A DNA stretch of 64,000 nucleotides from Opisthocomus hoazin (taxonomy: Eukaryota; Chordata; Aves; Opisthocomiformes; Opisthocomidae): the NCBI RefSeq assembly GCF_030867145.1, contig NC_134439.1:8655379-8719378 (forward strand), in the 5' to 3' direction. Positions 1 through 64,000 of the stretch are shown piece after piece. A program made the position numbers and the translations under genes. The notes beneath the pieces were generated by a model. That model saw only the letters and a list, made by a program, of their open reading frames with translations, made no database searches and had not been told where the DNA came from. The first letter of the stretch is position 1, and each line of letters opens with the position of its first letter.

Positions 1-2086
1 GCAGCTCCCGCAGCTCCCGGGGGGACGGCGGGGGTCAGCCTGGCCCCCCCCGAGCCCCGGGACCCCCTCGAGCCCCGGGACCCCCTGAGCGGGGTTACCT
101 CCACGTGGACCTTGTGGAGGAAGGCGATCTCGTCCTGCAGGCTCCCCACCCGCCGCTCCAGGTCCAGGAGAGCCAAGGCGGCGGCGTCCACGTCCTGGGA
201 CCGCGGGGGACAGGAGGGACCGTCCCCAGGGCTGGCCACGGCGCTCTGCTGCCTCCGGAGCTGCCCACCCTGCCCGTCCTGCCCATCCCTGCCGCCTTCC
301 ACCCATCCCTGCCACCTTCCGCCCATCCCTGCCACCTTCTGCCCATCCCTGCCCCATCCCTGCCCCATCCCTGCCACCTTCCACCCATCCCTGCCACCTT
401 CTGCCCATCCCTGCCACCTTCTGCCCATCCCTGCCGCCTTCCACCCATCCCTGCCACCTTCTGCCCATCCCTGCCACCTTCCACCCATCCCTGCCACCTT
501 CTGCCCATCCCTGCCGCCTTCCACCCATCCCTGCCACCTTCTGCCCATCCCTGCCACCTTCCACCCATCCCTGCCACCTTCCGCCCATCCCTGCTGCCTT
601 CCACCCATCCCTGCCACCTTCCACCCATCCCTGCCACCTTCCGCCCATCCCTGCCACCTTCTGCCCATCCCTGCCCATCCCTGCCCATCCCTGCCGCCTT
701 CTGCCCATCCCTGCCACATTCTGCCCATCCCTGCCCATCCCTGCCCCATCCCTGCCCGTCCTGCCCATCCCTGCCGCCTTCCACCCATCCCTGCCACCTT
801 CTGCCCATCCCTGCCCACCCTGCCCATCCCTGAGGGAGGCTGAGCTGGGGGCTGACCCCCGGGGGTGCGGGATGGGGGGCGCAGGATCCGGCCCCTGCCC
901 TCACCTGCCTGTAGGCAGCCAGGTTGCTCTCGGCCTCCAGCCGCAGGGTCACCTCGTCCTGCAGCCTGCGCCGGGGCAGGGAGGCACCGTCACTCGCTGG
1001 GCACCGGTACCCACTCAGCACCGGTACCCACTCAGCACCGTCACTCGTTAGGTGCCGTCACTCGTTACTCTCAGCCCCAGGGACAGGATCTCCCCGAGTC
1101 GACACAGCCCCACGCCACCAGCACCCACACACTGCATCGGCGCCTGTGCCCATCCCCCACCCCCCGCCACCGTCCCCGCTGCTCCCTGGGGTCACCCCAG
1201 TCCAGTCCCAGTGGGCACCCTGATCCCTGGGGATGCCCCGGTCCCCATCCTGCTCCCTGGGGCCACCCTGGTCCTTGCCACCACCATGATCCCCATCGCC
1301 ACCCTGGTCGCCCGGACAACCCTGATCACCATCCTGGTGGCCATCATGGTGCCTGCTGCCGCTCTGGTCCCAGTGGCCACCCTGGTCCTGGTAGTCACCC
1401 TGATACACCCGTCCCAGTGGCCACCCTCATTCCTGTCCTGGTGACCACCGTGGTCCCCATCATCACCCTGGTCCCCACCATCATCCTGATCCCAGTGGCC
1501 ACCCTCATTCCTGTCCTGATGACCATCCTGGTCCCCATCACCACCGTGGTCCCCACCATCATCCTGGTCCCCACCAGCATCCTGGTCCCAGTGGCCACCC
1601 CGGTCCCCAGGACTATCCCAAGCAGGGCAGTGCCTCACTTCTGCTGCAGACTGCCCAGGTCCTCGGCGAGGTTGTCCCTCTCGATCTCCAGCTGGGCCTT
1701 GGCCATGGCCAGCTGCTCCGCCTGGTGCCGCAGGTCACGCAGCTCCTCCTGGGAGGGCTCCTGGTCCCGCGCCTGGTTCAGCTCCACCACCAGCACCTTG
1801 TTCTGCTGCTCCAGGAGCCGGACCTTCTCGAGGTAGCTTGCGAAGCGGTCGTTGAGCTCCATCGTCTCCACCTTCTCGCTGGTGCGTGTCTCCCTGAACC
1901 CGAGTCGAGTGCCGCCGCCAGGGAGACGTCCACCTTGCCCGAGCCCAGGCGGGCGCCCACGCGGGGACCCGGCTGGGTGCTGCGGGGGGCCCGGAGCCGG
2001 GCCGGGGGGCTGCCGGGGAGCAGCCGGTACAGCAGGGCGGCGGGGCCGAAGCGGCGGCCGTAGGAGGACGGGCGCTGGCTCTCCAT
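1..2086 (-). CDS. GFAP: GFAP, glial fibrillary acidic protein, exons 1-3 (partial, runs off the left edge)
   Basis: Type III intermediate filament protein of the astrocyte cytoskeleton. Three coding exons are read on the minus strand. Exon 1 runs 2086 to about 1637, starting [13 protein letters not shown], with head domain and coil 1A containing [21 protein letters not shown] and ending ...LGSLQQ before a GTGAGG donor. Exon 2 is 965-905 (61 bp, [20 protein letters not shown]). Exon 3 is 194-99 (96 bp, [16 protein letters not shown]..., coil 1B). The exon 2 and 3 sizes and phases match my memory of mammalian GFAP. Coil 2 and the tail lie outside the window. Compared with human GFAP the linker after coil 1A is about six residues shorter. 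The head frame (...[11 protein letters not shown]) and the rod frame ([15 protein letters not shown]) differ by one base near 1894-1903, a real frameshift or a consensus error. Vimentin and desmin are less likely because KIF18B and C1QL1 lie next door. Confidence 0.9.
275..835. repeat. 20-bp minisatellite in GFAP intron 2
   Basis: About 27 imperfect head-to-tail copies of a 20-base unit of the form CTTCCACCCATCCCTGCCAC, C-rich on the plus strand, lying wholly between GFAP exons 3 and 2. The unit alternates between CTTCC and CTTCT variants. The open frames seen through it follow from the repeat and are not genes. Confidence 0.95.
1195..1615. repeat. Degenerate CCCTGGTCC-type repeat tract in GFAP intron 1
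   Basis: Loosely periodic, pyrimidine-rich tract built from variants of CCATCATCCTGGTCCCCA and CAGTGGCCACCCTGGTCC between GFAP exons 2 and 1. The period drifts, so it is an old, degenerating minisatellite with no coding signature. Confidence 0.75.
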
Positions 2087-2279
2087 GCCGACGCGGTGGG
2101 CGCGAGGTGCCCGGCCCGGGGGGGTTATGGAGCCCGGGGGCCCCCCCCGGCCCCGCTGGCCGCCCCCCGGCAGGGCCCGCGGGACGGGGGCACCGGGGGG
2201 TGGGCGCTGGGTGGGTGCCGGGGGGCTGGGTGCGATGCCACGGGGCACTGCGGGTGCTGGGTGCGAGGCTGGTGCGGTG

Positions 2280-2910
2280 TCACACACCCCCTGCACGCGT
2301 GTGCGCACCCATGCTCACGGCTGGGGTGGATGCACGCGCACACGCACCCCCCCCATCCTGCGTGTGCAGCCGTGAGGAGGCATCCACACGCGTGCCCATC
2401 CACACGCGTGCCCATCCACACATGTGCCCATCCACACGCGTGCCCATCCACACGCGTGCCCATCCACACGTGTGCACATCCACACGCGTGCCCATCCACA
2501 CATGTGCCCATCCACACGCGTGCACGTGCACCTCCACACACGTGTGCCTCCACACACATGCAACACGCACGTCCACACACACATGCGTGCAGGAGATGCA
2601 CACGTGTGTCTCTCCATGTCGATATCTGCACACGAGTGCACGCGTGTCCGTCCCTCCGAGCACACTGCCACACACAACACGCGTGCACGCCCACCCTTAC
2701 ACACGTGTGCACACGCGTGCAGCCTGCACAGACACGCACACGTGTGCCCACGCACACAGAGCTGCGCGTGCCCCTCTGCCCTCCCACGTCTCCACGCCGT
2801 GCCCCGCAGCGCGCGCCCGGCCAGCCGGCTCGCACACGCGTGCACGCACACCCACGTCACGCACACCCACGTCACGCACACCCACGTCACGCACACGCGT
2901 GCTCCCCGTG
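2280..2910. repeat. CACACGCGTG-type alternating purine-pyrimidine repeat upstream of GFAP
   Basis: About 600 bases dominated by CACACGCGTGCCCATC units (roughly 16-18 bp, best ordered at 2385-2520) grading into looser CACACGTGTGC sequence, and closing with three copies of a 15-bp CACCCACGTCACGCA unit near 2845-2895. The alternating purine-pyrimidine pattern favours Z-DNA, and the tract is dense in ACGCGT and CACGTG palindromes. It begins about 200 bp upstream of the GFAP start codon. Confidence 0.85.
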
Positions 2911-2994
2911 CCGCGCGCCCGCGGACGAGCCGCTCAGCGCCAGCCACCCCGGCCAGGCCGAGGCGCGTTGCGGGCAGCCTGGCAGCGCAGGCAG

Positions 2995-3060
2995 GCCGCT
3001 AATTAAGCGGGCTGCTAATGAAGGCGGGCTGCTAATGAACTGGCTGAAGCCTCCAGAGGC
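2995..3060. promoter_or_regulatory. Candidate regulatory element with repeated GCTAAT motifs upstream of GFAP
   Basis: An AT-containing island in GC-rich sequence, about 0.9 kb upstream of the GFAP start codon. It holds CTAATTAAGC followed by two spaced copies of GGGCTGCTAATGAA, consistent with paired homeodomain (TAAT) sites. Function is inferred only from motif content and position. Confidence 0.35.
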
Positions 3061-4859
3061 CTCTCCGCCCCGGGGGTCCCGCACAGCGCTGGAGCCTGGC
3101 CGGGGCTCAGCACCCCGGGTCCCCTCCCAGCGCGGGGGCCGGATCCTGCCCCGGCTGGCCGTGTCACCGCTCACACGTGCACTGAGTTTGGGGGGGTCTT
3201 TGCCCCCCGCGGCCCATCGTGGGGGCAGGGTCAGGACCCCCCGGGCAGGGGCAGGGAGCCAGGGGCTTTCCCGGGCGGCTGGAAGGGGCTTTGTGCGGTG
3301 CCGGGAAGCTCGGGGAGACGGGTCCGGGGGTGGTGGCGATGGGCGCGGCGTCACCGCCAGCCCTGTCCCCTCCGAGCCACCGCGTCAGGGCCACGGCCAG
3401 GCCTCGGGGACAGCCCGGGCAGGGGACGGGGTGTGCTGGGGAGACGGGGACACGAGGTGGCATCGGGGTGGGCGCCCCGAGACGCGGCTGGGACGGACCT
3501 GGGGGTCGGGGGGGTCCCTGGGTGCTGGGGGGATGCTGCGGGGACAGGGCTGGGGACAGGGCTGGGGACAGGCCGTGGTGGCCCGCAGCTAGATGGCAGC
3601 CGATGGCCGGGGAAGGCTCCCTGGACGGGGACGGGGACAGGGCCAGGTCCCACCGGGCCACGGCCACCATCGCTGGCCACCGGCCATCTGGGGAGGGTCG
3701 TGGTGACGGCCGTGGGTGCATCTGCGGGGACCCGGAGCCACTGGGGGGCCATACTGGTGGGACTGGTGGCACTGGGACAGCACTCGGGCCAACCTCTCGC
3801 TGCCACATCACCCTTTCATCCCCAGCAGCTCCTTGTCCCCAGGCCACCCTGTCCCCATGTCCCACCAGCTGTCCGGGGCCGGCGTCCCCAGCGAGGGGCC
3901 GGGGCTTTGCCCGCAGAAACGCCCGGTTTGGGGCACCCACGTCCCCCCTACGCAGTGACCCCCCCGGGACACGCGCCATGCCACCGCCCGCGGTGACAGG
4001 GACCCCCAGCTCCGCGCAGCCCTGCCAGGGTGGGGGGACGGAGCAGGGGTCTGGGGGTCCTCGCCAGTCCCCAGAGATTCATTTTCTCCCCGCTCCTGCG
4101 CAGCCGGGATCACAGCGGGGAGAGCTGGCACGGGCGGGGGCTGCGGGGAGGCAGAGCTGGGCTCCCCCCTCCTCCTCCCCGGCCCCCTCTTAATGAGACA
4201 AACGAACCGGGAGCCGGCTGGAGGTTTTAATTAGAAGCTTCCAGCCTCTGAGAAGACAAAGGCGAGCTCTGCTGCTGCCTGGCAGAGAAGTAGGGCAGGA
4301 GGAGCGGGTGACCCCGGGCCCCCCAGGGACAGCAGCAGGCTCGGAGCCGGGTCCCGTCCCCGCCGTCTTGGTCACCCCCGGGGAGCTGGCGCAGGCAGCC
4401 AGATGTGCCAGCGCCCAGATGTGCCCTGGGAGGGCAGGGAAGGGGTCCTGGGGGTGCTTTGGCTCTCTGCCTCCGGACTGGGGGGTTGGAGGCAGCGGGG
4501 GGGAGGGACCCACGGGGGACAAGGGGGGGCAGCAAGGGGGGAACAGCGCAGAACCCCTATCTCCATCTCCAAGTAGGGCAGCGGGAGCTGAGGGGGGGCA
4601 AGCACCCTCCACCACCCCTCACCTGCACCCCAGGACACCAGGCAAGGGGCCCAGTGTCCCAGGGGCACAGCAAAGGGGGCAGATGGCACCCCTGGGGCCC
4701 CGCTGCTGACAGGAGAGGTGGGGGGAAGAGGGGAAGCCACAACAGAGCCCAGCCCCAGGAGCAAGGGCCTTTTCGAGCCCCCCTCAGACAGGAGCCGCTG
4801 CCCCCCCCAGCTCCCTGCACGAGGAAATGAGAAGAAAGAGCCACGAAACGCCCCTGGGG
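3061..4859. other. GFAP-KIF18B intergenic spacer, no gene seen
   Basis: GC-rich sequence between the GFAP 5' flank and the KIF18B 3' end. Long open frames on both strands have no recognisable domain and reflect a shortage of AT-rich stops. A short GGGGACAGGGCT triplication lies near 3540-3575. A small AT-richer island at 4190-4255 (TTAATGAGACAAACG, TTTTAATTAGAAGC) could be regulatory. Otherwise nothing is supported. Confidence 0.6.
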
Positions 4860-4875
4860 GTTGAAACCAACAGGG

Positions 4876-4881
4876 TTTATT
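4876..4881 (-). terminator. KIF18B: AATAAA polyadenylation signal, probable KIF18B 3' end
   Basis: Reading the minus strand gives AATAAA followed by CCCTGTTGG. It is the only clear signal downstream of the KIF18B tail homology and sits just before a long exon-free spacer, so it probably marks the 3' end of the KIF18B transcript. Confidence 0.55.
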
Positions 4882-4974
4882 AAAAGGCCGTGTTAGTTCT
4901 TAGCAACACCCAGCTGTTAGCCCTCGACACGAGAGAGGGGCTGGGAGGGAACAGCAATAACCCACCTGCTGCAA

Positions 4975-5045
4975 AAACACGGGGGGGGGGGCAAAACTGC
5001 AGCAACAGGGGGGGCAAAACCGCAGCAACGGGGGGGGGCAGCCAG
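4975..5045. repeat. Short G-run repeat in the KIF18B 3' region
   Basis: Three copies of GCAAAACNGCAGCAACRGGGGGGGG, giving clustered G-runs on the plus strand. Lies in the presumed 3' UTR or last intron. Confidence 0.7.
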
Positions 5046-6507
5046 GACCCCAGGCAGAACTGGGGCTGGGGGTGACTTTGGGGGTAGAAGAAGGGCTGGA
5101 GGGGATCCTTGGGGGGCTGCAGGAAGGACGGGGAGAATTTTGGGACCTGGGTTTGGAGACCGGGAGGGATCCTGGCCGGGAGAGCCATCGGCACAAGAGC
5201 TTCACTGGCTGGGGAGTGGGTGCTGGGTGGGTGCTGCCGTGGGCCCCCAGCTGCTTGGTGGTCCGTCCGCTCCCTCTCCAGGCGAAAGGGCCTGAAGGAT
5301 GTTCTGAGGAGGGAAAGAAAGAGGAGAGCAGGGGATGAGGCAGCTCCTGGGGAAAAGCAGCAAACGCGGGGCCCCTCCCGGCAGAGCTACCCTCCCCCTT
5401 TCCACCCCGCTCCAAGCGCCCACCGCCCTGCCCCGGGGCCGGGGCTGCAGCAAACCCCAAACAGCATCTTCCACCAGCACCAAAGGGCCTGGCGCCGGGT
5501 ATTTCGGGGCTCCCGCCTGCGGAGGGGCGCGGGGCTCGCTTGGGATGCGGGGGGGCTGTGCAGAGCTCGGGAGCTGGGCGATGCGGCTCTGCAGCCCCGC
5601 CAGGGAGGAGGAAGCGGTGCTGGGAAAGAGCAAGGAACCAGCTGAAACTCCCCGGGCTCAGGGCCAAGGTTCCCCACCGTCCCCAGCCATCAGGGGCAAA
5701 GGAGCTGACGCAGGCAGGAGCTGCGCAGGGTGCCGGCGGCCGTCTCACCGCTCCGCACGCCTCCGCTTCCGCGCCGATGCTCTGGAGACCGAGCAGGGCC
5801 GGGGGACGCAGGAACCCCCGGTGGCAAACGCCGGGCCGCGGGCTCTGCAGCCAAGGAGAAGTCGGTTACAGCCAGGGCCGGATCCTGGCCAACGCCATCC
5901 ACCTGCGGGGAAGAGGAGTCAGGAAACCCACCCGGTTTTGTGGGGGAAAGAGATCCAGACAGGGATAAATCCTGAGCACCTCCCTGCGGGAGCTGACAGC
6001 CACGCGGGTCCTGCTGCTTCCTGCAGCGGTCGGGCCGTTCCCCCGTGCCTCAGTTTCCCCAGTTACCCTCTACAGGAACTATTTCCTAGAGCTACAGGAG
6101 GAGCCAGGGAGACCTAAGGGTCTCCTGCACTACCTAGGGCGTGCCGATCGCTGGGTTTGGATCACTGCACACGTTCACACAGCTCTATAAAAGCCTGAGC
6201 CTCTTTGAAGCACCAGCAATAAAAAAAAACCCCAAAAAAGCCACAGTGCACGGTCCCGGCCCTCACTCCGACCTCTCTGGGAGGAGAGGCGATGCCCCAC
6301 CGGCTTCCCAGCCAGCCCCTGGGGCTCCAGAAGCTGCCTGGAGGATGCTCCTCCATGTCCAAAGGGAAAAGGAAAAGGAATAGCCAATTTTCTTGGAATG
6401 CTTTTTATATCTTTGCAAGTGATTTGCACACGAGCTCAGCCCGCTGGCTGCCCATCCGCAGGCCGAGCATCTCCTGCCCAGTCTCCCCTCTTCGCAGAGC
6501 TGCAGCG

Positions 6508-6573
6508 ATCCACGAAGGATCCACCCACGAAGGATCCACCCACGAAGGATCCACCCACGAAGGATCCACCCAG
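6508..6573. repeat. 15-bp tandem repeat, KIF18B intron
   Basis: Four perfect copies plus partial ends of GGATCCACCCACGAA, each carrying a GGATCC site. Because 15 is a multiple of three, both strands stay open across it. Confidence 0.9.
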
Positions 6574-6756
6574 ACAGCCAGACCACGGAGGGGGGAGCCC
6601 CAAAAACACGGGCGGCCCACCCAGGGCAGCACTCACTTGGGCGCGCAGGCGCTGTCGGGCTCGCTCAGGAGGCTCTGGGTGCTCTCCCGGTCCGGGCAGC
6701 GGGTCAGGCTGCAGCCGGCTGGCGAGTCGGCTTCCTTGCAGGCCTCCTATGTCCCA

Positions 6757-7130
6757 TTCTGTTCGTGGACGGGCGAGGCGCAGCAGTCCTGGGCAGCCGA
6801 CATCGCCAGCGGCACGCGGCGTTTGGTGACCATTGGGGGCAGATCTTGGGGGTGCAACAGGGTGGCACCGGAGAGAGCGCGGGTGACTGGGCTGCTGCTT
6901 TGAGACAGGGGATGCCAGAGCTCCGCATCGCCCTGGGAGCCCGTGCTCCTTTCCCAGCTCTGGGCGGGTGTTCCACCCGCGTTCGGAGGCTGCAAGGAGC
7001 TCCCACTTGGGAAGCGCCGTTCGTCTCGGACTTCCTCCTCCTCTTCATCGGACTGGGATCCATCGCTGTGGGACTGGAGGGCGGAGCGAGCTGCTGCAGG
7101 GTGGCACCCGTCACAGCGACGGATGCCTCG
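6757..7130 (-). pseudogene. KIF18B: KIF18B tail exon region with a frame break
   Basis: Minus-strand frames read PPSSPTAMDPSPMKRRRKSE and then, after a one-base shift near 6837, MVTKRRVPLAMSAAQDCC. These align in order to two stretches of the human KIF18B tail (ALEADSPMAPKRGTKRQRQS and VIKSRVPLGPSAMQNCS). Basic composition fits the microtubule and EB-binding tail. A weaker match (RAKLRALQTPF...SLGI) lies upstream at about 7420-7360. Confidence 0.55.
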
Positions 7131-8368
7131 GCTCAAGGAGCAGAGGAGCAACAGGGTCACCTCCCCGTCTGCAGCTCCCAGGCACCCCCAGACCCTGGGG
7201 CAGCCCCCTCTGCCCCCCGTCTCAGCAGAGATCCGCCCAGCGAGCCCCACAGCAGCCGCCTGCCAGCGTCTGTTTCCATCAAACCGCGCAATCCAGAGGA
7301 GAAAAGAGCCAGCGCAGAGACCCCGGCGCCTTGCCAGCCTGAAGGCACCAGGCGGGTCCCTGTGGCAATGCCCAGGCTGTCCCCGGAAAACGGGGTCTGC
7401 AGAGCCCGCAGCTTCGCTCTCGGGTCTGTGCGCTGGCACTGAGGATGAGGAGGAAGAGCTCGGGCCGGGTCAGGCGCAGGCTGCCAGCTGGGGGGGTGCA
7501 GCCAGGCTGGCTCGGGCAAAGGTACCGTGGAGGAGTAAACAAGAGGAGAAAAAAATGAGGATCAGAACCGCTGCTTTGGTCTCCTGGAGCAGAGACACCG
7601 CTCACGTTTGCGCTGCCTGGCACACACACGCTGAGCTCCCAAGGGCTGCTCATGCCTCGGCCGGGCCCCGGCTGCCGGATGCACTGGCAAGCCCCAGTCG
7701 CTCTGCGGAGCGAGGCTGGAGCCGCTCTCGGCACAACGCGCCGGGCATCACCTCGGGAGGAACTCATCTCCCTGCGCTGCGCCCATGGCCGGGAGCTGTG
7801 TCCCATCCCCCGCCCCCAGCTCCTCCTGCGCACACCAAGGCAAAGGGGAAGGGACACAAACCCAAATCCTCACCGTCGCAGCCCCGCTGCATCTCTGGAG
7901 CTGGGGCGGCCTCGCTGACCTCCGCGGCTCCGCTCGGAGACGTGGCTTGCTCCAGGCTTACACCAGCCTGCTGACGGACCAGGAGCTGCTGTTCCTCAAA
8001 CTCGGAGTGAGGAGGTTGGCATCCTTCAGCAGGACATGGTGCTTTTTGGGAAACGCTCAGCATGGCAGCCACGAGCCTGAGAGAGAGAGACCGACCCAAG
8101 AACCTGTCAGCAGGTGAGCTCGAGCCAGCGTCACCAGTGACAGCAGCTCAGCACCACCAGCACCACCTCTGAGGCCTCCTTGGGCGGGTCAGAGCCCGTT
8201 GGGAGAGTTCTGGGAGAAGAGAGGCAAACTTTGAAGCTGTGAGATACCCAAGCCGTAAATCTCTGACTGGAGAACCCGAGCTGTGCATTCATCTGTTGGT
8301 TAGAAAGGACCACCTGGCACCCACAGACTTTTTGCCAGGCTTCAGACACTCGTTAGCTCGGCCAGAGA

Positions 8369-9435
8369 TCCAGGCACATGTCAAGGCCAGCCTCCCTCAA
8401 GAAATCTTTCTGAAGAGCTTCATTCTGCCAAGGTGCTGGGGGCAGAGACATCAGCAGATGGTGCCACGGGAGCCCTGCCAGGGCAGGTCCTGGGGGAGCC
8501 GAGGCAGGAGGAAAGACTTCGCGCAGCTCATTTCAGGACTAACAACACGCACTTAAGGCTCACACAGTTGCTGTGCCTGGAAACCTTCACTGCTGACACT
8601 TCCAGGAGAGATTATCCCATGGGATTAGAACCCCAGGAGCCAAATCCCTTATTTTCCAGGGCAGGCAGTCATCTGCGAGTGAAGACCTGGTGTCCATCCA
8701 AACCATCCTGGGGACGGCTGTGTGCAGCACGAGGGCGGACACCCCGTCCTCCACGGGCAAAGAAGAGCAAGTGGCACGTGGGGACGGCGCGAGGACACTC
8801 ACGTCTCTGTCTGGCTGCTGGACAAGCCCTGTGGAAGGCCGCTTGGTTTCTTCGGTTCCAGCTGGACATCTCTCTGGAGGGTTGCTGGGGAGCTGCTGGG
8901 AGGCATTTCCTCCGGAGCCTGGAGCAATCACCCAAAAGCCCAGCATCAGCCCACATCCGAGCAGAGTTTGGTCCCCAAACTCCCTGATAGCTGGGAAGTG
9001 AAGGGGTTTCTCTAGCAGCCCACAGCCCAGCACGCACTGAGCCAGCACCCCGTGGACCGGCTGAGCTCCTGCCCTCTCCCAGTGTGCCCAGTGTACACCA
9101 CGAGGGTATCTGAGCCCCCACGCAGGCCCCACTCGGCAAGCCAAGCCCCCTCCCATTGCCCACCCCTCCTCTCACCTCCTCCTCCAATCCCAGCTCCAGC
9201 TGAACAGGACATCCAGCTTCCAGCTCCTGCTCCATCTCCTCATGCAGGGCCAGGAATGTCTTCGGGACAGCTTCCTCACACCTACAGAAGCCAGAGAAGC
9301 CACTGAGCCAGAGAAGATGCTCTGGTGAAGCCATCACTTTGCGTAAGAAGTTTGCGGATGGCTCAGACAAGATTTGGCCTCTGCAACCCAGCTTCCCCTG
9401 GTGCCTGCACACTGTGGTCCATCAGGCTCGGAACT
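8369..9435 (+). repeat. Inverted duplication, left arm segment 4
   Basis: Partner of 56,566-57,632; see that entry. Confidence 0.93.
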
Positions 9436-9717
9436 GTTGCCACCGATGGAGGCCTTCAGCAAGCGCATGAGCTTGCTGTCCCCGTAGGGGATGTGGGTTT
9501 TCTTGCTCTGTACCAAGAGATCAAGAGTCTGCTCAGCTTTGGGCCCTTGGGCACTCAGCTCCCAGTCCTGCATCGCAAGGGGACGGCCACGCTCATCCCA
9601 TGGCACCTCTCGGAGCCCGGCCCAGGCTGCCGTCCTCACCGCACCGGCTGGACCATCGCTTGAGCACACTCCTTGTACTCACCCACCCCGGAGAGGCCAC
9701 GCCAGGAACAGCGTTAC

Positions 9718-9915
9718 CTTCGCATCAGCCAGGGCACTGGTGACGTTGATGAGGGTCAGCAGTGAGCAGCTGATGTTGGCACCCTCCTGGAGCCGCTCTC
9801 CCTTGGCGTTGGTGACAGAAGCACCCTCTGAGCCGGCCAGGTCGATCAAGCTCATCTTGGCCACTTGCAGATCCCGAGAGAGGCCGCCAACACGGTCCTG
9901 CTGCTTCGCATGGAT
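9718..9915 (-). CDS. KIF18B: KIF18B switch II exon with altered signature residues
   Basis: A 198-bp exon (66 codons, phase 0 at both ends, CTCGCAG acceptor, GTAACG donor) reading [20 protein letters not shown] then [19 protein letters not shown] and [20 protein letters not shown]. The kinesin signature normally has SER after DLAG and NINRSLLAL; here these are SEG and [10 protein letters not shown] partial copy at 56,163-56,228 keeps NINRSLLAL. Confidence 0.85.
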
Positions 9916-11348
9916 CTGCGAGGACAGACATGGGTGAGGCTGCAGCTCCACAAGCCACACAGGGTTGCTGGTTGGAGCCAGCATCACCAGTTTCAGTGTT
10001 TATAACAGGGTGGCAAAGAGGATCACGCAGCCTGTGAGCTCGAGCAGGGGGAAAAGAGGAGCCCAGCACGCTGAGAAGACGAGCCAAAAGCTCGGCGATG
10101 ACTCGACTAGCAAAGCCGCAGAAAGGATCTCAACAGAAGCGCCAGAGCTACGGAAAATAATCAGCGTCTCCTACGGTTGGTGAACGATGGGGTTACAGCT
10201 GGCCGGGTCCCCCAAGGGCAGCACGCCAGCCCAGAGCCCCGGCGCGACCCGGGAAGCGCTCAGGCACGGTGGCAGCCCCAGCCCTGACTCCGACCGTGGA
10301 TGCTGCTGGCAGCCCAGACGCCGAGCAGGGCTGCAAGCCCCAGACGCAGCCTCGCAGTGCCCCAGGGCCGCACCCAGCCCGCGCTTTCAGTGCCAAGCCC
10401 AGTTCCCGGCTGGTGCGCGCGAGGGGGGACACAGCTGCTGAGACTCACTTGACAGCATCGCTCTGCAGCTTCCCCTTCTGCATCCCTGAAGGTCTCGCAG
10501 GAGAAGCAAACGCTTCCCCCACCGCCCTGCAACACCCTCAGCCCCGCAGGAGCAGCTCCGGCGTGGGCCGGAGGGGCCGTGGAGATGCTGGAGGCCGGTA
10601 ACTGGCCCTGCATCCTCACCAGACCATGGTTTGCCTGCCGGGAGGCCGAGCCGGCAGCGGGAAGGGCAGATTTCCAGCACAGCTAATGGATTCGCCGCAG
10701 GCAGGAATCCAGCACCCACCGACAAGCCCAGCTGGGAAAGCATCCAGACACCTGGACTTCCCCCCTGCACGCAGCAACGGGCAAGGCACCAGGTTCAGAC
10801 TGAAATTACAGTCGGAGCTCTCCATCTCCCCACGCAGCCGTGACAGCCCTGCTAATTCAGGGAAGGGCCTGGCTGGAATTGAAATCAACTTGCAAGTTTG
10901 CGTAGGAGAGCACGAAGAACCCAGGGAACAGGTTTGCAGAGCCCTGGGGGAGCGTAATTCCTGGCTCAGCGCCGAGGGGACATGATGAGCCGCCGGCCTG
11001 CCCACGGCCCCTGCGGGCAGGCACACGCAGGAGCCGGCGATCATCGTCCCCCTCTGCTCGGGGTCGGGTGCTGGGTACGGCTCCCACACGCTGAGCTGAG
11101 AGGAGCCAAAAGCACAAAGCGAAATTTCAGCCCTTGGGACACACGGCAAGGAAGAGAAAATTCCCCGACACCGGATGGGAGAAGCCAGCAGCACCGGTTC
11201 ACCAAACTGGGTGGGTGAGCCCGCTTCCAGTCAGACTCTGGCTGGGCTGGGGACACCCCGAGCGTGGCATTACAGGGTCCAGACCAACGCCAGCTCCTAG
11301 TGACGGTGACCCGGAGGCGGGAGGGGACAGGGCCCGGCCGCAGCATAC

Positions 11349-11506
11349 CTCCTGGTAGGAGACAAAGACCTCACAGCTCTTCTCCTCCTTTCTGGCCTCG
11401 ATCTTCTAGTCCAGCTCCACCATGGTGAGGTACGTGATGCCGGGGCTCATCTCCGAGCCCAGCATGGTGGAGGTTTTTCCTGCTCCTGTCGCGCCATAGG
11501 CAAACA
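11349..11506 (-). pseudogene. KIF18B: KIF18B P-loop exon with an in-frame stop
   Basis: Encodes the ATP-binding loop [11 protein letters not shown] and the [11 protein letters not shown] segment, then an in-frame TAG (11406-11408), after which the same frame continues KIEARKEEKSCEVFVSYQE into a GTATGC donor. Human KIF18B has an arginine at about the stop position. Frame and splice sites are otherwise kept, so the stop looks recent or is a consensus error. Confidence 0.85.
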
Positions 11507-12847
11507 CTGGGAGGAGAAAGGGTGAGTGCGTGAAACGCTCATTAATGACGGGGAGCGGGGCGATGCCCACTCCTTCCCGGAGAGGAGCGTTCCCCGCAGC
11601 AGCTCCTGCGGCAGGGGTCACTTGCAGGCTTCACGCAGACGAGGCAAAGCTAATTACCTCTGTGCTGGCTGCACTACCCTTTAGCACAATTTTTTTTCCG
11701 TGTTTCAACCTCTCTAATTTAGCAGACAGAGACAGAACAAGTCCCCAAACCATCGCCCGCTTGGAGGCCGTGCACGTGTCACCCCTGAACCTTCCCTTTC
11801 ACAAGCTGTGCTCCCTGGTCTCTCACCAGAGAGTGTTTCTTCCTCCAGACCTTGTCATTCACCTCATTTTGCCCTCCCATCTTTCAACACCCTCTTTCAA
11901 GCATCACCACCAGAGCAGGACACGCTCATCTAGAGAGCCTCAGCCCTTCTCCCCATTAGCAGCGCTCGGCGCTTCGCAGCGCTCTCATTTGAGGATCCTG
12001 GAGTGATTTTATGCAGATAGAGACACGAGACATGCCTGCCAGGTGGGCACGGTGACAGAGGCAGCCTTCAGCACCTCGCAGAGCACGCCGGAGACCCAGC
12101 AATAGCATCCTCCGGTCCCAGTGCCCGGCCCGGCGCGGGATTAGACAGGAGAGCAGTCGTCTCCCGCTCTCTGCCTGCCTCACAGAAGTGATGTGCTCGT
12201 TAAGCCGCTCGTCTGCTGACAGCCTGCGAACGGCACGAGGGTCTGCGGCGGCGGGCGAGGAGCTTTCAGACCCAGCAAGGAGCTTTCCAGACCCGGCTTT
12301 CCAGTGCTGCCAGCCTGGGAGCACGTGCGAGGAGCACGGCAGCCCCCAAAGCACCCCGAGACCCCGCTCCCAAACTCGGCGTCCTCCCAAAGCTCTGCCC
12401 ATCACGGCGATCCGGGCTGGGAGGGGACGGCAAAACCAAGGTGCTCTTTGCACCACGCATCCACCTGACATCTTCCCACCCTTCCTGCCCCAGCAGGGCG
12501 GAGAGCAAGTGATCCTCCTCCCTTAAAATGCCTGGAAAGCGCCTGCCCACCCTCAACCTAAGCCCTTCTGTGACTCTAACAGCACTGCATGTTTTGCTGC
12601 CCCTCATTTACCTGCTGAGATGAGACAACACTTGAATGTCAGGATCGTCCCTGTCCTGACCACACCTGCAATCACCCCAGCTTGGTGCCACCAACAAGTT
12701 TAAGCCTATATGTTTTTCCATCACTGTTGTGTTCCCCCCTCTCCCCAGCTGCTTGGGGGCTTCTAAAATAAATCCACAGCTCCCCTGAGCCCACCCAACC
12801 CAGGAGCGGGGCTCCTGCAAGGATCAAAGGCGTTTGCCGGGTCTCAC

Positions 12848-13148
12848 CGGAGCAGTTGTAGCCATTGAGGACGCTGTGCAGCACCTCGCGGGTGGTGTGC
12901 TGGAACACCTCCTCCTGCGTGGCCCCTTCCCCAAACACCCGGTCGAAGACGAACTTCGGGTCCTTGCCCTGCTGCTTGGGCCTGCGGGCGGGCAGCACGC
13001 TGCCAGCGGGCTCCTCAGGGTCGAAGATGATCATGTGCTGGTCGACGACGTGCAGGATGGGGTGGGTGGCACGCTCGCAGGGGGCAGGGGGCCGCACCCG
13101 GACCATGACAGCCATGGTGCCCTCCTTGGGCAGGGTGCTCAGCACCAT
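12848..13148 (-). CDS. KIF18B: KIF18B first coding exon (motor beta-1 to alpha-1)
   Basis: ATG at 13148 gives MVLSTLPKEGTMAVMVRVRPP, then a basic insert and FVFDRVFGEGATQEEVFQHT, ending GYNCS with a GTGAGA donor in phase 1 that fits the next exon (VFAYGATG). The start agrees with the short N-terminus of human KIF18B. A TCTTTCAG acceptor near 13187 shows that at least one noncoding 5' exon lies upstream, probably near 13,795. Confidence 0.85.
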
Positions 13149-13384
13149 GGCGACGGGGGGCAGATGCAGGGGGCAAACGATGCTGACTGAAAGACACAGC
13201 TCTGAGCTCCGAAATCTCATGGGCCTCACACGCTCTGGGAGGGGGGGACGCGTCAGCCGGAGGGGTGGGAGCCTGAGGGTGGGCAAGGCCTCGCGACCCC
13301 TTCCTGTCCTAACCCCTGCCAGTACGCCCCCCGCCCTACATCCCCTCCCCAGTGACACCCCCTTTGGGCCCCTAGAGCTCTCCT

Positions 13385-13650
13385 GCTGAGCCTTAGCCCC
13401 CACCAGACCCCTATAGCCCCCCTCCCCAGCCACAAACCCCCTCCAGGTCCCTATAGCCCCCCCTCCCAGCCATAACCCCCACCCCCTCCAGGCTCCTACA
13501 GACCCCCAGGCCCCTACAGCCCCCCCCTCACAGCCATACCCCCCTCAAGCCCCTATAGCCCCCCTCCCCCAGCCACACCCCCCTCCCCAGCCACAGCCCC
13601 CCCTCACAGCCATACCTCCCCTCAGCCTCCCCTCCCGCCCCGCCCCGGAA
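13385..13650. repeat. C-rich imperfect repeat next to the KIF18B promoter
   Basis: Units of the type CCCCTATAGCCCCCCTCCCCAGCCA lie between the KIF18B first coding exon and the promoter. The minus (sense) strand is correspondingly G-rich with many runs of four or more G, so G-quadruplex or R-loop formation is plausible. Confidence 0.7.
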
Positions 13651-13789
13651 CCCCGCGTCCTCCCGACCCTCACACCCAACCCCCGGCCCCTACGGGCGCT
13701 CCCCCGCCCTGCCGACCCCAGAAGCCCCACCCCGGGCCCCCAAGGCCGCCCCCATCGCGCCGGCCCCGCCGCCCCCAGCCGCGCTCACC

Positions 13790-13935
13790 CACCGCCTCCG
13801 CAGCGCCGGTTTGAAGCGTCCCGCTGGCCACGCCCTCCTCCCTGACTGGCCGATGGCCACGCCCCTCGCTCCCATTGGCTCCCCGGGCCGCGCGCCCCGC
13901 CCGCCCGTCGCGGTGCCCCACGGGAGTTGCAGTCC
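13790..13935 (-). promoter_or_regulatory. KIF18B: KIF18B CpG-island promoter with CHR-like and CCAAT motifs
   Basis: CpG-dense sequence just upstream of a candidate noncoding exon (donor-like GTGGGTGAGC on the minus strand near 13,790). It carries TTTGAA at 13810-13815 (the core of the cell-cycle homology region bound by DREAM/MuvB) and CCCATTGGCTC near 13,870 (an inverted CCAAT box, NF-Y). A CHR with upstream CCAAT boxes is the usual layout of G2/M promoters, fitting a mitotic kinesin. Confidence 0.5.
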
Positions 13936-14519
13936 CGCCTCGCCCTGGCAGCCGCCATCTTTGCCCCCCGCCCCCATCCCCATCCCCGCCGGGGGCACCG
14001 GGCCGGGGCCGCCCCTGAGGCGGGGCCACCGGCGGCCCCAGCGCTGTCCAGCGGGGAGAGCCCAGCCGAGGGCCGGGGGGGGGCTGCGGGTCGCGGGGTC
14101 TCCCCCGGTGCCCCCCAGGGAGGTGGCCGCAGCCGCACCGGGCCTGAATGGCGGCCTTGTCCCCCCCGCTGGGAGCCGCCAGCTCCGCCAGCCCGGCCCC
14201 GGCGAGCGGTGCCTCGTCCGCGTTAATCAGCGCTGAGAAACGAGCACCCGCGTCCCGAGGGCTCCGGTTCCCCGACCCCGCCGCAGCGTCAGGGGCCCCG
14301 GGCGCCGCTGTCACCGCGCATTGGGCCTGGCGCGGCCCGCGCCCAGGCAGCCGTGAGGGGTGCGTGTGCCCGAGGGGCCCCGCGTGGGTCCCCCCCGTTG
14401 CAGCGGGGACGCCGAGTCCCTGGGGGTCACCCCCCACCTGGGCGTCGGGGTCAGGGACGTGGTGGTGGTGGCAGCCCCATGGTCCCTGTTGGAGGTGGCA
14501 GAGGGGATGCCGGGCCTTG
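13936..14519. other. KIF18B upstream to C1QL1 3' spacer, no gene seen
   Basis: Very GC-rich sequence forming the outer flank of the KIF18B CpG island. It holds GAGTTGCAGTCCCGCC near 13,923, resembling half of a ZNF143 site. No exon or RNA gene is recognised. Confidence 0.5.
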
Positions 14520-14835
14520 GGGACAAGGGACCCCCCCTGCACCCCGGGCTGGGCCTTGGGGACAGGGACCCCCCGCAGCACCCCGGGCTGGGCCTTGGGG
14601 ACTTGGACCCCCCCTGCACCCGGGGCTGGGCCTTGGGGACAGGGACCCCCCCCTGCACCCCGGGCTGGGCCTTGGGGACAGGGACCCCCCCCAGCACCCC
14701 GGGCTGGGCCTTGGGGACAGGGGACCCCCCCCTGCACCCCGGGCTGGGCCTTGGGGACAGGGACCCCCCCCAGCACCCCGGGCTGGGCCTTGGGGACAGG
14801 GACCCTCCCCACACCCCGGGCTGGGCCGAGCAGGG
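14520..14835. repeat. About 39-bp minisatellite downstream of C1QL1
   Basis: About eight copies of a unit containing CCCCGGGCTGGGCCTTGGGGA followed by CAGGGACCCCCCC and a short variable end. A shortened inverted relative lies near 56,100-56,160. Confidence 0.9.
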
Positions 14836-15214
14836 GTCGGGGTGTTTGGGGGGGGTGGCAGGAGGACCCCGTCCCCAGCGTGGGGACATTGGCTCTGCCC
14901 CCGTGGGGACACAGACAGCAGACGGGCCAGGTCACAGCTCTGCTTTACCGTGGAGGCACCCCGGGACGGGCGGTGAGGTGTGTCCCCCCCCCAGCGCAGC
15001 CCCCCGGCGCCGGGGCACCCTATAGACATCTGTACATATATACACGCCGGCGGGGACCCCCAGCAGCACCCCGGGGGTTGGGGGCAGCGGGGGGCCGTGG
15101 GGCCGAGCGGGGGACCGGGGTGCAGTGGGGCAGCGCAGCCCCCAGCCTCTGGCCAGCCCCCCGCGCCCCCCCCGCCCCGAATTAGCAGTTGTGGGGTGAG
15201 CTGATGGGAAAGGG

Positions 15215-15545
15215 GGGGTCGGAGCCCCATCGATGGCCCGGAGCACGGTGTGGGGACGCCGTGGGGCTGGACAGTAGCGGGGGGAGGCTGTGGGGCCGGA
15301 GAGCAGCGGACGGACACCGTGGGGCTGGGTGGGCATTGGGGGACGCCGTGGGGGGAACGCCGTGGGGCTGGATGTTTGTGGGGGGGGGACACGCTGTGGG
15401 GCCGAACGACGGCAGAGGGATGGCGTGGGGCTGGCCGGTCATCGGGGGATGCCGCGGGGCTGGACGTTTGCGGGGGGACGCCGTGGGGCTGGGCGGCAGC
15501 AGGGGGACGCCGCGGGGGGCCGTGGGGCGACGCCGTGGGGCCGGG
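15215..15545. repeat. About 30-bp GTGGGGCTGG repeat in the C1QL1 3' UTR or flank
   Basis: Roughly ten imperfect units of the form GACGCCGTGGGGCTGGNCGG, ending directly at the C1QL1 stop codon. No AATAAA is visible on the minus strand nearby; a TA-rich GTATATATGTACAGATG element at about 15,025-15,045 is the only other notable 3' sequence. Confidence 0.75.
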
Positions 15546-15546
15546 C

Positions 15547-22410
<6,864 letters not shown>

Positions 22411-23129
22411 GGGGCAGATTGTGTTCGGGCGGGGGTACTGCCAGCCCCCTGTCCCCCCCCACGCTGTCACCGCCGTGTCACCAGCTCCTTCCCTGGTTCT
22501 TTTCCCCACCGTTGTCGTGTGTGCCCCCCCCCCCCACTCCTCGTTATCTTTCTTTTTTAACGAGTGCCTAAAAATACGCCTCGCCGAGGTCACGGGCTGC
22601 GTGCGTCACCCGCCGGCGCGGTGCCGCGGTGGCCCGGGTGGGCAAGGGGCTCTGCGTGGGGACGGGGTGCCCGGGGCGGGGACACGGGGGACGCAGGCAG
22701 CCCCGCTCGCATCGGGGCACTCGTCTCACCCGCAGGGTCAGGGGACATCCCTGGTGCCGGTGTCCTCTGTGTCCCCGTGGCATGGCCACCACCCCGGGGC
22801 CACCACCTCCCCACCCCAGCCCACCACGTCCCCACGGCATGGCCACCACCCCAGGCCACCACGTCCCCACGCTGTGTCCCTGTAGCCCAGCTGCAGAGTT
22901 GGGATGGCTTCAACACCAACCCGGGGCAGCAGCACCCTACGGATGGGGACAACACCCCAGGTGCCCCTGGCTGGAGACCCCAGGGTGTCCCCTGTCCCCA
23001 AGCCCTGCATGGGAGCGGGTGCAGCGCAGCCCCCCGAGGTGGCTCCAGACACCCAGGGACGGGCAACTGCGTGGCAGCCTCCGAAGGGCCACATTTGGTG
23101 GCCCAGGGGTGGGAGAGGGGACCAAGCTG

Positions 23130-23330
23130 GGAGGTGACGGCAGTGGCTGCGGTGGCGGCGGTGGCGGCGGTGGCAGCGGTGTCGGCAGTGGCGGCGGTGG
23201 CGGCGGTGGCAGCAGTGGCGGCGGTGGCAGCGGTGGCAGCAGTGGCGGCGGTGGCAGCGGTGGCGGCGGTGGCTGCAGTGGCAGCGGTGGCAGCAGTGGC
23301 GGCGGTGGCAGCGGTGGCAGCTCTGCTCGA
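23130..23330. repeat. Imperfect GTGGCN hexanucleotide repeat
   Basis: About 200 bases of GTGGCG, GTGGCA and GTGGCT units, purine-rich on the plus strand. It is preceded by GGGAGAGGGGACCAAGCTGG, which is also found next to two further inverted copies (about 46,779-46,970 and 48,595-48,780). Confidence 0.9.
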
Positions 23331-24127
23331 CGCCAGCCGCCGCCGTCCCCCTGCAGAGGCCGAGCAAACAGCAGCTCCCGCAGGGTCGATGCGCGGCCCA
23401 GCCCACGGCTGTTTGCTTTGCCGGCGCGACGCGGGAGGGGGGCGGGCGACGCGAGGGGACGGCGGCAGCCGGGGAGGGGGCCCCGATCGCTGCTCCGGGG
23501 GCGCGGGTCCGGCTGGGGTGGGGGCTGTGTCCCCTGCCGCTCGCTGGGGAGCTCATTCAGGAGGATCTGGGGAAGGGCGAGGGTGGCGGGTGGGGATGGG
23601 GGTGTTGGTGGGGGCCGGCGCTCCGCTGTGCCTCAGTTTCCCCTCCCGACGGCGCAGCGGTGCTGCAGATGCTGCCCGTAGGGCCACACGTCGCCGGGGG
23701 TGACACGGACACCGCGCCTGCGTGGCACCGTGGCACCCACTGCTGTGGGTTCGCTCGGGCGGGCGGCGCTGATGGCTCAGCAACAATTAGGACTTGGCGC
23801 TGGAAATAACGAACGACCCCCATGTTGGCCCATGCTGACGAGAAGGGGGAGGGAGCTGGCGTTCGCAAGCTGTTCCTGATGACTTTGGGTGCTGTCCCCC
23901 AAAACCACGCCGTGCCTCAGGATGGGGCCTGGGAGGGGCAGTGAGAGGGGGACGCTCGGCTGTGGGCAGTGGGGGCAGGGCTGGGCCCTTGGCCCCCAGC
24001 CGGGGTGGGCAGGACACCCTGGGGCGGTGGGAGCCTGGGCTGCACGCGCTGGGGCAGAGCCGGGAAGATGGCCCGGTCTGCTGAGCTGCCACCTGGGGCT
24101 TCCTCTGCTGGTTCCCACCACCCTGGG

Positions 24128-24315
24128 GACATCCATCCACACATCTGTCCATCCATCCATTCACCCATCCACCCATCCACCCACCCATCCATCCATCCAT
24201 CCGTTCACCCACGTCCTTGCACCCACGCATGCATCCATCCATGAACACATCCACGTCTCCATGCATGCACATACCCACCGATCCCTCCCTCCATCCCTCC
24301 GTTCCTCCATCCCCC
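24128..24315. repeat. CCAT tetranucleotide-rich repeat
   Basis: Imperfect CATCCATCCACCCATCC microsatellite grading into CCCTCC. The inverted copy at about 47,575-47,785 sits in an interval about 31 bases longer, the main length change within this duplicated block. Confidence 0.9.
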
Positions 24316-24904
24316 CCAGGTGTCCGTGCGTCCGTCCCTGCAGCCAGCCACCCAGCCAGCTGGGAGCCCCGCAGCCCCTGGCCGTGCTGTCACCCGGTCC
24401 CAAGGGGGGACACCAGCCACCCCAGCCACGCAGCCTCCCGACCTGCCTCACTTCCATCCCTGGGAAAGGACACCACGACCACCTCATCGGGACACAGAGG
24501 TGATTAAAAGGAGGAATTAACGAGGAGTTTTCCAGGCTGTGGGTGCCCGAGGAGATGCGGCAGCAGCACAGATCAGTGCAGGAGCAGGAGGAGGAACCAC
24601 GGACCGACCCCAAGGTCGAGATGACCCCGGCAGGAGATGACACTCACCTCTCCGTGCCAGGCTGGGCAGGAAACAGGCTCGAAACCCCCAGGGCTGGAGG
24701 TGCCTCTGGGCAGGGATGGGCTGGGAGGTGTCCAGTGCCCGCGTGCTGTCATGAGTGTGTCAGGGCTCAGCGGGCAGGGGACCGGCGCAGACACATGGAG
24801 ATGTCCCCACTCAGCACAGAGCCCAGGAGATGAAGGACACGCGAGGATGGGACTGCAGGATGGAGGTGAGGGCGGGGCAGGTCCCAGCGCCCGGCCAGAG
24901 GTGG

Positions 24905-25580
24905 GCAGACAGTGCTGCTGGCTGGCTGCCTCACCACTGGCTCGTTGGCTGGTGGCCAGATGGCTACCTGGCGGGTTGGATGCACGGGTGGCTCATTGGC
25001 TAGTTGGACACATGGATGGCTCGCTGGCTGGCTGGACGCATGGATGGCTCATTGGCTAGTTGGACACATGGATGGCTCATTGGCTAGTTGGACACATGGA
25101 TGGCTTGTTGGCTGGTAGGCCACATGGATGGCTCACTGGCTGGTTCCATGCTTGGCTAGGGAGTTGGCCACTTGGCCACCTGGCTAGCCGCTTGGCTAGA
25201 GGGCTGGTTGGCTGCCTGGCAGGTAGGTGACTGGCCAGCTGCTTGGCTGGCTGGTTGGCCAACTGGCTGGTTGGCTTGAAGGCCAACTAGATGGCTGGTT
25301 GGCTAGCTAGCTGTCCAGTTGGTTGGCTGGGTGGTTGGTAGCTGACTGGCTAGCTGGCAGGTGGCTGGCTGGTTGGCCCACTAGTTGGTTGGTTGGTTGG
25401 TAGGTGGCTAGCCAGTTGGCTGGCTGGCCAGCTGGCTGACCAGTTGACCAACAGGCTGGTTGGCTAGCTAGCTGGTTGGCTGGCTGGCTAGTTGGCCCAG
25501 CAGGCCAGTTTGCTAGCTGGCTGGTTGGCCACCAGACTGGTTGGCTGGCCAGTTGCCCCGGGGGCTAGCAGGCTGGCCAG
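24905..25580. repeat. TGGCTGGTTGGC-type repeat tract
   Basis: About 670 bases of TGGCTGGTTGGCTAGCTGG-like units, orderly and long-period at the left (GACACATGGATGGCTCATTGG units at about 25,005-25,130) and short-period and degenerate at the right. The duplicated block ends at 24,889, directly beside it. Confidence 0.85.
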
Positions 25581-25739
25581 CGGCGGCTGATCGGCCATCG
25601 GCCGGCTGGGTCAGCCCCGGCCCCGGGGACGTCCCAGCCCAACGCCAGCACCGTCCCTGCCCAACGCGGGGAGCCCAGGTGCAGGTGGGGGGGGCAAGGT
25701 GAGGGTGGCACATCCCGTGTCCCTGTCCCTGTCCCGCTG

Positions 25740-25845
25740 CCTCTCATTACGGACGCGGCGGGGCCCGCCACCCTCCTGCCGCGCAGCAATTAAGGGCTGC
25801 CAACACCGCTGCTTAATTAGAGCCCAGCTGATGGGGCCGGCTGGT
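25740..25845. promoter_or_regulatory. AT-rich element with TTAATTAG motifs upstream of C1QL1
   Basis: Block containing GCAGCAATTAAGGGCTGCC and GCTTAATTAGAGCCC in GC-rich surroundings, similar to the other homeodomain-motif islands. It lies about 4.5 kb upstream of C1QL1. Function is inferred only. Confidence 0.3.
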
Positions 25846-26029
25846 GAGTGACGGGAAATGGCTGCTCGCCTGGCAGCAGCACCCGGCCGCGGGAGGGGAC
25901 CCGCTCGGGGACTGCTGGGGACGTGTGCCCTGGTGGGCGCGGGGCTGGGAGTAGGGGGGACTTGGGCTGCTGGCACTGGCTGTGCTGTCCCCAGGGTGTC
26001 CCAGCGGGGAGGGGATGGGGTGTGACACA

Positions 26030-26620
26030 GCCAGTGACACTGCGTGACAGCCCACGGGATGTGCAGGGGGTGGCACCGGGGGGTATCCTGCGCGGTGACA
26101 GTGCGTGACACCCCAGGCCATGCAGTGATGGTGACGCTGGGTGACGGCCCATGGGCCACGCAGTGACAGCGGCACTGGGTGATACACTGCGGGAAGGCAG
26201 TGACGGTGACTCTGGGTGACAGCCCGTGGGCCATGCAGTGACATAGCACTACGTGACAGCCCATGTGCCAGGCGCTGACGGTGACTCCGTGTGACAACCC
26301 ACGGGAGCTGCAGTGACACGGCGTGGCAGCCGGTGGCCCCGCGGTGACAGTGACACCCTGCATGCTGCGCGGTGACACTGACACCGTGTGACACCCCAGG
26401 GAGCAACAGTGACACTGTGCAACACCGCGGGGCTGCGCAGCCACGGTGTGACATGAGTGGGACTGTGCGGCTGTGGTGACACTGCACGACACCCCGGGGA
26501 CCGTGCAGTGACAGTGACACCGTGCCACACCCTGGGGACCATGCAGAGACAGTGACACCCGTGACACCAGGGGCCATGTGGTGACACTGGTGCCACCGGT
26601 GCCATGCAGTGACACCACAC
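26030..26620. repeat. Degenerate GTGACA-rich minisatellite
   Basis: Repeats of GTGACAGTGACACCGTG and CAGTGACGGTGACTCTGGG with drifting spacing. No coding signature. Confidence 0.75.
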
Positions 26621-27109
26621 TCAGCCCCCCTCGCCTGTTCCCCAGGGGGTCCCCCCTCAGCCCACCCGTGGGAACAGTCCCCACTGGGGGATGTCCCCCT
26701 GTCCCCACAGCCTGGGGGGACCGGCCAGCTCCAGGTCCTGTGCCCGGTGGGTGCTGGGGGACACGGCGCAGCGGCCTCGGGCTCTGCCATCTCCCACCAG
26801 GGCCCACGCGGAGGCAGAAGCTGTGTCACGAGCGCAGGGGGGTCTCAGCCAGGGCGTCCCCCCCCGGGCTGGACACGCGATGCCCTTCAGGTCCCCTCCA
26901 CCGCCATCGATTGAGCTGTCGATGTCACCCGCAGCCCGCGGAGCGCAGCCATCTGTCACCGGTGGGGAACGGCCGCGGGCTGAGCCACGCAGCCACCACC
27001 GCCACCGCAGCGGGTCCCGCCAGCTCGTCCCCACGGGGTTTGGCCGGGGGGGGCCGGGAGCTGGACCCCGGCAGGGCGGCGGTGCCGGGGCGATGCCGGG
27101 GCTGGGTAC

Positions 27110-27395
27110 AACAGAGCACCCACAGGAGGGACATCAGCACCCACGGGAGGGCCATCAGCACCCACGTGAGGGACATCAGCACCCACGCGAGGGACGTCAC
27201 CAGCACCCATGGGAGGGACATCAGCACCCACGCGAGGGACATCAGCACCCACGCGAGGGACATCAGCACCCATGGGAGGGACATCAGCACCCACGTGAGG
27301 GACATCAGCACCCACGCGAGGGACGTCACCAGCACCCATGGGAGGGACATCAGCACCCATGTGAGGGATGTCACCAGCACCCATGGGAGGGACTC
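27110..27395. repeat. 21-bp minisatellite with 24-bp variants
   Basis: About thirteen copies of CATCAGCACCCACGCGAGGGA, some with a three-base insertion making GACGTCACCAGCACCCATGG. Perfect three-base periodicity keeps both strands open. Confidence 0.95.
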
Positions 27396-27399
27396 GGTG

Positions 27400-29313
27400 G
27401 CCAAGCACCAGGCTCCAGAGCCCTTCCCGGCGGGTGCCAACGCCCGGGCACGCAGCCCACGCAGGGACCTCAACCCCCAGCTCAGCCCAGGGCACCAGGC
27501 ACCCCCAAACCGGGCACCCCAAAGCCTCGCCGTCCCCCTGCAGTCCCTCGCTCCCTGGGCCCCACTGCACTCGTTAGCGGCTGGCAAACGTCAGCAGGGC
27601 CGGAGCGAAGCCCCAGGTGCGGTGACGGTGCCCGTCTCGCTTTCTCCTTCCCCCCGGCCTCGTGGCAGCCCCGTTGCCCGCGGAGGCGGCGAGCCGGGAG
27701 GGAGGAAGGCGACCAGAGCTGATCTCAGCTGCGCCCGTCCTGCCCCAGCCCCGCCTGACGGCTGCGAGGGACCCCCAGCACCGCCGCCGCGATGAAGGGA
27801 GCGTTCGAAAGCAGGGGAGGGGACCAGCGGGGGGGACATTGCTCGCGTGCGGCTCCCTCCAGCGCTGCCTGAGAAGTTGGGGTACCCAGGGCGGGCGCCC
27901 CGGCTCAGGGATGCTCTCCTGCGGCTGCCTGGGGACCACCGGGTCTCCCCTGGGGTGCTCAGAGGAGGGTGGGGGGCTGGGAAGGGTGCCCAGCCCCAAA
28001 AAGGGGCATGGGGTGGCTGGGCAGGGTTGTGACACCCTGGGGGAAGTCCCTGCGCCCAAAGGCTGGCGCTGGGGACAGCGAGGACGCTGCGTCCCTGCCC
28101 GCCGGGCCACGCAGCCCAGGCCGGAGGGTGGGCAGGGGGACGGGAGCTCGCGCGTCCCGGGGGACCCTGGGGACCCCCGTGCGAAGGCAGGAGGTGGGCA
28201 GGGGCCGGCACCCCACCTCCCTCAAAATGAGGGGACAGTGGGGTGGCAGCAGGACAGGGCCATCCTGGCGGGGGGGAAAAGCGCTGACACAGCGAGCCCC
28301 AGGACAGCGTCCCGGGAAGCCGGAGCTGCAGCGTGAGGTGCTGGGAGCCGCCGCGGAGCCATCGCCCCCGCCAAGGAGCTGGGAGCCGGGGCCGACACCC
28401 CGCGAAGCTCCCTGGGAGCGGGGAAAGGCACGAGCGCGCTCGGCAGCTCTGCCGGCACACGGTGAACTTTACCGAGCGCGGCCGTGCCCGGCCCAGGAGC
28501 GCCCTTGGGAGCGGGCCAGCCAAGAGCAGCGCTCGCAGGCCGCGGAGCCGCGCCGAGCCGGCTGCCGGGCGGCGCTGTATGAAAACGAACGCGAAGAGGC
28601 AGCGCCCGCTTCGCCCGGACTCGCGCTCTCCCGTGGGGAAGCTGCCGCCGAAGGAACACCCCAACAGCAGAAATGGTCCCAGGCCTCAGCCTGCGCCGGG
28701 GACGTGTCAGACCCCTCCGGTCCAAAGCCCAGGGTGACCCCTGAGCGATGGGCGCAGAAACAGAGGGCGGGAGGGAGGGCGAGCAGCCAGCTGAACACCG
28801 AACCCACGTGAAATGAGGCGCTACCTGTCCCCCCCCCCGGCAGATTTAACACCTTTCTGCTAAATCGGCGTGAAAGAAGGGGAAATCCCATGTCTAAGTT
28901 CAGATTAGCCGGGGCTGCGAGGTAGAAGAGGACCAACCTGGGGACACCTGCTAGCAGAAACAGGACCCGAGAGGCCACCTCCTCCCCCCCCAGGGAAAAG
29001 ATCGTCCTGGAAGATACTAAAGTGCCGAAATTCACTGAAGTCCCACCGTACAGACCCACCAGAGCCTCGTCCCCGCCACCGGTCCCATCCCACGGGCACA
29101 GCCGGGGGGCAAGAACCCGAGAGGGAAGGGAGGAGAGGGGAGACGGGGCCGGAAACCCCCCCCCCGCTACGTTCACCTTGGGAAGTCTGCAAGGAGACGC
29201 CTCATCCCGCTGTCTGCATTCAGCTGGCAAAGCTCATTAAGAGAGGTGGCCTTTCGCTGCCCTTTTCAAACCTGGAAATTCAGGCCTCTTCCATGACAAA
29301 AAGGAAAGATGAA
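27400..29313. other. Spacer between C1QL1 upstream region and DCAKD 3' end
   Basis: GC-rich sequence holding the DCAKD 3' UTR (exact end not determined; no clear AATAAA on the minus strand) and flank. Several long open frames on both strands have no recognisable domain. Confidence 0.5.
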
Positions 29314-32300
29314 TTAAGACACGAAACGCCGGAGGAGGAGGTACACCAGCCCTCCGAGCGCGGCGACAACCGTGCCGGCCGCCAGCCGTGCCCAGAGGAA
29401 ATCCAGGGAAGCCTCGAGGCGGGCGTGCAGGCTCAGGACCTGCCGGCGCGTGCTCTCCCGCTCCCCGGAGTTGTCGATGACGTGACTCGCCAATTTGCGC
29501 TTCTCGCCCAGCGGTAGCTGGGAGGCGATGCGAGCTTCGGCCTCCGCCTGGGACAGCCCGTTCCTCTTCATCAGCCGAGAGAGCTGCGTCGGCGGGTCGC
29601 TGCGGGGACGGGAGGGCGGCACTGAGATGGGGGTGCAGACGGAAGAGGGGGTTTCCCTGCCTTCCTCGGCACGAGGGGGAAATGCCGGGGTAAACGGGGG
29701 TGGGGGGAGACGTGCTCTGCTTCATTTCAGATCCGGCGCAGGCATCCCGCGCTCGGAGCAGGGGAGCCGGCGCCTGCAGCGCTGCCTGGGCTGACCCCGC
29801 TGCGTGTTTTCGGCATTCCCACGGCCCACAGCACCGGGGCAGCGCCCCAAACCTGCCCCAGCCACCGGAGCACAGGTTGGGGAAGGCCCAAAGACAGCCA
29901 TTGCCCCCCGTACGATGGTGCCAGGTTTTGAGAAAACCTCTGTAAGCAGCCCCTGGCACACGAGGATAAAGGAGGCCGTCGCTTCTCACGCCTATGGAAA
30001 AGAAGCGGCGTTCTCGAAAGGCTTCGCACCAGGGCTGCGGCTGAACCCTCCCCGCAGCGGGAGGGACGCGACCGTCCCCTCCAGGCTCTCGAAGAGGTGG
30101 CAGCATCCCGGTCCTGGTGGCACTTACCAGTAAACCAAGACCGTGTATTTCATAAACTTGGTCAATCTGTTGGTCTCAAAGAGCAGAGGGATGTCAAGGA
30201 TCACATAGCGGTAGCCTGCAAAAGTGACAGCACCCCCCAAAAAAAGGCACAGGGTTACTCCGACTCCCAAACCCCTCGTGCTGCACGCGCCCCGCGAAGC
30301 AAGCGGGAGAGCTCCCCGGCGCTGCGACCACAGCCGAGAGGAGAGTAGAGCCTGCTCGCCCTCCTCCTCGCGGAGGGAGGAAATGGTTTCGTTCCAAGTT
30401 TCCAGCAGAAAAAAAAAGAAAAACAAACAAAAAAAGCAAACCCTAACCTAGATGATCTCAGACCAAGGGTGAAGCTGCAGAAATATAATGAGGAGCTGAA
30501 ACAAGGAGCTGAAATGAAAGCGGCTGCGCCCGGCTGCGAGAGCGGCAGCCACGCCGCCGTCGCTGGCCTCTCCAGGGGAGCAGCGCCTGCAGCAGGATTT
30601 GCTCTCCTCTCCTTCCCTTGTCCAAGACTTCGCCGGGCTGCAGCCATCTGAGCCGACGTTTCCCAGCTCAGTTTCCTTCCCTTTTCAGAAAGCTTTGGCT
30701 AAAGAGCTCCATTTTTCCAAGGAAACCCCTGCAGACCTCTCCCAGCTGTGACGCTGAAACGCGGGGGTGCCTCCAGGTGCAGCCCCGCAGCCTGAAACCT
30801 CACCAAAACTGGCCAGGTTTGGCTGAAAACCGCCGTCGCCAGGCGGAGCAGTCGGCAGAGCAGAGCTCGTAACAGCCGGCTGCCGACCCACCGGACCCCG
30901 CAGCCCACCCCAGGCTCCCCGCACGCCCCTGCCCTTCACAACACCCCGGGCAGTGTCTGGGGACATCGGGGTGTGAGCAAGGGTAGGGAAAAGCTGCAAG
31001 TCAGGACCTCCCTCCCCCGTGTGCGCCCCACAGGGACCCCCCCAGTTCTGCTGGCGTCCCCTCGTTACAACCCAACCCCCCCAGCTGAGCTGGCCACGGC
31101 AATAAAGCCTTGACAAAGACATCGCCGTCCAACAAGCCCAGAGAGAGTTCTGGCTGCCCTGCGGTTTGATCGATAAGAGCTTGCCTTGCACAGCAACCCT
31201 CAGAGACAGCACCCAGCCATCCCAAATCATTAAAACCTGACTAATGAGGAGAAAGCAGCCTGCTGAAGCCATGCTGCTCTCTTGCCAAGGCGCAGGACGG
31301 CATCCGCTGCCCGAGCGTGCAGCCCTGGGTTCCAGGCTCCATCTCTGGCTCCCAGCTTTCCTGCCTGTTGCTTCCTCAGTGCTTTCTCCTCCTCCTCCTC
31401 CTCCTCTTCATCGCCCCGCAGCAGAGCACGGCCCCTGCAGTGCCCCGGCACAGGCCTATTCAGCTGTCACAGGGCTCAGCTTTGATAAGCGCCACAAAAC
31501 CAGACTGACTCTATTAAGACATCCTTCTGTCTACATGGAGACCTCCAGAACAGCTGGTGATCTTATCTGGCATTTGATGAGACCAAGTTTGACAGCTGTA
31601 TTTGTTCTATTTATCAGGGGGGAAAGCGGGACTTTGGAAACCACAGCTGTCAGCCCATTTCTCACCTTATCGAGACTAAAAGGGCTCCGCAGCTTTCACT
31701 GCAGCCCGGGGAGCCTGGGGGCAGGGAAGCAGATTTGGCCGTTTCGGAAGGTATGACATTCTCCGGCACGTAATCTCAGAAGAGGCCTCACAAGGCTTTG
31801 CTCTGGCCCTACAGATGTACTTTAAACCAGAGAAGAAGCAGGTGGTGAAGGGCAGCAGTGAAAGGCGGGCACGAATCCTCCAAAGGCCAGCGCGAAAGGC
31901 CACCGGTGGCAGAGCACAAAGGCCGTCACTCAGCGCCGGTTCCCTTGCTCCTTCCCCGTCTCTCTCCCCACGTTAAGCAGCAAAGGCAGAGCGAGCGGGG
32001 ACGCCGCGGCCGAGCCGGAGCCCCGCTGTGCCGGGGCACCAGAACTGCCCGGCCTCGTACCTAGCACAAAGTACTTCAAGACCTGCTTCAGCATCTCCTT
32101 CTGGATCTCCGGGTGGGTGATGGAGTTCAGCAGCTGCCGTTTCTCCGGGTGGGAGAAGATGATGTTTCCTAGAGCCTCGCGATTGATCTCTCCGTTCTCC
32201 AAGAGGATCTCGGTGCCGAAGTAACGCACGATCCGCCGATAGGCCGTGAAGTGGGGCTGCACCACTGAGAACATCAAACAGCCGAGGTGAGAGCCGGTTC

Positions 32301-34295
32301 TACAGCGCAGTCAGTGTTTGCATCAGCAATTGCCCTCAGATGGGTTCTGCTCATTAAATAACCGAGCTGATTCTCCTCGGCGGGCAGCACATCCGCCTGC
32401 CAGCACACGCTGCACTGAGCCCGGCGCCTGGCAGACGCCTGGCATCGGTGCCGCAGGAACGCGTCCGCAAAAAAAACCCCTCTCAGCCCAAGGTCCCTTT
32501 GAGGGCTGACGCCCGAGAGATGGAAGCGTCCTGCGAACATTAACGCAGTGCCACAGCCCTCCCTGGCGCGTGCTGCTGCGCGGGGCTGGGAGTCAGCCGG
32601 GCGGGCGGGGGGACTCGCCGAGGGCCACCAGCCAAGGGACGGGGCTGCGCCGATCCCCGCTGCCCGCGGCACGAGGAGTCGAGCGGGGGGAGCCGAAAGG
32701 GACAGGGACAGCATCAGGTTTATCTGAGCTGGGAACTTCAGCGCTCGGTGAATAGAGCCTGGCTGCGGCGAGGCGGCTCGGGCTGCTGCTGCGGTTTTTT
32801 ACCGTCTTTCGCCTGTTACCAAATTCTTCATGAGAAGCAACACAGAAGCCCTCCGAGAGATCAGTTCCCGGCAGGTATTTGCAGGGACTCTGACCTTATG
32901 CTACTGTATAATTTTGAAGCCACCAAAAAATCACCAGCGAAAAGGAAGCAGTAATAAAACCACAATTAAGCCCAAGCTGAGGCTAACCACAGAGAACGAC
33001 AGACTGTACATAATTTTCTCTCCAAAATCCAGGAACATTGCCACAGGTTGTAACCTCAGGCCAACCTAATAAAAGTCTTTAAGACCAATTTCTTCCTCCC
33101 GCGGAATTCCACATGGAGGCAGTTTCAGGAGGGGTGGAATCCATACAGTAAACAAACACACATAAAAAAGGAATCAGAGAAAAACGAAGCGATTGGTAGA
33201 AACCCGACGCTGAGTATCTGTAGTGCTTTCCTATTGTCTCCGAGCGCTTTCAGCACCTCCAGCAAATTTTCCGCACCTCGAGGGGAATTACAGCGCAATA
33301 AAACATTAAGAGCATCACAGCTCTAGGTGGCTACAGGGCAAGTTCTTCCCCAAACAGAAAAGCGCAGGCACTTCCAAGCGACAGCGCCCGCACCACCGCT
33401 CAGCTGCAGACCCCAGACCTTCCGCATACAGAATCAGCAGCGCTTCCCGCAGCGAGCGCCGCTCTCCTCGTTATCCCGGCGCTACGGAGGGGTTCACGTC
33501 TCGCCCCGCACCGCGCGGGTGAGCGGGGAGAGCGGGCTCTGCTCCGGTTCCGCTGAGGCAGCAGGTCTGGAGCTCTGGGCCCGTTCTGCGGCCAGGCCAG
33601 CACGTTTCCCGAGCAGCGCCAGGCAGGTGCTGTGCAGCAGCACGGACCAAATCCCCTCTGCTCTGGGATATTTGGCGCCTCTTTTTCTCGGCCGCAGGAA
33701 GACACGAGTGATTTGGTGGAACAACCTCGGTGTTCACAGCCGAGCAACACCCACCCCAGAGGGGAATTCTCCTTCAGACGTGTCAGTGGTCCCACCTCAC
33801 GCAGCCACGTCACATGGTGGGTGTCGTGGCGCTGAGGGGGAACACCAGATCAGCCGAGGGAACGCGCTTTGCAGACAACCACACGGACTTTGCCCAGAGT
33901 TGGCTTTCAGAGCTGAGACACACTGCACTCCAGGAGAGAGAAGCTCCGGGCAACATCTCCCCACGGTGTTTGTTATGACAGGATCCTATTTTTTTTCTTT
34001 ATTAAAAATAAATCCTCGTCCCAGTCCCCCTGAGACAGCCGCTCCGCCAGCCTCCTTGGCTGGGGAACGGGAGGGAAGCGCTTGTCCAGCGTACCCAGAG
34101 CCCCCTCTGCCGCCTGCGCTCCCAGCGCCCAGCCCGGTTGTCAGGGGAACCTCGGCGAGAAAGAGCAGCGCTGCAAAACTCACCCTCCCTGGCAATGACA
34201 TCGGCATCGACCACGGCACAGCCCAGTTCCCGCAGTACGGCCACCACCGTGCTCTTCCCCGACGCGATTCCACCCGAGAGTCCAACCAGGAACAT
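29314..34295 (-). CDS. DCAKD: DCAKD, dephospho-CoA kinase domain-containing protein (complete)
   Basis: P-loop kinase of the CoaE family; CoaE enzymes phosphorylate the ribose 3'-hydroxyl of dephospho-CoA, the last step of CoA synthesis. Four coding exons: 34295-34184 (112 bp, Walker [13 protein letters not shown]), 32264-32061 (204 bp, [18 protein letters not shown] and THPEIQKEM), 30215-30128 (88 bp, [15 protein letters not shown], the CoaE DIPLLFE motif) and 29599-29314 (286 bp, [15 protein letters not shown] and HVIDNSGE). All junctions have GT-AG ends and agree in phase, giving 229 residues against 231 in human as I recall. The C-terminus has a hydrophobic segment ([17 protein letters not shown]) that could anchor it in a membrane. 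A noncoding first exon ends at 38,131 (GTGAGT donor) in the promoter shared with NMT1. The first coding exon and flanks are duplicated in inverted orientation at 45,897-46,014. Confidence 0.95.
31385..31410. repeat. Short CTC trinucleotide microsatellite, DCAKD intron
   Basis: About eight CTC units in DCAKD intron 2. The rest of this intron (30,216-32,060) shows nothing else I can support. Confidence 0.9.
32265..33423. other. DCAKD intron, unduplicated part
   Basis: Intron between coding exons 1 and 2. AT-richer than the rest of the left half (32,820-33,330), with no repeat or exon recognised. The inverted copy in the right half stops at 33,424. Confidence 0.6.
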
Positions 34296-35107
34296 CGCGC
34301 TCTGAAACGCAAAGAGAAGAGCTCGACAACACGCCCGGACAGGGCCGGTTTGTTCACGCTGTGCACAGCAAATATTTACCCCACACAGGCGACTCCATTC
34401 AAAGCTCATTTTCACACGTTCTCAGGGCATCACCGAGAATTTATGACGATGCCGGCACCCCTCTGAGCTGGGTACCCCTGTTTTACAGGCTGCAGAACAG
34501 TGCTGGGCTACACGAGGCTTCCCTGGACGCTGCTAACTCCGGACACGCGCTCATCCAGGCCGGTCACCTGCAGCTCCCCCCAGCTCGCTCCCCTTCAGCA
34601 TCCGCACCCGTCCAGCCGCAGTCGCACCAGAAATCAGAGGACGTTCCTGGCGGGGTTGTCAAGGGTGACCCAGGATCCGTGACAACGGGGAAGATTTCAG
34701 ACAACATCTCAGCCCGGACCAAGAAACGCGAGGACGGAGAGGGAGAGCCCTGCTTGGGCTCTACAGCCGGGGTGCAAGAGGAGATGAGATCCCTCCGCCA
34801 GAACCGGGACGCAGAGCGCACCAGCCCGTAAGGAAATCGCATCCCCGCGCTACCTGGAAGGGAGCACAGTCACCGGCAGCCAACGGACACGAGGAATCAC
34901 AGCTCTGAGCAGCAAACTTGCGTCTGTCAGCGTGCAAACGTGGCACCAAACACAGGGTCTGCGCTTGCTGATGGCCTCGAGGCTGGGAGGATGCTGGTAA
35001 CCCCCCGGCCAGCCCGGAGCAGACGACGTCTCTCACGGTTTCTGCACCGAGATCTCTCCACACTCAACCCAAACCCCGCAACTCTCTAAATTCTGCCTGC
35101 ACCCGTT
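33424..35107 (+). repeat. Inverted duplication, left arm segment 1 (DCAKD first coding exon)
   Basis: Reverse complement of 45,091-46,774 with a constant coordinate sum of 80,198, so no net length change over 1.68 kb. I noticed only a handful of substitutions, about 0.3%. Contains the complete first DCAKD coding exon with its splice sites. Confidence 0.95.
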
Positions 35108-35757
35108 CACAGAACCACAGAATCCCAGCATGGCAGGGGTTGGCAGGGCCCTCTGTGGGTCCCCCAGCCCAGCCCCCTGCTGAAGCAGGGTCACCCAGAG
35201 CAGGCTGCACAGGACCTTGTCCAGGCGGGGCTGGAATATCTCCAGAGAAGGAGACTCCACAGCCTCCCTGGGCAGCCTGGGCCAGGGCTCCGGCACCCTC
35301 AGAGGGAAGAAGTTCTTCCTCGGGTTCAGCTGGAGCTTCCTCGGCTTCAGTTTGTGCCCATTGCCCCTTGTCCTGTCGCTGGGCACCACTGGAAAGAGTC
35401 TGGCCCCGTCCTCCTGACCCCCACCCTGCAGATATTTAGAGGCATTTCTAAGGTCCCCTCTCAGCCTTCTCTTCTTCAGGCTGAACAAGCCCAGCTCCCT
35501 CAGCCTCTCCTCGGAGGAGAGATGCTCCAGTCCCCTCCTCATCCTCGTAGCCCTCCGCTGGACTCTCTCCAGTAGCTCCTCATCTTTCTTGAACTGGGGA
35601 GCCCAGCACTGGACACAACACTGCAGATGGGGCCTCACCAGGGCAGAGTAGAGGGGAAGGAGAACCTCCCTCGCCCTGCTGCCCACACTCCTCCTCATGC
35701 ACCCCAGGATCCCATTGGCCTTCTTGGCACCCAGGGCACGCTGCTGGCTCATGTCAA
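35108..35757 (-). mobile_element. CR1 LINE 3' fragment (left arm)
   Basis: Minus-strand frame reads MSQQRALGAKKANGILGCMR and later LVRPHLQCCVQCWAPQFKKD and GDLRNASKYLQGG, the C-terminal end of CR1 ORF2. Its 3' end has the CR1 TGGGATTCTGTGGTTCTGTG signature at 35,108. The 5' end near 35,757 is truncated. It aligns collinearly to the CR1 at 44,150-45,090 but with clearly more differences than the sequence flanking its 3' end. Confidence 0.92.
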
Positions 35758-38130
35758 CTTCTTCACCAAGAGGCTCAGCGACGCAGCGGCAGCTCTGGAC
35801 AGGAGTGGGGATGCCTGCGAGCAAGGCGCTGTCTGCATCCCTGACAACGCAACAGCCACGGCAGGACGGGAAAGCACGAGTGCTGCGGGACCTGGGCAGC
35901 CTGGCAGTGTGGGGAACAGACCCCACGGACCAGCACCGGTCCCAGCCAAGGGCATCCAGGGCTTTGTGCAGCCGAATCCTGGAATTCCGCAAGGACAGAG
36001 CTCCCGACTTTGCCGTCACCTCGTCCGGGGCGATGCCACCGTCACAGAAGAGGAGCCTGACGCTCCCAAGCCCCAGCTTGCGGCTGTTGCCCGTTGCATC
36101 TGAGAAGAAACTTGCTCCGTCACCTCTGGCCAGGAGGTGCAGGCGTCTGTAGACACCCGTCAGCTTCCTCCTGCCCAGAGGGAGGGAGGGAGGCCCAGCC
36201 CCCACCGCCTCTCCCGGTGAGCCACGTACCCCCAGACCCCACCACCCCGGTAACCATCGCCCTGCCTAACCCGGTTCTGGTGTCACACCTCTCTCCAGAC
36301 ACCACAGCCACCAGTCCCCAAGAACTCCACGTGTACAGGAACCGGGAACCTACTGCCCACACCGTCCCCCACGGTGAACGGGGACCGCGCCGCTTTGCAC
36401 CCAAGGACAGCAGCTAGAACACGGGCCTGCGGGACGGCTGAAGATGTGCAAAGCCACAGCACTGCTTCCTTTTTGCTAGGAAAAAAAAAAAAAGACACTT
36501 TCGTCATAACTGGGTCCTGCGAACAGGACACAGACCCGCGGCCTGGGGGTGGATAAGGCCTGGGGCAGCCGGAGGCAATTCGGCAGAGGGAGGAACCAGG
36601 AATTAGAGCAAAAGCCAGCGGCACCCACCAGCCGCGTCGCAAAGCGACTTCGCTTCGTGGCTGCCGAGAGCCGCCGCCAGCCCGCAGCAGCACCGCGGGC
36701 TCTCCTCCCCTCCGAGACGCCAGGCGAGCAGACGGGGTTAACTCCAGCAACGGCGAGGGGGAATTCAACAGAAATCAGAACGGGCACCTATAACAAACAT
36801 CGGTGCTTCGCGGGAGGCTGACATAAATCCCGAGCTTTGTTGCCAAGTGAGTCCCCACAAGGAACCTTTCCCGGCGCTACGGTGGGCTCAGCGCGACAGA
36901 GGGGCTGTTGATTTATCACAGCAGGTGAAAACCCAGCCCTCCTCGGCAGGATTTTGTGCACCTTCTCCAACCGCCTGCAAGAGCTCACGCTGTGCGCGGA
37001 CAACCAGCCCTCCGCTGCGCAGGGGCAGAGGCTCCACTCCCGTGTTTTTTAAAATGACATAAAAATCTCCCCTGCCGACGTAAACGCAAGGTTTTAACTG
37101 CAGTAACCCCAACGCTCTGGCCTCCAGCCCCAGCTGGGACGAACCCAACGAACCCCGCTGTTTCCGTCCCTCCGCCGCATACCTGGCAGGCAGGTGGGCG
37201 TTACTGCAGGGGTAAAGGAGCACGTGGAAGGGGTAAAGGAGCACGTGGAAGGGGTACTCTAGAAACCGCAGCCAAGGGGGTTTGAAAACACTTGTGCTGT
37301 CACAGGGCCTGTACAGATATGAGATCCACGGGGCGAGGTATAAACGTTTAACGGGCTTGGGTTTGAACTGTACACAAGGGTGGAGAGGCCAGCCTGCTCC
37401 TGCAGGTGTTACAGGCAGGAGCCAGAACCAGTTTTTCCCCAAAATACACTGGGTTTTTGGTGTATTCGGTCTGCGCCCACTAACTGGAACAAGGGGAAAG
37501 CCGAAACGCGAGCCGCAGGGGCTGGTCGGACCGGAAAACTCGGCGAGCTGTTCCTGCTGTGAGGAACACTGCCCTGGGAGACGCGACCCGGAGCTCCGAG
37601 GAAGCGGCTTTGAAAGCCTGAGGTGCCCAAACCCCCCCCCGCGTCCCGGCTCCTCCGGTTCTCGAGCACGGCCCAAGCCGCTGGCGGGGCCGAGGGCAGA
37701 GCCACGAGGCGTCCGCCATCGCCCCGCGACACCCAGCCCTGCTCCTGCTCCGTCCTCGGCTCCGGCCGCGGCCTGGCGCGGTCACAGACCGGGGCTTTGC
37801 CTCGAGGGGGCTGACATTAAAAGGAAAAATCACAAAACCCATCGTCGCAATGGGGGGAAGCCGCCCCCGCAGCCAGCACCCCCAGGGCCTTCCTGCCGGT
37901 ACCGACCCAGGCCCCGCGCTGGCGGCCGGCACCGCACCGGGCCCTGGCTGCGAAGCGGCGCCTCCCGCTGGCCCCGGACGCGGCCCCGGGCTGTGGCCAC
38001 CCCCGCGGCCTCCCCCGGGCCAGGGCTGTCCCCGCGGCTCCCGCCCGGAGCCTGAGGCACGGCCCGGGGGGGGGTCAGGGCAGGGGCGAGGGCCGGAGCG
38101 GGGCCCCTCACGGCGCCCTCACCCACTCAC
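35758..38130. other. DCAKD intron 1, single-copy spacer between the arms
   Basis: Unduplicated intron sequence between the CR1 fragment and the CpG-island promoter. It contains a poly-A run near 36,480 and GC content rising towards 38,000. No exon or RNA gene is recognised. Confidence 0.6.
37209..37258. repeat. 23-bp direct duplication, DCAKD intron 1
   Basis: Two adjacent copies of GGGGTAAAGGAGCACGTGG plus AAG. No function is evident. Confidence 0.85.
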
Positions 38131-38566
38131 CCTCTGCCCGGCTTCACACGCGGCGCAGCGTCCCGCGCGCCTATTGGCTGGTGGGAAGAGGGTGTTCCTC
38201 TCTCAGCCAATCGGCGCCGACCTCATTGGGCCCGGCCCGCCCCCTCGGGCAGGAAGCGGGTGGGGGGCGCGGACACCGCGACGTCGGTGCGGGACTGGGG
38301 GACGGAGCGGGCGGAGGGGGCTCTCCGGTACGGCGGGTGGCCCCGCACGGCTGCCCCGGTGCGAGAGATCCCTCCCGCCCCCGGAGCCCCACCCCGGGCC
38401 GCCCCCAGAGGCCGACGGGAACTGCAGTCCCGGCCCCGCCACAGCTCGGCCCCCGCATGCCCGCGCAGACTACCTGTCCCGGCATGCCCCGCGGCCCGCC
38501 GCCCAATCGCGGCGCGCTTTGTTGCGGGGCTGCGGCAGGCGCCGAGGCCCCGTTTCAAGATGGCGG
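38120..38566. promoter_or_regulatory. Bidirectional CpG-island promoter of DCAKD (-) and NMT1 (+)
   Basis: Head-to-head promoter about 0.43 kb between the DCAKD noncoding exon 1 donor (38,131) and the NMT1 start codon (38,560). It holds several CCAAT boxes in both orientations (CTATTGGCTGG at about 38,171, CAGCCAATCGG at about 38,205, CCCAATCGCGG at about 38,502), a ZNF143-like site ACTACCTGTCCCGGCATGC from 38,469, and CAAGATGGCGG at 38,556-38,566, a YY1 motif overlapping the NMT1 start. No TATA box is seen. This is a typical housekeeping layout. Confidence 0.8.
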
Positions 38567-38687
38567 ACGACAGTAAGATAGCAGTGAGGCGGCCACCGGC
38601 GAGGCCTCTGCGGCCGTCAGCGGAGGAGAACGACCACGAGCACTGCAGCGACTGCGAGAACGAGGCGGAGCACGGCTCCAACCGGGG
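38560..38687 (+). CDS. NMT1: NMT1, glycylpeptide N-tetradecanoyltransferase 1, coding exon 1 only
   Basis: NMT1 attaches myristate to N-terminal glycines of cytosolic proteins. The exon reads MADDSKIAVRRPPARPLRPS then NDHEHCSDCENEAEHGSNRG and ends in a GTGAGC donor after 128 bases, the split expected before the LSPANDTGAKKKKK exon of human NMT1. The HEHCSDCENE motif is diagnostic of NMT1. No lysine-rich exon 2 or catalytic exon is visible in the 25 kb downstream; instead the inverted copy of the left half follows. Either intron 1 is very long and received the duplication, or the gene is severed here, or the assembly is misjoined. Confidence 0.93.
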
Positions 38688-38892
38688 GTGAGCGGCGGCC
38701 GGGGCCGCCCGCCGCGGCGGCGGCAGGGCCCATTGAAGAGGACAGTGGCCGGGAAGTGAGCGGCGCTCCGCCCCACGGGCGCGCTGATTGGCTGGCAGGC
38801 AGCATCTCGCGCTGCGGCTGGTCGAGCTGCCCGTCAGTCTGGAGGGGGGGGCGGGCCCGCTGGCTCCCATTCACGCCTGTTGTGGGAGCGTG

Positions 38893-38952
38893 TTCTGAAG
38901 CTAAGCAGGGTCGGGCCCGTCCGTGGCGTGGATGGGTGACGGCCTGCAGGCT
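38893..38952 (+). pseudogene. 5S rRNA-derived fragment in NMT1 intron 1
   Basis: GAAGCTAAGCAGGGTCGGGC at 38,897-38,916 is identical to the internal control region of vertebrate 5S rRNA. It is followed at the right spacing by GTGGATGGGTGACGGCCTG, like the 5S TTGGATGGGAGACCGCCTG. The 5' third of 5S is not recognisable. It could be a 5S pseudogene or the head of a 5S-derived SINE such as AmnSINE1; no tRNA-like or tail part is evident. Confidence 0.7.
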
Positions 38953-39818
38953 GTTTGCGGGGCAGCCAGAAAGGAACCGCGAGTGCCTTTTTATGGCAGA
39001 AATGAGCCCAGTTCGCAGCTGTCCTTGTCCTGGCGTTAGGGTGTGTCTCCCCACGTTCCCTCTGTGCTCTAGCACAAGCCCTGTGCCCATCTCTGGCACC
39101 GTGGTGGCACCCAGGATGGTTGCACAGTCGGGCACGTTATCCCGGTCCTGCAGCCTGCGGGCTCCCGCGGCCGTTGCTTTGCCCTGGAAGGAGCCCAGGC
39201 TTCTGCACGCCCGTCCCGTCATTGTCCTAAAGGCAGCCCAGGGTTTTGCAAAGCTCTGATGACGTTGTCTTGCGGTTCAAGAAGCATGGCATCCAGGGGT
39301 ACGAAGTGGTGAAATGGCAGCAGTTAGGCTGGGCGCGAGCGCTCGCCGTGAGACAGGTCCTTACCAAGGTGGAAAAGATCTAAAATCCCTAAGGTAGTAC
39401 CCACATTACTCACTGCCTTAATTAGCAATGCGCCGAGCTGCCTCGCCGTGCCTGTGGTCTGCGGGAGAGGCTTCGTCCTCGTCCCCATGGGCTTTGCATG
39501 CGGCAGGGCGCGGGAACATCGCGCGTTTCCGGAGGTTTCCGGAGGTTTCGCGCCGTGTGCTTTGCGCCCCGGAGCCTCACCAGGCTCCTCTTCCCGCTCG
39601 CCCAGTGCCCCGGCAGCTGCTTTCCCTGCCCCGCGACACGGAGACCGTCGGCTTGAAGAGCTCTGCTCCCTCCGCCGAGGGCTCTCCGTGGGCAATCCCG
39701 CCTGAACCAAAGCGAATAAAAGGTCACGCAAGAAATATCCCAGAGGCTTTTTTCTGTGACAGCACAGATGCCCCTTGACGTTTTATCTGCCTCCTGGGTG
39801 TGGCACTGTGTCTCACTT

Positions 39819-39998
39819 CACAGAATCACAGAATAGTAGGGGTTGGAAGGGACCTCTGTGGGTCATCCAGTCCAACCCTCCTGCCCAAGCAGGGTCACCC
39901 ACAGCAAGCTGCACAGGATCTTGTCCAGGCGGGTCTTGAATATCTCCAGAGAAGGAGACTCCACAACCTCCCTGGGCAGCCTGTTCCAGTGCTCTCAA
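39819..39998 (-). mobile_element. CR1 LINE 3' end fragment
   Basis: About 180 bases starting CACAGAATCACAGAATAG and running through AAGCAGGGTCACCCACAGC and GGAGACTCCACAACCTCCCT, the reverse complement of the CR1 3' end, severely 5'-truncated. Independent of the two CR1 copies at the duplication edge. Confidence 0.9.
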
Positions 39999-42900
39999 TA
40001 CGTTTAGCTGTGCTTGGGGAGATTTTTCTTTGCTTTCCCTCTGACATGATTAGGTTTGTGGAAACCAGAGGCAAGCAGAGAGGAGGCGCGGTGCTTAATC
40101 ACCAGGATTTCCCGGCCCAGCGGTTCAGCCTGCCCTTTGCCAGGAAAAGGTGTGTTCCTGAGCTCTCTCCCTGTCCTGGTGTGGGCATCGCGTCTCCTCC
40201 GACCCCGAGGAGCTGCGATGCCGTTACCTGCCCCAACTAGGGCGAGCACTGCAGGGCAGCAAGCGAACTGGGCAGCCTGGGAGAAGTCCAAGAACAAACA
40301 GAGAGTTCGGATCGCTTGGGAAATAACGTTGAAAGTGTGGCTGATGGGCACAGCGATGGCGAGCAGAAGCCAGGGGGGCTTTGGAGCTCTCTGGCAAGCC
40401 TCGTGTCCCCCCAAAAACCTAATGGGGGGTCCACCTAGGAGAGAAAAGACCAAGCAGTGGGAGAGGTGGTGGTTTGCTTTTCCTGCTGCGCATTGGTTCC
40501 GTTGGTGTCGTGCCGTCGCGTTACGCTGGGGTGTGGGAGCGTTTCTGGTCGCCCCGGCTGAACGCGGTCCCCGAAACCAGGGCAGGGGCAGCGCTCTGAG
40601 CTGCGGGGTTTGCCGAGCAGTGCTCAGCGTCCTGCCGCTGCCCCGTTCGTGTGAGGAGTCACTGCATCTTGGCTCTGAGATTTAAAACGTGAAAATATTA
40701 GTTAGCGAGAGCGATACTTCCTTTCCTTTTAAGAACAGGAAAGAGGAATGGAGTTTCCTCCTCCTTGGTCCTGTGTCAGCGCTGGGAAGTGGCAGCACCG
40801 CGCTCTGCTGCAGCGTCCAAGTTGATTTCCCAAAGAAAAAAAAAATGCCACTTTCATATTTGTCGTGATTTTTTGTGTGTAGAGAGGGCTTCTGCCGCGT
40901 CCCTGGTGTCTGCGGGGGGTTTATTGCTCTGGCAGACAAACGGCGCTGGGAGGGCAGGGACACCAGCACGGCCTCTGCCGTGGGGCCGGGGGGTCTGTCG
41001 GCTCGCAGGCAGCGGTGAGACCGAGGATTCGCGTGTCCCAGCCCCGTGAAACGCCTCTGTCGTTCGCAAAAACACCCGGGGAAGTGGTTTTGGGTGGGAA
41101 AAATTTGGGTAGGAGCTGGGTTGTTGCTGGGTGGGGTGTGGGGGGAGCAAAGGGGCTTCTCTTGGTGGGGCAGCGGGCAGCTGCCGGGTTTGGCAATCCC
41201 TGCCTGCGCTCACGCCGTGGGAGGATGCTCCTGGGGCAGCTGCCGCGCTCCGACTTGCGGAATTTGTTTTTAGGTGTTACACAGAGCGCCGTGATGGCAC
41301 CCTCTGCCTCGGGCCCCGCGCTCTGCCGTCTGCAGAGCCTCCCTCCTCGCCCCGGCCCCAATGAGATTACAGCCGAAGTACCGCGCCCGATTAGCCCCAG
41401 GTTTGGCAGAAGGATTTTCCAGCGCCTGAATGCGGAGCAGGGATCTGCTCTGCCTCGTCTGACACCTTGCAGACCAGGCAGCGAGGCCGGGCAGTGGAGG
41501 AGCCGCAAGCTGCGCGAGCCCCGGTCTGAATCCGCGTTTCCAGTTTCGGTTCGGAGGAAGAACCAGCAGCGTTCGGTACCGTTTGCTGTCGTAGGTGGGA
41601 GCCGGTCGGAGAGCCGGAGCTGGCGTGTCGGTGTGTGTGGTGAAAGACACTTCTTGATGACTGCAGTGTGTATGCGGTGGGAAATAACTCCCAGCCCCTG
41701 TCGAAATCTCCCCAGGCCGACCCAGAGCTTCCCACCGGGCTCCGGGAGCCGAGGGAGCTGGCCGCAGCCGGAGTTGTCCTCCCTTGTGCTTTCCTCCCCC
41801 ACCTGGCAAAAATAAAGCTCTGGGATCTGGGAATGCAGCAGGAGCACGCATGGATCCGGGTGATAGAGGGGTGGGTGCCGAGCACCAGTTTGGTACTGGG
41901 TGCGTCTGGTGTTTCCCAGCCTCCGGAGGGGCTCGGCTGGTGGAGGACCGTCAGTCTGAGCGGGTCTCGCCGTGAACAAGCCCGGCCGGTTTGTTGAGGG
42001 GCTTCCAGAAGTCCCTTTTCGAGATCGCTGGGGTGCTGGGTGCTGTTTTCTGTGTAGTGGGTAGCACCGGCTCCTCTGCCTCGAGCTCGAGGCGCCGTGC
42101 GGTAGTGGGGAACGGGGACTGCGGAGGAAGGTCCTGGCCATCACGGCAGCGATGCCTTTCCTGGGAGCAGGGAAAAGTGTTTTCCCCGTTCAGAAAACGG
42201 ACTGCTGCCATCCCGCAGGTGACTGGGAGACGTTTCGCACAGCGCAGCCGTCGCGCCCTTCTCCACCCACAAAGCAGCTCGGGCTGGAAAGGAGATACAG
42301 GAGGAGAAAAAGCCGTGAGTGCAGCTGGGAGGGCCGTGGGCTGTCGGACAGGAGCTGGCCTGGCGGTGAAATCTTTGGGGGGGGCAGCTTCACGGGCCCC
42401 ATCGGCTGCGGTCGCTGGGAGTTTGGCCGGTGGCGGCTCGTCCCTGGACACCGGGGAGGTGTTGCCGTTAATCTGGGGAGCGTCCGAGGGGCTGCAGCTA
42501 CACCGGAGCCTAGAGAGGAAGATATTTGCTTTGCTAAATGGACTTTAAAATAGAAAACACCTGTAAGTGTTGTTTCCCTAGGTATAGCGAGTTGGGCCTT
42601 TGGGTTTTCCAGCCTTTTCCTACGCGCTGGCGACTCCTCTGCCAGGTTGGTTTTCATCTCCCGGCTGGAGCAGGGCCCTTCCCCACGCCGCAGCGCCGGG
42701 GAGTGCGAGACCTTGTCCCACCTTGTGCCACCCTCATTTCTTCCAGGTCACGATGGCTTTGCTCATAAATCAGGGGGGGGATTTTTCTCAGCGCTGTTGC
42801 CTGCGAGCCCGGTGTGGGGTGAAGCGAGATTGGTTGGGCTGAACTCGTTAGCAGCAAGCTGGGTGTTGGCAGCTCTGATTTATGAAGCAAAGCGATGCCG

Positions 42901-44149
42901 GCTGCACAGGCAGCGGCCGGGAGGATTCTGTTTGTCGCATCTGACGCCGCAGCATCCCGAGGTGGAGGTGACCCGGGAGAAGGTGTCAGCTCCCAGTGCC
43001 CGCCCTGGGACGTGCTCACAAACTCCCCTTGTGCCGGCAGCTGGCGGTGTTGGAATTGGTGAGAGATCTGTCGGGTGCGTTTGTTGCGGCTCTGCGGTGG
43101 GTGGTTTGGCTCATCCTGGGACCTGAACGCGGCCGTCCCGGCCACTTGGGGATCTGCCAGGTCACGAGGAGTTAAAGAAAAACCCAACCAACCCAACACC
43201 ATCACGCATTTGTCACCAAAATCAATAGCGGTGTCAGCGCCGCTGTGCTGTGATTACTTTTGCTGTCATGTCGGCGCTCGCGTGTCCCGGGCGGAGGTGA
43301 AGCCCTCCCCGGGGCGGGAGCAGAGGCGAGATGTCCCCCGGGCGGGTCCGGCAGCGCGCGGGCTGCCGATCCCCGCAGAGCTGCGGCTGCGTGGCTGCTC
43401 CTGGCTCTGCTCCGCCGCGAGCGCTTCACGCGCTGCTGGGGGGGAAAGGGGGGCTTCTCGTCGAACCCCGTTTGTGGAGCAGCTCACCCTGCGCGGCTGC
43501 CTGGTCCCCGTGCCGGCGAGCGAACGCTTGCTGGCTCCCGGTCTTTCCCCTGGGGCTCTGCCGATGGATGGGAATCTTTTTTCCCAGCAAAAGCCGTCTG
43601 CAGTCTCCGCTGCTGCCGAGGTGTTGCTGGGAGCTCAGCTGCTCCGTGTGCTGCACACCGGCCGTCTCCGCTGCGCGGGGCGACGGCTGCCCGGCGCGTC
43701 GGGTGTCTGCGGCGGGAGCGTCAGCGGCCTCGCCGTCCGCAGGCATCCTCACACCCAGCCCTCCCCACTTCACCCCGCAGAAAACCACTCCCCTGTCCGC
43801 TTTTCCCTGCTTTCAGCACTCGCTCGCTGCTCAGCCCAGGGGTTGTTTTTAAACCTTGTTCGCCTCCCGGCTCGCTCCTTTTTCTGGCCTTGCTGAAATA
43901 GTTGGATGCTGCTTCGGAATAGTTTCCAGCGTGTTTCTTCGTTCCGTTCCCTGCTCCACCCTCTTCACCGCTGTCTGGGGTTTGGTGAAGACACGAAGCC
44001 GGTCTGGGAGCAAGTGGCGCTCGGGGGGCTTCCAGGCAGGCCAGCGCCTTCGGTTCCCGGAGCCGTGCCGCTGTCCCCGCTGTGAACGCAGCGATCGTTT
44101 TGGGGGTGGGAGGAAGGAGCCACCTCTATAGCGTAGATTAAAACCATAG
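39999..44149. other. NMT1 intron 1, no gene seen
   Basis: Moderately GC-rich intron-like sequence. Both strands were checked for NMT1 exon 2 (lysine-rich) and later NMT1 exons without success. No RNA gene or further repeat was identified. It has no counterpart in the left half. Confidence 0.6.
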
Positions 44150-45090
44150 ACTGGCTTGGATCCCCGAGCTGGGATGTGGGGAAAGGAGAGGATGACCTCA
44201 GCCAGTTTGCTGATGACACAACACTGGAAGGAGTGGTGGACACACCGGCAGGCTGTGCTGCCATCCAGCAAGACCTGGACAGGCTGGAGAGCTGGGCAGA
44301 GGAACCTGATGAGGTTCAACAAGGGCAAGGGCAGGGTCCTGCCCCTGGGGAGGAACAACCCCAGGCACCAGTACAGGCTGGGGCTGAGCTGCTGGGAGCA
44401 GCTCTGTGGAGAGGGACTGGGAGTGCTGGGGGACGACAGGGTGACCATGAGCCAGCAGCGTGCCCTGGGTGCCAAGAAGGCCGATGGGATCCTGGGGTGC
44501 ATCAAGAGGAGTGTGGGCAGCAGGGCGAGGGAGGTTCTCCTCCCCCTCTGCTCTGCCCTAGTGAGGCCCCATCTGCAGTGCTGTGTCCAGTGCTGGGCTC
44601 CCCAGTTCAAGAAAGATGAGGAGCTACTGGAGAGAGTCCAGCGGAGGGCTACGAGGATGAGGAGGGGACTGGAGCATCTCTCCTCCGAGGAGAGGCTGAG
44701 GGAGCTGGGCTTGTTCAGCCCGGAGAAGAGAAGGCTGAGAGGGGACCTTCGAAATGCCTCTAAATATCTGCAGGGTGGGGGTCAGGAGGATGGGGCCAGA
44801 CTCTTTCCAGTGGTGCCCAGCGACAGGACAAGGGGCAATGGGCACAAACTGGAGCAGAGGAAGCTCCAGCTGAACCCGAGGAAGAACTTCTTCCCTCTGA
44901 GGGTGACGGAGCCCTGGCCCAGGCTGCCCAGGGAGGCTGTGGAGTCTCCTTCTCTGGAGATATTCCAGCCCCGCCTGGCCGCGGTGCTGTGCAGCCTGCT
45001 CTGGGTGACCCTGCTTGGGCAGGGGGCTGGGCTGGGTGACCCCAGAGGGCCCTGCCAACCCCTGCCGTGCTGGGATTCTGTGGTTCTGTG
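44150..45090 (+). mobile_element. CR1 LINE 3' portion (right arm)
   Basis: Plus-strand CR1 ORF2 fragment: end of the reverse transcriptase domain with the QFADDT box (about 44,203) and LDRLESWAEEPDE, then MSQQRALGAKKADGILGCIK through SPSLEIFQPRL, and the 3' signature TGGGATTCTGTGGTTCTGTG ending at 45,090. The switch between frames near 44,300 shows it is an inactive, 5'-truncated copy. It is longer at its 5' end than the left-arm CR1. Confidence 0.92.
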
Positions 45091-46774
45091 AACGGGTGCA
45101 GGCAGAATTTAGAGAGTTGCGGGGTTTGGGTTGAGTGTGGAGAGATCTCGGTGCAGAAACCGTGAGAGACGTCGTCTGCTCCGGGCTGGCCGGGGGGTTA
45201 CCAGCATCCTCCCAGCCTCGAGGCCATCAGCAAGCGCAGACCCTGTGTTTGGTGCCACGTTTGCACGCTGACAGACGCAAGTTTGCTGCTCAGAGCTGTG
45301 ATTCCTCGTGTCCGTTGGCTGCCGGTGACTGTGCTCCCTTCCAGGTAGCGCGGGGATGCGATTTCCTTACGGGCTGGTGCGCTCTGCGTCCCGGTTCTGG
45401 CGGAGGGATCTCATCTCCTCTTGCACCCCGGCTGTAGAGCCCAAGCAGGGCTCTCCCTCTCCGTCCTCGCGTTTCTTGGTCCGCGCTGAGATGTTGTCTG
45501 AAATCTTCCCCGTTGTCACGGATCCTGGGTCACCCTCGACAACCCCGCCAGGAACGTCCTCTGATTTCTGGTGCGACTGCGGCTGGACGGGTGCGGATGC
45601 TGAGGGGGAGCGAGCTGGGGGGAGCTGCAGGTGACCGGCCTGGATGAGCGCGTGTCCGGAGTTAGCAGCGTCCAGGGAAGCCTCGTGTAGCCCAGCACTG
45701 TTCTGCAGCCTGTAAAACAGGGGTACCCAGCTCAGAGGGGTGCCGGCATCGTCATAAATTCTCGGTGATGCCCTGAGAACGTGTGAAAATGAGCTTTGAA
45801 TGGAGTCGCCTGTGTGGGGTAAATATTTGCTGTGCACAGCGTGAACAAACCGGCCCTGTCCGGGCGTGTTGTCGAGCTCTTCTCTTTGCGTTTCAGAGCG
45901 CGATGTTCCTGGTTGGACTCTCGGGTGGAATCGCGTCGGGGAAGAGCACGGTGGTGGCCGTACTGCGGGAACTGGGCTGTGCCGTGGTCGATGCCGATGT
46001 CATTGCCAGGGAGGGTGAGTTTTGCAGCGCTGCTCTTTCTCGCCGAGGTTCCCCTGACAACCGGGCTGGGCGCTGGGAGCGCAGGCGGCAGAGGGGGCTC
46101 TGGGTACGCTGGACAAGCGCTTCCCTCCCGTTCCCCAGCCAAGGAGGCTGGCGGAGCGGCTGTCTCAGGGGGACTGGGACGAGGATTTATTTTTAATAAA
46201 GAAAAAAAATAGTATCCTGTCATAACAAACACCGTGGGGAGATGTTGCCCGGAGCTTCTCTCTCCTGGAGTGCAGTGTGTCTCAGCTCTGAAAGCCAACT
46301 CTGGGCAAAGTCCGTGTGGTTGTCTGCAAAGCGCGTTCCCTCGGCTGATCTGGTGTTCCCCCTCAGCGCCACGACACCCACCATGTGACGTGGCTGCGTG
46401 AGGTGGGACCACTGACACGTCTGAAGGAGAATTCCCCTCTGGGGTGGGTGTTGCTCGGCTGTGAACACCGAGGTTGTTCCACCAAATCACTCGTGTCTTC
46501 CTGCGGCCGAGAAAAAGAGGCGCCAAATATCCCAGAGCAGAGGGGATTTGGTCCGTGCTGCTGCACAGCACCTGCCTGGCGCTGCTCGGGAAACGTGCTG
46601 GCCTGGCCGCAGAACGGGCCCAGAGCTCCAGACCTGCTGCCTCAGCGGAACCGGAGCAGAGCCCGCTCTCCCCGCTCACCCGCGCGGTGCGGGGCGAGAC
46701 GTTAACCCCTCCGTAGCGCCGGGATAACGAGGAGAGCGGCGCTCGCTGCGGGAAGGGCTGCTGATTCTGTATGC
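45091..46774 (-). repeat. Inverted duplication, right arm segment 1
   Basis: Partner of 33,424-35,107. The left edge is the 3' end of the CR1 at 45,090; the right edge passes directly into a displaced GTGGCN-repeat fragment. Confidence 0.95.
45897..46014 (+). pseudogene. DCAKD: Duplicated DCAKD first coding exon (orphan)
   Basis: Exon with intact TTTCAG acceptor, ATG at 45,903, Walker A (GGIASGKST) and GTGAGT donor, identical in protein to the genuine exon at 34295-34184. DCAKD exons 2-4 are not copied, so it cannot make a kinase. It lies in the same orientation as NMT1 and downstream of NMT1 exon 1, so it could act as a cryptic exon for NMT1 transcripts. Confidence 0.9.
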
Positions 46775-46992
46775 GACCGCAGCCACCGCTGCCACTGCCG
46801 ACTCTGCAGCCACTGCAGCCACCGCTGCCACTGCAGCCACTGCTTCCACTGCCACCACTGACACTGCTGCCACCACTGACACTGCTGCCATTGCTGACAC
46901 TGCTACCACTGCAGCCACTGCCAACAGTGCTGCCACCGCCGTCACCTCCCAGCTTGGTCCCCTCTCCCACCTGACACACGCATGACAGCACG
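46775..46992. repeat. Shuffled junction: second GTGGCN-repeat copy plus a 23-bp templated piece
   Basis: On the minus strand this holds GGGAGAGGGGACCAAGCTGG and a GTGGCN array like those at 23,109-23,330, then TGACACACGCATGACAGCAC, the reverse complement of a sequence also present near 24,742-24,763 with one mismatch. It joins material from around 33.4 kb, 23.1 kb and 24.9 kb of the left half within about 220 bases. Confidence 0.8.
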
Positions 46993-47574
46993 CGCTGGGA
47001 CCTGCCCCGCCCTCACCTCCATCCTGCAGTCCCATCTTCGCGTGTCCTTCATTTCCTGGGCTCTGTGCTGAGTGGGGACATCTCCATGTGTCTGCGCCGG
47101 TCCCCTGCCCGCTGAGCCCTGACACACTCATGACAGCACGCGGGCACTGGACACCTCCCAGCCCATCCCTGCCCAGAGGCACCTCCAGCCCTGGGGGTTT
47201 CGAGCCTGTTTCCTGCCCAGCCTGGCACGGAGAGGTGAGTGTCATCTCCTGCCGGGGTCATCTCGACCTTGGGGTCGGTCCGTGGTTCCTCCTCCTGCTC
47301 CTGCACTGATCTGTGCTGCTGCCGCATCTCCTCGGGCACCCACAGCCTGGAAAACTCCTCGTTAATTCCTCCTTTTAATCACCTCTGTCTCCCGATGAGG
47401 TGGTCGTGGTGTCCTTTCTCAGGGATGGAAGTGAGGCAGGTCGGGAGGCTGCGTGGCTGGGGTGGCTGGTGTCCCCCCTTGGGACCGGGTGACAGCACGG
47501 CCAGGGGCTGTGGGGCTCCCAGCTGGCTGGGTGCTGGCTGCAGGGACGGACGCACGGACACCTGGGGGGGACGG

Positions 47575-47785
47575 AGGAACGGAGGGATGGAGGGAGGGAT
47601 CTGTGAGTATGTGGATGCATGGAGACGTGGATGTGTTCATGGATGGATGCATGCGTGGGTGCAAAGACGTGGGTGAACGGATGGATGGATGGATGGGTGG
47701 GTGGACGGATGGACGGATGGGTGGATGGGTGGATGGGTGGGTGGATGGGTGAATGGATGGATGGACAGATGTGTGGATGGATGTC
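47575..47785. repeat. CCAT-type repeat, inverted copy
   Basis: GGATGGATGGATGGGTGGGTGG array, the counterpart of 24,128-24,315, with a few extra units. Confidence 0.9.
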
Positions 47786-48594
47786 CCCAGGGTGGTGGGA
47801 ACCAGCAGAGGAAGCCCCAGGTGGCAGCTCAGCAGACCGGGCCATCTTCCCGGCTCTGCCCCAGCGCGTGCAGCCCAGGCTCCCACCGCCCCAGGGTGTC
47901 CTGCCCACCCCGGCTGGGGGCCAAGGGCCCAGCCCTGCCCCCACTGCCCACAGCCGAGCGTCCCCCTCTCACTGCCCCTCCCAGGCCCCATCCTGAGGCA
48001 CGGCGTGGTTTTGGGGGACAGCACCCAAAGTCATCAGGAACAGCTTGCGAACGCCAGCTCCCTCCCCCTTCTCGTCAGCATGGGCCAACATGGGGGTCGT
48101 TCGTTATTTCCAGCGCCAAGTCCTAATTGCTGCTGAGCCATCAGCGCCGCCCGCCCGAGCGAACCCACAGCAGTGGGTGCCACGGTGCCACGCAGGCGCG
48201 GTGTCCGTGTCACCCCCGGCGACGTGTGGCCCTACGGGCAGCATCTGCAGCACCGCTGCGCCGTCGGGAGGGGAAACTGAGGCACAGCGGAGCGCCGGCC
48301 CCCACCAACACCCCCATCCCCACCCGCCGCCCTCGCCCTTCCCCAGATCCTCCTGAATGAGCTCCCCAGCGAGCGGCGGGGGACACAGCCCCCACCCCAG
48401 CCGGACCCGCGCCCCCGGAGCAGCGATCGGGGCCCCCTCCCCGGCTGCCGCCGTCCCCTCGCGTCGCCCGCCCCCCTCCCGCGTCGCGCCGGCAAAGCAA
48501 ACAGCCGTGGGCTGGGCCGCGCATCGACCCTGCGGGAGCTGCTGTTTGCTCGGCCTCTGCAGGGGGACGGCGGCGGCTGGCGTCGAGCAGAGCT

Positions 48595-48780
48595 GCCACC
48601 GCTGCCACCGCCGCCACTGCTGCCACCGCTGCCACCGCCGCCACTGCTGCCACCGCTGCCACCGCAGCCACTGCCGCCACCGCTGCCACCGCAGCCACCG
48701 CCGCCACCGCTGCCACCGCCGCCACCGCCGCCACTGCCGCCACCGCCGCCACCGCCGCCACCGCAGCCACTGCCGTCACC
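48595..48780. repeat. GTGGCN hexanucleotide repeat, inverted copy
   Basis: GCCACCGCTGCCACCGCCGCC-type array, counterpart of 23,130-23,330. Unit order differs although the flanking offset is constant, showing internal shuffling or slippage. Confidence 0.9.
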
Positions 48781-49957
48781 TCCCAGCTTGGTCCCCTCTC
48801 CCACCCCTGTGCCCCCAAATGTGGCCCTTCGGAGGCTGCCACGCAGTTGCCCATCCCTGGGTGTCTGGAGCCACCTCGGGGGGCTGCGCTGCACCCGCTC
48901 CCATGCAGGGCTTGGGGACAGGGGACACCCTGGGGTCTCCAGCCAGGGGCACCTGGGGTGTTGTCCCCATCCGTAGGGTGCTGCTGCCCCGGGTTGGTGT
49001 TGAAGCCATCCCAACTCTGCAGCTGGGCTACAGGGACACAGCGTGGGGACGTGGTGGCCTGGGGTGGTGGCCATGCCGTGGGGACGTGGTGGGCTGGGGT
49101 GGGGAGGTGGTGGCCCCGGGGTGGTGGCCATGCCACGGGGACACAGAGGACACCGGCACCAGGGATGTCCCCTGACCCTGCGGGTGAGACGAGTGCCCCG
49201 ATGCGAGCGGGGCTGCCTGCGTCCCCCGTGTCCCCGCCCCGGGCACCCCGTCCCCACGCAGAGCCCCCTGCCCACCCGGGCCACCGCGGCACCGCGCCGG
49301 CGGGTGACGCACGCAGCCCGTGACCTCGGCGAGGCGTATTTTTAGGCACTCGTTAAAAAAGAAAGATAACGAGGAGTGGGGGGGGGGGCACACACGACAA
49401 CGGTGGGGAAAAGAACCAGGGAAGGAGCTGGTGACACGGCGGTGACAGCGTGGGGGGGGACAGGGGGCTGGCAGTACCCCCGCCCGAACACAATCTGCCC
49501 CCCCAAACCTCGTTAAGCCCCAGGAATAATCGCCTCCTTGAAGCCGGCTAATTGATTTTTGCACGCTGATTAAATTAAAGCCTCTGCGGGAGCTGGGGGG
49601 GGCGCGGGGGCGGTCGGTGGGCTGCCGAGTGTCCCCCCGTCCCCCCCTTTGGGCGTGGGGGGCTGGCGTCTGTCCCCGGGCCTGGGGACACTGCGCGGGA
49701 AGGGGCCGCACCCCAGGGTGGGGTTGATTTTGTTTGGGGGGCGGGGGGTGACGATGACCCCGCGGACTCCCCGAGGTGCCACCGGGGTTGATGCCACCTC
49801 GGTGCTGTCACCCGGGGCCCCCAAAGCCGTGTGACGAGCGGCAGCGGGGGCAGCCCCGAAGGCTTCTCCAGGCCCGTGCGTCCCCCCGGCCCCCGCCGCC
49901 CGGCCTCCCCCGGCGCTGTCACCCGCCATCGCGTCCCGCTGTCCCCGCCGAGGCTGA

Positions 49958-52352
<2,395 letters not shown>

Positions 52353-55300
52353 AGCGCTGGGGACACGCTCCGCCACCCTGCTCCTGCTGCCCTGATGTGT
52401 CCCCAAGGTCCCCTCGGTCCTTCCCTTGGCCCCGCAGACGTGCCTCTGGGGTGCCTTGGGGGTCCCCGCGGTGTCCCCGGGGGGGCAGGGGTGCCTTGGG
52501 GTGTCCCCGGGGGGGACAGGGCTCCTGCGCAGGGGACAGTGTCTGCGGTGGCCTGGAGGGGGACAGTGCCTGCGCGGCTTTTGGGGTGCTGCACCCCCAG
52601 CCCGGAGCCGGCTCTGCTGCCGCTGTGTCAGGAGAGACGTCCCCATCCCCGGCTGGGCTGCGTGGGGACACCGGGGGGGGGGACACCCCGAGGCTGGCTC
52701 CATCCCCGACCCCCCACCCTGCTCCGGCATCCCCCCCCACCCCCCTCCATCCCCAAATCCTCCCAAGACGCAGCCTCTCCATCCCCGCGGTTGTGGGGTG
52801 ACCCCCGAATCGCTGCCCCTTCCCACGCCGTGTCCCCCCCCCGGCCACCACTCGAGGCACAAGACGTGGCCGTGACCCCCGAAATGCCACCCGAGCTCCA
52901 TCCCCTGGGGTCTCACCGCCGCCGCCAGCCTCGCCGGGATTCATCCCGCTCCACTCCCGCTTCCCGTCCGTTCCCCCAGCACCAAGCCCCCCGCTGCGTT
53001 CCTGCCCCAGGATGCGACGCCGGATTGGCCCAAAACGGAGTCAGCACCCAAAAAAAGCCGGGGGGGAGGGGGGGAAGTGGGAGCCCCAGCACGGCCCCTG
53101 CGCTGCACCCCTCGCTCCGAGAACCCCCGAGCCGGGAGCGCAGCGGGGGCAGGAGCCGCTCGGCATTTTTTCTCCATCCAAACAGCTTCAATTTTCTTTG
53201 ATTGGGTTTTTTTTTGCGCCCCCCCCACTCCAGCCCCAAATTTTGGGGGGTCCTGGCGACGCTTGGCACCGCCGGCTCTTTCTCCCAAGCAGCATCCGTG
53301 TAAGCCCGGGCTGAGCATCCCCAAAAAACCACCTCACCCCCTTTTTCCTCTCCCAAAATATTTTCAGGGACCCCCCCCAAACCTTTCCCCTGCCCCCCAC
53401 CCCCTGCCGAGCTCCGACCCCCCCAGCTCGGTGGGGATCGACGCTCCCGGTGCTCCCGGCTGAATTTCCAGAAGCTACGGAGCCCCTCGTCGAGAGGAAC
53501 CGCGCTCGGTCGGGCGCGCGATGCAGCTTAATTAACCGGTGGTTAATTACTAACGAGGAATCGCCGCTCCAATATCTATAAAGCAGCGGCTCGGGGGGGC
53601 GGGGGAGCGCTTCAGCGGGCTGGCTCCGGCGGGAGAGTTTGAAAAAGGGACCCCAGAAATGCCCCGAATAATTGAGAAATGAGGTTAATTAGGGGTTTGT
53701 TGCCAAAAGTGCCCCATCGCCGGCGAGGCTGGGGGGGCCGGGGCTTTCCCGGTGGATGAGGCTCGATCCCGGCATCCTCCGAGGGAATCGTAACTTGGGG
53801 GGCCCCCTCCGACCCCCCGGCTTTCCTTTGGGCGCTGCCGGTTTCGGGCGCAGCCCGTCACCCCTGCGTCAGGGCTGGAGGTAATGAGAGCCAGGGGAGC
53901 CCCGGCGGTGGGAGGGAGCTGCTGCTGGTGGTTAATTAGCATTAATTATTTGTATTAGTCTGTAGACGAGGCGAGCGGGGCAGCGGGCTGGGGGGGCGAT
54001 GCTGGACGGACGGACGGACAGGGGGGTTTTGGGGTCCCTGTGGCAGGAGTGACCGTCCTGGCTGCTGAAGGGGTGGGCGGCCGTGCCATGGCCTGGGGGG
54101 GGACACAGCCCCGAGGGGGTCCCCGTGGGTGGGGGCCTGGGGACGGTCCCCAAGGGTCCCTGTCTGCCCAGAGCCTGCGGTTGCTGCCGTGACCCCCCCA
54201 CGGCTCCCACCTCCATGGCCTGCGCACGGCCGTGGCATGGGAAACTGAGGCACGGAGCAGGACGACGGGGATGAGGCCATCGAGGGAGACGTGGTGGCAG
54301 CCCCCACCTCCTCGGCCTCCGCGGTGCCGGGAGCGGCTCAGCCCGGCCCGGTGCTGCCATTTATCTTCCCTGGTTAGCGTGAAGGGCTGGCGGGCGCGCG
54401 GTGACGAGGCGGCTCCTTAACGAGGGAAGACGGATGGCACTGGGTGGCTCTGGCTGCGGCGGGGGGGGATGATGGCGGCAGAGCCCAGCACCAAACGGCT
54501 TTTCCTGATTGTCCTTCCCCACCACTTCTTCACCGTCTCCTCTTCCTCGGCACGACCCCAGGTTAGGCAGCATCCCTGGGAGATTGGGGCGTTGTCACCG
54601 ACAGATTCCCCGTGCCCTTCGCCCTCGGGGACTCTCGTGGTGGCAGGGTAGCCACAGGGTGACTTTTAACAGGGTGACAGCATTGGTGATGGCACGAGGG
54701 ATATGGCTGCGTGAGTGAGAGCAAGCCCTATGGAACTGCCTGCTGGGCCATCAGTAGGTTCCAGAGTTAACAGTGTCTGAACACACCGTCGCAGGCTGCG
54801 TGTGGACTCGGGGAGATGCAGCTGTGTTCCCAAGGATGAGGGGACCCCCCGGACTCCTGTCCTGGGGGCAAAGGACAGGACTCCATGGGGACACCGCTCC
54901 TTCCCCCGCCGGCTCTGGGACCCCACAGCCGCTCGGCGGTGCCTCCCCCGCAGGCACGAGCCAATTAAGAGCCCATTCTCCTCGGCTGTAATTAGGAGCC
55001 TCTTCTCTCCGTGCATCGCTGTTGCCTTTCACTTGGGCTCGTCACTGTCACCCCGCGCCGCGCGATCTCCCCGCCAGGCGCCGGCGTGGATTTGATTACT
55101 CAAATCATTCTGCTCCAGCCACGGCGCTGCTTTGCCAGGCGGTTACGGCACCGCCGGCTCTGCCGGCACCTCCCGGCCTTGCCCTCCGGCACCGGGGAAA
55201 TATTTATTCGGGGGAGCATCTCACCCCGCAGCGGGTCGGGATCCGGGCGAGCAGCGAGGCTTGGTGTGGGGGGGTTTGAGCTGAGCCGGCTCAGCCCTCA

Positions 55301-55384
55301 CCGCACGCTCGAGGGTCCCGGGACGCTCGTGGGAAGATGTGTGGGAATGCGCTGGGGTCAGCAAGTTGGCTCAGGGCTGGGAGA

Positions 55385-55782
55385 CGGGGTCCTGCGTCCG
55401 AGTCGTGATCCTGCATCCGAACTGGGAGCTGGGGACCTGGGGCTGAGCCGTGGTCCCGTGTCAGAGCCGTGGTCCTGCCTCCGAACTGGGAACTGAGGTG
55501 CTGTGTCCGAGGTGTGGTCCCGCAGCGGAATCTGGAGCCGGGGTCCCGTGTAGGAGCTGTGGTCCCACATCCAAACCCAGAGGCAGGGTCCTGTGTCGGA
55601 GCCGTGGTCCTGTGTCCGGATCTGGAGCTGGGGTCCCACGTCTGAGCTGTGCTCCTGTGTCTGAACCCGGAATCGGGGTCGCATATCAGAGCTGTCATCG
55701 TGCATCTGAATCCAGAGATGGGGTTCTGTGTCTGAGCCGTGGTCCTACATCCAAATCCTCAGCCGTGGTCCCACATTCGAAC
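55385..55782. repeat. About 30-bp minisatellite, inverted and shortened copy
   Basis: GTCCTGTGTCGGAGCCGTGG-type units, counterpart of part of 15,930-16,520. The array is cut short and joins directly to sequence matching about 15,150. Confidence 0.85.
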
Positions 55783-56162
55783 CCAGAGGCTGGGGGCTGC
55801 GCTGCCCCACTGCACCCCGGTCCCCCGCTCGGCCCCACGGCGCCCCACTGCCCCCAACCCCCAGGGCACTGCTGGGGGTCCCCACCAGCGTGTATATATG
55901 TACAGATGTCTACAGGGTGCCCCGGCGCCGGGGGGCTGCTCTGGGGCGGGGGGGATACACACGCTGCCCATCCCAGGGTGCCTCCATGGTAAAGCAGAGC
56001 TGTGACCTGGCCCTTCTGCTGTCTGTGTCCCCGCGGGGGCAGAGCCGATGTCCCCACGCCGGAGATGAGGTCCTCCTGCCACCCCCCTAAAACACCCCGA
56101 GTCCTGCTCTACCCAGCCCGGGGTGCAGGGGGGGATCCCTTGTCCCCGAGGACCAGCCCGGT
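55783..56162 (-). repeat. Inverted duplication, right arm segment 3 (C1QL1 3' flank)
   Basis: Matches the reverse complement of about 14,770-15,151 (coordinate sum about 70,936), including the GTGTATATATGTACAGATGT element. It appears more diverged than segment 1. The right end lies inside a shortened 39-bp minisatellite. Confidence 0.85.
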
Positions 56163-56262
56163 AGGGTGCCAACATCAACCGCTCGCTGCTGGCCCTCATC
56201 AACATCATCAGTGCCCTGGCTGGTGCGAAGGTAACGCTGTTCCTGGCGTGGCCTCTCCGGGG
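56163..56262 (+). pseudogene. KIF18B: KIF18B switch II exon fragment, distinct lineage
   Basis: Encodes GANINRSLLALINIISALAG then AK and a GTAACG donor, followed by about 30 bases of intron. Compared with the same stretch of 9718-9915 it differs at 7 of 66 bases, all transitions, about ten times the divergence of the neighbouring arms, and it keeps the canonical NINRSLLAL signature. Confidence 0.85.
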
Positions 56263-56375
56263 CGGAAGCGTTTGCTTCTCCTGGGAGACCTTCAGGGATG
56301 CAGAAGGGGAAGCTGCAGAGTGATGCTGTCAAGTGAGTCTCGGCGGCTGTGTCCCCCCTCGCCGCTGCCTCCCCT
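56263..56375 (+). repeat. Transposed piece of KIF18B intron
   Basis: Matches the reverse complement of about 10,410-10,515 (GAAGCGTTTGCTTCTCCTG, GACCTTCAGGGATGCAGAAG, GTGAGTCTC). In the left arm this lies upstream of the switch II exon in the gene's direction; here it lies downstream, so the order is rearranged. The following 56,376-56,565 has no match that I can find. Confidence 0.75.
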
Positions 56376-56565
56376 CAACTTGAGCCCAGTGGGGCTGCGC
56401 AGGTGAGACTGGTGAAGAAGAGGGACGGAGCTTGGTGTGAGCTCCTGGTGTCCCCCGAGTGAGGAGCCTGCGGGGTTTTAGTGCTGCTTGGAGCCCAGGG
56501 GTCTGTGAGAAAGCAGATGAGCTTCTCTGCTGGTGTGCATCATCATTGCGACTGTGGGCAGGTGT

Positions 56566-57632
56566 AGTTCCGAGCCTGATGGACCTCAGTGTGCAGGCAC
56601 CAAGGGAAGCTGGGTTGCAGAGGCCAAATCTTGTCTGAGCCATCCGCAAACTTCTTACGTAAAGTGATGGCTTCACCAGAGCATCTTCTCTGGCTCAATG
56701 GCTTCTCTGGCTTCTGTAGGTGTGAGGAAGCTGTCCCGAAGACATTCCTGGCCCTGGATGAGGAGATGGAGCAGGAGCTGGAAGCTGGATGTCCTGTTCA
56801 GCTGGAGCTGGAATTGGAGGAGGAGGTGAGAGGAGGGGTGGGCAGTGGGAGGGGGCTTGGCTTGCCGAGTGGGGCCTGCGCGGGGGCTCAGATACCCTCA
56901 TGGGGTACACTGGGCACACTGGGAGAGGGCAGGAGCTCAGCCGGTCCACGGGGTGCTGGCTCAGTGCGTGCTGGGCTGTGGGCTGCTAGAGAAACCCCTT
57001 CACTTCCCAGCTATCAGGGAGTTTGGGGACCAAACTCTGCTCGGATGTGGGCTGATGCTGGGCTTTTGGGTGATTGCTCCAGGCTCCGGAGGAAATGCCT
57101 CCCAGCAGCTCCCCAGCAACCCTCCAGAGAGATGTCCAGCTGGAACCGAAGAAACCAAGCGGCCTTCCGCAGGGCTTGTCCAGCAGCCAGACAGAGACGT
57201 GAGTGTCCTCGCGCCGTCCCCACGTGCCACTTGCTCTTCTTTGCCCGTGGAGGACGGGGTGTCCGCCCTCGTGCTGCACACAGCCGTCTCCAGGATGGTT
57301 TGGATGGACACCAGGTCTTCTCTCGCAGATGACTGCCTGCCCTGGAAAATAAGGGATTTGGCTCCTGGGGTTCTAATCCCATGGGATAATCTCTCCTGGA
57401 AGTGTCAGCAGTGAAGGTTTCCAGGCACAGCAACTGTGTGAGCCTTAAGTGCGTGTTGTTAGTCCTGAAATGAGCTGCGCGAAGTCTTTCCTCCTGCCTC
57501 GGCTCCCCCAGGACCTGCCCTGGCAGGGCTCCCGTGGCACCATCTGCTGATGTCTCTGCCCCCAGCACCTTGGCAGAATGAAGCTCTTCAGAAAGATTTC
57601 TTGAGGGAGGCTGGCCTTGATGTGTGCCTGGA
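56566..57632 (-). repeat. Inverted duplication, right arm segment 4 (KIF18B tail region)
   Basis: Reverse complement of 8,369-9,435 with constant coordinate sum 66,001 and about 1.2% divergence. It includes the candidate exons corresponding to 9281-9176 and 8990-8803. The left edge coincides with the point where kinesin homology stops in the left arm (9,435/9,436); the right edge abuts 28S rRNA sequence. Confidence 0.93.
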
Positions 57633-58128
57633 TCAACCAGCCCTGAAAATGGATGGCGCTGGAGCGTCGGGCCCGTACCCGGCCGTCGCTGGCAGTGCGA
57701 GGCCCGCGGGGGCTAGGCCGCGACGAGTAGGACGGCCACTGCGGTGCGCCTCGAAGCCTGGGGCGCAGGCCTGGGTGGAGCCGCCGCAGGTGCAGATCTT
57801 GGTGGTAGTAGCAAATATTCAAACGAGAGCTTTGAAGGCTGAAGTGGAGCAGGGTTCCACGTGAACAGCAGTTGAACATGGGTCAGTCGGTCCTAAGCGA
57901 TAGGCGAGTGCTGTTCTGAAAGGGTGGGCGATGGCCTCCGTTGCCCTCAGCCGATCGAAAGGGAGTCGGGTTCAGATCCCCAAATCCAGAGTGGCGGAGA
58001 CGGGCGCCGCGAGGCTCCCAGTGCGGTGACGCAACCGGTCCCGGAGAAGCCGTCGGGAGCCCCGGGGAGAGTTCACTTCTTTGTGAAGGGCTGGGTGCCC
58101 TGGAATGTGTTCGCCCCGAGAGAGGGGC
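57631..58128 (+). pseudogene. 28S rRNA gene fragment
   Basis: About 500 bases matching large-subunit rRNA in order: GATCAACCAGCCCTGAAAAT then GGATGGCGCTGGAGCGTCGG, GCCGCAGGTGCAGATCTTGG, GTGAACAGCAGTTGAACATG, CGATCGAAAGGGAGTCGGGT and CGCCCCGAGAGAGGGGC. From remembered 28S sequence I estimate about 10% divergence. Truncated at both ends; the variable expansion segment is collapsed. Not part of a functional rDNA unit. Confidence 0.93.
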
Positions 58129-58379
58129 GGTGCTGGCCGACGCGGCTGGGAATGGCTCCTGGTTTAACCTGGATGTGAGAGGCATCGTGGGGGACAGGAG
58201 CGAGCTCTTCGACGGCCCCTCTGGGGAGCGGGGCAGGGAGGAAGAGGGCAGAGCCATCACCAGAGCAGAGTTTTGCTAGGGACCGGAGCAAAGAGGTGTT
58301 TCCTCGTGGTCACAGGGACACGGGGCCGCACGTGAGCCCAGGGCCAACACACCCGCCACGTCCAGGGTGTAGAAACATC
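58129..58379. other. Unassigned sequence between the 28S fragment and the LTR
   Basis: A plus-strand frame continues NGSWFNLDVRGIVGDRSELF to a stop at about 58,279. It looks more protein-like than background but I do not recognise it. It could be an exon fragment carried in with the rDNA piece. Confidence 0.3.
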
Positions 58380-58810
58380 TGTTAAAAATTTTATCCTCAC
58401 ACGAGTGGGTTACACTAGGTATTGCTTTATTCACAACTCAGAGTTGGGCCATCACCTCAGCGAGTGGCAAAGCTTAACTCGCTAGACCAGTTTATAGACA
58501 TTTATTAAACCGATGACATCAAGTCTAGAATCTTCATAAGTTTCTAAGCAACCGTTCCGTTCCTTTGAGTACATCATTTATTAAGTTCTTTCTATTCTTC
58601 TGTCTTCGTAGAATTCTCCCTCGCTGGTTTTAGGCCTTGCCTGGTTTCAGGGTCGTCTCAGCTTCTTTTGTAAATTGTGTTTGATACAATCCGTACAATT
58701 GATTTCTATCCCAATTGCACACATACACATTGTATGGTTTCTTAACACCACGTTCTAGTTCTATGATTTTATTCTATTCTATAATCAGTCTTTATAACCA
58801 ATCTCTAACA
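58380..58810 (-). mobile_element. Candidate solo LTR of an endogenous retrovirus
   Basis: An AT-rich block of about 431 bp with TGTTA and TAACA ends. On the minus strand it contains AATAAA-type signals, as LTRs do, and it contrasts sharply with the GC-rich surroundings. Near-matching flanking bases suggest a degenerate 5-base target duplication. No internal retroviral region is seen. The family is not assigned; it is a fossil of moderate age. Confidence 0.5.
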
Positions 58811-60019
58811 ACACCACCTGGGTGGAGAAGGGCTGCCTGGTTGGTATGTGAGCTTACAGCCGTGCCGACTGCTCATGCTTTGGGGTCCCTTTTCTGGGAC
58901 TATTACAGAAGCTACGTGTTTTAAACACAGACTGGTGAGTCCTCAGGAGCCAGCAGCCTCGTGGCTGGGAGGCTCGGGATCAAGCACTGATCAGAGTAAA
59001 GACTGTTGGTGGCACAGCAGTGGCGCGACGCGGGGAGTAATTAACATCTCTGTCATGATTTACTGGTGCTTAGGGGTTGGGAAGCGTCTGCAGGTGTTTG
59101 GGAGCAAACCTGGAGAAGGAGAGATTTGTAACATCAGCATTTTCTCATCATGCTCTGCAAGCCAAAGGAGGCCAAAAGGTTCCTCCTCCGACTGAGCCCG
59201 CTATATACACGTGCAAGCCTGTGCCAGCAGCCACATTTTTTGAAAGAGCCCATCCTCCTTTCCTAATTGCCTGCTCTTCCCTGCCTCTGGAATGACCTGA
59301 ACTCCCAGAGCTCTCCTAATCACAGCTCTGTTTACGTCTGCCTTTCTCATCTGCGCAGTGCTTTGCAGGGTACTCCCCTCTTGTATAACCCCAGTCTGAA
59401 ACACGTAGGTGTTTATTTCTTTCTTTTAAAGAAAGAAAAGCTTTTTTTCCCCAAGGAGAAGGGCCCCAAAGGGAGGTTGAAACTCTGTGGGCACACTGGG
59501 TCCTGTCCCCCGCCCGTCTCCGGCACTGCCCTGGCCCCTGCGGAGCAGTCGCGCCTTGCAGAAGGACTTGGTTTTGGCGAGTGGAAGGACTTGCTGCCTG
59601 GCTGGAAGCGATCGGTGCGGGTAGGGGAGCAGAACAGGGTCGGGAGAAGAGCCTGGGAAGTGACTCTGCAGGGCCAGAGATTGCAGGATGAGACTCGGGG
59701 AAGGGCTGATGGGAGAGGCTGTGCTGGGAGGGAGCCACAGTCCCGCTCCAGGGAGCTGAGGAGAGCTGCAGCGCAGAGCTGCCGACAGGTCCTGACAGAT
59801 GCCCGGACAATCCCCCCCAGGCAGGCTGGAACCCTGGCTGAGCTGTATGGATGCCGTGACAAGCTCCAGGGTTGGAAAAACATCTCCTCTGCTACCCAGG
59901 GGCGTTGACAGTGGCTCCCCAGGGCTCACAAACTGTGTGGGGAGGCACCACCCTGCCCCGGTGCCCTCCAGCTACAAGGCTTGACTGACAGCTGTCTGTC
60001 AAACGAGCTACTGGCTTAC
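58811..60019. other. LRRC37-like downstream intron or 3' region, no gene seen
   Basis: Moderate GC. The LRRC37 cytoplasmic tail exons would be expected here on the minus strand, but I could not identify them. Other open frames lack any recognisable domain. Confidence 0.5.
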
Positions 60020-61650
60020 CTCGACCAGACAAATTGCCGAGGGAATAATCATGATGATGAGAGCCACCAATACTGCTAACAGGATCCTGGCGCTGGAGGT
60101 GTGCTTTGGTTTCCACTGGGAGAAAAGGAGAGAAAACCATGAGGGGACAGAGGGTTGCTCCTTCCATTCCCCATGGTCCAGGAGGACACATCCAGCAATG
60201 CCCAGGACCTCTCCTACCTTCCCCACAGGATTCCTGCCCGCCTCCCTGGCCAGGGTAACGCCATTGGAAAGGTTCCGTTCCAGGAGACACTGGTCCCCGA
60301 GAGCAGAGACTCCCTGGTTACCGTGCCTCTCACTGAGCAGCTTTATGAGCAGTCCCATCTTGGAGACCATCTTCGCACAGGCCAGCTGGAGCTCAGGCAA
60401 GCTGCAGTCCATCCTCAGGGCTCGTGCCACCTGAGCGACGAAAGTCCGCAGGGCTTCGTCTGGGATGAGCAAGCGTAGATGATGATTGACCTTGATTTCA
60501 AAGAGGTCTCCTCGAACGGGCGTGGCACCTGGGCTGTGGGAGCTACCTGGTTTATTGAGGACACTGGATCCTTCTTTTTGTTGCTTCCAGGGTGTTTCTG
60601 CACTTTGAGGGACGGCTGGTAAACGCCCACCTAGAGAGGAATCCCCTTCTTCAGCCGTGTCCTCTAGTATGCTGCTTGCAGCGGGGAGGCTGTTGTTAAC
60701 CAAGAGCTTATAGAAAAACCGCTGGTGTGTGCGTGGTCTCTGCTCTGCTTTACCTTCTGTTGGTGTGGGCTCTTCCTCTGGACTCACACTGCCAGACGTC
60801 TGGTAGACAAGCCGATTACTTTCATTCAGATACGGGCTGTCCCCCTGCTGGTGCTTTTTGTCAGCCCGAACATAGTCCTGCCTTGGAGATGGTGCTTCCC
60901 CTGCATCTTCTACATCTTGCACACTCTCCATCCCATGAGTTTCCTTCTTCTGCTCTGCCGCATCATAATGATTTTGATTCTTAAAAGACTTAGACAAATG
61001 AGGAGCCTCTGCTGGGGAGTGTGAAACTGAATGTTCTGAAGGACGTGCAGATATTTTGTGATGTCTGAAGAGGGAGACGTTGTCAGCGAGGTTTAACCTG
61101 CCAGCTGCTTCCCAGGCGTTTAACGCTGCCTGGTTCAAACCTAAGGCATGCTGCTTTTGCACCCAGCCTGTGCTTGTCTTTCTCTCCCCTGCTGGGATCT
61201 TGTGCACCTTGTCCTTCTGCGTGGTGGGTGCTGGCAGGGGTGAGACGGTGTTTTTCATAGTCACGACTCTTTTAGCCTCGTGCAGCTTGTTCTTGAGCTC
61301 GGCTACTAGTGCCTTTGCTAGAAAATAGAGTTTCCGTACATCATTGTCACTGGTCCAGTCCATGTGCTGAATGCTGTGCAGCATCAGCATCAGCTCCTTA
61401 CTGGGTTTGCCTTCCTGCCCAGATAGGTGCTGAGGGGAATATGAGTTTGTTCTGGAACTGTGGTCATTCGGGTCACCAAGATCACCGTCAGTGCCAGTCA
61501 GGCTCAGGACAACTTCAGGCGTTGCGGTTTCATGGTTTCTGAGGAAAGGCTCCTTGGGCTTCAGGTTCAATGCCGTGCTGGCATTCAGCTTTCTGGATTT
61601 TACCGCTTCCGTTATTCCTCTTTGTGTCTCTGCCAGAGGATCTGTGCGAG
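60020..61650 (-). CDS. LRRC37: LRRC37-like protein, C-terminal exons (partial)
   Basis: Two minus-strand exons. The large one (61650-60216, 1,435 bp, acceptor TTTTACAG, donor GTAGGA) is hydrophilic and ends with ALRTFVAQVARALRMDCSLP followed by ELQLACAKMVSKMGLLIKLL, matching the LRRC37 family's conserved membrane-proximal block (KMDCS...VQLACAKLISRTGLLMKLLSE, from memory). The second (60115-60020, 96 bp, strong pyrimidine acceptor CTCCTTTTCTCCCAG) encodes SARILLAVLVALIIMIIPSA and ICLVE, a single transmembrane helix, with a GTAAGC donor. The 100-base intron between them happens to be open. The leucine-rich repeat N-terminus would lie to the right of the window and the cytoplasmic tail to the left, but neither was found. 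LRRC37 function is poorly known; mammalian members are testis-rich type I membrane proteins. Confidence 0.7.
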
Positions 61651-63530
61651 CTGTAAAACACCAGGAGAGCAGATCAGTGACTCGGAGTCACGAGAAGCTT
61701 TCTGCCAAAATACAGGGTCAAAGATTTGCCCCGAGCAGCAGGCGCTCATCTTTCAGACAATGGAGTGTGTGAACTGAGTGATGGATGTGTTACAGCCGGG
61801 AAAATCCTGTTAAATCAATCAGATTATCTCATTGGGGCAGAACAGATAGATGTTTCTTTTCTGGTATCTCCCAGGTCTCTGTTTGGATCGGTGGTGGGAA
61901 ACGTCCTGGGGGAACGGGTTCGCTGTCGGAGCGTTTCCCACAGCTCGGTACAAGCCAGTGTTGAGTTGCTAAAATCACCACAAAGCGTTGAAACTAGGAG
62001 CGAGCCTGGAAAGCGGAACACCCAAAGACACGGTGTTTGCCCCTGCTCTGTTGTCCCAGCTAGCCCTTCTCCCTGCAGTCAGGAAAACCTGGGATACTTC
62101 ACATTAAAAGGCCTCTGGGTTGTTGTCTGCAACAATATGCAGTCAGCTCCCACCACCCAGGCCTAGAAGAAGTGGAAGATGTGAGGGTTCGACCCAGAGC
62201 GATGCAAACAGCCCAGGCGAGCTCCTGCCCCGCCACGCAAAGGGCACACGCTGAGTCTGCAGAGCCAGGAGAAGTCTTCACGAGTCCCACACCAAGGCTG
62301 CAAACACCACCTTGTCTCTAACCCTGCTCTGCAGATAGCTTAATGCCAGAGGCACGGTGACATGGTCAAGAATATTTACAGATTACAAAGGTATTTAGGC
62401 CTTTTTTTCCTGTTAAAATGATAGGAAATTGGACACACGAATACCTTTGAGTATCTAGCCCTCAGTGGCTCAGCAGCCCGTTTTCCCTAGACTTGCAACA
62501 AGGTTAGGCTCACTTCTCCACATCCAGTTTGAGAATGGGTTACTCGGGACCTTGGAAACCTGACTGTATCTGCGTGAGTCCAGCTTCTCTCTGCTTTGAC
62601 GAGGATGCTATTTACCCCGTGCAAAGATCGAGCAGGACAGTGCGTCACCTACGCTGCACAGGCTAACGAGAGAAGAGAGATGGTTGGTGTTCACCTCATG
62701 CCCTGCAATGGATGTTGGGGTTGCCGTCCTCTCTGCTGCGCATGGGGAGCAGGGTGGCAGAGAGACCAGGCTATTTTCCAAGGTCACCCAGGCTGTTTTT
62801 GTAGGATACCCCAGATCCTCTCCAACACACTGTGCATCACAGGTGGTTTCTGCAGAGCCTGCCTAGGGACTTCTCTGCTTGGTTAGGGGTCTTGGGGTTT
62901 CCAGTGTGGGCAGTGGTTTCGACGTGCAGCTCAGCATGCGCCACCTTGTCAGAGCGATGCAAACATTGCCGGACCCTTTGGCCATGTCTACGCTGTGTCT
63001 GGGACCTCTCTCGCTGCTGAGCTGTGACTAGCCAAGGTCTGGTGGCGCTGGAAAGGCTCAGGCGGTTGGCAGGGGAAATTTGGGGGGCTTATGAGCAGAC
63101 GAGGCCTTCCAGTGCTTGGGAGTGGTGCTGGGCATTCCTGATTTCCTTGGCTAGATGCGCTGTGTGGACTGGAAGCTCGTGTGTTTGTTTAGCCCAGTGA
63201 GCTATTTCTTCTCAAGATAGTATTTGACACAGAAGATATGTGCAATCACTAGTAACTTTTCAACCCTTGTTTTTTCCAAGTCATGAGCTCAAGGGGGAAT
63301 TTCTGTGCCTGTGCCTCAGGGCGCACAGTCAGAGGCCTCCCCGCTCTCACCTGAGCTGCCTGCACTGGCCTCAGGGCTGGTTTAAAGACCTCGCATGGAC
63401 AAAGCTCCTCTCAGTGAGCAGGGCAGAGTCTGCCCAGATTTTGTGTCCATGGGGCTAGTCAGGAGCCATCAGGCTGGAGCGATGCCACTGGGGTGGCCAA
63501 TGCTGCCTGGGAACCCTCACAAAACGGTGC
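61651..63530. other. LRRC37-like intron, no further exon seen
   Basis: AT-moderate sequence without a convincing exon on either strand; short open frames have no splice-site support. It presumably belongs to the intron upstream of the large LRRC37-like exon. Confidence 0.5.
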
Positions 63531-63945
63531 CACAGAATCGTAGAAACACTAAGGCTGGAAAAGACCTCTAAGATCAAGTCCAACTGTCAACCCAACACCA
63601 CCGTGCCTGCTAAACCATGTCCCAAAGTGCCACGTCTATACGTTTTTTGAACACCTCCAGGGATGGGGACTCCACCACTGCCCTGGGCAGCCTGGTCCAA
63701 GGCTTCACAACTCTGTCAGTGAAGAAATTTTCCCCAATATCCAACCTAAGCCTCCCCTGAAGCAACTTGAGGCCATTTCCTCTCATCCTATCGCTGGTTA
63801 CCTGGGAGAAGAGACCAACCCCCCCTCACTACACCCTCCTGTCAGGCAGTTGTAGAGAGCGATAAGGTCCCCCATCAGCATCCTCTTCTGCTGACTGACC
63901 AACCCCAGTTCCCTCAGCTGTTCCCCAGGCCATGCTACAGCATCT
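63531..63945 (-). mobile_element. CR1 LINE 3' fragment (CR1-J/Y-like)
   Basis: Begins CACAGAATCGTAGAAACAC and continues CAACCCAACACCACCGTGCC, TCCAGGGATGGGGACTCCAC and GCAACTTGAGGCCATTTCC, the reverse complement of the 3' end of a CR1 subfamily different from the copies at 35.1 and 44.2 kb. 5'-truncated. Confidence 0.9.
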
Positions 63946-64000
63946 CCTAAACCCAGAGGAAAGTGGGCAGATTCGGTGTCTCCCTCCCGATCACGGGGAA

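Follow-up and report, generated by a model that had tools for sequence, protein, structure and literature searches.

Gene copies and inverted arms

The window analysed here is a stretch of 64,000 nucleotides from the hoatzin (Opisthocomus hoazin), located at C26:8,655,379-8,719,378, where C26 is the 10.9 Mb contig NC_134439.1 of assembly GCF_030867145.1. No N was found in the window, nor in the joined 154 kb (C26:8,655,379-8,809,378). The gene copies begin with the 5' exons of a GFAP copy (99-1,853, minus strand), further exons of which lie left of the window. They continue with a KIF18B pseudogene (5,191-13,229) in which residues 187-256 and 348-440 are unmatched, a C1QL1 copy in which both exons are present (20,656-21,231 and 15,550-15,729) and a DCAKD copy with four coding exons (29,317-34,295), all on the minus strand, followed by exon 1 only of NMT1 on the plus strand (38,560-38,688). 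The motor exon of the KIF18B pseudogene (11,346-11,507) carries an in-frame TAG, and this stop is common to all three copies holding that exon.

Inverted blocks shared by a left arm (L, minus strand) and a right arm (R, plus strand) were found far beyond chance in a self-BLAST of the window, which confirms the positions given for them in the earlier note. Including its repeat, block A pairs 33,423-35,756 with 44,442-46,775 at 98.7% identity; without the repeat it spans 33,423-35,107 in L and 45,091-46,775 in R (A'), where DCAKD exon 1 is located at 45,903-46,013. A tandem GCCACTGCT-type stretch of 216 bp (46,776-46,991, plus strand) fills the junction where the DNA of 24,891-33,422 is missing from R. 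Block B (16,138-24,890) is 98.3% identical to B' (46,992-55,774), which contains C1QL1 exon 1 (50,681-51,256) without exon 2. Block C (14,778-15,152) is 89.5% identical to C' (55,783-56,161), which abuts a 45-bp minisatellite at a shared CCAGAG. Two short KIF18B pieces are found next in R (56,163-56,362) with their order swapped relative to L; 9,683-9,785 pairs with 56,163-56,265 (8 of 103 positions differ) and 10,419-10,520 with 56,261-56,362 (5 of 102). Finally, block D (8,367-9,435), covering KIF18B residues 441-528 of P0073, is 98.6% identical to D' (56,566-57,634). A candidate stop shared by block D of both arms was rejected, as AC/GTGAGT is a splice donor and not a lesion.

R lacks the DCAKD exons beyond the first, the second exon of C1QL1 and the two leading exons found for KIF18B, in agreement with the proposal that the deletions remove coding exons. 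Support extends as well to the bird origin, to the identity of the region as KIF18B-C1QL1-DCAKD and to a recent inverted duplication accompanied by the deletion of blocks. The truncated gene copies in R probably lack any coding function. Those of DCAKD and C1QL1 in L keep their exons and might be expressed. L has a private deletion of its own, as R matches the source locus (C26:6.27-6.35 Mb) 206 bp further than L does: R 56,360-57,634 reaches source position 6,293,755 and L at 9,435 reaches only 6,293,549. The extra bases in R keep a KIF18B exon end absent from L, by itself a weak match (E = 0.31); the same residues are present in the source and in T, a further copy about 35 kb beyond the outer junction of R.

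Source locus and divergence of the arms

Positions 1-45,088 of the window form a direct collinear duplicate (plus strand) of C26:6,286,848-6,333,113, with BLAST blocks of 87-98% identity. It covers GFAP, KIF18B, C1QL1, DCAKD and NMT1 exon 1, that is, L plus the spacer, in which no Pfam family was found in any of the six frames. Some stretches are unaligned, the longest of which (4,716-7,743) is almost missing from the source, and beyond the left end of the window the duplicate continues as far as C26:8,645,379 or further (source 6,274,555). The source is located 2.37 Mb from the window on the same contig and contains a complete NMT1, with residues 1-492 of 496 matched at C26:6,325,924-6,344,448; a disruption of NMT1 by the inverted arm was therefore rejected. 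In the genome search, block A matched three places, all on C26, with no separate haplotig carrying it, and a source match was also found for a piece of block B.

L, R and the source were compared in five stretches, namely A, two parts of B (3.7 of its 8.8 kb), C and D. Changes relative to the source that are common to L and R number 28, 112, 31, 46 and 18 respectively, and those private to L plus those private to R amount to 1+5, 14+17, 1+1, 8+26 and 5+3. By this sequence comparison, L is itself a duplicate of the source, and R was copied in turn from that duplicate. The earlier note had regarded L as the original locus, with R as its single inverted duplicate, and in L the exons of C1QL1 and DCAKD are indeed complete and ordered as at the source. 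This reading is contradicted by the complete NMT1 at 6.27-6.35 Mb and by the 18 to 112 differences per stretch that L shares with R against the source, so that L, a duplicate of C26:6.27-6.33 Mb, is hardly tenable as the original. The source itself is not ancestral in every part, since it lacks KIF18B exons kept by L or T.

Divergence between L and R ranges from 0.22% to 9.6% per stretch. The difference of about 0.3-1.2% described initially holds for some of the sequence but not throughout, as block C differs from C' at 36 of 374 positions and the short KIF18B pieces at 8/103 and 5/102. Within block A, the inner 649 bp formed by the repeat differ at 22 of 648 positions versus 6 of 1,685 beyond it (Fisher p = 3e-8). 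Most of the differences are substitutions (ti/tv 136/49, versus 14 gaps) and sequencing error was rejected on this basis, although six of the eight one-base gaps in B sit in G/C runs. No differences were observed in the C1QL1 exon (0/576) or DCAKD exon 1 (0/111), which was rejected as proof of selection because the surrounding kilobases are nearly as alike.

Such uneven divergence would be accounted for if the arms had formed as an inverted pair in the acceptor region at an earlier date and had been homogenised by gene conversion, with block C and the KIF18B exon having escaped and showing the true age. The short pieces with broken homology do diverge most. L and T have the same sequence opposite the R piece at 56,163-56,265 and differ from it at 8/103 positions, and this R piece keeps codons closer to other birds that are gone in both. 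On the other hand, block D shows 1.4% divergence over 1.07 kb despite being as isolated as C, L and R agree fully in the first 59 bp of C, and the differences in C are mainly private to R (26 versus 8) and thus in part the result of rapid change there. We regard this explanation as unlikely. It overlaps with our preferred reading of a genuine duplication in steps; the two part over the age of the arms, and our estimates for them are not additive to one. A single clean second step leaves some of R unexplained, given the higher divergence of block C and of the KIF18B piece and the bird-like codons kept in the latter.

Junctions of the inverted arm

The inner junction of R (J1) involves an inverted pair of repeats which we take to be CR1-like. 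The left member is located at 35,107-35,756 (minus strand; source counterpart 6,322,463-6,323,113) and the right member at 44,196-45,091 (plus strand; source counterpart 6,332,218-6,333,113), the inverted pair thus being still present at the source. J1 lies inside the right member, between about 44,550 and 45,083, and its switch point is blurred by a mixture of informative sites from 44,447 to 45,065. R matches one CR1-like element and then the DNA adjoining the other element. As in a template switch, the junction is found within an inverted repeat pair of the parent sequence; a replicative and a crossover origin are both compatible with the product.

The outer junction (J7, 57,634/57,635) joins the KIF18B pseudogene to LRRC37-flanking DNA, into which R continues instead of running towards GFAP. 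It recurs in T at C26:8,748,454, where it is identical over the 100 bases compared, with 19 differences in 1,215 positions around it. With an exact duplicate of it 35 kb further along, J7 is hardly an accident of assembly, and an erroneous partner sequence at J7 was rejected on the same ground. The LRRC37 block (58,810-64,000, minus strand) matches C26:6,841,489 onwards at 94.6% identity and contains a large exon ORF (60,008-61,687, minus strand). LRRC37 comes after the KIF18B junction in each of its two copies and was matched at only three places in the genome (100, 98 and 89%). The duplication cluster adjoins a 191-bp satellite that starts at C26:8,768,824, extends for 40 kb or more and was listed on 20 contigs in the genome search.

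Most of the junctions are in or near repeats, a pattern that favours misassembly too, and the divergence of the long blocks (0.2-1.4%) is within the range of bird heterozygosity, for which 0.95% is given in zebra finch (PMC9516828). An assembly artefact would consist of a second haplotype or cluster copy joined head to head at repeats, with the deletions representing skipped repeats. Gaps between duplicates are described as one mark of false duplications (PMC9516828), but no gap occurs in the 154 kb. An artefact is also opposed by the inverted repeat pair used at J1 being present at the source, by the three matches of block A on C26 without a separate haplotig, and by the recurrence of J7 to the base in a diverged copy, and we consider it very improbable. 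The head-to-head misjoin of two haplotypes suggested previously is likewise unlikely in view of this recurrence, the continuation of R into LRRC37-flanking DNA and the divergence of 0.22% to 9.6%.

Proposed origin and related duplications

The cluster is very probably a genuine mosaic segmental duplication that was built on one hoatzin contig by two or more steps. In the first step, at least 55 kb, and perhaps close to 60 kb or more, of CCDC103-GFAP-KIF18B-C1QL1-DCAKD-NMT1 (exon 1) would have been copied over 2.37 Mb to a site beside the satellite; the copying itself is evident from homology, and the incomplete NMT1 in the window points to its direction. LRRC37 DNA matching 6.84 Mb would have been joined to that copy, the direction of the LRRC37 copying being putative. 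In the second step, of which the products are observed and the mechanism is what we infer from them, repair or replication that had already proceeded into NMT1 intron 1 probably switched from a CR1-like element to the inverted one upstream of DCAKD. From there it would have travelled back across DCAKD, C1QL1 and the KIF18B pseudogene to generate the inverted arm. The missing exons may have gone, then or later, in deletions close to minisatellites and short homologies, and the inverted arm would end at a KIF18B-LRRC37 junction that exists in the further copy too.

A segmental duplication is defined as a block of more than 1 kb with more than 90% identity to another place (PMC11821543). Here, 10,153 aligned columns are 95.6% identical to the source and 8,788 are 98.3% identical between the arms, several other BLAST pieces being only 87-90% identical. 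The source (6.27-6.33 Mb) and the window (8.66-8.72 Mb) are more than 1 Mb apart on the same contig, as in interspersed duplications, and the cluster is a mosaic interspersed segmental duplication, an already known kind. Mosaic duplication blocks also occur in pericentromeric regions of primates. The hoatzin cluster resembles these in its blocks of more than 1 kb with mostly more than 90% identity, the distance of more than 1 Mb, the several sources and the position beside satellite, but its host is a bird, the contig is small and GC-rich, and the adjacent satellite is of putative centromeric nature.

The junction in an inverted repeat pair, the inverted copy, the discontinuous blocks and the short homology at a deletion are shared with DUP-TRP/INV-DUP rearrangements and MMBIR as described in PMC4352052 and PMC2621351. 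The hoatzin case differs in that the repeats are CR1-like elements and the deletions may be later events. No paper on CR1 and inverted duplication in birds was found in our literature search. False heterotype duplications in assemblies also present near-identical neighbouring copies in GC-rich bird regions; they are distinguished from this cluster by its lack of a gap, uneven divergence, recurrent junction and distinct source locus.

A core duplicon is a core sequence shared by most blocks of a growing duplication family. LRRC37 is one in primates, on human chromosome 17, and the bird and primate lineages have been apart for some 300 million years. The neighbouring gene block corresponds to human 17q21.31. 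As in the human core duplicon, LRRC37 copies are located at mosaic duplication junctions in the hoatzin; however, there are three LRRC37 places compared to 18 copies reported for the human genome (PMC6920530), and the duplication forms one cluster, whose seeding by LRRC37 would be speculative. A search by title found no bird paper on LRRC37 with KIF18B, and a search for LRRC37 in birds found nothing related. A role for LRRC37 as the core of duplications in birds, comparable to the one it has on primate chromosome 17, is doubtful.

Gene annotation in this region risks counting surplus copies, some of them truncated, of C1QL1, DCAKD, NMT1 exon 1 and LRRC37. A single contig contains parent and products, namely the source, its first copy, the inverted copy made from that and the recurrence of J7, which makes the inverted-repeat step almost directly readable. 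The occurrence of LRRC37 at duplication junctions in a bird makes the core-duplicon question testable outside primates and, if LRRC37 does act as a core here, an old property of this gene or of its neighbourhood would promote duplication.

Inverted arms and their divergence

Self-comparison of the window bore out the four inverted block pairs where the earlier note had placed them; as delimited here they are A (33,423-35,756 with 44,442-46,775), B (16,138-24,890 with 46,992-55,774), C (14,778-15,152 with 55,783-56,161) and D (8,367-9,435 with 56,566-57,634). Besides these blocks, two short extra pieces (9,683-9,785 with 56,163-56,265 and 10,419-10,520 with 56,261-56,362) were found with their order swapped between the left (L) and right (R) arms. 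A tandem filler of 216 bp lies at 46,776-46,991, and the inner end of block A is formed by a repeat which we take to be CR1-like.

The arms differ at 6 of 1,685 positions in block A outside the repeat and 22 of 648 within it, 106 of 8,748 in block B, 36 of 374 in C and 15 of 1,069 in D, with 8/103 and 5/102 differences in the short pieces respectively (C versus D, p = 1e-11). Divergence between the arms is thus uneven, whereas a comparison of one haplotype with another would be expected to give more even values. The gaps in R adjoin tandem repeats at several junctions, and at 55,774-55,783 both sides have CCAGAG in common. L carries a private deletion at 9,435/9,436, while the source locus shows no match to KIF18B residues 257-378, which are partly kept in L or in a further KIF18B copy to the right of the window (T; contig C26:8,742,534-8,748,454). 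These differing losses indicate that each copy lost pieces independently.

Source locus and order of copying

The window lies at C26:8,655,379-8,719,378. It was compared with other stretches of this contig at 6.27-6.36, 6.835-6.855, 8.719-8.809 and 8.645-8.655 Mb. Genome searches placed block A at three sites, all on C26 (L, R and 6,320,778-6,322,463, the last at 98% identity), and a piece of block B also at three, the third being C26:6,301,851-6,304,618 (94%). C26:6,286,848-6,333,113 is a direct, collinear counterpart of window positions 1-45,088, with blocks that are 87-98% identical, interrupted by unaligned stretches such as 4,716-7,743, which is nearly absent from the source. Leftward, the duplicate reaches at least to C26:8,645,379, matching 6,274,555 near CCDC103.

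Genes were called with human protein queries and with bird proteins that this analysis had turned up. The left side is ordered GFAP, KIF18B, C1QL1 and DCAKD, all on the minus strand, followed by NMT1 exon 1 on the plus strand; R keeps DCAKD exon 1, C1QL1 exon 1 and portions of KIF18B. Full-length matches to C1QL1 and DCAKD were obtained at the source; the GFAP match there spans residues 1-300 of the rod query, and that to NMT1 spans residues 1-492 out of 496. Since the window region holds only exon 1 of NMT1, we regard the 6.3-Mb locus as parental and the window as derived from it.

Taking the source as outgroup, we compared block A, two portions of B that amount to 3.7 of its 8.8 kb, C and D, five stretches in all. 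Differences from the source common to both arms number 28, 112, 31, 46 and 18 in that order, against 1, 14, 1, 8 and 5 private to L and 5, 17, 1, 26 and 3 private to R. L and R are thus sisters, which diverged from each other once their common precursor had left the source. The right copy of block C has changed fast. In the KIF18B exon piece (9,683-9,785), L and T are identical, while R, with its 8 differences, has codons nearer to those of other birds; no match to this piece was found at the source. Thus R may retain some older sequence towards its outer end, and one clean step alone does not account for the arm.

Inner and outer junctions

The source contains an inverted pair of the CR1-like repeats (6,322,463-6,323,113 and 6,332,218-6,333,113), with several similar copies nearby. 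R is collinear with the second of them over window positions 42,923-45,088 (96.8%) and from about 45,083 on tracks the sequence beside the first, and informative sites between 44,447 and 45,065 are mixed. The mixed sites and the switch of partner place the inner junction within shared repeat sequence, a position to be expected of a template switch or an inverted-repeat exchange. The junction may have been replicative in origin; products of this sort are described in PMC4352052 and PMC2621351.

At the outer junction (57,634/57,635), KIF18B sequence joins other sequence, and the same join occurs at C26:8,748,454 in T, identical over the 100 bases printed. R and T differ at 19 of 1,215 positions around it. 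As the join is found twice, in diverged copies, an assembly accident there is very unlikely. A 1.2-kb stretch (57,635-58,809) separates the end of KIF18B from the LRRC37 homology; among the C26 stretches compared, it matches only T. A separate feature of T is an insertion of about 14 kb in its LRRC37 flank (C26:8,749,653-8,763,912), with a repeated sequence of about 456 bp at its borders.

LRRC37 sequence starts at 58,810 and is 94.6% identical to C26:6,841,489 onwards. The right flank holds a minus-strand open stretch of 559 codons that matches the LRRC37 C-terminal domain, its named relatives being birds. The large exon occurs at 60,008-61,687, C26:6,842,726-6,844,366 and C26:8,765,565-8,767,241, the last 98% alike as protein. 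The two places in the duplication cluster are open, and the 6.84-Mb match has one TGA in the searched stretch. Across its main exon the hoatzin protein P0008 agrees with C26:6,843,194-6,844,330 at 379 of 379 residues, in line with a hoatzin assembly; several smaller exons of this protein match C26 at only 80-96%. Background on LRRC37 is given in PMC6920530.

The last LRRC37 homology ends at C26:8,768,811, and within about 30 bp (8,768,824) a 191-bp tandem array starts that occupies the remainder of the stretch read, to C26:8,809,378, with a further match near 8,819,000. The unit was found on at least 20 contigs (40 of 4,548 candidates scored), and the array may represent satellite DNA of a centromere or of heterochromatin.

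A shared KIF18B stop and the duplication as a whole

An in-frame TAG lies in a KIF18B motor-domain exon of L (11,346-11,507), the source (C26:6,295,933-6,296,094) and T (C26:8,744,628-8,744,789), the three copies with that exon. A genome search with stork KIF18B gave at least 55 matches (52 of 2,190 candidates scored), those off C26 being 37-73% identical, while the main motor exons on C26 reach 74-84%. One set on contig C7 (7.767-7.778 Mb, 52-73%) is presumably KIF18A. No intact KIF18B copy was present among the genome matches scored, and the top 120 of 4,417 relatives, mostly birds, show no hoatzin name, although names there are truncated and clusters combine several species. These findings suggest, but do not prove, that KIF18B had become a pseudogene by the time of the duplication. 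This mitotic kinesin, present in many other birds, may have been lost in the hoatzin.

There is a good probability that the structure is real, and a mosaic segmental duplication whose second copy is inverted explains it well (further background in PMC9516828, PMC9516821 and PMC11821543). Its kind is ordinary; its setting and the involvement of LRRC37 are unusual. The bird and primate lineages split about 300 million years ago. For C1QL1 (15,550-21,231) and DCAKD (29,317-34,295), second copies were observed with every coding exon found. At the protein level, the copied DCAKD exons agree with those of the source at 98.6-100%, and the second copies of both genes may thus be functional.
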